From NCBI GenBank assembly GCA_900319405.1, contig ONOH01000016.1:1-42740 (forward strand): 42,740 nt of DNA. Reading direction: 5' to 3'. Shown one piece after another: positions 1-42,740 of the stretch. This DNA is from an uncultured Bacteroidales bacterium. GTDB taxonomy: Bacteria > Bacteroidota > Bacteroidia > Bacteroidales > UBA932. The notes under the pieces were generated by a model. The model did not search any database, was not told the origin of the DNA, and saw only the letters and a program-made list of their open reading frames with translations. Within the stretch, counting starts at the first letter, position 1; each line of letters starts with the position of its first letter. The position numbers were made by a program, and so were the translations under genes.

Positions 1-1266
1 ACCTTCGAATTCATCAAGAAGGACGACCAGGACTTCAAGTGCAACGGCTGGGTAAAAGACCCCCAGCCCGACGACCTTGCCGCCATCATCTATACCTCCG
101 GCACAACCGGAAACGCCAAGGGCGTGATGCTGAGCCACCGCAACCTCTGCGCCAATCTGGCATCGGCCTTCAAAGCCAAACCGGCGTTCAAGAACGACCG
201 TTTCCTGAGCATCCTTCCGGCGGCCCACGCCTATGAGATGGGGGTTTCCACCCTGTACTCTTTTTATGTCGGCGCCACCTGCTATACCCTCCAGAAGCCA
301 CCCACCCCCACCATCCTGATGGCGGCGATGAAAACGGTGAAACCCACCATCGTCTGCGCCGTTCCCCTGATTATCGAAAAGGTGGTCAAGAACAGCGTAT
401 GGCCCACCATCCAGAAGAGCCGCGTCCTCTCCTGGGCCGACAAGAACATCCCCGGCATCCTGCACTGGTTCATCGGCCGCAGGATGGTGAGCTCCTTCGG
501 CGGAAAGCTCACCTTCTTCGGCATCGGCGGCGCCAAGCTGGACCCGGCGGTGGAGCAATTCCTCATCGACTGCAAGTTCCCCTACGCTGTGGGCTACGGG
601 CTCACGGAGACGTCCCCGCTGGTGTGCAACGTAATGGTGAACAAGAAGAAGCATATCGGTTCCATCGGCCCGGCCTCCTACAGGGTCGATATCCGCCTGG
701 ACAACGTGAATCCCGCCAACGGCGAAGGAGAGATTGTGGTACGCGGTGACAATGTGATGCTGGGATACTACAAGGATCCTGAACGCACGCTGCAGGTGCT
801 GGACGACGAAGGCTGGTTCCACACCAACGACATCGCCACTGTGGACGAGAACGGCATCTACTACATCAAAGGAAGACTGAACAACACCATTCTGGGTCCT
901 TCCGGAGAAAACATCTATCCGGAGGAGATTGAACAGGTAATCAACAACATCGAAGGCGTGGAAGAGTCGCTGGTGATGGAGCGGGACGGCAAGTTGGTGG
1001 CCCTGGTAAAGTTTCACGACAACGCACTGGACTGGAATCAGGCCAGCGAGGACAAGTGGTTCGAAGAGCTGGAAGCCCGCAAGAAAACCATCCTGGAATG
1101 GGTGAACAAGACGGTAGGCAAGAACTCCAAGATCGGAGAGGTGGATGCGATGAAAGAGCCCTTTGAGAAAACGGCCACCCAGAAGATCCGGCGCTTCAAG
1201 TACAAGGACTCCCACGGAGACGAGCCGGAGAAGCCTTCCTCAGAAGATAAGGCCAAAGATGAATAA
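1..1266 (+). CDS. Long-chain fatty acid-CoA ligase (AMP-forming), 5' truncated by window edge
   Basis: This is the C-terminal 421 residues of an adenylate-forming acyl-CoA synthetase, which activates a fatty acid with ATP to an acyl-AMP and then to acyl-CoA. The frame is open from base 1, so the start lies outside the window; the first internal ATG (124) falls after the P-loop and is not the start. Visible signatures, in order, are the AMP-binding loop TSGTTGNAKGV, the A5 motif GYGLTETSP, the WFHTND aspartate, the hinge region KGRLNNTILGPSGENIYPEEIE, and the C-terminal lysine region FEKTATQKIRRFKY. A charged tail (about 15 residues, DEPEKPSSEDKAKDE) follows. The gene overlaps the next start codon by 8 bases, so the two are probably cotranscribed. 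The exact acyl substrate cannot be read from sequence; fatty acid is inferred from family resemblance. Confidence 0.93.
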   Translation, partial: TFEFIKKDDQDFKCNGWVKDPQPDDLAAIIYTSGTTGNAKGVMLSHRNLCANLASAFKAKPAFKNDRFLSILPAAHAYEMGVSTLYSFYVGATCYTLQKPPTPTILMAAMKTVKPTIVCAVPLIIEKVVKNSVWPTIQKSRVLSWADKNIPGILHWFIGRRMVSSFGGKLTFFGIGGAKLDPAVEQFLIDCKFPYAVGYGLTETSPLVCNVMVNKKKHIGSIGPASYRVDIRLDNVNPANGEGEIVVRGDNVMLGYYKDPERTLQVLDDEGWFHTNDIATVDENGIYYIKGRLNNTILGPSGENIYPEEIEQVINNIEGVEESLVMERDGKLVALVKFHDNALDWNQASEDKWFEELEARKKTILEWVNKTVGKNSKIGEVDAMKEPFEKTATQKIRRFKYKDSHGDEPEKPSSEDKAKDE

Positions 1267-2767
1267 ACGTTTATGCACAGGGCTGCTGGCACTTGCCGCA
1301 GCCCTTTCTTGCAAGCCTGTCACCTACGACGTCGTTGTGGTGGGGGGCGGGGCCGGCGGAACCACGGCGGCGATTGAGGCTGCACGCAACGGAGCCAGCG
1401 TCCTGGTCATTGAAGAATCACCCTGGCTGGGCGGAATGCTCACCAGTGCCGGAGTCAGCGCCATCGACGGGAATTATCGGCTCCGGGGAGGCCTGTTCGG
1501 AGAATTCACCGACTCCCTGGCAGCCCGTTACGGCGGATACGAAGCCCTGAAGTCGGGCTGGGTGTCCAACATCCTCTTCAATCCCGCCGTGGGAGCGGAA
1601 ATCCTCTTCAATATGGCAGTCAAAGCCGGCGTACACATCCGCAGCGAAAAGCGGGTACAAGAGATATCTCCCCTTCGCCGGGGCGGGTGGAGAATCGATC
1701 TGGCCGACGGAATGCGCTTCAACGCCCGCCTGCTCATCGACGGCACGGAGCTGGGAGACATCGCCGCCCGGGTAGGTGCCGAGGAACTGAAAGACCGCGT
1801 ATCGGCCCAGGACCTGACCTATGTGGCCATCGTCAAGTTTTACGACCACGAAGTGCCCATAGAAAAGCCGGAAGGCTACGATGTCGAAAACTATCGAAAC
1901 TGCTGTGACAATCCCCTGGCCGATAACATCGGGGGCAAGAATCCCTATGGCCAGCAGCTTTGGAGCACGGAAATGATGCTCTCTTACGGGCGCCTGCCGG
2001 ACGGCAAGATCATGCTCAACTGGCCGATGTGCGCCAACGACTACTTCGCCGAATACCTGGACATGGATGCCGGGGAGCGCCGGGAGGTGGTTGAAAAGGC
2101 CAAACAGCACACCCTGGGCTATCTCTATTTCCTCCAGAACGAACTGGGATACAGGAACCTGGGCATCGCCGACGACGTTTTCCCCACCCCGGACGGTCTC
2201 CCCTTCTTCCCCTACTGGAGGGAAGCCCGGCGCATCGCCGGCCGCGACACGATGACCGTGGAGGCGGCAAGGCATCCCTACGATTATGACCTCTATACCC
2301 GCGCCGTGGCCGTCGGGGACTACCCCGTGGACCACCATCACCACCAGAATCCCCGAAGGGAAGAACTGAGCCACCTGTGGTTTGGAAAAATTCCCTCCTT
2401 CAGCGTTCCCCTGGGCGTTCTGATTCCCGTGAAAGTACCGGACTTCCTGGTGGCCGACAAAGCCATCTCCACCTCCTGGGAAATGAACGGGAGTACGCGC
2501 CTGCAGCCCGTAGTGATGGGACTGGGACAGGCCGCCGGCGCCCTTGCGGCCCTCGCCGCCAGAAGCGGACACCAGCCCTCCGTAGTATCCGCCTCCGAGG
2601 TGCAGGCCATCCTTCTGGACCACGGCTGCTACCTCCTCCCCTTCCTGGACCTGGAACCCTCGGATCCGGGCTTTCGCGAGCTGCAGGAAAAAGGCGTCCG
2701 GGGAGAAGTGAAAGGGATAGGCCGCAGCGTGGGCTGGTCCAACGAAACCTGGGTCAACCTGCCTTGA
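1259..2767 (+). CDS. FAD-dependent oxidoreductase lipoprotein (PF12831-like)
   Basis: The 502-residue product begins with a lipoprotein signal (hydrophobic 9-17, lipobox ALSC, C18) and then directly the Rossmann FAD site VVVGGGAGGTTAAIEAA with the acidic ribose-binding end VLVIEE. The C-terminal FAD-contacting segment (STSWEMNGSTRLQPVVMGLG) is also present, followed by an alanine-rich helix. A run of four histidines (DYPVDHHHHQ) lies around residue 390. The start at 1259 was chosen because it gives the lipobox; it overlaps the ligase stop by 8 bases, and longer frames upstream only read through ligase sequence. This family is often found near carbohydrate loci of Bacteroidota, but its substrate is not known to me. 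Its 3' end overlaps the convergent metallophosphoesterase by 14 bases. Membrane-anchored, probably periplasmic or cell-surface; FAD loading before or after export is unresolved, since no twin-arginine motif is seen. Confidence 0.85.
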   Translation: MNKRLCTGLLALAAALSCKPVTYDVVVVGGGAGGTTAAIEAARNGASVLVIEESPWLGGMLTSAGVSAIDGNYRLRGGLFGEFTDSLAARYGGYEALKSGWVSNILFNPAVGAEILFNMAVKAGVHIRSEKRVQEISPLRRGGWRIDLADGMRFNARLLIDGTELGDIAARVGAEELKDRVSAQDLTYVAIVKFYDHEVPIEKPEGYDVENYRNCCDNPLADNIGGKNPYGQQLWSTEMMLSYGRLPDGKIMLNWPMCANDYFAEYLDMDAGERREVVEKAKQHTLGYLYFLQNELGYRNLGIADDVFPTPDGLPFFPYWREARRIAGRDTMTVEAARHPYDYDLYTRAVAVGDYPVDHHHHQNPRREELSHLWFGKIPSFSVPLGVLIPVKVPDFLVADKAISTSWEMNGSTRLQPVVMGLGQAAGALAALAARSGHQPSVVSASEVQAILLDHGCYLLPFLDLEPSDPGFRELQEKGVRGEVKGIGRSVGWSNETWVNLP

Positions 2768-3824
2768 CGATGCTGTTGGCGTGCAGATAGAGCGGCTGCT
2801 GGATTTCTCCTCCTTGCAGACGTACACAGGTTTCAAAGCCGGGAACGCCCTCCTTGAACGTAAACAGACGGCAGCCGGAGACCTTGTCTTCGCTCACGCC
2901 GCTTCGGCCCAGATGGTTATAGACCGTGTCACAGCCGCTGAAACGGCCGTAGATATAGAAGATCTGGCCGTAGTTGAGCACGTAGTCGCAGTCGTGGTCG
3001 TGGCCCGTAACAATGGCCTCCACGTCCTGCCGTTCCCGGAACTGGGCGCACAGGCCGCTGTTCAGGCGGGAAGGGCAAGGCGGTTCACAGTTGTTTCCCA
3101 CCAGCGGCGCACCCGCCTCCAGTCCCTCTTCCAATTCCCGCAGCGGGATATGGAAAAAGGCCAGCGAGGGTACGGGAGCACCTCCGTTTTCGGAAGCAAA
3201 CTTCTCACTGTGAGCACGATACCAGCCTATCTGGCTGTGGCGGATGTAATCGTAACAATGAATCTCCTCCTCCCCTTTCAGGATTACGGCATCCATGGAG
3301 TCGAAAAGATAGAAAATGCGCTCGACACCCTGGGAGCCCGAAAGGGTAATCACATCATTGGAACTGCCGTACACGCCTTCCTTGGGAGGAAGGTTCACAC
3401 AGCCGGGCAGGCTGCGAATCATCGAAAACATTTCTTCCCGCGTAGAACCGAACTGTGAGTCGTGGTTCCCCAGGGCCACGGCCCAGGGAATACCGCTTTG
3501 AGCCAGGGGCATCAGGATATCCCGGGCACTGTCCAGATCCGGCTTCCCGAAGAGGATGTCTCCGGTGTGGATCACCAGGTCCGGTTTCACGGTTTCCAGC
3601 GCTTCCGTCACACAGTCCAGTGCCCGCTGCGAGCGGGGATCCCCGGCAATGTAATGGGTATCCGTGAACTGCATCAGGGTAAAGCGGCCGTCCGGGCGGA
3701 AGGAAAGATTCCGGGACACCAGAAGGTCCGGTTTCTTTCCTCCCCTGCCCAGGCCACAGGCCGGTGCAAGCGCCGCCGCACCCGTCAGAAAAGCCGCATC
3801 TTTGAGAAAGGATCTTCTTTTCAC
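2754..3824 (-). CDS. Calcineurin-like metallophosphoesterase, Tat-type lipoprotein
   Basis: The 356-residue protein carries the full set of two-metal phosphoesterase motifs: D55-x-H57 (FTDTHY), GD at 88-89, GNHD at 119-122, H225 (FFHIPL) and GHDHD at 274-278. The family hydrolyses phosphomono- or diesters; the substrate is unknown here. The N-terminus has a twin-arginine motif (RRSFLK) followed by a short hydrophobic stretch and a lipobox ending at C23, so a folded, metal-loaded lipoprotein exported by Tat is likely. The start codon is GTG at 3824, only 3 bases after the stop of the BACON gene and the only start possible since that stop is in frame. It is the last gene of the SusCD operon. 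A phosphatase at the end of such an operon could remove phosphate substituents from the imported compound; this is inference. Confidence 0.88.
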   Translation of the reverse strand: MKRRSFLKDAAFLTGAAALAPACGLGRGGKKPDLLVSRNLSFRPDGRFTLMQFTDTHYIAGDPRSQRALDCVTEALETVKPDLVIHTGDILFGKPDLDSARDILMPLAQSGIPWAVALGNHDSQFGSTREEMFSMIRSLPGCVNLPPKEGVYGSSNDVITLSGSQGVERIFYLFDSMDAVILKGEEEIHCYDYIRHSQIGWYRAHSEKFASENGGAPVPSLAFFHIPLRELEEGLEAGAPLVGNNCEPPCPSRLNSGLCAQFRERQDVEAIVTGHDHDCDYVLNYGQIFYIYGRFSGCDTVYNHLGRSGVSEDKVSGCRLFTFKEGVPGFETCVRLQGGEIQQPLYLHANSIVKAG

Positions 3825-3827
3825 GGC

Positions 3828-5720
3828 CTACAGCTGTAATTCAAACTTGCAATACAGGGAGGCGGACACGTCCACTACATAAGCGACCGGCACCCCTCCT
3901 TCTTCCACAACTTCGATATCGGTATTGTCTCCGTATTGCCAGTTCTCCGGATTGGCATAGAAGGTCTCGGTGAGCGCGAGGACCGGATGGGACGGATCGT
4001 CAATGTTGAACACCCACAGCTTGGGGTCGATTCCCCAGCCGGAGAAGGCGAAGTAACTCATCCCAATGGTAGCCAAATAGCGGTGTCCTTCATAAGTGAA
4101 GACGTCTCCGGTATTGATGGCCGCCTCCCAGGTAAAACCGGTCGTAAAGGCGATCGACCAATCGGCCGATTCTCCCAGCGCTGCGCTGTAGTGGAGGTTG
4201 TAGTCTCCAACATAACCCGCAAAATAGAAGCCTGTGCTGACCGATGTTCCCGCACCAATCGTAACGCAGTGATAGGAATCCCAGCAGTCTCCACCCGAAG
4301 TGGGAGAAGTGGCGAAGGCCGTAGGAGCGTCCGTGGTGGCTCCGCCGCGGATTTCCCAAGTCACGCTGGCAGTACCACCTCCGGCAGCTCCGGAAGTCAT
4401 GCTGAGCAGGCCGTCTCCTTTGGCATTTCCGTTCACCTGGGCATTGTCCAGACCATAACCATAGAAACCGCAGGGGTAAGTCAGGATTGGTTCTCCGAAA
4501 TTGGCGGAAAGGAAATCCTCCGGAGACATCACATATACTTTCAGCGGAATCTGCTGTTCCGGAATCAAGGCCCAGGTTTCCGTACTGATAGGGAAGTTTC
4601 CGCCAGTCGTGACAATCACGTTGCCGGCTTCGTCGTTGGTGACGCCGGAGACATTCTCTACAGGCGAATCCATTACGGAGGCTTCGGTTCCGTCCGCCCT
4701 GTTCATCAGATGGAAGCCGGGCGTAATGGCTCCCGGAGAATAAAGCACGAAATAGTCTCCGGCAACCGCGGTGGTAACACGGGTGCTCTGGGGGAAGATG
4801 CCCCAGTAGAAATCCATCTGCCACAGTTTCACGGCCTGCGCATTTCCCTTCTGCTTGACCAGGATCATCGCGCCGTAATCGCCGTAGTCTTCTTCACCCA
4901 AAAAGCAGCCCATATAGATGTACTCGCTGCGGGCCGCTGCCGGGTTCTCGTCTATGACCACGGTCACCACGTTCCCTTCTTTGCTGACATGGATCCAGTC
5001 GGCGCCGGGGGCGTCGGCCGTAAAGTCCATATTGGTGACGGCGGTGAAGGTGTAGGTCAGACCTTCCTTCGGGGCCGACAGGGTTCCCCACGGTCCCACG
5101 CCCAGTTCGTCCACCAAATCAAAAGCCGGCTCAAAAGCACCCTGAGTCACGGTAATAGTCTGTTCCAGGTCCTGTCCCTTGACCGACAAATGCCCTGTAC
5201 GGGCTTCGCGTCCGGGATTCTGCTGAATCTCCACGGTGAATTTCTCATCGACAAGCGCCTTGCTTGTAACTACGGTCATCCAATCCACGTCGGAGGCAAA
5301 CGACAGTGCAACATTGGTCTTCAACGGGAAGTCATAAGAGCCGCCCGTGTAGGGGACCGTAACGCTGTCCTGATCAATGATGATACCGTCCATCTGGGAC
5401 TGCGTCACCTTGATTATCTTTTCCAGACTTCCGGCCGTCACGCTCACGAATGCTTCCCGGGAAGAATAGTCGGTGTTGGGCAGAAGGGCGAGTTTGACAA
5501 CGGCGTCTCCGCTGCCGCTGGCTTTGGATGCGACCAGCCATTTTTCAGAGACGGCCACTTTCCAGGCAGCGTCAGAAGAAATGGAAAACTGAGCGACCGA
5601 GGCTTTGGATGAAACCTGGATTTCAGTTGCCCCTACATCCAGTTTGGAGGCTTCAGGCTGCACCTTGTTGCAAGCAAGCAAGGCACCGGCAAAAAGCAGA
5701 ATGGCAAAAAGTCGTTTCAT
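3828..5720 (-). CDS. BACON-domain surface lipoprotein with C-terminal domain shared with the DUF5018 neighbour
   Basis: The 630-residue protein has a lipoprotein signal (lipobox LLAC, C17) and three tandem BACON beta-sandwich domains, about residues 25-107, 110-193 and 205-290, each ending in a strand of the form IxVTQ or ILVKQ. The remaining ~335 residues resemble the C-terminal half of the DUF5018 protein encoded at 7102-8787: both contain a DEAGN turn after a repeated-strand segment and a WGI-x-P-x-L segment near the end, suggesting a propeller-like fold. BACON domains in Bacteroidota are thought to bind carbohydrate or mucin or to act as spacers that lift a protein off the outer membrane. 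The gene lies 14 bases after the GHL10-like gene and 3 bases before the phosphoesterase, inside the SusCD operon, so a role as a surface glycan-binding protein is inferred. No enzyme motif was seen. Confidence 0.85.
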   Translation of the reverse strand: MKRLFAILLFAGALLACNKVQPEASKLDVGATEIQVSSKASVAQFSISSDAAWKVAVSEKWLVASKASGSGDAVVKLALLPNTDYSSREAFVSVTAGSLEKIIKVTQSQMDGIIIDQDSVTVPYTGGSYDFPLKTNVALSFASDVDWMTVVTSKALVDEKFTVEIQQNPGREARTGHLSVKGQDLEQTITVTQGAFEPAFDLVDELGVGPWGTLSAPKEGLTYTFTAVTNMDFTADAPGADWIHVSKEGNVVTVVIDENPAAARSEYIYMGCFLGEEDYGDYGAMILVKQKGNAQAVKLWQMDFYWGIFPQSTRVTTAVAGDYFVLYSPGAITPGFHLMNRADGTEASVMDSPVENVSGVTNDEAGNVIVTTGGNFPISTETWALIPEQQIPLKVYVMSPEDFLSANFGEPILTYPCGFYGYGLDNAQVNGNAKGDGLLSMTSGAAGGGTASVTWEIRGGATTDAPTAFATSPTSGGDCWDSYHCVTIGAGTSVSTGFYFAGYVGDYNLHYSAALGESADWSIAFTTGFTWEAAINTGDVFTYEGHRYLATIGMSYFAFSGWGIDPKLWVFNIDDPSHPVLALTETFYANPENWQYGDNTDIEVVEEGGVPVAYVVDVSASLYCKFELQL

Positions 5721-5734
5721 ATCGTGTGTAAGTT

Positions 5735-7105
5735 TTATTTTACGGTGTTCAGATAAGCGTCTATCCCGCTTTTCAGGCTAGACCAGTAATCATACATCTT
5801 GATGTGGCAGAGGTCAAAGATAAAGAGCCCGTCAGAATTGTTGATACAGGTGGAAACGATTTCGGGCATCAAGGCGCCCTGTCCACCTTTTTCAAATCCG
5901 CTTCCATTGCCGATATCCGGACCGGCCGCATAAGGGACAGCACCGGCAAGCCGCTTGCTCCCCAGCTTGCAGAATCCCTCCATCGTCCACTCCCCGGAGC
6001 CGTGGATGCCGGACGTACCGGCATACGCGCCCAGGAAGATATAGTCCAGATGGTCGGCGAAACCGGCAGCCTGGTAGGCGGCATCGGCCCAGCTGTATTC
6101 CAGCTTGCAGTTGTAGTCGGGACTTGCCCAGTTCACGCCGGATTCGTAATACGTGGAATACCAGGCTCCCACATATACGCCGAATCTGATCTTGTCGTTT
6201 ACGCTATGCACTTTCTGTGCCGCCTTCTCCACCAGGTCGTGGATGGTCTTTGCCCGGAAAGTGAGCCACTGGCGCTGGGTGTTGTTAAGAAAAGAGGGAA
6301 GGGAGTTGGCGCCCGGAGAGAAAACATCGTCTGGCCACTTGGAAAGCTTCTGGTTGATGTATTTCTCGAAGGCGCTGCGGCTTGCAGGGGAAAAGTCGCT
6401 CTGAAGGCCGCTGTCATCGTAACGGCAACGGTCCAGGACAATGCCGTCCAGTTCCTTGTAAGCAGCCAGCTCCCCTACCAGGGTGAGCACAAACTCCTGA
6501 ACCGCTGGATGGGCAGGACTCAGGAAACGGGGACCGTAATCCGCCACATCCACGCTGTTGGTAAGTCCGGACGGAAGATTCTGTACCGAACACCAGTCTT
6601 TCTTGGATTCATCGGAATAAACCATCCCTTCCGTTCCCAGACCGTAAGGGCAAAGATAACCGCCCACCAGGGTGTTCATCCCGGCATGTACCTTGAGTCC
6701 GGCCGCGTGCCCCTCTTCGATGAACGCCTGTAGGTAGTCGAAATCGGCCGTCCGAACAGCCCAGCCGTAGGTCCCGCCCTTCCACCGGTCAATCCGCTTG
6801 AGCGCCGGGGCTACCGATGAGGCAAACAGGACGTCTCCGGTAGTGGGACGCACGTCCACGACAATATCCGTAAATCCCGTCTGGGCAATCCGCTGGCAAT
6901 CTTTCCGGATGTTCTCACGGCTGTTTCCATAATCATCAAAATTGGCAGCCGCATCTATCCATACATAGCGGGGCTTGGCCTGCTTTTCGGCCTGGGGCTC
7001 CTTCCCCTCTTCCTCTTTCCATTCCGGATTCCAGGGGTGGTCTTCCCGGGGCTGACAGGACAGCAGAGGAAAGATGAGCAGCAGTATGAGTATCTTATCT
7101 ATCAT
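5735..7105 (-). CDS. Glycoside-hydrolase-like family 10 (GHL10, PF02638-type) lipoprotein
   Basis: The 456-residue lipoprotein (signal 1-16, lipobox LLSC, C17) has the features of the GHL10 TIM-barrel family: YVWIDAAANF near the start, GFTDIVVDVRPTTGDVLF, an early barrel strand GLKVHAGMNTLVGGY, the LDGIVLDRCRYDD strand with acidic residues, and IRFGVYVGAWYSTYYESGVNW. The family is predicted to hydrolyse glycosidic bonds but few members have an established substrate. A charged spacer (residues 22-43) separates the lipid anchor from the barrel. The start codon overlaps the DUF5018 stop by 4 bases (ATGA), implying translational coupling. In this operon it is one of only two proteins that look like candidate glycan-cleaving enzymes, the other being the DUF4434 protein across the divergent promoter. 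Substrate unknown. Confidence 0.85.
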   Translation of the reverse strand: MIDKILILLLIFPLLSCQPREDHPWNPEWKEEEGKEPQAEKQAKPRYVWIDAAANFDDYGNSRENIRKDCQRIAQTGFTDIVVDVRPTTGDVLFASSVAPALKRIDRWKGGTYGWAVRTADFDYLQAFIEEGHAAGLKVHAGMNTLVGGYLCPYGLGTEGMVYSDESKKDWCSVQNLPSGLTNSVDVADYGPRFLSPAHPAVQEFVLTLVGELAAYKELDGIVLDRCRYDDSGLQSDFSPASRSAFEKYINQKLSKWPDDVFSPGANSLPSFLNNTQRQWLTFRAKTIHDLVEKAAQKVHSVNDKIRFGVYVGAWYSTYYESGVNWASPDYNCKLEYSWADAAYQAAGFADHLDYIFLGAYAGTSGIHGSGEWTMEGFCKLGSKRLAGAVPYAAGPDIGNGSGFEKGGQGALMPEIVSTCINNSDGLFIFDLCHIKMYDYWSSLKSGIDAYLNTVK

Positions 7106-8787
7106 CGTTTGATGCAGTCTGCGCTGTAGGCGCCGATTACCTGTGAGTTATGGTCGTAATAATAGATGTACAGCATAAAGCCGTCGGCCGAAGGGGCGAT
7201 AAGCACGTCACCGGCCGCTACCGCATAGGATCCGGTCTGGTACCAGGCGATATTGGTATTGGACAGGGCCAGGGACGATGTACTTTCAAAGTCTCCACTA
7301 ACGGCAGCCGGGTTGGTGATGTCGTACAGATACAGCCTGGGGCCGATTCCCCACGCCGGGAAATGACTCACGATGAAGCCGGCCAGGAAGACGGCTTTGT
7401 TGAACTGCTTGGAATCGAAGCAATTGTAATTCCATCCCCAGCTGTTGCCGTTTCCGGTGCTGGCTGTAGCGCCGGCAGAGCCGTCGGCCTTCACCCAGGT
7501 GAGCACGTTGGGATCGTAGCACGCGCCGAACCAGCCGTCGGAAGGATTCAGGGAAGCGGCGCACATACTGCTCACGTTCACGGGAGCGCTGCCCCATACC
7601 AGGCCGGAAGCACTGGCATCCACAAGTTGCTCGGACACCACGGAACCGCCTTCCACCTTGAATACCCAGAACTTGCTGGAGGTCGTTATTCCGTCAATGC
7701 CTTCCAGGGTGGCGACAATCTGGGCCTCGCCCTTGATGTCACCCATCACTTTCACCTTGTAACCCATAGGAAGGTCGGAGGAGTTGGTGAAGGAGAAGAA
7801 TTCCACAGGGGCTTCCTCCACGGAGGAAGATGTCCAGATGGTAAAGGTTTCACCGCCCGCAGCGTGGTTGCACAGCAGGAGGTTTCCAGCCTCGTCGGAA
7901 GTGATGCCGGCTACGACGGCAGTCCCGGTATTGAGATTGCCCGTCTTTACGCCGGTGAGCTTGTTCAGATAGACCGGAGCACCGTCTCCGGTGGAAACGA
8001 CCAGGAAGTTGCCGCTGACAGCCATAGAAATAAAGGCCAGATCCGTATAAGGCGGCAAGCCAGCGTTGGAAACCGGATCGAAGTTGAACAGCTGCTTTAC
8101 GCTGGATCCGTTGAAGCCATAATCAATCTTCTCGGGGACTTCCTTCACCACCTTGTATTCCGTCTTGTCCACACCGTTGGCGGCCGTGACCGTAAAGCTG
8201 ATGCCGTTGTTGTAGTCGTGCGGCAAGGAAGGGTCGGGAGAGATGGTCGCGTGGGCGGAAATGGAAACCACGGCTACGGCAGCCGAAAGGTCATCCGCAC
8301 TCACGAGCGAAATCTTGTGCTGCGCCTCGTCGATGATACCGCTGATGGGAGGATCCACGAGGTCGAAAGTGAGAAGCTGCGCCTTGGAAGAGTGGACCCG
8401 GTCACCCGTAATCACGATTTTTCGGGAGTTGCCGGAGGCGTCCGTATAGGTAAATTCGTTTTCTTCCGTCAGGTCCAGAACGCTCAGACCGGGCTCAATC
8501 TTGCAATTGGGCTGCAGTTCGGCGTTCACACGGGCCTTGATCATATAAATCTCGGTCTCATCGAAAGAGCTTTCGGGGAAATAATAGGGTACCGGTATCA
8601 CGAAACGGGATTGTTCCGGATCTCCGATGTTCAGTTTGGCCATTTCCTGGTTCTCGAAAGGACCGAAGGTGAAATAAGCCGTCAGGGAGGTGATACCCTG
8701 CCGCTCGGCGGTAGGCTTCACATATTCGGGCTGGTGACAGGCTGTTGCTGCCAGGGCCAGGGACAATATGATGAGGAGTCTTTTCAT
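7102..8787 (-). CDS. DUF5018-type SusCD-associated surface lipoprotein
   Basis: The 561-residue protein starts with a lipoprotein signal (lipobox ATAC, C17), followed by Ig-like repeats of the DUF5018 type (about residues 20-220), where strand pairs such as ISLVSADDLSAAVAVVSISA and ISFTVTAANGVDKTEYKVV recur. From about residue 240 it changes to a segment shared with the BACON neighbour (DEAGN turn, WGIGPRL near the C-terminus). The start at 8787 was preferred to an in-frame ATG at 8808 because it begins the signal peptide exactly and lies 4 bases after the SusD stop; the longer form would add seven polar residues and overlap SusD. The position directly after SusD is where surface glycan-binding proteins of these operons usually sit, so ligand binding at the cell surface is the likely role. 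No catalytic motif seen. Confidence 0.85.
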   Translation of the reverse strand: MKRLLIILSLALAATACHQPEYVKPTAERQGITSLTAYFTFGPFENQEMAKLNIGDPEQSRFVIPVPYYFPESSFDETEIYMIKARVNAELQPNCKIEPGLSVLDLTEENEFTYTDASGNSRKIVITGDRVHSSKAQLLTFDLVDPPISGIIDEAQHKISLVSADDLSAAVAVVSISAHATISPDPSLPHDYNNGISFTVTAANGVDKTEYKVVKEVPEKIDYGFNGSSVKQLFNFDPVSNAGLPPYTDLAFISMAVSGNFLVVSTGDGAPVYLNKLTGVKTGNLNTGTAVVAGITSDEAGNLLLCNHAAGGETFTIWTSSSVEEAPVEFFSFTNSSDLPMGYKVKVMGDIKGEAQIVATLEGIDGITTSSKFWVFKVEGGSVVSEQLVDASASGLVWGSAPVNVSSMCAASLNPSDGWFGACYDPNVLTWVKADGSAGATASTGNGNSWGWNYNCFDSKQFNKAVFLAGFIVSHFPAWGIGPRLYLYDITNPAAVSGDFESTSSLALSNTNIAWYQTGSYAVAAGDVLIAPSADGFMLYIYYYDHNSQVIGAYSADCIKR

Positions 8788-8791
8788 AGGT

Positions 8792-10453
8792 CTATTTCCA
8801 TTCGGCATATTGTTCTACAAGGGAATTGCTGTTGAGTTCGGAGGCAGGCATCGGGAAACGGGCCATCTTCTCGGGATAGTTGCGGTCTTTGTCGTCCACC
8901 GATACATAAGTGTATTCAAACTGTCCGTCCACGGCGGCAGGCGTAATCTTGAGTCCATGCACCTGGTAGCCGTTGAGGCCGACAGGATAGGCTTTGGAGG
9001 CGTCTCCCCAGCGACGGAGATCCCAGTACCACAGGCCTTCGTATGCCAGTTCCACACGACGTTCCTGACGAATGGCATTCCACAGTTCGTCTCCGGAGAG
9101 CGTGGCGGAAGGAAGTCCCACGCGGTCGCGGATTTCCTTGACGGCTGCGTTGGCTCCGGCGGCGTCGTTGAGGCGGAAGCAAGCCTCGGCCTTATTCAGG
9201 AGCACTTCGCCGTAGCGCAGAAGAATGGCGGGCTGGAGGCTCTTGGAAGCGTCACGCTCGGCCAGGTTATGGCTCTCGTCAATCCCCTTTCTAAGATAGT
9301 ATCCGGTGGTGGTGCGGCCCTGGGGCTGGGATTCCTTTCTCCACTCGGCCCAGCCATCCTGCCCGCCTACGTAAGGCTGGATGGTGCGGCCTTTCCAGCG
9401 CGCGCCGTTGTACAGGATGGTCGCGTGAAAACGAGGCTCCAACAGTTTGTACGGAGGCTCCTCGGTGGTGGTACCGTGCCAGGTACTCCAATCCGGGAAC
9501 CCGCCGGTTCCGGCCAGCTCGTAGCTTTCAACCATTTCCTGAGTCGGGGTGGCGTAACCGCCTCCCTGCAGGCCCAGCTGCGCAAAATCTCCGCCCGGGC
9601 TGTAATAGAAGTCGAAAGAATGCATCACGTTGTCGGCATAGGAGAAGTTATACTGGAGAATGCTCTCCTTCCCGCCTCCGTTGAAAACACCGGCGTAGTC
9701 GGCCTCCAGGCCATAACCCAGTTCCTTCACCTGGTTGGCAGCCGCAACTACGGCCTCATAGTCTTTGGCATACAGCAGGGCACGCGTAGCCAAAGCATAG
9801 GCGGCGCCTTTGTCCAGGCGGCCGCGGGCATCGGCCTTGACAGGCAGGTTTGCGCCGGCAAAAGTGATGTCGTCCTTGACCATCTTCCAGCCTTCCGCCT
9901 CGGAAGAGAGTGCTTTGTCTTTGGTAATGGCTGTCAGGTCTTCGTCATAAAGAATCACTTCCTTGTAGCGCTTGACCAGTTCAAAGTACAACCAGCCACG
10001 CATCAGGCGAAGCTCGGCCTCCAGCCGGATCTGCTCCGTTTCGGGCAGGCCGATTCCCAGGGTTTTCAGGTTGTAGAGGGCCTCGTTGGTGCGTCGCACT
10101 GCACTGTAAAGGGAGCCCCAGCATCCCATATAGACATCCACATAATTGGATGTAAGCGTGGAACCGCCGTAGGCGATCTCGCTGGGAATGAAACACATGC
10201 TGTTATACAGGTAGGAGCCGTATTTAAGCTGGTCGGTGAGCGCCTCCGTCATACCAGCCACGCAGGGCCAGCTGGCGTAGATGCTGTATGTATAAGCGTA
10301 GATGTCGTTGACGGCATACTCGGCAGAGCTGACGTCGGACCACATCACCTTGTCCGAGATGCTGTCCCGGGGAGTCAGGTCCAAGAGGCTGTTGCAGGCG
10401 GTGGCAGAGAGCATCGCGACTGCAGTGGCAAGAGCTAAAATGTTCTTTTTCAT
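8792..10453 (-). CDS. SusD/RagB-family nutrient-binding outer-membrane lipoprotein
   Basis: The 553-residue protein has the lipobox ATAC (C20), the typical SusD opening (CNSLLDLTPRDSIS), a TPR-like helical core, and the C-terminal RagB signature (IRQERRVELAYEGLWYWDLRRWG). SusD proteins form the lid of a SusC barrel and capture oligomers at the cell surface. It lies 12 bases downstream of the SusC gene and 4 bases upstream of the DUF5018 gene. The ligand cannot be deduced from the sequence. Length and domain order are normal for the family and no frameshift is visible. Confidence 0.96.
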   Translation of the reverse strand: MKKNILALATAVAMLSATACNSLLDLTPRDSISDKVMWSDVSSAEYAVNDIYAYTYSIYASWPCVAGMTEALTDQLKYGSYLYNSMCFIPSEIAYGGSTLTSNYVDVYMGCWGSLYSAVRRTNEALYNLKTLGIGLPETEQIRLEAELRLMRGWLYFELVKRYKEVILYDEDLTAITKDKALSSEAEGWKMVKDDITFAGANLPVKADARGRLDKGAAYALATRALLYAKDYEAVVAAANQVKELGYGLEADYAGVFNGGGKESILQYNFSYADNVMHSFDFYYSPGGDFAQLGLQGGGYATPTQEMVESYELAGTGGFPDWSTWHGTTTEEPPYKLLEPRFHATILYNGARWKGRTIQPYVGGQDGWAEWRKESQPQGRTTTGYYLRKGIDESHNLAERDASKSLQPAILLRYGEVLLNKAEACFRLNDAAGANAAVKEIRDRVGLPSATLSGDELWNAIRQERRVELAYEGLWYWDLRRWGDASKAYPVGLNGYQVHGLKITPAAVDGQFEYTYVSVDDKDRNYPEKMARFPMPASELNSNSLVEQYAEWK

Positions 10454-10465
10454 GATGCTGTCTGT

Positions 10466-13400
10466 TTAGAAGGTTATTGTGACGCCGCCCATCAGGTAAC
10501 GCTGCTGCGGATAGTAGCCATTGTTCACGCCCGGGGATTCCGGGTCGATTCCCTTGGGAAGACCGTCAATGGTGAAGAGGTTGTTTCCCTCCGCGAACAG
10601 GCGCAGGGTCTCCACGCCAAAACGGCGGGTAAAGGTCTTGGGAAGGGTGTAACCCAACTGTGCAGTCTTCAGACGGACATACTTGCCATCTTTCCACCAG
10701 AAACTGGAGGCAAGACCGTTGTCGCCGCCGTGACCGGTAGTGGCAAGCGTAAGGCGGGGCCATTCTCCATTGGGGTTTTCGATACTGTAGGCACCCTCCA
10801 CCAAGAACAGCGGAGAGTTGCCTCCCTCCTTGAAGGTCTGGGTCCAGATGGTGTTGTCGTCGTACCCGTTGTAATAGGTACCGGTCATAGACACCTGGAA
10901 CAGGGCGCCTCCGGTGAACTGAAGGTTCAGATCAAAACCGTTCCAGCCCATATTCACATTAAGGCCGTAAGTAAGTTCGGGCCGATTGGACTTGCCGAAG
11001 ATGCCACGGTCATCCCAGTCGATTTTACCGTCGCCGTTGAGGTCCTTGTACTTGATATCTCCCACGTTGGGGCGGGTGCCATACCAGGCGCTGTTGTCAA
11101 TCTCGTCCTCGGAGCGATACAGGCCTTCGGCCAGCCAGCCCCAGTGGGCGCCATAGGTGGTTCCGGTACGCTTCTGCCACTCGGGAACGTTGGGCTGGTC
11201 TTGGTACACCAGCCAGCGGGTCTTGGACCAGGTCAGGGTAGCTCCCAGTTCATAGTAGAACGGTTTTCCGCCCAGGTTGAAGCGGTTCTTATGGGTAAGG
11301 AGAATATCGATACCCTTTGCATCGATGGCGTTTTTGTTCACATAGGTGGGATAATAGCCTCCCATCGAGGAGGGCTTGCCACCGCTGTTACCGGTGAGGA
11401 TATCGTAGGTATAGTTGTAGAAAAGGTCAATCTCGCCGCCCAGCAGGCCGTTCCACAGGGAAAAGTCGGCGCCGATATTGTAGGACAGGGTCTTTTCCCA
11501 GGTAAGGTCACGGTTGGGAATGCCCACCGTATAATAGGACGGAGAAGCGCCCGTCCCGTTATAGACCACCTTTCCGCCTTCGGCATACTGGCTCAGGAAC
11601 ATAAAGGCGCTCACGTTGTCACTGCCCAGCAGGCCCACACTGGCCCTCAGTTTGAGGTCTTCCAGCGCGCCAAAGCCTTTCATAAAGTCCTCCTGTGAGA
11701 TTCGCCAGCCCAGGGAAGCCGAAGGGAAGAAACCCCAGCGGGTCTTCGTCATTCCGGCGAATTTATAGGAACCGTCCACGCGGCCGGTGAATTCGGCCAG
11801 ATACTTTTCATCGTAATTGTAACGGATACGGCCGACATAACCGGCACTGCGGGAAGCGTTGCTGGAGCCGATGACGGGACTGGCCGTGGGGGTGCCGTTG
11901 TTCAGCTCCGGCAAAAGGGCAAACGGCAGATTCTTCACGTAGGCACTCAGGTTGTTGGTCTTATAGTCGCGGAGCTCGGCCAGAAGGAGTCCCTCCACAT
12001 TGTGTTTGCCGAAAGTGCCGCTATAGGAGATGCTTGCCTGTCCGGTAAGGGACTCGGAGTACCAGGAGCCCTCGCCCAGCTTCACGCCGTCTGCCGCACC
12101 GTTCACATCCACCAGCGGGCCGCTCCAGTTCCAACTGCCGTCGGCATTGCGGGAAGGAACCACCACGTAGTACGGGGTATCCAGGTTCTTGTTGTAGGAA
12201 TTGGAATTGTCATATGCTCCGCTCACTTTCAGTTGCAGACCCTTCACCCAGGGAATATCCCACGCGATGGAAGCATTGGCCTGGGCGCTGAAACTCTTGG
12301 TATTCTTGCTGCCGGACTGGTACAGGGCAGCCAGCGGACTGTACGGATAACCCTGGTTGTTGGCATAGGTACCGGTGTAATAATCCCCCATCTTCTCCGG
12401 GAGGAAAGGGAGCATCCCGATGGTCTGGTGGGCGACGGAAAAATACCCCACCTCATAGGAACCGCCGTCAGAACCGCCGGAGGCGAAACGCGGGGTGTTG
12501 CGTCGTCCCACCACGCCGCTCAAACCGGCCGTGAAAGTGAGATACTGCCCAATCTTGGATTCGATATTGGCACGGAGATTATACCGGCTATAGTCGTAAC
12601 CCTTGATATTTCCGTTCTGTCCCATATAACCGGCACCGACAAAATAGCGGACTTTTTCATTTCCGCCCTGTACGGTGACATTGTGCTTGTGGGTGATACC
12701 GGTTCCGAATACTTTCTTTATATAGTTCACATTGTCCCAGCCGTCAGAAGGATCTCCGTTGGTCATCGCCGCCACATTCTCCCTTGAAAAATAAGGAACA
12801 TACTCGGCGGCACTGGCAATGGCGCCATTGGCCAGCTGGTCCATCATCTGGGCCATGTTGTAGTAGTATGCATACTGTGGACCATCCATGAACTCGGGGA
12901 AGTTGGCATTCATGGAAGCGCCGACAGAGCCGTTGTAGGTAATGTGCACGTCTCCGCGATTACCCTTCTTTGTAGTGATGATGATCACACCGCCGGCGGC
13001 TTTGAGACCGTAAACAGCGGCCGATGCACCGTCTTTCAGGACGGACACGCTCTCAATGTCGGAGGGGTCGATGTCGTTGATATTATCCACAGGGAAACCG
13101 TCCACCACATAGGAGACGCCGTAAACGGAACCACGGATGCGCAGCGAGGCCTGATCCAGGCCCGGTTCACCGGATTCCTGTACGGAAGAGATGCCCGGCA
13201 GTTTACCGGCCAGCACCTGCGAAACATTGGTGGAAGGCGATTTGAGAAGCTCATCTCCCTTGATGGCAGACACGGCTGCCGTCAGGGTTTCCTTCCTCGC
13301 TGTACCGTAACCGACCACTACGACATCTTCCAGATACAGGGTATCTTCGTTCATAGTGATGTTCACGCGGGATTCGCCCTTCCAAGGATGGAAGACAGTG

Positions 13401-13639
13401 GTCATTCCCAGGGAGGCAAATTCCAGGACGGAGCCTTGAGGTACCCGCAGGTTCCAGGAACCGTCCGAACCGGTAATGGTGCCGGTGGATGTTCCCTGGA
13501 TCATCACGGTAACCCCCGCTAGGGCGTTCCCCTCGGAATCTGTTACCCTACCCTGTACGTTTGTCTGTGCAAACGCTATTCCCTGCGCCAGTATTCCTCC
13601 GGCCAGGAGAAGGGTCAAGAAACGGAAAATGGGTTTCAT
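10466..13639 (-). CDS. SusC/RagA-family TonB-dependent outer-membrane transporter
   Basis: The 1057-residue protein starts with a Sec signal peptide (cleavage after AFA, about residue 24), then a carboxypeptidase-D-like repeat domain (VQGRVTDSEGNALAGVTVMI), a TonB-box region (EDVVVVGYGTARKETLTAAVS), a plug domain with the SusC signature (RIRGSVYGVSYVVDGFPVDN, DPSDIESVSVLKDGASAAVYG), and a 22-strand barrel ending in a terminal phenylalanine (GGVTITF). No STN signalling domain precedes the CarboxypepD-like domain, so it is a pure transporter and not coupled to an anti-sigma factor. It follows the epimerase gene after 33 bases with no terminator between them, so it is probably in the same transcript, and SusD follows after 12 bases. 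It imports the oligomer captured by SusD using TonB energy; the substrate is unknown. Confidence 0.97.
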   Translation of the reverse strand: MKPIFRFLTLLLAGGILAQGIAFAQTNVQGRVTDSEGNALAGVTVMIQGTSTGTITGSDGSWNLRVPQGSVLEFASLGMTTVFHPWKGESRVNITMNEDTLYLEDVVVVGYGTARKETLTAAVSAIKGDELLKSPSTNVSQVLAGKLPGISSVQESGEPGLDQASLRIRGSVYGVSYVVDGFPVDNINDIDPSDIESVSVLKDGASAAVYGLKAAGGVIIITTKKGNRGDVHITYNGSVGASMNANFPEFMDGPQYAYYYNMAQMMDQLANGAIASAAEYVPYFSRENVAAMTNGDPSDGWDNVNYIKKVFGTGITHKHNVTVQGGNEKVRYFVGAGYMGQNGNIKGYDYSRYNLRANIESKIGQYLTFTAGLSGVVGRRNTPRFASGGSDGGSYEVGYFSVAHQTIGMLPFLPEKMGDYYTGTYANNQGYPYSPLAALYQSGSKNTKSFSAQANASIAWDIPWVKGLQLKVSGAYDNSNSYNKNLDTPYYVVVPSRNADGSWNWSGPLVDVNGAADGVKLGEGSWYSESLTGQASISYSGTFGKHNVEGLLLAELRDYKTNNLSAYVKNLPFALLPELNNGTPTASPVIGSSNASRSAGYVGRIRYNYDEKYLAEFTGRVDGSYKFAGMTKTRWGFFPSASLGWRISQEDFMKGFGALEDLKLRASVGLLGSDNVSAFMFLSQYAEGGKVVYNGTGASPSYYTVGIPNRDLTWEKTLSYNIGADFSLWNGLLGGEIDLFYNYTYDILTGNSGGKPSSMGGYYPTYVNKNAIDAKGIDILLTHKNRFNLGGKPFYYELGATLTWSKTRWLVYQDQPNVPEWQKRTGTTYGAHWGWLAEGLYRSEDEIDNSAWYGTRPNVGDIKYKDLNGDGKIDWDDRGIFGKSNRPELTYGLNVNMGWNGFDLNLQFTGGALFQVSMTGTYYNGYDDNTIWTQTFKEGGNSPLFLVEGAYSIENPNGEWPRLTLATTGHGGDNGLASSFWWKDGKYVRLKTAQLGYTLPKTFTRRFGVETLRLFAEGNNLFTIDGLPKGIDPESPGVNNGYYPQQRYLMGGVTITF

Positions 13640-13672
13640 TCTGTTTAGATTAGGAATTATTGTTTATTGTCG

Positions 13673-14872
13673 TTATTTTGCCAGTTCTTCCAGGATGGTA
13701 CCGATCTGATACAGGCCGCGGGGCACGTGGAAGCAGCCCTTCCATTTGCCGCCTTTCAGGGGAAGCAGCACCTCTCCCCTGCGGTTCAGGTAACCGAACC
13801 ATTCGGGATACTCGGGATCCTTGAAGCGGGTCCACAGGTATTCATCCAGCTTCAAGAACCACTCCAGAGCCCTCTCATTTCCGGTGAGCTGATAGCCTTT
13901 GATCATGGCGATGGCGCTTTCGATATGCACCCACCACAGTTTCTGGTCCCACTCGAGTTCCTGGGTAGGATAGCCCTTGCGGTCCATAAAATAGAAGATG
14001 CCGCCGTACTGCCTGTCCCAGCCATAGTCGATGACTCGGAGGGCAATTTCCACACTTTTGTCAATAATGTCCTGCCGATGGAGTCGGATGCCCAGGTTCA
14101 TCATAAACCACAAAGCTTCCAGGTCGTGTCCCGGGTTCACCCGCCGGCCTTCGAAACAATCCACCAGGGTGCCGTCCGGGGCCAGGTTCTCCACCATTAC
14201 GCCAAGATCGGGCTGATAGAAGACATCGAAAACCTCGTGCAGGGCCTCCCGGATAGTTTCCTCCAGGAGGGTTTTGTCCTCAATGATGGGCTCCACTTCC
14301 AGCGCCATATTGCAGATAATCATCGGTAGCGCGAAATCCTTCATCGGGCGGGTGCCGGGAACGGCCTTGCTCCACTTTCCTTTGGGGTTGGAGCGGCGGT
14401 CCAGGATGCGCTGGAACACCTTACGGGCGATATCGGCATAGTGCTCGCTGCCGGTGGCGACGGCCAGTTGGGCAAAAGCCATACACGCAAAGGTATTGGA
14501 AAAAATATTGTACGGGGCGATGATGGGTTTTCCCTCGCGCGTGAGCGAGAAATAAAAGTCGTAATGGCCGTCGTGGCCATACTTTTCCAGAAATTCCGCC
14601 CCCTGCACGGCACAGGCAAGCCAGTCCGGATTCTTCTCCACCTTATTATACAGCATGGCGAACATCCAGACCTCCCTGCCCTGCAGCCAGACGAACTTGT
14701 CGGTATCAAAGACACTGCCGTCCCGGTTCAGGCAGGAGAAATACCCCCCATACTCCAGGTCCTGTGATTTCTGCAGCCAGAAAGGTAAGACACTGTCATA
14801 CAATTCCTTCCGGTATTTTTCTGCCAGGGCGGCAAACGCTTCTTTTCTCATAGTATATAAGGTTTTGGCCAT
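13673..14872 (-). CDS. AGE-family epimerase, resembling N-acylglucosamine 2-epimerase
   Basis: The 399-residue cytoplasmic protein has the (alpha/alpha)6-barrel signatures of the AGE family: KFVWLQGREVWMF (arginine 66), NPGHDLEALWF (H249), KLWWVHIESA (H316) and CFHVPRGLYQ (H382). H249 and H382 correspond to the two catalytic histidines described for N-acylglucosamine 2-epimerases, which interconvert GlcNAc and ManNAc; related members act on cellobiose or mannobiose, so the exact sugar is open. The ATG at 14872 sits about 20 bases below a consensus promoter; an alternative ATG at 14851 would remove only seven residues. It is the first gene of the minus-strand SusCD operon and is transcribed away from the ROK gene, which suggests that the imported compound yields a sugar needing C2 epimerisation. 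No nanA-like lyase or sialidase is seen nearby. Confidence 0.88.
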   Translation of the reverse strand: MAKTLYTMRKEAFAALAEKYRKELYDSVLPFWLQKSQDLEYGGYFSCLNRDGSVFDTDKFVWLQGREVWMFAMLYNKVEKNPDWLACAVQGAEFLEKYGHDGHYDFYFSLTREGKPIIAPYNIFSNTFACMAFAQLAVATGSEHYADIARKVFQRILDRRSNPKGKWSKAVPGTRPMKDFALPMIICNMALEVEPIIEDKTLLEETIREALHEVFDVFYQPDLGVMVENLAPDGTLVDCFEGRRVNPGHDLEALWFMMNLGIRLHRQDIIDKSVEIALRVIDYGWDRQYGGIFYFMDRKGYPTQELEWDQKLWWVHIESAIAMIKGYQLTGNERALEWFLKLDEYLWTRFKDPEYPEWFGYLNRRGEVLLPLKGGKWKGCFHVPRGLYQIGTILEELAK

Positions 14873-14893
14873 TTAGTTCGAATATAGTCTTTA

Positions 14894-14924
14894 CAAATAT
14901 ACAAATATTATTTAAGTATCCAAA
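14894..14924 (-). promoter_or_regulatory. Promoter of the epimerase-susCD operon
   Basis: Read on the minus strand there is TTTG (14924-14921), a 19-base spacer and TATATTTG (14901-14894), an exact match to the Bacteroidota -33/-7 consensus TTTG-N19/20-TAnnTTTG. Transcription would start near 14887, about 15 bases before the epimerase ATG. Its -33 box lies inside a mirrored repeat described separately. Confidence 0.8.
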
Positions 14925-14987
14925 ACTTTATTACGGTTTGTTAATAATTATTGTTTTATTTATGCGGGGCATTATAAAAGTGTTTGG
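14920..14987. promoter_or_regulatory. Candidate ROK operator: mirrored repeat covering both -33 boxes
   Basis: The arms are CCAAAACTTTATTA (14920-14933) and, on the opposite strand, CCAAACACTTTTATAAT (14987-14971). They share CCAAA-(C)-ACTTT with one inserted base. Each arm contains the -33 TTTG box of one of the two divergent promoters, with the centre of symmetry near 14953. Binding of the adjacent ROK regulator at both arms could repress both operons at once. The repeat is seen in the sequence; the operator role is inference, and part of the similarity is simply the shared TTTG box. Confidence 0.4.
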
Positions 14988-15014
14988 ATTTTATGACATA
15001 AATTCGTATTTTTG
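14983..15014 (+). promoter_or_regulatory. Promoter of the ROK-DUF4434-MFS operon
   Basis: TTTG (14983-14986), a 20-base spacer and TATTTTTG (15007-15014) fit the Bacteroidota consensus. The ATG of the ROK gene begins only 6 bases after the -7 box, so the transcript would have almost no leader. Confidence 0.75.
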
Positions 15015-15019
15015 CACTA

Positions 15020-16222
15020 ATGAGTAAGTTTCTGAACGATATCAACGGCCACTACGCCGTAGAAAAAAAAGCCATTCTTTCCCTTTGTGACAAAGGAATG
15101 GCCTACAGTTTGGCAGACCTGGCCAAGGAACTGGGCACCAGCATTCCCAAAATATCCCGCATCGTGGGAGAAATGATGGAAGAAGGCTATCTGGCCGATT
15201 TGGGAAAACAGGAATCGGCCGGCGGGCGCCGCCCCAACATCTACGGCCTCAATCCCAGCGCCGGCTACTTCGTTGGCGTGGACGTGGAATCGGAGACCAT
15301 CGCCATTGCCGTCACCAATTTCCCGGGACAGGTCATCCACTTTGAAGAAAAGATCCCCTTCAGCCTGGGAAACACCGAAGAATCGGCCCTGCAAATGTGT
15401 CGGGTGGTCCTAGAGCGCCTGGAAAAAGCGCACATCGACGCTAACATCATCCGTTCGTACGGGGTCAACCTTACCGGCCGGGTCAACCATCTCACAGGGT
15501 ACAGCTACTCCTACTATATCGGGGAAGAAAAGCCCATCAGAGATATTTTCGAGCAAGGATTCGGAAAGAAAGTGAGCATTGAAAACGACTCCCGGGGAAT
15601 GGCCTACGGAGAGTATATGAGCGGCATTACCGGAGACGCCGGCACCGTTTTGTTCCTCAATGTTGGCTGGGGCCTTGGAATGGGAATAGTCCTGGACGGC
15701 AAGCTCTTTCTCGGGAAATCCGGCTTTTCCGGCGAGGTGGGCCACTTCCCCCTGCTGGACAACCACCAGATATGCCGATGCGGGAAAATCGGCTGCCTGG
15801 AAACCGGGGCTTCCGGACTGGCCCTTCACCGCCTGGTAAAGGAGAAACTCAAGGAAGGGACCCCCTCCATCCTGAGTTCTATCCACGAAAAAGGCCTCGA
15901 AATCACCCTGGACGACATCCTGGATGCCGTGAGCAAGGAGGACATCACCGCCATCGAATGTGTGGAGAGCATCGGCATCACGCTGGGACGGGCCGTGGCC
16001 GGCCTCATCAACATTTTCAACCCCGATATGGTCATCGTAGGCGGCCGGCTCTCGGTTACGGAACGTTACCTGATGCCCCAGCTGAAGATGGCCGTAAACA
16101 AACTATCCCTGAACCTGGTGAACAAAGACACCGTCATCAAGGTTTCGAGACTGGGAGAAAGGGCCGGCGCCATCGGCGCAAGCCTTCTCTCCAAGAGCAG
16201 ACTGTTAAACAACATAGACTGA
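15020..16222 (+). CDS. ROK-family transcriptional regulator
   Basis: The 400-residue protein has an N-terminal winged-helix DNA-binding domain (about 10-80; YSLADLAKELGTSIPKISRI is the helix-turn-helix and GGRRPNIYGLN the wing end) and a C-terminal ROK sugar-kinase fold. In the ROK domain the sugar-site motif EVGH (239-242), the zinc motif C252-x-C-G-x-x-G-C259 and the END aspartate (D190) are present. The N-terminal phosphate-binding loop, normally DxGxT, reads GVDVESETIAIAV and lacks the usual glycines, so sugar phosphorylation is doubtful and a pure sensor-repressor is more likely. It is divergent from the epimerase-susCD operon and heads the DUF4434-MFS operon (7-base gap), so it probably controls both in response to an imported sugar or its epimer. 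The start follows from the promoter position and from the complete winged helix. Confidence 0.9.
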   Translation: MSKFLNDINGHYAVEKKAILSLCDKGMAYSLADLAKELGTSIPKISRIVGEMMEEGYLADLGKQESAGGRRPNIYGLNPSAGYFVGVDVESETIAIAVTNFPGQVIHFEEKIPFSLGNTEESALQMCRVVLERLEKAHIDANIIRSYGVNLTGRVNHLTGYSYSYYIGEEKPIRDIFEQGFGKKVSIENDSRGMAYGEYMSGITGDAGTVLFLNVGWGLGMGIVLDGKLFLGKSGFSGEVGHFPLLDNHQICRCGKIGCLETGASGLALHRLVKEKLKEGTPSILSSIHEKGLEITLDDILDAVSKEDITAIECVESIGITLGRAVAGLINIFNPDMVIVGGRLSVTERYLMPQLKMAVNKLSLNLVNKDTVIKVSRLGERAGAIGASLLSKSRLLNNID

Positions 16223-16229
16223 TAGAATT

Positions 16230-17321
16230 ATGGAAAACAGAAGATCCTTCCTCAAAAAAGGAGCGATGGCGGCCGCTGCGGCCCCCCTGCTGGCATCGGC
16301 CTGCGCCGGCGAGAAAAAAGCCGATAAATACGGCATCGAACTGGACCCGTCCGTAAAATCCAGACTCATCGTGCCGGAAGCCGACGCCCTGCCCATTACC
16401 GGCACCTTTCTGGACGAGATTTCGCACGATATCCCGCACCAGAACTGGGGCGAGGCCGAGTGGGACCGCGATTTCCGCTATATGAAGGCCATCGGCATCG
16501 ATACCGTCATCGACATCCGCTGCGGATACCGGAAGTTCATCACCTACCCCTCCCCCTACCTTCTCAAGAAGGGCTGCTATATGCCCTCGACAGACCTGAT
16601 CGATATGTTCTGCCGGCTGGCACAAAAGTACGATATGAAATTTATGCTGGGCCTGTACGATTCCGGCAAATACTGGGACACCGGCGATATGACTTATGAG
16701 GTGGAAGCCAACAAATTCGTCATCGACGAAGTCTGGGAGCGCTACGGCAGCAAATACAAGAGTTTCGGAGGCTGGTACATCTCGGGAGAGATTTCCCGCG
16801 CCACCAAGGGCGCTATCGAGAGCTTCCGCACCATGGGCCGGCAGTGCAAGGAGATTTCCGGAGGCCTGCCCACCTTCATCTCCCCCTGGATTGACGGAAA
16901 AAAGGCCGTGGACGCCGCCAGTGGACAGCTCACCAAGGAGCAGGCCGTCTCCGTAGAACAACATGAGAGGGAGTGGAACGAGATTTTCGACGGCATCCAC
17001 GAATACGTGGACGCCTGCGCCTTCCAGGACGGGCATATCGACTACGACGAGCTGGACGCCTTCTTCTCGGTGAACAAGAAACTGGCCGACCGTTACGGAA
17101 TGCAGTGCTGGACCAACGCCGAGACCTTCGACCGCGATATGCCCATCCATTTCTTCCCCCTGAAATTCGACAAGCTGCGGATGAAGCTGGAGGCCGCCAA
17201 ACGCTGCGGCTACGACAAGGCCATCACCTTCGAATTCAGCCATTTTATGAGCCCGCAAAGCGCCTATCTGCAGGCCGGCCACCTCTACGACCGCTACAAG
17301 GAATACTTTAACATCCGATAA
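16230..17321 (+). CDS. DUF4434-domain lipoprotein with twin-arginine signal
   Basis: The 363-residue protein begins with RRSFLKK, an alanine-rich hydrophobic stretch and a lipobox-like ASAC (C25), so it looks like a Tat-exported lipoprotein. The rest matches the DUF4434 family, a predicted TIM barrel related to glycoside hydrolases: GTFLDEISHDIPHQNWGEAE at the barrel start, RYMKAIGIDTVIDIR, FMLGLYDSGKYW, GGWYISGEIS, and a late strand with W-T-N-A-E-T-F. The aspartate and glutamate residues on strands (GEIS, NAETF) could be catalytic, but no activity is established for the family as far as I know. It lies between the ROK gene and the sugar transporter (1-base gap to the latter), so it probably acts on the same compound. 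With the GHL10 protein it is a prime candidate for the missing glycan-cleaving enzyme of this locus. Confidence 0.85.
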   Translation: MENRRSFLKKGAMAAAAAPLLASACAGEKKADKYGIELDPSVKSRLIVPEADALPITGTFLDEISHDIPHQNWGEAEWDRDFRYMKAIGIDTVIDIRCGYRKFITYPSPYLLKKGCYMPSTDLIDMFCRLAQKYDMKFMLGLYDSGKYWDTGDMTYEVEANKFVIDEVWERYGSKYKSFGGWYISGEISRATKGAIESFRTMGRQCKEISGGLPTFISPWIDGKKAVDAASGQLTKEQAVSVEQHEREWNEIFDGIHEYVDACAFQDGHIDYDELDAFFSVNKKLADRYGMQCWTNAETFDRDMPIHFFPLKFDKLRMKLEAAKRCGYDKAITFEFSHFMSPQSAYLQAGHLYDRYKEYFNIR

Positions 17322-17322
17322 A

Positions 17323-18591
17323 ATGAGCGGAAAAACCTATTCTCCGGGATACATCGTATTCCTTTCCGCCGTGGCGGCCCTCGGCGGAATCCTCTTCGGC
17401 TACGATACGGCCGTCATTTCAGGCACCACCGACATCGTGAGCGGACAGTTCGGCCTGGGAGAGCTGGCCACCGGCTGGTACGTGGGCTGCGCCCTCATCG
17501 GTTCCATCATCGGCGTCCTCCTTGCCGGTATGCTCAGTGATTTCCTGGGACGCAAAAAGACGATGTTCATCGCGGCGGTTTTGTTCAGCATTTCCGCCAT
17601 CGGCTGCGCGCTGTGCAAGGGATTCACCAGCTTGGTCATCTACCGGATGGTGGGCGGCCTGGGCATCGGCGTGGTCTCCATCGTCTGCCCCATCTACATC
17701 TCCGAGGTGGCGCCGGCCGAAAAGCGTGGAACGCTGGTCTCCCTGTACCAGCTGGCCATCACCCTGGGCTTTCTCCTGGCCTATCTGGCCAACTACCTGA
17801 TCTTGAAGGGGACATCCACCGCCGAATATTGGCGGCCGATGCTGGGAGCCGAGGCCATCCCGGACCTGCTGTTCCTGGCGCTGATCTTCTTCATTCCGGA
17901 AAGCCCACGCTGGCTTGAAGTGCGCGGGCGGCGCAAGGACAACAGCGAAGAATGGAAGGCCCTCAGGGAGCCTGGCATCCTCCTGGCCGTCCTTGTGGGG
18001 TCCTGCATCGCCATCCTGGGCCAGTTTATGGGCGTAAACGCCGTACTTTACTATGGGCCCACCATCTTCAGGGACGCCGGCTTCGAAGACCCGCTCTTCT
18101 CCACCGTACTGGTAGGCGTGGTGAATATGCTCACCACCGTCATCGCCCTCCTGATTATCGACAAGGTGGGCCGCAAGCAGTTGGTCTGGTGGGGCGTAGG
18201 CGGAATGATTTTCTGCCTGCTGATGATCGGGCTCTACTTCCTGCCGACCACCCAACTGCCCACCGGCTTCATGCTCACCTTCTTCCTGCTGTATGTCTTC
18301 TGCACGGCCATCAGCATCAGCGCCGTGGTGTTCGTACTCCTGAGCGAGATGTATCCCAACCGCGTACGCGGCCTCGCGATGTCCATCGCCGGCTTCGCCC
18401 TTTGGGTGGGAACCTACCTCATCGGCCAGCTCACGCCCTGGATGCTCGGGAACCTCACCCCCGCCGGCACCTTCTTCCTCTTCGCCTTTATGTGCCTCCC
18501 CTACCTCTACATTATGTGGAGGTACATACCCGAAACCACCGGAAAAACCCTCGAGGAAATCGAAGAGCACTGGAAACGCTACAACCGGTAG
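17323..18591 (+). CDS. Sugar-porter-family MFS transporter with shortened central loop
   Basis: The 422-residue inner-membrane protein has twelve predicted membrane segments and sugar-porter signatures: DFLGRKK (loop 2-3), RMVGGLGIG, PESPRWL (192-198), GQFMGVNAVLYYGPTIF (TM7, about 233-249), DKVGRK, SEMYPNRVRG and the terminal PETTGKTLEEIEE. Proton symport of a mono- or disaccharide is the family role. Two features are odd. The cytoplasmic loop between TM6 and TM7 is only about 20 residues, where XylE-type porters have about 55, removing most of the intracellular helices. The TM7 sugar-binding motif QQ-x-x-G-x-N reads GQFMGVN, losing the first glutamine. The frame is intact, so these look like real sequence differences and not errors. 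It would move the sugar released in the periplasm by the two candidate hydrolases into the cytoplasm for the epimerase. Confidence 0.9.
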   Translation: MSGKTYSPGYIVFLSAVAALGGILFGYDTAVISGTTDIVSGQFGLGELATGWYVGCALIGSIIGVLLAGMLSDFLGRKKTMFIAAVLFSISAIGCALCKGFTSLVIYRMVGGLGIGVVSIVCPIYISEVAPAEKRGTLVSLYQLAITLGFLLAYLANYLILKGTSTAEYWRPMLGAEAIPDLLFLALIFFIPESPRWLEVRGRRKDNSEEWKALREPGILLAVLVGSCIAILGQFMGVNAVLYYGPTIFRDAGFEDPLFSTVLVGVVNMLTTVIALLIIDKVGRKQLVWWGVGGMIFCLLMIGLYFLPTTQLPTGFMLTFFLLYVFCTAISISAVVFVLLSEMYPNRVRGLAMSIAGFALWVGTYLIGQLTPWMLGNLTPAGTFFLFAFMCLPYLYIMWRYIPETTGKTLEEIEEHWKRYNR

Positions 18592-18603
18592 TGAGCATAT
18601 ACA

Positions 18604-18634
18604 AAAAATCCTGCACTTTCGATGCAGGATTTTT
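18604..18634. terminator. Bidirectional intrinsic terminator
   Basis: A 12-bp perfect stem, AAAAATCCTGCA (18604-18615) with TGCAGGATTTTT (18623-18634), and a 7-base loop. The A/T ends give a U tract on either strand, so it can end both the MFS transcript (+) and the rplI transcript (-), which converge here. Confidence 0.9.
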
Positions 18635-18653
18635 ATTACAACGGAGATTCCGA

Positions 18654-19100
18654 TTACTCAGCGACAACGTTAAACTTGAAGGTACCCTTGATGGCCTTGT
18701 AAATCTTTACGACGGCCTCGTACTCACCTACTTCCTTTACCTCACCGGCGAGGATGGTGATGTCCTTCTTGTCAATGTTCAGTCCCTTGGCATTCAGGGC
18801 CTCGGCCAGATCCATCGTGGTGACGCTCCCGTAGAGCTTGCCGCTCTCGGAGACTTTCACCTTCACGTCAACGGTCTGGGCGCCAATGGTAGCGGCGAGA
18901 GCCTCGGCATCGGCCACGAGCTTGGCCTCTTTGTGGGCGCGCTGACGAAGGGTTTCCGCGTGCTGTTTCTTCACGGACTCGGTGGCCACGGTGGCAAAAC
19001 CCTGGGGCACCAGATAGTTCATAGCATAACCGGCCTTTACTTTCACAATCTCACCGGCGTAGCCCAGGTTGGCTACATCTTTCTTGAGCAAAATTTCCAT
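18654..19100 (-). CDS. rplI: 50S ribosomal protein L9 (bL9)
   Basis: The 148-residue protein has the L9 N-terminal domain that binds 23S rRNA (MEILLKKDVANLGYAGEIV, with the conserved KAGYAMNYLVPQGFA), a long connecting helix rich in Ala/Lys/Glu, and the C-terminal domain (KLYGSVTTMDLAEAL). Length is normal. It is the last gene of rpsF-rpsR-rplI, 8 bases after rpsR, and is followed by a strong hairpin terminator. Confidence 0.98.
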   Translation of the reverse strand: MEILLKKDVANLGYAGEIVKVKAGYAMNYLVPQGFATVATESVKKQHAETLRQRAHKEAKLVADAEALAATIGAQTVDVKVKVSESGKLYGSVTTMDLAEALNAKGLNIDKKDITILAGEVKEVGEYEAVVKIYKAIKGTFKFNVVAE

Positions 19101-19108
19101 AAGGCAGA

Positions 19109-19378
19109 TTATTTAAGGAGGTCAGTAACATACGGAAGCAGAGCGAGGGAGCGGGCACGCTTGATGGCCTGGGCAACCTTGCGCTGGAACTTGAGGGAAG
19201 TGCCGGTGATGCGGCGGGGAAGAATCTTACCCTGCTCGTTGAGGAACTTCTTCAGGAACTCAGGATCCTTGTAATCTACATACTTGATACCGGCCTTCTT
19301 GAAACGGCAGTATTTCTTTTTGCGAACCTCCACGGTAGGGGGATTCAGATAGCGGATTTCTTTATTTTCGTTTGCCAT
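19109..19378 (-). CDS. rpsR: 30S ribosomal protein S18 (bS18)
   Basis: The 89-residue protein contains the S18 core: [22 protein letters not shown] followed by [21 protein letters not shown] and the C-terminal [19 protein letters not shown]18 pairs with S6 on the 30S platform, and its gene lies 15 bases after rpsF, as is usual. Length is typical for Bacteroidota. Confidence 0.98.
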
Positions 19379-19393
19379 AATTATTTCCTCCTA

Positions 19394-19783
19394 TTATTCA
19401 GCAGCTTCGGTTTCAGGAGCCTCGGTGGCTTCGGCGGCGGGAGCAGCCTTGGCGGCCTTGCCTGCGCGGCGCTTCTCTGCATAAGCCACTGCGTCTTTGT
19501 CAAGAGCGACAGTGAGGAAGCGGATGATGCGCTCGTCACGGTGATACTGGGTTTCGAGGGTGGCAACGAACTGGCTGTCTGCCTTGAACTCGATCAGGTA
19601 ATAAAATCCTGTTGTCTTGTGCTGGATGGGATAAGCGAGCTGGCGCAGTCCCCAATCCTCCTGGTACACAACCTCACCGCCGTTGTCGGTGATGAGCTTG
19701 ACGTACTTGGCAACCGCTTCCTTCATCTGGGTGTCAGACAAAACGGGAGTTGCAATGAAAACGGTTTCGTACTGGTTAACCAT
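19394..19783 (-). CDS. rpsF: 30S ribosomal protein S6 (bS6)
   Basis: The 129-residue protein has the S6 ferredoxin-like fold: [15 protein letters not shown], the [20 protein letters not shown] region, and [16 protein letters not shown]-terminal tail of about 25 residues rich in Ala and Glu follows the S6 core. It is the first gene of the ribosomal operon, preceded by a consensus promoter and a leader with a 10-bp hairpin that might allow autoregulation by the S6-S18 complex. Confidence 0.98.
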
Positions 19784-19811
19784 AATTAATTGTTTATAAA
19801 TGTTTTACATT

Positions 19812-19838
19812 CTTTTTAGCCCTCAAAAGGCCAAAAAG
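19812..19838 (-). promoter_or_regulatory. rpsF 5'-leader hairpin
   Basis: In the minus-strand RNA, CUUUUUGGCC (19838-19829) pairs with GGCUAAAAAG (19821-19812) over 10 bp, including one G-U pair, with a 7-base loop. The predicted transcription start falls at about the first base of this stem. A second small hairpin (AATG-TAAAA-CATT) follows before the rpsF ATG. The role is unknown; autoregulation or 5'-end stabilisation is possible. The CCG-bulge features of the known S6:S18 leader were not recognised. Confidence 0.5.
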
Positions 19839-19843
19839 GACTG

Positions 19844-19874
19844 CAAATATACGATTTCTTTCCCGAAAAACAAA
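19844..19874 (-). promoter_or_regulatory. Promoter of rpsF-rpsR-rplI
   Basis: On the minus strand TTTG (19874-19871), a 19-base spacer and TATATTTG (19851-19844) match the Bacteroidota consensus exactly. The predicted start near 19838 gives a leader of about 55 bases. Confidence 0.8.
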
Positions 19875-19886
19875 ATTTTTTCAGAT

Positions 19887-20035
19887 CTTGACTAAGCCGG
19901 GGCGACTGCGTACCTTTGAGTTGCAAACCCGGAAGTACGGTCTCTGACCGAAAGCCGTCAATTCTCTTCTGTTTGCACCGATGCCGGCAGGACGGACCCA
20001 CCCCGACCTACCGGCATCGCTGTATTTGCCCTCGA
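19887..20035 (+). other. Structured intergenic element, possible small RNA
   Basis: This stretch between pepD and the rpsF promoter codes for nothing recognisable. It contains a weak plus-strand promoter, CTTG (19887-19890), 20 bases, TACCTTTG (19911-19918). Downstream are a 7-bp stem TGCAAAC (19922-19928) with GTTTGCA (19971-19977) enclosing a small CGGT/ACCG hairpin, then a 13-bp stem with one mismatch, CGATGCCGGcAGG (19979-19991) with CCTaCCGGCATCG (20007-20019). No U-tract follows the large hairpin closely on either strand, so it is not an ordinary terminator. I did not recognise SRP RNA, 6S RNA, tmRNA or a riboswitch. A small RNA or a mobile palindromic element are the main possibilities. 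Confidence 0.35.
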
Positions 20036-21496
20036 CTATTTTTCAGGAATGTTCGCGAGGACGGCCTTCAGATAGTCCCAGGTGCGGGCGACGGAGGCAA
20101 TATGCACCTTCTCGTCCGGGCTGTGAGGATACTTGATGGTGGGGCCGATGGAGACCATCTCCCAATGGGGATACTTGGCACCCATAATGGCACATTCCAG
20201 ACCGCCGTGCGTGGCCATAATCTTCATCGGGTGTCCATACACCTTCTGGAACTGTTCCATACACACCTGGTTGATAGGCGTATCCAACTTGGGTGTCCAG
20301 CCGGAGTAGCCGCCCTTGAAGCTGATTTCCTCGGCGCCGGCCAACTCGAAGATGCACTGAACGCGCTGGGCCAGATAACTCTTGGAGCTGTCCACGGCAC
20401 TGCGCATCAGGGAATGGACGGTAATCCTTCCCTTCTCGGTGCGGACAATGGCCAGGTTGATGGAGGTTTCCGTGAGGCCGGACATCGTCTGGCTCATCCG
20501 GATGACGCCGGACGGAGCGGCAATGATGGCCTTGACGGCACGCAGCATCGAAGTGCCCTGGATAAACTTGGGCTGAACGGGAACGTGGTCCTCGATGGTC
20601 AGCTGGGCCGAAGGGTCGCTGTCCTTGTATTCGCTCCGGACCGTCTCGAAGATGGTGAGAATCAGGTCTTTCACCTGGGCATAGCGGTCGGCAGGGACCA
20701 GAATTTCGCAGGTGGCCTCAAAGGGGATGGCGTTGCGGAGCGATCCGCCGCGGAAAAAGACCACCTTTACACCATAGTCTTCCAGGAGGGGCAGCAGGAT
20801 TCTGGCCACCACCTTGTTGGCATTGGCCCGGTACAGGGAAATGTCCATTCCGGAGTGTCCGCCCTGGAGGCCGCTCACGGTGAAACGGAGCGCGTCCATC
20901 CCCTCGGGAGTATTGTACTTATGGTATTTGAAGCTGGCCGATACGTCCAGACCGCCGGCGCAGCCCACGCAAAGCTCCCCTTCCTCTTCGGAGTCCAGGT
21001 TCAGGAGAATATCTCCCTTCAAAACGCCGGGCTGAAGGCCGTTGGCGCCGGTCATGCCGGTTTCCTCGTCGGAAGTGATCAGGAGCTCGAGGGGACCGTG
21101 GCAAACGCTCTTGTCCTCGGCGACGGCCAGGCCGAAGGCTACGCCGATGCCGTTGTCGGCCCCGAGAGTGGTGCGGTCGGCGGTGACCCACTCACCGTCC
21201 ACGTAGGCCTTGATGGGATCTTTCAAGAAGTCGTGCGGCGAATCGGAGGTCTTCTGCGGAACCATATCCATATGTCCCTGGAGAATGACGCCCTTGCGGT
21301 TTTCCATACCAGGCGTGGCCGGGACGCGGATGATGATGTTCCCGGTGTCGTCCTTGATGGTCTCGAAACCGTGGGACACGCCCCAGTTATACAGATACTC
21401 GATTACTTTTTCCTCGTGCTTGGAAGGACGGGGAATCTGGGTGAGTGCATAGAAATTCTTCCAGATTACCTGGGGTTCAAGATTTTGAATGCTCAT
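20036..21496 (-). CDS. pepD: Aminoacyl-histidine dipeptidase (M20C, PepD family)
   Basis: The 486-residue cytosolic protein has the M20 two-zinc site: LQGHMDMVPQ (His and Asp), TTLGADNGIGVA (bridging Asp), SDEETGMTGA (catalytic Glu followed by metal Glu), NLDSEEEGE (Asp), and the late histidine in ATHGGLECAIMG. The family cleaves Xaa-His and other dipeptides. Length agrees with E. coli PepD (about 485). It lies 34 bases after the DUF4831 gene with no clear terminator or promoter between, so it may be the last gene of the GDPD-acyltransferase-DUF4831 cluster. Confidence 0.94.
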   Translation of the reverse strand: MSIQNLEPQVIWKNFYALTQIPRPSKHEEKVIEYLYNWGVSHGFETIKDDTGNIIIRVPATPGMENRKGVILQGHMDMVPQKTSDSPHDFLKDPIKAYVDGEWVTADRTTLGADNGIGVAFGLAVAEDKSVCHGPLELLITSDEETGMTGANGLQPGVLKGDILLNLDSEEEGELCVGCAGGLDVSASFKYHKYNTPEGMDALRFTVSGLQGGHSGMDISLYRANANKVVARILLPLLEDYGVKVVFFRGGSLRNAIPFEATCEILVPADRYAQVKDLILTIFETVRSEYKDSDPSAQLTIEDHVPVQPKFIQGTSMLRAVKAIIAAPSGVIRMSQTMSGLTETSINLAIVRTEKGRITVHSLMRSAVDSSKSYLAQRVQCIFELAGAEEISFKGGYSGWTPKLDTPINQVCMEQFQKVYGHPMKIMATHGGLECAIMGAKYPHWEMVSIGPTIKYPHSPDEKVHIASVARTWDYLKAVLANIPEK

Positions 21497-21530
21497 AATG
21501 AATCAGTGTTGTTTTAGTGTTTTATAGAAT

Positions 21531-22538
21531 TTATTTGGATTGCAGGTAAAGGATGCTCTCCCGGCCCAGCTGGTAGAACGGAATGCGCGTCTGAAGAAGG
21601 GTCTTCCCGTCTTCCGTGAGTTTCACGCTGCAGACGGCAGGGATGCGGTAGCGCACCGACCCCTTCACCTTCCGCTTGTCCTGCACCTCTTCGGGAAGCG
21701 TGCCTTCCGGCTGGATTTCCAGGTAATAAGGGGTTCCCTTGACCCCCTCGGTCACCGCTCCTTCGTCCGTAAGGCGGAACACCAGATAACGCTGGTTTTT
21801 GACGGCGGCCGAAGGGAGAACCTCGAAAGTATAGGTTTGCCTGCGCACTTCGGAATAACCGCAGAAAAGGGACATATACTCTTTCTCAATCCGGTCCAGT
21901 TCCTTGAGTGCGGCGCTCATCGCCTCTCCGGAATAACTGGCGTCGGTATTGCCCGAGGCAATGTTGTGCCGGTCCTTGCGGACGGACAGAATCACATCCG
22001 CAGCATCGGAAGCCTTGTCTTCCAGCGTTTTCTCCACCAGCACCTTGTGCTCTACGGGGACCCGGACGGCACCCGTGTCGGTCTGGACGGTTTCATAGAC
22101 GATGCGGGTGGTCTCCTTCTCCGGATCCGTGAGCCCCTTTCCGGCGAACGTGCCCGAAAGGCCCGGAAGGAAACGCCAGGAGACGCCACCGGTCTTATCG
22201 GCCCCGCCGATGGAAACCAGACCCTGGGCGCTCAGGGACAGAAGGGCGGCACTCTCGCTGTCGCAGCTGTACCAGGCTCCCGTATCGGCCTCCGTGTGAG
22301 GGATGAGTTCCACGCGAAGAATCTCGGTGCTTGTCATATCCTTGTCGCGGACCGACGTATTGAGCATCTTTTTGGCAAAGGCGGCGTAGGGGCCGGCAAA
22401 GAAGGATTCTAGCCTCACATCCACTTTCACCGTCACCGAAGTGGCCGGAAGGGCATAGGGCACCTCTTGAGCAAAGGCACTTGCCCCCGAAAGGACAAGG
22501 GACAGGGTTATTGCAATTCGTTTTAGCATATTTTCCAT
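21531..22538 (-). CDS. DUF4831 family protein, exported
   Basis: The 335-residue protein has a Sec signal peptide (cleavage after AFA-Q, about residue 23) and matches the DUF4831 family of Bacteroidota by its overall pattern: an N-terminal VTVKVDVRLESFFAGPYAAFAKKML segment, the VRKDRHNIASGNTDASYSGEAM region, and a beta-rich C-terminus ending in PFYQLGRESILYL. The function of the family is not known. A second ATG three codons in (22529) is equally plausible; the two starts overlap the acyltransferase stop by 16 or 7 bases, so translation is probably coupled. No catalytic motif was seen. Confidence 0.8.
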   Translation of the reverse strand: MENMLKRIAITLSLVLSGASAFAQEVPYALPATSVTVKVDVRLESFFAGPYAAFAKKMLNTSVRDKDMTSTEILRVELIPHTEADTGAWYSCDSESAALLSLSAQGLVSIGGADKTGGVSWRFLPGLSGTFAGKGLTDPEKETTRIVYETVQTDTGAVRVPVEHKVLVEKTLEDKASDAADVILSVRKDRHNIASGNTDASYSGEAMSAALKELDRIEKEYMSLFCGYSEVRRQTYTFEVLPSAAVKNQRYLVFRLTDEGAVTEGVKGTPYYLEIQPEGTLPEEVQDKRKVKGSVRYRIPAVCSVKLTEDGKTLLQTRIPFYQLGRESILYLQSK

Positions 22539-23362
22539 CTTTTATGGGTCCAAAGATAATTCCAGGGCTGTTTTTGGATATCTTCTTCCAAAAGCCGATA
22601 GTAGCGCTGCATCAGCTCCACCGGATTTTCCCCGGCGGCGCGGTCGCTCAGGGGGACCACCGTCATCCGGTAACCTCCGCCTTCGCGGCATTCGAAGCGC
22701 AAATATCCCACCGCCATATCCAGTTTCACAGCCAGTGCGGCGGCGGCCGTCATCGTGGCGGTTTTCTGATGCAGGAAATCCACCTGAACGTTGTCGTGGT
22801 GGTTATAGGGATACTGGTCCGTAATAAAAATATAGGTGAATTTTTCTTCCTTGTTCCGGAGCGCATAGCGAAGGATCTCCCCCGCCTCGACATATCCGTT
22901 GAAACCCAGGTCCTCCACCATAGCCGTCCGGCTGCGGGCCATCAGGCGGTCCATCCGGGCATTGTGAAGACGGAGATAAGACACGGCGATGCGGTCTGCA
23001 GAGATGTCCATCGGAACCGTGTAGGAATAATTGAGGATGCCGCCGATGAGTTCCCAGTTGCCGGTATGAGCCTGGAGCAGCATCAGCTGGCGGGCTCCGC
23101 CATACAGGCGGTTGAGCTCTTCCGGATTGGTAAACTCCACGATATGGCTGTCCCGGAGGCGTTTCCGGCCTTTTTCCCCGCGGCGGCGGCCGAACCACAA
23201 CGCTTCCAGGAATACAGTGGCCAAGTGCGTGTAGAATTGCTTATGGATTTCCTGCAGCTGCTCGTACGACTTCTCCGGGAAACTGCGTCCCAGATTCACC
23301 ATCACCACATCGGAGCGGTAATGGAGAACACTGCGCAAAAACCAGGCGAGGAAGTTCTTCAT
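22523..23362 (-). CDS. Lipid A biosynthesis-type lysophospholipid acyltransferase (LpxL/HtrB family), short N-terminus
   Basis: The 279-residue protein has the acyltransferase H-x4-E motif in HTGNWE, preceded by the family pattern VNLGRSFPEKSYEQL near the N-terminus and followed by FITDQYPYN and a C-terminal region ending YLWTHKRWK. LpxL-type enzymes transfer a secondary acyl chain from acyl-ACP to lipid A; in Bacteroidota closely related proteins may also acylate other lipids. Family members usually start with a ~30-residue membrane anchor before the RYRxxVVxxNL segment; here only about 17 residues precede it (MKNFLAWFLRSVLHYRSD), so the anchor is short. The gene starts 4 bases after the GDPD stop and overlaps the DUF4831 start. 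Confidence 0.88.
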   Translation of the reverse strand: MKNFLAWFLRSVLHYRSDVVMVNLGRSFPEKSYEQLQEIHKQFYTHLATVFLEALWFGRRRGEKGRKRLRDSHIVEFTNPEELNRLYGGARQLMLLQAHTGNWELIGGILNYSYTVPMDISADRIAVSYLRLHNARMDRLMARSRTAMVEDLGFNGYVEAGEILRYALRNKEEKFTYIFITDQYPYNHHDNVQVDFLHQKTATMTAAAALAVKLDMAVGYLRFECREGGGYRMTVVPLSDRAAGENPVELMQRYYRLLEEDIQKQPWNYLWTHKRWKIC

Positions 23363-23366
23363 TGCT

Positions 23367-24290
23367 TTATCTGAGCGGGTATTCGTTCACCACTTCCAGC
23401 AGACGGTCCGGGTAGTTGGAGATGATGGCTTCCACACCAAGGCCGATGAGGCGTCGCATCTCCTCCTTGTCGTCTACCGTCCAGGTGACCACCTTCATTC
23501 CGTGGTCGTGGGCATACTGCATCAGCTGCGCGTTGACATTGCCGTGTTCCGGACTCAGCCACTGAGGAATGAAATCGAGTTTGGACATGGCTTCCTCCAC
23601 ATCTTTCTCATATCCTTCCAGAAGATAGGACAGGATGTGACCGGGATACTTCGCGTTGATATAATTGAGGGAACGCTCGTCGAAGCACTGGATAATGAGA
23701 CGGTCTCCCAGATCCAGGGAATCCAGGGCGGCCATGCACAAATCCGTAAACTCGCGGTAATGCGGCCAGTGTTCTCCTTCGATGCCGCCGTCATAGTCGG
23801 GATCGCTCTTGATTTCGATGTTGTATTTCATCGGAGGCAGTCCCTTCTCCGCAGTATAGGCCTCCACCGCGCGGACAAGTTCCGTCAGAAGGGGCTTGGC
23901 GCACGGGACGCAATTTTTCTCCGGCCAGTCCGGATTGGGTTTGGCTCCTACGTCGTACTTCACGATTTCCGAGTACGGGAGTCTGTAAAGATACACCCTG
24001 GGGTCTCCCTCCATCACGGGCGTACCGTCCGGATAGGAGGCATAGCGATGGTGAAAATACTTATCGTGCGAAATGACAACTCTTCCGTCTCCGCTGATGC
24101 AAAGGTCCATTTCCAGGGTGTTCACACCCAGATCTACGGAATGGAGCATGGCTTCAAGGGAACCTTCCGGATACAGGCCCATACCTCCGCGATGAGCCTG
24201 AACATCCGTAATTCTTTCTTTTCCCTGCCGGGAGCCGCAGGAAACAAGGAGCGCCGCCACCGCGGCCAGGCATAACAGATTAGATTTCAT
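23367..24290 (-). CDS. Glycerophosphodiester phosphodiesterase family lipoprotein
   Basis: The 307-residue protein has a lipoprotein signal (lipobox LVSC, C18) and GDPD motifs: AHRGGMGLYPEGS, LEMDLCISGDGRVVISHD (the catalytic and metal residues E, D, H, D), YNIEIKSD, and the late VVTWTVDDKEEM with GVEAIISNYPD. The family hydrolyses deacylated phospholipid diesters to glycerol-3-phosphate and an alcohol, with Ca2+ or Mg2+. Being lipid-anchored it would act in the periplasm or on the cell surface. It is first in a minus-strand cluster with the acyltransferase, DUF4831 and pepD genes, and a promoter lies 30 bases upstream. The link to an acyltransferase fits lipid turnover. Confidence 0.92.
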   Translation of the reverse strand: MKSNLLCLAAVAALLVSCGSRQGKERITDVQAHRGGMGLYPEGSLEAMLHSVDLGVNTLEMDLCISGDGRVVISHDKYFHHRYASYPDGTPVMEGDPRVYLYRLPYSEIVKYDVGAKPNPDWPEKNCVPCAKPLLTELVRAVEAYTAEKGLPPMKYNIEIKSDPDYDGGIEGEHWPHYREFTDLCMAALDSLDLGDRLIIQCFDERSLNYINAKYPGHILSYLLEGYEKDVEEAMSKLDFIPQWLSPEHGNVNAQLMQYAHDHGMKVVTWTVDDKEEMRRLIGLGVEAIISNYPDRLLEVVNEYPLR

Positions 24291-24320
24291 AGACTATTTC
24301 TTAGCGGTATTCCAATCAGA

Positions 24321-24352
24321 CAAATGTAGTTATTTCCCCACAAATAAACAAG
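24321..24352 (-). promoter_or_regulatory. Promoter of the GDPD cluster
   Basis: On the minus strand CTTG (24352-24349), a 20-base spacer, and TACATTTG (24328-24321). The -7 box is an exact match to TAnnTTTG; the -33 box has one mismatch to TTTG. Confidence 0.55.
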
Positions 24353-24376
24353 AAGACCGTCTCTGTGGCACATAAA

Positions 24377-24408
24377 TTTGGCAGATTCAGAAATTATACT
24401 CAATTTTG
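24377..24408 (+). promoter_or_regulatory. Promoter of the POT transporter gene
   Basis: TTTG (24377-24380), a 20-base spacer and CAATTTTG (24401-24408). The -33 box is exact; the -7 box keeps TTTG but begins CA instead of TA. The start codon is about 40 bases downstream. Confidence 0.5.
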
Positions 24409-24448
24409 TAAGGATTAGCCAAAAACTAAAAACCATTATAAAATTATT

Positions 24449-25969
24449 ATGTTCAAAGGTCAACCCAAAGGTTTGTTCGCCCTCGCCCTCGCCAACACCG
24501 GCGAGCGCTTCGGCTACTACACCATGATTGCCGTGTTTGCCCTCTTCCTTCGTGCAAACTTCGGCCTGGAAGCCGGCACGGCCGGTCTTATTTACAGCTC
24601 TTTCCTGATGCTGGTCTATTTCTTCCCGCTGATCGGCGGTATCCTCGCCGACAAATTCGGCTTCGGAAAAATGGTCACCACCGGCATCCTGGTTATGTTC
24701 GCCGGCTATTTATTGCTTTCCATCCCCCTGGGCGGCGGAACGGTAGCCCTCGTCGCGATGATGGCCGCCCTGCTGCTAATCGGCTTCGGAACGGGCCTGT
24801 TCAAGGGAAACCTGCAAGTGATGGTGGGTGACCTTTATAACGAGCCCCAGTACGCCGCCAAGCGTGACTCCGGTTTCTCCCTTTTCTATATGGCCATCAA
24901 CATCGGCGCCCTTTTCGCCCCCACCGCGGCCATCAAAATCCGCGACTGGGCCATGTCCATCGGCTTTGACGGGAACGATGCATACCATTTCTCCTTCGCC
25001 GTTGCCTGCGTTTCCCTGATTGTTTCCATCGCCATCTATTATGCTTTCCGCAGCTGGTTCAAGCACGTGGAAGGCGGTCACGCCAAGGGAGAAAAGGCCC
25101 AGGTCGTGGACACCCTCACCCCCGAGCAGACCAAAAAACGTATGGTGGCCCTGTTTCTGGTATTCGCCGTGGTCATCTTCTTCTGGATGTCCTTCCACCA
25201 GAACGGTCTCACCCTGACGTATTTTGCCGATGAGTTCACGGAGCGCAGCGCCTCCGGCATCGCCTCCATGCCCTTCAACGTGATGAACCTGGTGGCCATT
25301 ATCGCCATCGTGTACGCCCTCTTCTCCATTTTCGACAAGGAAACCTCCCAGAAAGGGAAATGGATCGGTGTGGGCGTCGTGGCCCTGGCCTGCGCCTTCC
25401 TCGTATGGATGTACACCCGCATCAGCGGCGACGTGGAAATCAGCGCTCCCATCTTCCAGCATTTCAACCCCTTCTATGTGGTAGCCCTCACACCGGTCTC
25501 CATGGCCATTTTCGGCGCCCTTGCCAAGAAGGGCAAAGAGCCTTCCGCTCCCCGCAAGATCGCCTATGGTATGCTGGTGGCAGCCATCGCCTTCGTCCTG
25601 TTGGCATTTGCCTCCATCGGCCTTAATACGCCCGACTACCAGGCCACCGTGCGCGACACCGCGGCCGAAACGCTGGTCTCCCCCTACTGGCTCATTTCCA
25701 TCTACCTCATCCTCACCTTCGGAGAACTTCTCCTGAGCCCTATGGGCATCTCCTTTGTTTCCAGGGTGGCCCCTCCCAAGTATAAGGGTATGATGATGGG
25801 TATGTGGTTTGTCGCCTCTGCCCTTGGCAACTTCCTCGTCCAGGTGGGCGGACACCTCTGGGGTCCCCTCCCGCTGTGGATTGTCTGGACTGTATTCCTG
25901 GCCGTGTGCATCATCTCCGCCATCTTTATGTTCGCCATGATGAAGAAGCTGGAAGCTGCTACAGAATAG
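24449..25969 (+). CDS. POT/PTR2-family peptide MFS transporter
   Basis: The 506-residue inner-membrane protein has the POT signatures ANTGERFGYYTM (TM1, residues 15-26) and FYMAINIGALFAPT (TM5), and about twelve to fourteen hydrophobic segments. POT proteins import di- and tripeptides with protons. In the E-x-x-E-R motif of TM1 the first glutamate is replaced by N16 (N-T-G-E-R), a residue important for proton coupling in characterised homologues; I recall similar sequences in other Bacteroidales, so this is likely a subfamily feature and not a lesion. It is preceded by its own promoter. The following kinase gene starts 16 bases later and may be cotranscribed. A peptide importer fits an organism that ferments amino acids. 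Confidence 0.93.
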   Translation: MFKGQPKGLFALALANTGERFGYYTMIAVFALFLRANFGLEAGTAGLIYSSFLMLVYFFPLIGGILADKFGFGKMVTTGILVMFAGYLLLSIPLGGGTVALVAMMAALLLIGFGTGLFKGNLQVMVGDLYNEPQYAAKRDSGFSLFYMAINIGALFAPTAAIKIRDWAMSIGFDGNDAYHFSFAVACVSLIVSIAIYYAFRSWFKHVEGGHAKGEKAQVVDTLTPEQTKKRMVALFLVFAVVIFFWMSFHQNGLTLTYFADEFTERSASGIASMPFNVMNLVAIIAIVYALFSIFDKETSQKGKWIGVGVVALACAFLVWMYTRISGDVEISAPIFQHFNPFYVVALTPVSMAIFGALAKKGKEPSAPRKIAYGMLVAAIAFVLLAFASIGLNTPDYQATVRDTAAETLVSPYWLISIYLILTFGELLLSPMGISFVSRVAPPKYKGMMMGMWFVASALGNFLVQVGGHLWGPLPLWIVWTVFLAVCIISAIFMFAMMKKLEAATE

Positions 25970-25985
25970 GTAACATCGGCACCTG

Positions 25986-26705
25986 GTGCCCAGACTTTAT
26001 ATCATATCTGGTCCTAACGGCTCCGGGAAAACCACTGCTTCGTACGGTGTTCTCCCGGAGCTGCTGGACTGCAGCGAGTTCGTCAACTCCGACGAGTTCG
26101 CCAAACACCTTTCTCCCTTCTCCCCGGAAAGCGCCTACATCACGGCCAGCCGCCTGATGCTCCGCAAGGTCCGCTACCTCTTCGACCGGAAAGAGGATTT
26201 CTGCATCGAAACCACCCTGGCCACGCGTTCGCTGATCAAAATGATCAACAGCGCCCAGCAGAAAGGCTATTTCGTCACCATCCTCTATTTCTGGCTCAAC
26301 AGTCCCGACATTGCAGTGGAGCGTGTGGCAGCCCGGGTTCTGGCCGGCGGGCACAATGTCCCGGAAGAAACCATCCGCCGGCGCTACAGGATGGGCCTCA
26401 ACTACTTTTTCAACCTCTATATGAACCTGTGCGACAAGTGGATTCTGGCCGACAACTCCGCCCCTCCCTATGACGTGGTGGCAGAAGGGTCCAGCAAGGG
26501 CTTGGTAATCCGGGATATGGAAAGGTACAACATTGTCCGCTCCCTGGTCAACAAACAGGAAGAATCGGTGCGTCCCGTCAAGGACGTGGCGGAATACATT
26601 GCAAAAGAAATAGCCAAGGCCCCCCTGGCCCACGACGGCGTCCCTTTCGAGGGCATTCCACGTGCACAGGCGGACTCCGACAACCTTGACGCAGCAAAAG
26701 AATGA
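25986..26705 (+). CDS. Zeta-toxin-like P-loop kinase
   Basis: The 239-residue protein has a Walker A loop GPNGSGKTT (residues 9-17), an SDEFAKHL segment with aspartate 36 where zeta toxins place the catalytic base, ETTLATRS (75-82), a second-domain helix, and a basic RRRYRMG lid region. Zeta toxins phosphorylate UDP-GlcNAc, but many chromosomal homologues in Bacteroidota have no known target. The start is GTG at 25986 and no other start would keep the P-loop. No epsilon-like antitoxin is adjacent on either side. The stop overlaps the tldD start by 4 bases (ATGA), implying translational coupling with tldD. A role as a toxin is therefore uncertain; a conserved kinase function is equally possible. 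Confidence 0.82.
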   Translation: MPRLYIISGPNGSGKTTASYGVLPELLDCSEFVNSDEFAKHLSPFSPESAYITASRLMLRKVRYLFDRKEDFCIETTLATRSLIKMINSAQQKGYFVTILYFWLNSPDIAVERVAARVLAGGHNVPEETIRRRYRMGLNYFFNLYMNLCDKWILADNSAPPYDVVAEGSSKGLVIRDMERYNIVRSLVNKQEESVRPVKDVAEYIAKEIAKAPLAHDGVPFEGIPRAQADSDNLDAAKE

Positions 26706-28138
26706 TTCAGACAAAAGACTATTATTTCAACCTGTTTCAGGTAGATTCCCAGGCGCTCGAGCGCCTGGTACAGGCCGCCCTTTCTTCCGGAGGAAGCTAC
26801 TGCGACCTGTACTTCGAAAACACCACCTACGGCAGCCTGCTGCTCAGGGACGGAGCCGTCACATCGGGCGGGAACCACATCGATTTCGGCGTGGGCGTGC
26901 GTGTACTGAGCGGAGAAAAAACCGGCTACGCCTATTCGGAAAGCACAGCCTGGGCCGATATGCTCTCCTGCGCCCGTGCCGCCGCCCAGATAGCGGAAAA
27001 ACCGATGGACGTAAGCCCCTACGGGACCCGGAGCCCCAGCCGTGGAGAGCCCAACCCGGCGGCAGACCGCTATCCCATCGTCCAGCCCTGGCGAGGCGTT
27101 CCCCTGTCCACCTTCCTCCCCTTCCTCCAGAAACTGGAGGCGGCGGTGAAAGGAAAAGACAGCCGCGCGGTAAAAGTTATCGCCAACCTGGCCTTTCAGC
27201 TAAGCGACATCCTGATGTACAACAGTGCCCGCGAGCTCAAATGGGACTCCCGTCCGATGGGAAGCATTTCACTTTCGGTGGTCTTTCAGCAGAATGACCG
27301 GAGGGAGAACAAATCCACCTCCCGCAGTTTTCGCCAAGGGGCCGAAATGCTCTCAGATACCCTGGTGGAAGAACTTGCCTCCGAGGTGGTCCGCGGCATC
27401 GACGAGCGTTTCGCAGCCCGCCGCCCCAAGGGTGGCCGTATGAGCGTAGTAATGGGCGCCGGCGCCTCCGGCATCCTCCTGCACGAAGCGATGGGACACG
27501 CTTTCGAGGCCGATTTCAACCGGAAAGGCACCTCCATCTTCGCCGACAAGATGGGCCGGCAGATCTGCCCGAGGGGCATACAGATCATCGACGACGGAAC
27601 CCTTCCCGGCAACCGGGGAGCCCTGAACTTTGACGACGAGGGTATCCCCGGCCAAAAGACCTATATGGTGGAGGACGGCATCCTCACCTCTTACCTGCAC
27701 GACCGCATCTCCGCCGCGCATTACGGGGTGCGCCCCACCGGCAACGGCCGTCGGGAAAGTTTCCGATACGCTCCCCTCCCTCGGATGCGCGCCACCTATA
27801 TGGAAAGTGGAAAAGCCAAGGCCGAAGACCTCATCGCAGAGGTCTCGCAAGGCATTTTCGTGGACGAATTCTCCAACGGACAGGTGCAGATTGGCGAAGG
27901 AGATTTCACTTTCTATGTCAAATCCGGCTTCCTGATCGAGAACGGGCATCTCACCCGGCCCGTCAAGGATATCAACATCATCGGCAACGGACCGGCCGCC
28001 CTGGCCGATATCCGCGGAGTCGCCGACGACCTGACCGTGGATTCCAGCGCCTGGACCTGCGGAAAAGAGCAGTCCGTGCCTGTGAGCTGCGGCATTCCCA
28101 CCGTCCTGATAGGCAATTTAACCGTAGGAGGAGAATAA
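26702..28138 (+). CDS. tldD: TldD, metalloprotease subunit of TldD/TldE
   Basis: The 478-residue cytosolic protein carries the TldD zinc motif H261-E-A-M-G-H266 (HExxxH) in ILLHEAMGHAFEAD, followed by the N-R-x-G-x-x-F-A segment and the glycine-rich C-terminal domain. TldD and TldE form a heterodimeric peptidase that degrades unfolded or small peptides, matures the microcin B17 leader in E. coli, and removes the CcdA antitoxin. Start ATG at 26702 overlaps the kinase stop. The tldE gene follows after 2 bases, so the complex is encoded as a unit. Confidence 0.95.
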   Translation: MIQTKDYYFNLFQVDSQALERLVQAALSSGGSYCDLYFENTTYGSLLLRDGAVTSGGNHIDFGVGVRVLSGEKTGYAYSESTAWADMLSCARAAAQIAEKPMDVSPYGTRSPSRGEPNPAADRYPIVQPWRGVPLSTFLPFLQKLEAAVKGKDSRAVKVIANLAFQLSDILMYNSARELKWDSRPMGSISLSVVFQQNDRRENKSTSRSFRQGAEMLSDTLVEELASEVVRGIDERFAARRPKGGRMSVVMGAGASGILLHEAMGHAFEADFNRKGTSIFADKMGRQICPRGIQIIDDGTLPGNRGALNFDDEGIPGQKTYMVEDGILTSYLHDRISAAHYGVRPTGNGRRESFRYAPLPRMRATYMESGKAKAEDLIAEVSQGIFVDEFSNGQVQIGEGDFTFYVKSGFLIENGHLTRPVKDINIIGNGPAALADIRGVADDLTVDSSAWTCGKEQSVPVSCGIPTVLIGNLTVGGE

Positions 28139-28140
28139 AT

Positions 28141-29493
28141 ATGGACAATGCCCTTTTGACCCCGGCGGAAATCGCCCTTGCCCGCCACTGCCTGGAATAT
28201 GCGCTCTCCCACGGCGCCCGGAAAGCCAGAATCACCCTGAGCAAGAGCCTGATGAACCTGATCGGCCTTCTGAACGGAGCTGTGGACAAGACGGCCCACG
28301 CCATGGACCGCAGCCTTCAGATACAGCTTTTTGTGGAAGGCCGCTACGGGGCCTTTTCCAGCAACAAGCTGGACAAAGAAGGCCTGGAAGCCTTCATTTC
28401 GGAGGCCATCGACACCGTGAAGATGCTGGAGCCCGATTCCTTCCGGGACCTTCCCGCAGCAGAACGCCTTTGCCGGGAAGCCCTCACCGGCCGCGAGCTG
28501 GGGCTCTACGACCCCGCCTGCGAGGCTTTATCGGCCGAAAAACGGAAGGAGACTGCCCTGGCTTCCATGGCCTGGGAACGGATGCAGGAGCAGCAGGAAG
28601 CCTGGAAACTCATTGCCGAGGAAGGAGAATACTCCGACAGCGTCTTCGACTCCCTCACCCTGGACAGTCAGGGCCTGTATGCCCGTCATACGGAAACCTC
28701 CTTCGAGATTGGCTACGAATCCACCGTGGAGGATGCGGCCGGGAACCACTTTTCCAGTTACTGGTGGGACGCTTCTCCCCGGCTGGAGGACCTGCAATGG
28801 AAAGACTGTGCCGAAAGTGCCTGCCGGAGAGCGGCCGCCCAAATCGGCCCGAAGAGCCTGAAAAGCGGAAAATACAAGGTGGTGGTGGACAGCGAATGCG
28901 CTTCCAAGCTGCTCACCCCGGTCCTGAACGCCCTGGGCGGCTTCTCGATCCAGCAAAAGAATTCCTTCCTGGTGGACAGTCTCGGGAAACGGATCTTCCC
29001 CGAAAGCCTCACCATCCTGGACCTCCCCCTTACCCCCGGAGACAGCGGCTGCCGCCTCTTTGACAGCGAAGGCGTGGCCACCCGGGAAATGCCCATTATC
29101 GAGAAGGGCGTCGTGAAAACGTACTTCCTGAACACCTACATTGCCGGAAAGATGAGCACCGCCCCCACCATCGAGGATGCTACCCGCGTCAGGGTCCTTC
29201 CCGTCGGGGAGTGCAAAACGCGGGAAGAACTGATGGCCAAGCTGGGCGAAGGCATTCTGGTCACGGGCTTCAACGGTGGCAATTCTAACCCCGCAACGGG
29301 CAATTTCTCTTACGGAATCGAGGGCTTCTTCTTCCGCGAAGGCCGCCCCGTGCATCCGGTCCGGGAAATGCTTGTCACCGGCAACTTCCTGGAACTCTGG
29401 GGGAACCTGACCGCTACGGCCGATGACGCCCGCCCCTGCCTTTCCAAACGCATTCCCAGCCTCGCCTTCGGGCAGGTAGATGTTAGCGCCTGA
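28141..29493 (+). CDS. pmbA: TldE/PmbA, non-catalytic partner of TldD
   Basis: The 450-residue protein is homologous to TldD over its length but lacks the HExxxH motif, as expected for TldE. Recognisable segments are KYKVVVDSECASKLL, the QQKNSFLVDSLGKRIF stretch, TGFNGGNSNPATGNFSYGIEG and the C-terminal EMLVTGNFLELWGNL. It forms the shell around the TldD active site. It is 2 bases after tldD and 1 base before the glycosyltransferase start, in one operon. Confidence 0.95.
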   Translation: MDNALLTPAEIALARHCLEYALSHGARKARITLSKSLMNLIGLLNGAVDKTAHAMDRSLQIQLFVEGRYGAFSSNKLDKEGLEAFISEAIDTVKMLEPDSFRDLPAAERLCREALTGRELGLYDPACEALSAEKRKETALASMAWERMQEQQEAWKLIAEEGEYSDSVFDSLTLDSQGLYARHTETSFEIGYESTVEDAAGNHFSSYWWDASPRLEDLQWKDCAESACRRAAAQIGPKSLKSGKYKVVVDSECASKLLTPVLNALGGFSIQQKNSFLVDSLGKRIFPESLTILDLPLTPGDSGCRLFDSEGVATREMPIIEKGVVKTYFLNTYIAGKMSTAPTIEDATRVRVLPVGECKTREELMAKLGEGILVTGFNGGNSNPATGNFSYGIEGFFFREGRPVHPVREMLVTGNFLELWGNLTATADDARPCLSKRIPSLAFGQVDVSA

Positions 29494-29494
29494 T

Positions 29495-30508
29495 ATGAAA
29501 ACCGCCGTCGTCATCCTCAATTACAACACCCGCGATTACTTGAGGAAATTCCTTCCCGGGCTTCTGGACTCCTGCCGGGGCCGGGACGCACAGCTTATCG
29601 TGGCCGACAACGGCTCCGAAGACGGATCCGTACAGCTGATGCAAACGGAATTCCCGGGGGTTCCACTCATCGTCATGGAGCGGAATTACGGCTTTACGGG
29701 GGGTTACAACCGGGCCCTGAAAGGCCTGGATGCAGAATATTACGTTCTCATCAATTCCGATATTGAGGTGCCTCCGGACTGGCTGGAGCCGCTGGTGGAA
29801 TGGATGGACAGCCACCCCCGGTGCGGCGCCTGCGGTCCCAAACTGATCTCGTACGAGCGCAGGGACTCTTTTGAGTATGCCGGCGCGGCCGGCGGCCTTC
29901 TGGACCGATACGGCTACCCCTTCTGCCGCGGACGCCTCCTCCAGAAAATCGAAAAGGACAAGGGACAGTACGACACGCCGGCCGATGTCCTCTGGGTAAG
30001 CGGCGCCTGCCTGCTGGTCCGTGCCTCCGTCTGGAACAACCTGGGAGGCCTGGACGAGCGCTTTTTCGCCCATATGGAAGAGATTGACCTTTGCTGGCGG
30101 ATGCAGTTGCAGGGGTGGAAGGTGAGCGTGGTTCCCTCCTCCCGCGTCTTTCACATCGGCGGAGGTACCCTTCCCAATGAATCCCCTTTCAAGCTGCGGC
30201 TGAATTTCCGCAACAACCTTCTCCTCCTGGAGAACAACCTCCCCGCCACCTTTGTCGCGCAGGGTCTGCCGGAGCAGAAGGCCCGGCAGAAGGCCCGAAG
30301 ACGCATCCTTGCAAGAATGTGCCTGGACGGCGCCTCGGCCCTGATGTACCTGATTACGCGCCGCTGGAGTTTCTACCAGTCCGTGGTCGCCGCACACCAG
30401 GAATATCGGAAGCTCAGGCGCCCCGGTTCGATACCCGGAACCGCTTCCGTCCCTGAAGGCCTGGTGAACAAGGCCGTGGTCCTGAAAGCATTATTGGGAA
30501 AAAAGTAG
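29495..30508 (+). CDS. Family 2 glycosyltransferase (rhamnosyltransferase-like)
   Basis: The 337-residue protein has a GT-A fold with VVILNYNTRDYL at the start, the donor-site ADNGSEDGS, RNYGFTGGYNRAL, the N-S-D motif in INSDIEVPPDWL, VSGACLLVRASVW and the acceptor-site pattern EEIDLCWRMQLQGW. This combination is that of the dTDP-rhamnose or galactofuranose-type transferases that work on cell-surface polysaccharides. The start at 29495 was chosen over an ATG at 29480 inside pmbA because it lies 1 base after the pmbA stop and begins exactly at the conserved core. No other polysaccharide gene is near, so its product is unknown. The last ~70 residues are a basic helix-rich tail. Confidence 0.88.
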   Translation: MKTAVVILNYNTRDYLRKFLPGLLDSCRGRDAQLIVADNGSEDGSVQLMQTEFPGVPLIVMERNYGFTGGYNRALKGLDAEYYVLINSDIEVPPDWLEPLVEWMDSHPRCGACGPKLISYERRDSFEYAGAAGGLLDRYGYPFCRGRLLQKIEKDKGQYDTPADVLWVSGACLLVRASVWNNLGGLDERFFAHMEEIDLCWRMQLQGWKVSVVPSSRVFHIGGGTLPNESPFKLRLNFRNNLLLLENNLPATFVAQGLPEQKARQKARRRILARMCLDGASALMYLITRRWSFYQSVVAAHQEYRKLRRPGSIPGTASVPEGLVNKAVVLKALLGKK

Positions 30509-30516
30509 TATATTTG
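30509..30516 (+). promoter_or_regulatory. Possible -7 box upstream of trkA
   Basis: TATATTTG fits TAnnTTTG, but no TTTG lies 19-20 bases upstream. The trkA ATG begins 4 bases after it, which would give a leaderless transcript. Weak evidence. Confidence 0.35.
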
Positions 30517-30520
30517 CCTT

Positions 30521-31888
30521 ATGAAAATCATCATCGAAGGCGCCGGACAGACCGGATCCCACCTGGCCAAGATGCTCAGCGTGGAATCCAACGAAATCAC
30601 CGTCATTGACTCGGATGCCGGACGCATCCGCCAGCTGGCCTCCCAGGCCGACGTTGTCACCCTCCAGGGCCCTCCCTCCACCATCAGCCTGCTGAAAGAG
30701 GCCGGTTGCGCCGGAGCGGACCTTTTCATCGCCGTCAACCCCAGCATGGACCAGAGCGTGAACATCGTGAGTGCCCTGCTGGCCAAAAAGCTGGGCACCA
30801 AGCGGGTCATCGCCCGTATCGACGACGAGGCCTACCTTTCTCCCGAGAACAAACTGCTGTTCAAGGATATGGGAGTGGATATGATGTTTTTCCCGGAGAA
30901 GAGCGCCAGCGATGAAATCGTGGCGATGCTCCATAGCAGCGCCTCCACGGATACCCTGGATTTCGCACGCGGAAAACTCCAGCTGTCGGTCTTCAAGCTG
31001 GACGACGACTCCCCTCTCCTGGATATGAACGTGACGGAGTTCGCCCACGCCGTCAAGAACATAGAGGCCACGTCCGATTTCCGTATCGTGGCCATCTCCC
31101 GCGGAGGAAAGACCATCATCCCCAAGTTTGACACCAATTTCAAATTCCACGACTACCTGTACATCATTTCCCGTCGCGACGCAATGCCTGCCCTGATGAA
31201 ATTCCTGGGAAAAGACAAGATAGACATCCGCCGGGTGATGATTCTGGGAGGCAGCGAGATTGGCCATATGGTGGCCCAGAAACTCGCCGCACAGAAACTG
31301 GAAGACATCAAACTGGTGGAGGTGGACCGCAACCACGCCAGGTACCTCTCCGAGGTTCTTCCGGACGAAGTGACCGTAGTCTGCGGAGACGCCCGAAACT
31401 CCGATTTTCTCCAGGAGGAAGAACTCCGCAGCTACCAGGCCGTACTGGCCTTCACCGGTAACGACGAGGTAAACATTCTCGCCTGTGTGGTGGCCAAGAA
31501 GATGGGAGTTCCCCGCGTCATCGCACAAGTGGAAAACCTGGAGTACCTGCGCCTGGCCGAGGAAATGGGCGTGGACACGGTCATCAACAAAAAGCTCATC
31601 ACGGCCAGCCGCATCTTCAAGTTCACTCTCTCGGACAAGGTGCGTTCCGTGCGATATGTGAGCGGAACGGATGCCGAGGTGCTGGAATACACCGCCGCCC
31701 CCGGCTCCCGCATCACCCGGAGCATCCTCAAGGATATCGAATTCCCGGCCGATGCCATCATCGGCGGAGTCATCCGCGGCGGAGACAGTTTCATCGCCGT
31801 AGGCCACTCCCGGATCGAACCTTACGACCGCGTAGCCGTCTTCGCATTGCCCGAGGCGGTGAAAGACGTGGACAAAATGTTCAAATAA
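30521..31888 (+). CDS. trkA: Trk potassium uptake regulator TrkA
   Basis: The 455-residue cytosolic protein consists of two RCK modules. The first NAD-binding fold has [13 protein letters not shown] and the acidic VIDSD; the second has [16 protein letters not shown] and LVEVD, followed by [10 protein letters not shown]. Each is followed by an RCK_C domain. TrkA gates the TrkH/TrkG potassium channel according to NAD(H) or nucleotide binding. No trkH gene is next to it; upstream is the glycosyltransferase (12-base gap) and downstream the methylmalonyl-CoA decarboxylase operon with its own -7 box. Confidence 0.95.
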
Positions 31889-31894
31889 TTTTAT

Positions 31895-31902
31895 TATATT
31901 TG
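31895..31902 (+). promoter_or_regulatory. -7 box upstream of the methylmalonyl-CoA decarboxylase operon
   Basis: TATATTTG exactly fits TAnnTTTG, in a short AT-rich gap after trkA, 21 bases before the ATG. I see no good TTTG at the expected distance, so only half of the consensus supports it. Confidence 0.5.
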
Positions 31903-31923
31903 CAAGAATAGACAAACACAGAT

Positions 31924-33480
31924 ATGAGCATCCAGACGGACAATATTCAAAAACTGGTGGAACGCCGGGCCAAAGCCCGCCTGGGCGGCGGACAGAAACG
32001 CATCGAGGCCCAGCACGCCAAAGGAAAACTCACGGCCCGCGAGCGCCTGGCCCTCCTCCTGGACGAGGGAAGCTTCGAAGAATACGATATGTTCGTGCAG
32101 CACCGCTGCACCAACTTCGGGATGGAAAACAGCCATCCTGACGGGGACGGCGTAGTAAGCGGCTGCGGCACCATCGACGGCCGCCTTGTGTACGTATTCG
32201 CCCAGGACTTTACGGTGAGCGGCGGTTCGCTGTCCAAGACGATGAGCGAGAAAATCTGCAAGGTGATGGATATGGCCGTCCGCAACGGTGCTCCCTGCAT
32301 CGGCCTTAACGATTCGGGCGGAGCCCGCATCCAGGAGGGCATCGACGCCCTGGCCGGCTATGGGGAAATTTTCGAGCGCAACATCCTGGCCTCCGGAGTG
32401 GTTCCCCAGATCAGTTGCATTATGGGACCCTGTGCCGGCGGTGCGGTGTATTCCCCCGCCCTGACGGACTTCACCCTGATGATCAAGAACACCTCCTATA
32501 TGTTCCTGACCGGACCTGCCGTGGTGAAAAGCGTCACCGGAGAAGAAGTGAGCCAGGAAGAGCTGGGCGGCGCCTCCGTCCACGCTTCCAAAAGCGGCGT
32601 AGCCCATTTTGCCGCAGAAAATGAACAGGAAGCCATTGCCACCATCCGGGAGCTGCTCTCCTACCTGCCCCAGAACAATCTGGAAAGCGTCCCCTTCGTA
32701 GAAAGCGCAGACCCTGTCGGCCGTGTGGAAGACGCCCTCAACGCCATTGTACCCGACAATCCCAACAAAGCCTACGATATGTACCAGGTCATCCGTAGCA
32801 TCGTGGACGACGGAAAATTCCTGGAAATCCACAAGGACTTTGCCCGGAATATCATCGTGGGATTCGCCCGTATGAACGGCCGCAGCGTGGGCATCGTCGC
32901 CAACCAGCCCGGCGTGCTGGCCGGCGTGCTGGATATCAATGCCAGCCGCAAGGGGGCCCGTTTCGTACGCTTCTGCGACGCTTTCAACATCCCGCTGGTG
33001 ACCCTGGTGGATGTCCCGGGCTTCCTCCCCGGCACCCAACAGGAATACGGAGCCATCATCACCAACGGGGCCAAACTGCTGTACGCTTACGGAGAAGCCA
33101 CGGTGCCCAAGGTTACCGTCACCCTGCGCAAGGCCTACGGCGGCGCCCACATCGTCATGAGCTGCAAGCAACTCCGCGGAGACGTCAATTACGCCTGGCC
33201 CAGCGCCCAGATTGCCGTAATGGGGGCCGAAGGTGCCGTGAACGTCCTCTACGCCAAAGAAATGAAAGAGAAGCCCGAGAAGGCCGCCGAAATTTTCGAA
33301 CAGAAAAAGAAGGAGTACGAAGAACTGTTCTCCAATCCTTACCAGGCCGCCCAGAAGGGCTATATCGAGGATGTCATCGAGCCGCGCAACACGCGCTTCC
33401 GCGTAATCCGCGCCCTGGAGCAGCTTTCCGGCAAACAGGCCTCCGTCCCTGCCAAGAAACACGATAACCTGCCGCTGTAA
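31924..33480 (+). CDS. mmdA: Methylmalonyl-CoA decarboxylase carboxyltransferase (alpha) subunit
   Basis: The 518-residue protein has the acyl-CoA carboxylase beta fold: [19 protein letters not shown], the CoA-binding half with [12 protein letters not shown] and [15 protein letters not shown], and the carboxybiotin-binding half with [14 protein letters not shown] and [12 protein letters not shown]. It moves the carboxyl group of (S)-methylmalonyl-CoA to biotin on the carrier encoded two genes on, giving propionyl-CoA. Propionyl-CoA carboxylase beta is the nearest alternative, but the neighbouring OadG- and OadB-type genes make the Na+-pumping decarboxylase far more likely. No biotin carboxylase gene is in the operon, in agreement. 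Confidence 0.95.
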
Positions 33481-33484
33481 GCTT

Positions 33485-34432
33485 ATGAGAAAAGTCCCTG
33501 CCAGCGTACTGCTCCTTTTCCTGGTTTCGGCCCTGGCCCTCAAAGCCCAGAATGTCAGCGACCTCATCATCTCCGAGGCGCTGGCCCGGCCGGACTCCAC
33601 CGGCATCCTGGACGACTACGGACGCCGGAGCGGCTGGATAGAGCTGTACAACAAATCCACCGGAACGGTCAACTTCGGCGGTTGTTACCTCACTGACGAC
33701 CTCGACAACCTCCGGAAGAGCATCATCCCTAAGAGCGATCTCCGTACCAAACTGGGTCCTCGCCAGACGGTGCTGCTTTTCTGCAGCGGAAATGGAGCCG
33801 ACGGCACTTTCTATGCCGGATTCACCCTCGTTCCCGGAAAAACGGTGTATCTGGTCTCTAACGACGGCCGCACCATCATCGACTCGTTGCAGATTCCGGC
33901 ATCCCTTCCGCAGGGGAAATCCGTCAGCAAACTGGCTCCGGATATCCGTCAGCAACAGTTCCAAGCCGTATCCGAACCGACCATCCCTTCGCCCGGAATC
34001 CTTAATGGAAACCCCAATGCCGCCTCCAAGGGAGAACTGATGAAGGAAAGGGATCCCCACGGCTGGATTCTTACCGTGGTGTCCGTGAGCGTGGTGTTCT
34101 GCGCCCTGGCCCTTTTGTGGTGCCTGTTCTGGCTGCTCTTTGATCGGCCCGCCAAACAGAAAGCCGCCGCTTCAGCTACTGCCGGCAAGACAAAGGCCGC
34201 CGGTAGGAAAAATGTCACCCTCAGTGACAGCGAAGAATCCGCCGTGGCCGCCGCCATTGCCCTGGCCCTGGATATGGAACAGGGTGGCGACACGTATGCC
34301 GCCATCGCTACGGCCGTACACCTGTACCTGAGCAATGCCGTCCACGACGTGGAACCCGGCATTCTCACCCTTGTCCGCAAGCCTTCCGCTTGGGAAAACA
34401 AATCATTGAATTTCAGAAAGTTACCCAGATAA
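33485..34432 (+). CDS. Decarboxylase gamma subunit: lamin-tail domain fused to OadG
   Basis: The 315-residue protein has a signal peptide (residues 1-21, ALKAQ), then an extracytoplasmic beta domain resembling a lamin-tail domain (IISEALARPDS, GWIELYNKSTGTVNFGGCYLTDD, KTVYLVSNDGRTIIDSL; about 25-175). One membrane helix follows (about 194-218, ILTVVSVSVVFCALALLWCLFWLLF), then a basic alanine/lysine linker and the short cytoplasmic OadG-like tail (VAAAIALALDM ... IATAVHLYL). Ordinary OadG is only ~80-100 residues and anchors the complex. The extra domain faces the periplasm. It sits 4 bases after mmdA and 2 bases before the carrier gene, in the position of the delta/gamma subunit. Confidence 0.85.
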   Translation: MRKVPASVLLLFLVSALALKAQNVSDLIISEALARPDSTGILDDYGRRSGWIELYNKSTGTVNFGGCYLTDDLDNLRKSIIPKSDLRTKLGPRQTVLLFCSGNGADGTFYAGFTLVPGKTVYLVSNDGRTIIDSLQIPASLPQGKSVSKLAPDIRQQQFQAVSEPTIPSPGILNGNPNAASKGELMKERDPHGWILTVVSVSVVFCALALLWCLFWLLFDRPAKQKAAASATAGKTKAAGRKNVTLSDSEESAVAAAIALALDMEQGGDTYAAIATAVHLYLSNAVHDVEPGILTLVRKPSAWENKSLNFRKLPR

Positions 34433-34434
34433 AT

Positions 34435-34857
34435 ATGAAAGAGTATAAATTTAAGATCAACGGTAAAGACTACGCCGTGACCATCGGCGAGGCCGAAGGG
34501 AAAATGCTGTCCGTCAACGTGAACGGCGCAGATTATCAGGTAGAACTGGAGAATGCGCCCGTGGCGGCCCCCGCCGCTCCGGCAAAGACCGCCGCCCCGG
34601 CGACCGCCGCAGCTCCTGCCGCCCCCGCCGCTCCCGCCGGTGCCGGTGAAAAGGTCAACTCTCCTCTTCCCGGCGTGATTGTGGAAGTGTGCGTCAAGGA
34701 AGGCCAGGCCGTCAAGTCCGGCCAGAAGGTCGCCGTCCTGGAAGCGATGAAGATGGAGAATGAGATTCCCGCCCCCAAGGACGGAACCGTCACCGCCATC
34801 CACGTGACCAAGGGTGACAGCATCCTGGAAGGAGCCCCCGTTGTAACCATCGCCTAA
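34435..34857 (+). CDS. Biotin carboxyl carrier subunit of the decarboxylase
   Basis: The 140-residue protein has an N-terminal domain (1-40), an Ala/Pro linker (about 41-72) and a C-terminal biotinyl domain with VLEAMKMENEIPAP, where K106 of EAMKM is the biotinylated lysine. The start at 34435, 2 bases after the previous stop, is preferred to an upstream in-frame ATG at 34390 that would lie inside the OadG gene and add 15 unrelated residues. The stop overlaps the next start by one base (TAATG). It carries the carboxyl group from the mmdA product to the membrane beta subunit. Confidence 0.95.
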   Translation: MKEYKFKINGKDYAVTIGEAEGKMLSVNVNGADYQVELENAPVAAPAAPAKTAAPATAAAPAAPAAPAGAGEKVNSPLPGVIVEVCVKEGQAVKSGQKVAVLEAMKMENEIPAPKDGTVTAIHVTKGDSILEGAPVVTIA

Positions 34858-36002
34858 TGGAACACATTTTCGAGTCCCTTTCCCAGTTCTGGGAGTACAC
34901 CGGCTTTGCCAACTGCTCGTGGCAGAACCTGGTGATGATCGGCATCGGTCTGGTGTTCATCACCCTGGCCATCGTCAAGGAGTGGGAGCCTATGCTGCTG
35001 GTGCCCATCGGCTTCGGTATGATTGTGGGAAACATTCCCATGTTCCCCGGGCTGAACATCGGCGTGTATGAAGACGGCTCGGTCCTCAATATCCTCTACC
35101 AGGGCGTGAAACAGGGTTGGTACCCACCCCTGATCTTCCTGGGCATCGGAGCGATGACGGACTTCTCGGCCCTCATTTCGCAGCCCCGGCTCATCCTGAT
35201 CGGAGCAGCAGCGCAGATGGGCATTTTCGGAGCCTATCTGCTGGCGATGCTCTTTGGCTTTGCGCCCAACGAGGCGGGTGCCATCGGCATCATCGGCGGC
35301 GCTGACGGTCCCACCGCTATCTTCCTCAGTTCCAAACTGGCTCCGGACCTGATGGGTGCCATCGCCGTATCGGCCTATTCATATATGGCCCTGGTTCCGG
35401 TCATCCAGAAGCCCATTATGCTCCTTCTGACCAACAAGAAGGAACGGCTCATCCGGATGCCCGCCCCGCGCGTGGTTTCCAAGCGGGAAAAGATTGTCTT
35501 CCCCATCGTGGGCTTCCTCATCACCGCTTTCATCGTTCCGTCCGGCCTGCCGCTTTTGGGGATGCTGTTCTTCGGCAACCTCCTGAAGGAAAGCGGAGTG
35601 ACCAAGCGACTGGCCAATACCGCCAGCGGACCGCTCATCGATGTGGTTACCACCCTGATCGGCCTCACCGTGGGCGCCTCCACCCAGGCCGACAAATTCA
35701 TCAGCGTCCGCTCCCTCCTCATTTTCGGGCTGGGTCTGCTAAGCTTCGTGATTGCCACCACCTGCGGCGTTCTGTTCGTGAAAGTGATGAACCTGTTCAT
35801 CAAGAACCCCGCCAGGAAAATCAACCCGCTCATCGGCAATGCCGGGGTTTCCGCCGTACCGGACAGCGCCCGTGTTTCCGAGACCGTGGGCCGCGAGATA
35901 GACCCCTCCAACCACCTCCTGATGCACGCGATGGGGCCCAACGTGGCCGGCGTCATCGGATCGGCCGTCGCGGCAGGTATCCTCCTGAGTTTCCTTGGAT
36001 AG
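34857..36002 (+). CDS. Na+-translocating decarboxylase beta subunit (OadB/MmdB family)
   Basis: The 381-residue integral membrane protein has about nine to eleven hydrophobic segments and the family signature NEAGAIGIIGGADGPTAIF with the sodium-site aspartate, a second signature region near GLTVGASTQADKF and a hydrophobic C-terminal helix (HAMGPNVAGVIGSAVAAGILL). It decarboxylates carboxybiotin and exports Na+. Together with mmdA, the OadG-like protein and the biotin carrier it makes a complete methylmalonyl-CoA decarboxylase for propionate production. Two hairpins follow the stop directly. Confidence 0.95.
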   Translation: MEHIFESLSQFWEYTGFANCSWQNLVMIGIGLVFITLAIVKEWEPMLLVPIGFGMIVGNIPMFPGLNIGVYEDGSVLNILYQGVKQGWYPPLIFLGIGAMTDFSALISQPRLILIGAAAQMGIFGAYLLAMLFGFAPNEAGAIGIIGGADGPTAIFLSSKLAPDLMGAIAVSAYSYMALVPVIQKPIMLLLTNKKERLIRMPAPRVVSKREKIVFPIVGFLITAFIVPSGLPLLGMLFFGNLLKESGVTKRLANTASGPLIDVVTTLIGLTVGASTQADKFISVRSLLIFGLGLLSFVIATTCGVLFVKVMNLFIKNPARKINPLIGNAGVSAVPDSARVSETVGREIDPSNHLLMHAMGPNVAGVIGSAVAAGILLSFLG

Positions 36003-36041
36003 TTATAAATAATCGCCTGATAATCAGGCGATTATTTATAA
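36003..36041. repeat. Perfect 18-bp palindrome after the decarboxylase operon
   Basis: TTATAAATAATCGCCTGA (36003-36020) and its exact complement (36024-36041) are separated by TAA. The left arm begins at the base right after the stop codon of the beta subunit gene. It has no U tract of its own but abuts the terminator that follows. It may protect the 3' end of the mRNA or act as a protein-binding site. Confidence 0.75.
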
Positions 36042-36072
36042 TCCTCTGCACTTTTTGCGCAGAGGATTTTTT
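36040..36072 (+). terminator. Intrinsic terminator of the decarboxylase operon
   Basis: A 10-bp stem AATCCTCTGC (36040-36049) with GCAGAGGATT (36059-36068), a 9-base loop and a run of six T (36067-36072) that starts at the stem end. It follows the palindrome immediately. Confidence 0.85.
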
Positions 36073-36128
36073 GTAAATGACTGAATATAAAGAACATACG
36101 AATAACCAATTCGAAAGTTTAAAGATTA

Positions 36129-36159
36129 TTTGGAAAATTGCTTCAAAAGTTTAACTTTG
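36129..36159 (+). promoter_or_regulatory. Promoter of the iorAB operon
   Basis: TTTG (36129-36132), a 19-base spacer and TAACTTTG (36152-36159) fit the Bacteroidota consensus exactly. Transcription would start near 36166, which places the in-frame ATG at 36164 outside the message and supports the ATG at 36197 as the real iorA start. Confidence 0.8.
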
Positions 36160-36196
36160 TAATTTGAAATCACTGAAATTAGTAATCTTTTTAGAT

Positions 36197-37792
36197 ATGG
36201 CTCAAAAAAATCTACTCTTGGGAGATGAGGCGCTGGCTCTGGGCGCCCTCCACGCGGGTCTTTCGGGCGTATATGCATACCCCGGCACCCCCTCTACGGA
36301 AATCACCGAGTATATCCAGGCCCATCCCCTGACGGCGGAGCGCAAGGTACACTGCGACTGGTCGTCCAATGAAAAAACAGCGATGGAAGAAGCCCTGGGC
36401 ATGTCCTATGCCGGAAAACGCGCCCTGGTGTGCTTCAAGCACGTAGGCCTGAACGTTTGCGCAGATCCTTTCATGGGATCGGCCATGACGGGTGCCAACG
36501 GCGGTCTGGTCATCGCCTCCTGCGACGATCCATCGATGCACAGCTCCCAGAACGAGCAGGATTCCCGCTTCTACGGCGCCTTCGCGATGATGCCGGTCTT
36601 TGAACCGTCCAATCAGCAGGAGGCCTACGAGATGACGCGCGCCGCTTACGACTATTCCGAGGAACGCGGCATTCCTGTCCTGATGCGGCTGACCACCCGG
36701 ATGGCCCACTCCCGGGCGGTTGTGGAAAACGGGAAGGACATCCGGGAGCAGAATAGCCTGCACTACCCGGCCAAGCCCCGCCAATGGGTCACCCTTCCGG
36801 TCAACGCCCGCGTGCGCAACCGGGAACTTATCAAAGACTACGTCCTTTTTGAAGAAGACGCCGTCCGTTCCCCCTTCAACCAGCTTACGGAAGGTAAGGA
36901 CAACAGCCTGGGCATCATCGCCTGCGGCATCGCCTACAATTACCTGATGGAAAACTACCCGGACGGCTGCCCCTATCCGGTCCTGAAAGTGTCCCAGTAT
37001 CCCTTCCCGAGGGAGCTGGCCCGCCAGCTGGCCGCCAAGACCCATCGCATCCTGGTGATGGAAGAAGGCCAGCCCCTGGTGGAAGAGCGCCTGAGGGGCG
37101 TTTATCCCGGTGATGTCCAGATTCTGGGCCGCCTGGACGACACCCTGCCCCGGGACGGAGAACTGAACCCGGATGCCGTCAGGCAGGCCCTGGGACTTCC
37201 CGCCCTCCCGCAGTACCCGGCTTCCCGGGTGGTGGCCCCCCGTCCGCCGGCCCTTTGCCAGGGCTGCGGCCACAGGGATTTCTACACGGCCCTCAATAAC
37301 GTCCTCAAGGACTATGAAGGAGCCCGCGTGTTCGGAGACATCGGCTGCTACACCCTGGGCTGGATGCCTCCTTTCAACAGCCTCCACACCTGCGTGGAGA
37401 TGGGCGCTTCGCTCACCATGGCGCAGGGTTCGGCCTACAGCGGAACCTGGCCGGCCGTCGCCGTCATCGGAGACTCCACTTTCACCCACAGCGGAATGAC
37501 CGGGCTTCTGGATGCCGTCAACGGCAAGGCCGATGTCACCCTCTGTATCTCCGACAACCTCACCACCGGAATGACCGGAGGACAGGACAGTGCCGGAACA
37601 GGCCGCATCGAGGCCATCTGCGAAGGCCTGGGTGTGGAGAAAGAGCATATCCGCACCATCGTCCCGCTGCCCAAGAACTATCCCGAAATGGAGAAAGTCA
37701 TCCGCGAAGAGCTGGAGTATCACGGCGTTTCGGTCATCGTCTGCCGCCGGGAATGTATCCAAGCATTAAGAAGACACGCTGCTAAAAAGTAA
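36197..37792 (+). CDS. iorA: Indolepyruvate:ferredoxin oxidoreductase alpha subunit
   Basis: The 531-residue protein oxidatively decarboxylates aryl pyruvates (from Trp, Phe, Tyr) to aryl-acetyl-CoA, reducing ferredoxin. Visible features are the N-terminal pyrimidine-binding domain (GVYAYPGTPSTEITEYI), the CQGCGH motif at about 354-359, the TPP-binding IGDSTFTHSGMTGLLDAVN region with ISDNLTTGMTGGQ, and GDIGCYTLG. The C-terminal double [4Fe-4S] ferredoxin domain found in archaeal IorA (about 60 residues with CxxCxxC) is absent; the protein ends in RRECIQALRRHAAKK. Electrons must leave through clusters held by the core or by a separate ferredoxin. The start at 36197 gives the conserved N-terminus and follows the promoter; the ATG at 36164 is too early. 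The iorB gene starts 6 bases after the stop. Confidence 0.93.
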   Translation: MAQKNLLLGDEALALGALHAGLSGVYAYPGTPSTEITEYIQAHPLTAERKVHCDWSSNEKTAMEEALGMSYAGKRALVCFKHVGLNVCADPFMGSAMTGANGGLVIASCDDPSMHSSQNEQDSRFYGAFAMMPVFEPSNQQEAYEMTRAAYDYSEERGIPVLMRLTTRMAHSRAVVENGKDIREQNSLHYPAKPRQWVTLPVNARVRNRELIKDYVLFEEDAVRSPFNQLTEGKDNSLGIIACGIAYNYLMENYPDGCPYPVLKVSQYPFPRELARQLAAKTHRILVMEEGQPLVEERLRGVYPGDVQILGRLDDTLPRDGELNPDAVRQALGLPALPQYPASRVVAPRPPALCQGCGHRDFYTALNNVLKDYEGARVFGDIGCYTLGWMPPFNSLHTCVEMGASLTMAQGSAYSGTWPAVAVIGDSTFTHSGMTGLLDAVNGKADVTLCISDNLTTGMTGGQDSAGTGRIEAICEGLGVEKEHIRTIVPLPKNYPEMEKVIREELEYHGVSVIVCRRECIQALRRHAAKK

Positions 37793-37798
37793 AATGGT

Positions 37799-38380
37799 AT
37801 GAAAAAAGATATTATTCTGGCGGGTGTGGGAGGACAAGGCATCCTCTCCATCGCAACGGTCATCGGATCGGCCGCCCTGGAACAGGGTCTGTATCTCAAA
37901 CAGGCTGAAGTACACGGTATGAGCCAGCGCGGAGGAGACGTTCAGTCCAATCTGCGCCTGTCATCGGCCCCCATCTACAGCGACCTCATCCCCAAAGGCG
38001 GGGCCGACCTCATCGTTTCCCTGGAGCCGATGGAAGCCCTCCGCTACATCCCCTATCTGGCTCCGGACGGCTGGATCATCACCAACACCACCCCGCTGGT
38101 GAACATCCCCGACTATCCGGAAATGGAGAAGGTGATGGAAGCCCTGAACGCCTTCCCCCAGGTGCTGGCCCTGGACGTTGACGGTATCGCCAAGGACCTC
38201 GGAAGCCCCCGCGGGGCCAATATGGTCCTTCTCGGAGCGATGAGCGCCGTCCTCCACATCCTGGAGCCCGAAAAACTCCGTGAGGGTATCCGCCGTGTCT
38301 TCGGCCGCAAGGGAGAAGCCGTGGTAGAGTCCAATATCAAAGCCTTCGACGAAGGTCTTTCCCGTTTCCAAAACCGTTAA
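37799..38380 (+). CDS. iorB: Indolepyruvate:ferredoxin oxidoreductase beta subunit
   Basis: The 193-residue protein matches the 2-oxoacid oxidoreductase gamma/beta domain: DIILAGVGGQGILSIATVIG, the KQAEVHGMSQRGGDVQSNLRL motif, and LIVSLEPMEALRYIPYL. It binds CoA and completes the IorA active site. Length agrees with IorB proteins. It is followed after 4 bases by the aminotransferase gene. Confidence 0.93.
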   Translation: MKKDIILAGVGGQGILSIATVIGSAALEQGLYLKQAEVHGMSQRGGDVQSNLRLSSAPIYSDLIPKGGADLIVSLEPMEALRYIPYLAPDGWIITNTTPLVNIPDYPEMEKVMEALNAFPQVLALDVDGIAKDLGSPRGANMVLLGAMSAVLHILEPEKLREGIRRVFGRKGEAVVESNIKAFDEGLSRFQNR

Positions 38381-38384
38381 GCTT

Positions 38385-39695
38385 ATGCATCAACCGCTCC
38401 CTAAAGAAAGTCTGGACCGGGTGCTGCAGGAAATGGGAATCGAAGACATTTCCCGTACGACCATCCGCCAGTGCGCAATGATCGGTGCCGCCCTGGAACA
38501 GGAGGCCGGCGAGCCCTTCTCCCACCTGGAGTTCGGCGTTCCCGGCATCCCGGCCTGTCCCATCGGCATCGAAGCCCAGAAGAAAGCGCTGGACGAGGGA
38601 AAATGCTCCATCTACCCGTCCGTCCAGGGTCTGCAGGAACTCAAGGAAAACGCATCTCGTTTTGTCAAGGCGTTCATCGACGTGGACATCAACCCCAAAG
38701 GCATCGTTCCCACGGTGGGTTCTATGCAGGGCAGTCTCACCTGCATCCTGGAATGTTCCCAGCTGAATCCTGAAAAGGACACCATCCTGTATATCTGTCC
38801 CGGCTTCTCGGCACAGGGAAGGCAGCCGGACATCCTAGGCATCAAGAACCTGTGGTTCGACATTTACGAATTCCGTGCAGAAAAACTGCGGGACAAGCTG
38901 GAATCCTATTTCAAACAGGGGAACATTGCCGCCATCCTGTACTCCAATCCCAACAATCCGGCCTGGATTTGCCTGACGGAAGAAGAACTCCGGATTATCG
39001 GAGAACTGGCCACCCAGTACGACGTCATTGTCCTGGAAGACATGGCCTATCTGTGCATGGACTTCCGGAAAGACCTCTCCGTCCCCTTCCAGCCTCCGTT
39101 CCAGAGCACCGTCGCCCACTATACGGACAACTACATCATGCTCCTTTCCGGCTCCAAGATTTTCAGTTATGCCGGAGAGAGAATCGGCATAGCCTGCATT
39201 TCCGACAAGCTTTACCAGCGGGAATATCCCACCCTCAAGGAAAAATGGGGCATCTCCCGTTTTGGAGACAACTTCATCCTCAATTATCTGTACGTCAACA
39301 CTTCCGGCGTATCCCATTCGGCCCAGTATGCCCTGTCCGCGATGTTCAAGGCCTGCGTGGAGGGCCGGTACAACTTTGTGAAGGAGCTCCGCAATTATGG
39401 CTTCAGGGCCCACCGGTCGCGGGAAATCTTCGACAAGCACGGCTTCCACCTGGTTTATGACAAAGACATGGAAGAAGCCATCGGAGACGGTTTCTTCTAC
39501 ACGGTGGAATACAAGAACATGAACAACAGGGAACTGCTGGAATCCCTTTTCCGCTGCGGAATCGTCGCCATTCCGCTCAATACCACCGGCAGCAGCCAGT
39601 CGGGCATCCGGGTCTGCGTCTCCCGTCTTTTGGACGACAATGATTTCCAGCGCCTGGACCGGCATCTTGAACTCTTTGTAAATTTAGTAAAATGA
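38385..39695 (+). CDS. Class I/II PLP-dependent aminotransferase
   Basis: The 436-residue protein has a fold-type I aminotransferase pattern: SNPNNPAW (PLP-binding Asn), VLEDMAYLCMDF (Asp/Tyr), LSGSKIFSYAGERIG with the Schiff-base K258, and the C-terminal arginine in SGIRVCVSR. The substrate is not determined by these motifs. Its position between iorB (4 bases) and the CoA-transferase (4-base overlap, ATGA) suggests that it supplies the 2-oxo acid used by IorAB, probably from aromatic amino acids; branched-chain substrates cannot be excluded. Confidence 0.88.
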   Translation: MHQPLPKESLDRVLQEMGIEDISRTTIRQCAMIGAALEQEAGEPFSHLEFGVPGIPACPIGIEAQKKALDEGKCSIYPSVQGLQELKENASRFVKAFIDVDINPKGIVPTVGSMQGSLTCILECSQLNPEKDTILYICPGFSAQGRQPDILGIKNLWFDIYEFRAEKLRDKLESYFKQGNIAAILYSNPNNPAWICLTEEELRIIGELATQYDVIVLEDMAYLCMDFRKDLSVPFQPPFQSTVAHYTDNYIMLLSGSKIFSYAGERIGIACISDKLYQREYPTLKEKWGISRFGDNFILNYLYVNTSGVSHSAQYALSAMFKACVEGRYNFVKELRNYGFRAHRSREIFDKHGFHLVYDKDMEEAIGDGFFYTVEYKNMNNRELLESLFRCGIVAIPLNTTGSSQSGIRVCVSRLLDDNDFQRLDRHLELFVNLVK

Positions 39696-40987
39696 TGAAA
39701 TACGTAAGCGCCGACGAAGCCGTCAAACTGGTCCGGAGCGGAGACACCGTCGTCTGTCAGGGCGGCACCTCCGTCCCCGTCATCCTGCAGGAAGCCCTGG
39801 CCCGCCGCCACGACGAACTGCGGGATGTCCAGATTGTCTGCGGATTCAACATCACCGCCGCCGAGGCACCCTTCTGCAAACCCGAATACAAGGACTCCTT
39901 CCTGGTGAACAGCATTTTCATCAGCGGAGACCAGCGCAAGCACATCGCCGCCGGATACGGAACGATGACTCCCGCCTTCCTGGGAGAAGTGCCCGGCCTT
40001 TTCCGCCGCAGGGAAATGCCTGTGGATGTAGTCTTTATCAACTGCTCCCTCCCGGACGAGAACGGCTACCTGAGCTATGGCATATCGGCCGATATCGCCG
40101 TTTCGGCCGTGGAATGCGCCCGGGTGGTCATCGCCCAGGTGAGCCCCAATATCCCCTACCTCTACGGAAAGTGCCTCATCCACGAGTCGGAGATTGCGGC
40201 CGCCGTCTATACCGAGGATGCCCCGCTGGGAATGGTCTTCGGGGACCCCACGCCCATCGAAGCCGCCATCGGCGCCAATGTCGCGTCCCAAATCCCCGAC
40301 GGAGCCTGTCTGCAGATTGGTGTCGGTGGTATTCCCAATGCCGTGCTCAACGGCATCAAGCACCACCAGCACCTGGGCCTTCACACCGAAGCGATGACCG
40401 ACGGAGTCATTCGCCTGATGAAGGAAGGCGTCATCGACAACTCGCTCAAGAAAGTGCACCCGGGTGTGAGTATCGCCGCCCTGGCCATCGGCTCCAAGGA
40501 AATGTACGAGTATATCGACCATAACCGGACGATGGAGTTTTACGATGTGGCCTATACCAACGATCCTTTCCTGATTGCCCAGAACCCCAGGGCCTGCGCC
40601 ATCAATTCCGCCATTGAAGTGGACCTGACCGGCCAGATCTGTGCCGATTCCATCGGTGAGATGATTTTCTCCAGCGTAGGCGGTCAGCACGACTTTATGT
40701 ACGGCTGCGCCCTGGCCGAGGAAGGACGTACCTTCATCGCCCTGCCTTCCCGCACGGCCAAGGGAAAAGCCAAGATCGTGCCCACCCTCACCCCGGGGGC
40801 CGGCGTGGTCACCACCCGTTTCCAGACGCAATATGTAGCCACGGAACACGGCATCGTCTATCTGAGAGGAAAGAGCCTGGCCGAAAGGGCCAAGCTCCTC
40901 ATTTCCATTGCCCACCCCGACGACCGGGAAGAGCTGGAAAAGGCTGCCTGCAAGCGCTTCGGATACAGTTTCCTGCGCCTCCGCTAG
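39692..40987 (+). CDS. Acetyl-CoA hydrolase/transferase family CoA-transferase (4-hydroxybutyrate-type)
   Basis: The 431-residue protein has the two-domain class I CoA-transferase layout: VKLVRSGDTVVCQGG at the N-terminus, then DGACLQIGVGGIPNAVLNGI and the catalytic E233 in GLHTEAMTDGV, SSVGGQHDFMYGCALAEEG, and ATEHGIVYLRGKSL. Proteins of this group move CoA between acyl groups and acetate. In this operon it would accept aryl-acetyl-CoA from IorAB and give the aryl acid and acetyl-CoA, conserving the thioester. Whether the acceptor is acetate is inference. A second ATG directly after the first (39695) is an equal start. Its stop codon shares CTAG with the convergent serine hydrolase. Confidence 0.88.
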   Translation: MMKYVSADEAVKLVRSGDTVVCQGGTSVPVILQEALARRHDELRDVQIVCGFNITAAEAPFCKPEYKDSFLVNSIFISGDQRKHIAAGYGTMTPAFLGEVPGLFRRREMPVDVVFINCSLPDENGYLSYGISADIAVSAVECARVVIAQVSPNIPYLYGKCLIHESEIAAAVYTEDAPLGMVFGDPTPIEAAIGANVASQIPDGACLQIGVGGIPNAVLNGIKHHQHLGLHTEAMTDGVIRLMKEGVIDNSLKKVHPGVSIAALAIGSKEMYEYIDHNRTMEFYDVAYTNDPFLIAQNPRACAINSAIEVDLTGQICADSIGEMIFSSVGGQHDFMYGCALAEEGRTFIALPSRTAKGKAKIVPTLTPGAGVVTTRFQTQYVATEHGIVYLRGKSLAERAKLLISIAHPDDREELEKAACKRFGYSFLRLR

Positions 40988-42213
40988 CGGATGGCGGCCG
41001 CAGCGATGCTGGCCACAACGGAACGGAGCCGGGCGACCGAACCCTCGTCACGCGGATGAACCCGGTGACAAAGCAGGATGACCGCCGTACCGGTGTCCGG
41101 ATCCAGAATGATGGAAGTACCTGTGTAGCCCGTGTGGCCGCGCAGGTTTTCCGTTTCAAAAATGTCCCCGCTGGTGTAGGGACCATAGTAATACGTATCC
41201 CAACCCAGGGCGCGCGCCACCTTGGGATCGTTGACGGCAGGCACCTCGAACATTTTCCGCACCGTCTGCGGCGAGAGGATACGCCGGCCCATCCAGCTGC
41301 CGTCACCAAGGAGCGCAGCAGCGATGACGGCCAGATCCTCCACATTGGAGAACACGCCGGCGTTGCCGGAATTCCCCTGGTTGATCAGGCGGGCGATGGG
41401 GTCGTGCACGGCCGCCTTAAGCGGCATTCCGTCTTCCTGCACCTCCGTGGGGGCACAAAGGGCGGCCAGTTCCGCTTTCAGCGGAGCGCCGTCCAGCGGA
41501 AAGTAAGTAGTGTGCTTCAATCCCAGCACATCGAAGATATGCTGCCGGGCATAGTCGCAAAGGCGCTGCCCGGTGATACGCTGGACAATGTGCTGGAGCG
41601 TCACGAAGTTGAGGCAGCTGTACAGCTGTTCCGTCCCGGGACGAAAGTTGCGTCCGGCCCGGCCGGCGATAAAGGAAAGAAGTTCCTGCGGAGTTCCGGG
41701 GCCGAATTCCTTCAGATAGGCTCCCATATCCACATAAGCATCCAGACCCGAAGAATGCGTAAGGAGATGCTGGACGGTAATGTCCACCTTCTCCCCCGTT
41801 TCGGGATCGGTCCAGGGCCGGAAGCCGGGAATGTACCGGCTCACAGGATCCACCAACCGGAGCTGCCCCCGTTCCACCAGCTGCATCACGGAAATGGTGG
41901 TTCCCACACACTTGGAAAGGGAAGCCAGGTCGAACATTGTTTCGGTAGTAAGCGGCTCGTTTTCAGGAACTAACGACTTATAACCGAAAGCCTTTTCATA
42001 CACCAGGGACCCCCGGTGCACAACCCCAACCACGGCACCCGGAATCTCTCCCAGGCCGATGGAGGCGTTGACGGCGCTGTCGATGAGCGCCAGATGCGAA
42101 GAACTCATCCCTGCTGTCTCAGGAGAACAACGCGGAATACCCTCCGTCCGAGGGTCGGCGCAGGAAAGCGCCACGGAGGCGACAACCGCCAATAAAAAGT
42201 GTCTAGAATACAT
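40984..42213 (-). CDS. Beta-lactamase-fold serine hydrolase, lipoprotein
   Basis: The 409-residue protein has a lipoprotein signal (lipobox ALSC, C18) and the class C / EstB-type fold: S98-L-S-K101 (SxxK) in FDLASLSKCVGT, the YxN-equivalent Y198-S-C-L-N202 and the HTG triad in RGHTGYTG. The nucleophile serine and lysine are intact. The third position of the YSN/YSD motif is cysteine (YSCLNF), which is unusual. Such proteins act as esterases, D-aminopeptidases or peptidoglycan-related hydrolases; no specific substrate can be named, and a true beta-lactamase is not implied. Translation may be coupled to the upstream barrel gene, which overlaps it by 11 bases. Confidence 0.88.
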   Translation of the reverse strand: MYSRHFLLAVVASVALSCADPRTEGIPRCSPETAGMSSSHLALIDSAVNASIGLGEIPGAVVGVVHRGSLVYEKAFGYKSLVPENEPLTTETMFDLASLSKCVGTTISVMQLVERGQLRLVDPVSRYIPGFRPWTDPETGEKVDITVQHLLTHSSGLDAYVDMGAYLKEFGPGTPQELLSFIAGRAGRNFRPGTEQLYSCLNFVTLQHIVQRITGQRLCDYARQHIFDVLGLKHTTYFPLDGAPLKAELAALCAPTEVQEDGMPLKAAVHDPIARLINQGNSGNAGVFSNVEDLAVIAAALLGDGSWMGRRILSPQTVRKMFEVPAVNDPKVARALGWDTYYYGPYTSGDIFETENLRGHTGYTGTSIILDPDTGTAVILLCHRVHPRDEGSVARLRSVVASIAAAAIR

Positions 42214-42740
42214 AAGTCGTTGCCATTCCTAAAGTCCAAGCGCCGACCTGCGGGTCCAGTCCTCGACCCACATCCAGCGAAAGGATGAAATTGGTGTTCA
42301 TCTGGATTTTCCCGCCCAGGCCGAAAGCGGCCATCAGCGGGAGTTTCCTGTCCTGCCAGAGACCAGGCAGCATCCCGCCCTGCCGTTTCTGCTCCTCCAG
42401 CCGATAGCTGCGGGTAATGGCGCAGACATCGGCAAATGGATTCAGGACGAAGTCGAACTGTTGGCCGAACAGCCTGAATTTGAAAGGGATGATACGCAGT
42501 TCAAAGTTTCCCCAGGCATAGCCGGCAGCCATAATGCGGTTGTAGCGGATGCCCCGTACCGTGACGCGGCTTCCAAGTCCGCAGATTTCCTCATACGGGT
42601 AAAAGATGGTGGCTATCTCGTTCAGGTTATAATAAGGAATTTCGCCGGCCAGCTGATGCTGAAGTCCCAGGTGCCAGGCAAAGACCAGTCTGCCTGGAAT
42701 AAGGGAAAGATAGTGTCGAAAATGGGCCACCAACTGCAGA
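42203..42740 (-). CDS. Omp85/surface antigen-type outer-membrane barrel protein, 5' truncated by window edge
   Basis: Only the last ~179 residues are in the window and the frame is open at its edge (a TTG at 42733 is not the start). The sequence alternates hydrophobic strands typical of a barrel (LVFAWHLGLQHQL, MAAGYAWGNFELRIIPF, FDFVLNPFADVCAI) and ends in FILSLDVGRGLDPQVGAWTLGMATTYVF-like strands with a terminal Phe. The VRGIRYNR segment resembles the conserved VRGF/xRG loop of Omp85 barrels (BamA, TamA). Identity as a BamA-like or TamA-like protein is probable, not certain. The stop overlaps the serine hydrolase start by 11 bases. Confidence 0.65.
   Translation of the reverse strand, partial: LQLVAHFRHYLSLIPGRLVFAWHLGLQHQLAGEIPYYNLNEIATIFYPYEEICGLGSRVTVRGIRYNRIMAAGYAWGNFELRIIPFKFRLFGQQFDFVLNPFADVCAITRSYRLEEQKRQGGMLPGLWQDRKLPLMAAFGLGGKIQMNTNFILSLDVGRGLDPQVGAWTLGMATTYVF

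Follow-up and report, generated by a model that had tools for sequence, protein, structure and literature searches.

A SusCD-type locus of a Bacteroidales bacterium that may serve the use of an N-acetylhexosamine glycan

Two divergent operons in a 42,740-nucleotide stretch of DNA from an uncultured Bacteroidales bacterium (contig ONOH01000016.1; here called the window) are best explained as a single system for the use of an N-acetylhexosamine glycan. This glycan would contain ManNAc or give rise to it, and in many relatives it is probably phosphodiester-linked. We put the probability of this reading at roughly 0.6. That the two operons are one recurring system, common to rumen and human-gut relatives, is strongly supported. 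The likely substrates narrow to the class of N-acetylhexosamine glycans, and beta-mannan is disfavoured. An earlier note on this DNA had proposed a small or decorated glycan of GlcNAc/ManNAc or beta-manno type, and its interpretation as a whole is partly supported.

The locus and its genes

The locus consists of seven minus-strand and three plus-strand ORFs in two tightly spaced divergent operons, with gaps of -4 to 33 bases within operons by ORF coordinates. These are the ten genes and the layout that the earlier note had described: all ORFs lie where it had put them, and their families are matched, nine by Pfam and the MFS transporter by NCBIfam. An eleventh gene of the system, for an FAD oxidoreductase, lies outside the range covered there and was omitted. 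The features are the following.

1259-2767, plus strand: FAD-dependent oxidoreductase (PF12831, 276.8 bits vs 27; lipobox-like signal by eye)
2754-3824, minus strand: calcineurin-like metallophosphoesterase (PF00149, 54 bits vs 21.5; RR-type signal with Cys23)
3828-5720, minus strand: BACON-domain lipoprotein (PF13004, three stretches, 88 bits)
5735-7105, minus strand: GHL10 TIM barrel + DUF4985 lipoprotein (above the PF02638 gathering score, with a barrel fold)
7102-8787, minus strand: DUF5018 lipoprotein (PF16410, 366.3 bits)
8792-10453, minus strand: SusD-like lipoprotein (PF07980, 174.9 bits)
10466-13639, minus strand: SusC-like TonB-dependent transporter (TIGR04056, 882.9 bits vs 368.25)
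13673-14872, minus strand: AGE, N-acyl-D-glucosamine 2-epimerase (NF052547, 654.6 bits vs cut-off 600; PDB 6f04, 2gz6)
14927-14947, no strand: palindromic operator candidate TTTATTACGGTTTGTTAATAA, within the divergent promoter
15020-16222, plus strand: ROK protein with N-terminal HTH (PF00480, 175.2 bits)
16230-17321, plus strand: DUF4434 TIM barrel (PF14488, 279.2 bits vs 30; RR-type signal with Cys25)
17323-18591, plus strand: sugar-porter MFS transporter (TIGR00879, 348.8 bits vs 237.8)

The SusC and SusD genes are adjacent, with 12 bases between them, and thus make up the SusCD pair of a Sus-like PUL. The GHL10 gene overlaps the DUF5018 gene by 4 bases, and the FAD oxidoreductase gene converges on the phosphoesterase gene with a 14-base overlap. 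Left of the oxidoreductase, positions 1-1266 hold the end of an AMP-ligase-like gene, judged by eye. For the DUF5018 lipoprotein, position 8787 is a likelier start than the first ATG of the ORF. By eye, lipobox-like signals are found in six of the ten proteins (SusD, DUF5018, GHL10, BACON, phosphoesterase and DUF4434, the signals of the last two being RR-type); SusC carries a plain signal, AGE and ROK carry none, and MFS is a membrane protein. The DUF5018 lipoprotein is presumed to bind glycan at the surface, and glycan binding is likewise presumed for the BACON lipoprotein. The metallophosphoesterase carries D-x-H, GD, GNHD and GHDH motifs.

None of the nine window proteins scanned scores above the Pfam cut-off of an assigned glycoside hydrolase or lyase family; the co-located assigned enzyme expected of a Sus-like PUL is therefore missing from the window by Pfam. 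AGE has a sub-threshold match to GH127 (15.4 bits vs 24.9). The claim that the locus has no classical glycan-degrading enzyme thus holds for this window and fails for related loci, which carry NAGPA, GH20 and carbohydrate esterases. The two barrel proteins were also said to fall outside assigned glycoside hydrolase families, and they have no match to any in Pfam.

Recurrence in related genomes

Of 354 relatives found in a scan with the DUF4434 protein, the loci of the best 80 (75-94% identical) were used. Many titles among these 80 name ruminant stomach samples, and B. faecis is included. Full-length loci (about 21 kb) make up 44 of the best 80. Among these 44, with presence taken as the best match to window proteins, distant SusC paralogues counted in and outer genes cut off by the 10-kb flanks, SusC is found in 37, AGE in 34, SusD and MFS in 31 each, DUF5018 in 29 and ROK in 26. 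AGE, SusC, SusD and DUF5018 all accompany DUF4434 in 25 of the 44. The other 19 are without at least one of these four; therefore, DUF4434 has other contexts as well. In L023, L038 and others, a GH3 gene (11 cluster 2 loci) or a GH127 gene (12 cluster 1 loci) is present within the 10-kb flank of DUF4434.

The same association is seen across 179 genomes of the same family, where DUF4434 is patchy (above cut-off in 37) and DUF4985 occurs in 29. DUF4434 is present in all 29 DUF4985 genomes vs 8 of the 150 others (Fisher p 1.7e-26, a value in which kinship of the genomes overstates independence). Of these 29 genomes, 24 have the two on one contig, never more than 13 kb apart, and five have them on separate contigs. 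AGE is above cut-off in 28 genomes; 26 of them also have DUF4434, and in 20 of these 26 both genes share a contig, all within 17 kb. The contig of L070, L085 and L127 holds MFS-ROK-DUF4434-AGE-phosphoesterase-SusC-SusD-DUF5018-GHL10 on a single strand; its SusC is in two frames. B. faecis carries its window-type DUF4434 (L077) on one contig and its SusCD-GHL10 set (L120) on another, each near a contig end. Of 41 genomes from that genus, 9 have DUF4985. The earlier note had treated the seven- and three-gene sets as one system, to be given up if they failed to occur together in related genomes. Such a failure was tested for and not seen: the operons recur together in relatives.

L116 and L117, from the same genus, have AGE-SusC-SusD facing MFS-ROK, with other enzymes (684, 708, 520 and 369 residues) replacing GHL10 and BACON. 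Could this be a sister version for another glycan?

The two barrel proteins and their fusion partners

GHL10-DUF4985 is the presumed depolymerase and DUF4434 a presumed glycosidase. The nearest folds to the predicted GHL10 model are Cwp19, a peptidoglycan lytic transglycosylase, and a PgaB domain solved with GlcNAc. Cwp19 of C. difficile (a GHL10 protein, 5oq2) is 16-17% identical to the window GHL10, which differs in its DUF4985 tail, in being a lipoprotein of a SusCD operon, and in having R226 where Cwp19 has its proposed catalytic Asp196 (profile alignment; D225 falls at Asp195). The residue roles in Cwp19 are those given in an excerpt of PMC5765458. An Asp at the place of Asp196, expected if GHL10 acted as Cwp19 does, is thus missing. 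D225 and R228 are invariant in 44 GHL10 sequences. The C-terminal glycosidase domain of PgaB (4p7l; 4p7q with GlcNAc) is 14% identical to the window GHL10; PgaB also has a deacetylase domain and serves PNAG export.

In clan GH-A glycosidases, strands beta4 and beta7 each end in a Glu. DUF4434 may be of this kind: its E187 and E298 are invariant in 36 sequences and come just after beta4 and beta7 in the model, although E298 borders a low-confidence stretch (301-310).

Fusion proteins in relatives, all of whose domains score above Pfam cut-offs, connect the barrels to other members of the set. FAD_oxidored is fused to GHL10-DUF4985 in L122 (1043 residues), L132 (1082) and L125 (1055), and to a distant DUF4434 domain (138 bits) in L118 (1078). 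In B. faecis (L120), GHL10-DUF4985 is joined to a MetallophosN/C phosphoesterase in a protein of 889 residues, which strengthens the proposal of the earlier note that the phosphoesterase removes phosphate. Since fused proteins usually act together, the FAD oxidoreductase, both barrels and the phosphoesterase probably share one substrate. The fusions to GHL10 or DUF4434 are also why the oxidoreductase is counted in the system. They bring to mind redox-assisted cleavage, in which the FAD oxidoreductase would oxidise a sugar within the N-acetylhexosamine glycan to a keto sugar, the barrels would break the activated bond by elimination or hydrolysis, and the phosphoesterase would remove phosphate, the substrate being a phosphoglycan of other bacteria; we regard this route as quite improbable.

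The epimerase and the sugar

AGE of the window is the single AGE match in the whole genome. Beside its NF052547 score it gives 65.9 bits with the cellobiose epimerase model and 26.9 bits with that of mannose isomerase. The epimerase and the fold neighbours of GHL10 agree with the GlcNAc/ManNAc-type sugar foreseen earlier, whereas the low mannose isomerase score disfavours the beta-manno alternative, to which the general DUF4434 fold, near beta-mannosidases, is the sole pointer.

In Bacteroidetes, an epimerase of this kind converts ManNAc to GlcNAc after sialic-acid lyase, according to a portion of PMC3969230. No neuraminate lyase is found among the window genes by Pfam, and an AGE in a locus that has no lyase suggests a ManNAc-bearing glycan. 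This argument is weaker in the present genome because a separate nan operon that has no epimerase of its own is present on contig C41 (14727-16820 in L147 and 1038-7386 in L149), with genes for a GDSL/SASA esterase, a lyase-like DHDPS-family protein, a NanM-like Kelch protein, GH20, a BNR sialidase-like protein and MFS. The C41 operon could alone explain AGE. The window shares a SusCD pair, an AGE-type epimerase and MFS with the nan/NanOU sialic-acid system, but lyase, sialidase and NanM are on C41. Its SusD reaches 28.2 bits with the NanU model (cut-off 425), well short of what a nan locus would have. Finally, NagA was not found above its curated cut-off in the genome (25.9 bits; genome about 89% complete), yet GlcNAc-6-phosphate would need deacetylation.

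Phosphodiester glycosidases in relatives

The loci of relatives hold 62 distinct DUF5018 genes (window excluded, close species counted apart, L135 giving two). In 34 of the 62, DUF5018 is followed in the same direction by NAGPA, a phosphodiester glycosidase (PF09992), and in 23 by GHL10; an FAD oxidoreductase and an unassigned gene follow once each, and three end or turn. Relatives of NAGPA in PDB include N-acetylglucosamine-1-phosphodiester alpha-N-acetylglucosaminidases. In the window, GHL10 directly follows DUF5018, not NAGPA as in many relatives, and tblastn with three NAGPA proteins found none in the window (best E 0.057 among the matches listed). A SusC scoring more than 2000 bits to that of the window is found in 8 of the best 80 loci. 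Because seven of these eight have NAGPA after DUF5018 (the eighth is cut off), NAGPA was probably lost in the lineage of the window. The one NAGPA of the genome, on contig C41, is of another widespread type; some NAGPA is present in 100 of the 179 genomes.

Example loci of relatives add GH20, CE2/SGNH and SASA esterases, MetallophosN/C phosphoesterases, DUF5009 and an HGSNAT-like protein. These extra enzymes are a kit for a modified amino-sugar glycan.

Regulation

The ROK protein is likely a repressor. Its HTH matches just below the Pfam cut-off (20.8 vs 21.9), and no kinase phosphate motif was seen by eye. It gives 166.3 bits with the NagC model (cut-off 650). The palindrome at 14927-14947 agrees with 13 of 16 positions of the core TTTTTAACN5GTTAAAAA, and 5 of 200 shuffles are equally good. 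Among relatives with back-to-back AGE and ROK, 30 of 32 score at least 13/16 and two do not, a conservation test that is partly circular, the core having been derived from the same sequences. No regulon for the operator candidate was found outside the locus.

Comparison with B. thetaiotaomicron

BT_0435 of B. thetaiotaomicron (4h41) is 79% identical to the window DUF4434. A portion of PMC10434189 gives BT0446-49 as DUF5009, a family 10 glycosylhydrolase, a calcineurin-like phosphoesterase and another family 10 glycosylhydrolase; B. faecis L120 has like content (GHL10, GHL10, GHL10-phosphoesterase, SASA, DUF5009 and NAGPA). B. thetaiotaomicron differs from the window in its split operons, BT0439-0443 and BT0453-0449 (order from locus numbers and B. 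faecis), and in having BT0438, near BT_0435, which an excerpt of PMC8225759 describes as an active GH89 alpha-N-acetylglucosaminidase. The Bt counterpart, too, thus departs from the earlier picture of a locus lacking classical enzymes. Part of PMC5238430 calls BT_0439 a SusC implicated in the breakdown of host glycans and reports it from supernatants on milk and on galacto-oligosaccharides; a host substrate is therefore favoured in Bt.

What the locus may do

We prefer the view that the locus uses an N-acetylhexosamine glycan in steps. The SusCD pair with the DUF5018 and BACON lipoproteins would bind and import glycan pieces, and GHL10-DUF4985 would cut the polymer. Phosphate would be removed by the phosphoesterase, in many relatives together with the NAGPA phosphodiester glycosidase. 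DUF4434 may trim the oligosaccharide, helped by a step that the FAD oxidoreductase would carry out. The MFS porter would import the amino sugar, and AGE would interconvert ManNAc and GlcNAc, the reaction probably running towards GlcNAc. The ROK protein would repress both operons from 14927-14947 until the amino sugar appears. Since the window has no NAGPA, the phosphodiester argument rests on relatives.

The Bt evidence raises the question of whether the glycan comes from the host, as GlcNAc-capped fragments of mucin, milk or glycosaminoglycan, with AGE serving mainly for ManNAc from the sialic acid that the nan operon releases and phosphate playing no special part. The GH89 enzyme near BT_0435, the role given to the BT_0439 SusC and the nan operon that has no epimerase all speak for it. 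We nevertheless consider such a host substrate somewhat unlikely: it gives no clear role to NAGPA, the phosphoesterases or the GHL10-phosphoesterase fusion, AGE lies close to DUF4434 on one contig in 20 of the 26 genomes that have both, SusD is far below the NanU cut-off, and ruminant stomach samples are prominent among the best 80 of 354 relatives. The linkage unit of wall teichoic acid is ManNAc-GlcNAc-1-phosphate-6-MurNAc, and a polymer of the Gram-positive wall (either this unit plus bare peptidoglycan glycan or a capsule of HexNAc-1-phosphate) could also be the substrate of the locus, NAGPA or the phosphoesterase opening the phosphate, GHL10 cutting and AGE turning ManNAc to GlcNAc. The peptidoglycan-cleaving nearest fold of GHL10, the GlcNAc-1-phosphodiester glycosidases among PDB relatives of NAGPA, the AGE with no sialic-acid lyase in the locus and the O-acetylesterases of relatives fit this, but the window has no NAGPA, Asp196 of Cwp19 is replaced in GHL10, no gene for MurNAc handling stood out among those identified in the loci, and the Bt GH89 points elsewhere; a wall polymer is unlikely.

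That the barrels are binding proteins that have lost catalysis, the locus only capturing oligosaccharides while enzymes elsewhere depolymerise, would agree with the Arg in place of Asp196 and with the lack of an assigned glycosidase in the window by Pfam. Against this stand the invariant pairs of residues in DUF4434 and GHL10 and the fusion of both barrels to enzymes in relatives, and we think it very unlikely.

In closing, assigning the gene set to an N-acetylhexosamine glycan leads to a short list of substrates. If the redox-assisted route were true, the fusions of FAD oxidoreductase with GHL10, of FAD oxidoreductase with DUF4434 and of GHL10 with phosphoesterase would be one-protein forms of an assembly line. 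DUF4434, whose structure is labelled only a putative fucosidase, and GHL10-DUF4985 have no assigned activity and are candidate new glycosidases; their fusions to FAD oxidoreductase and phosphoesterase name the partners for assays of the barrels.
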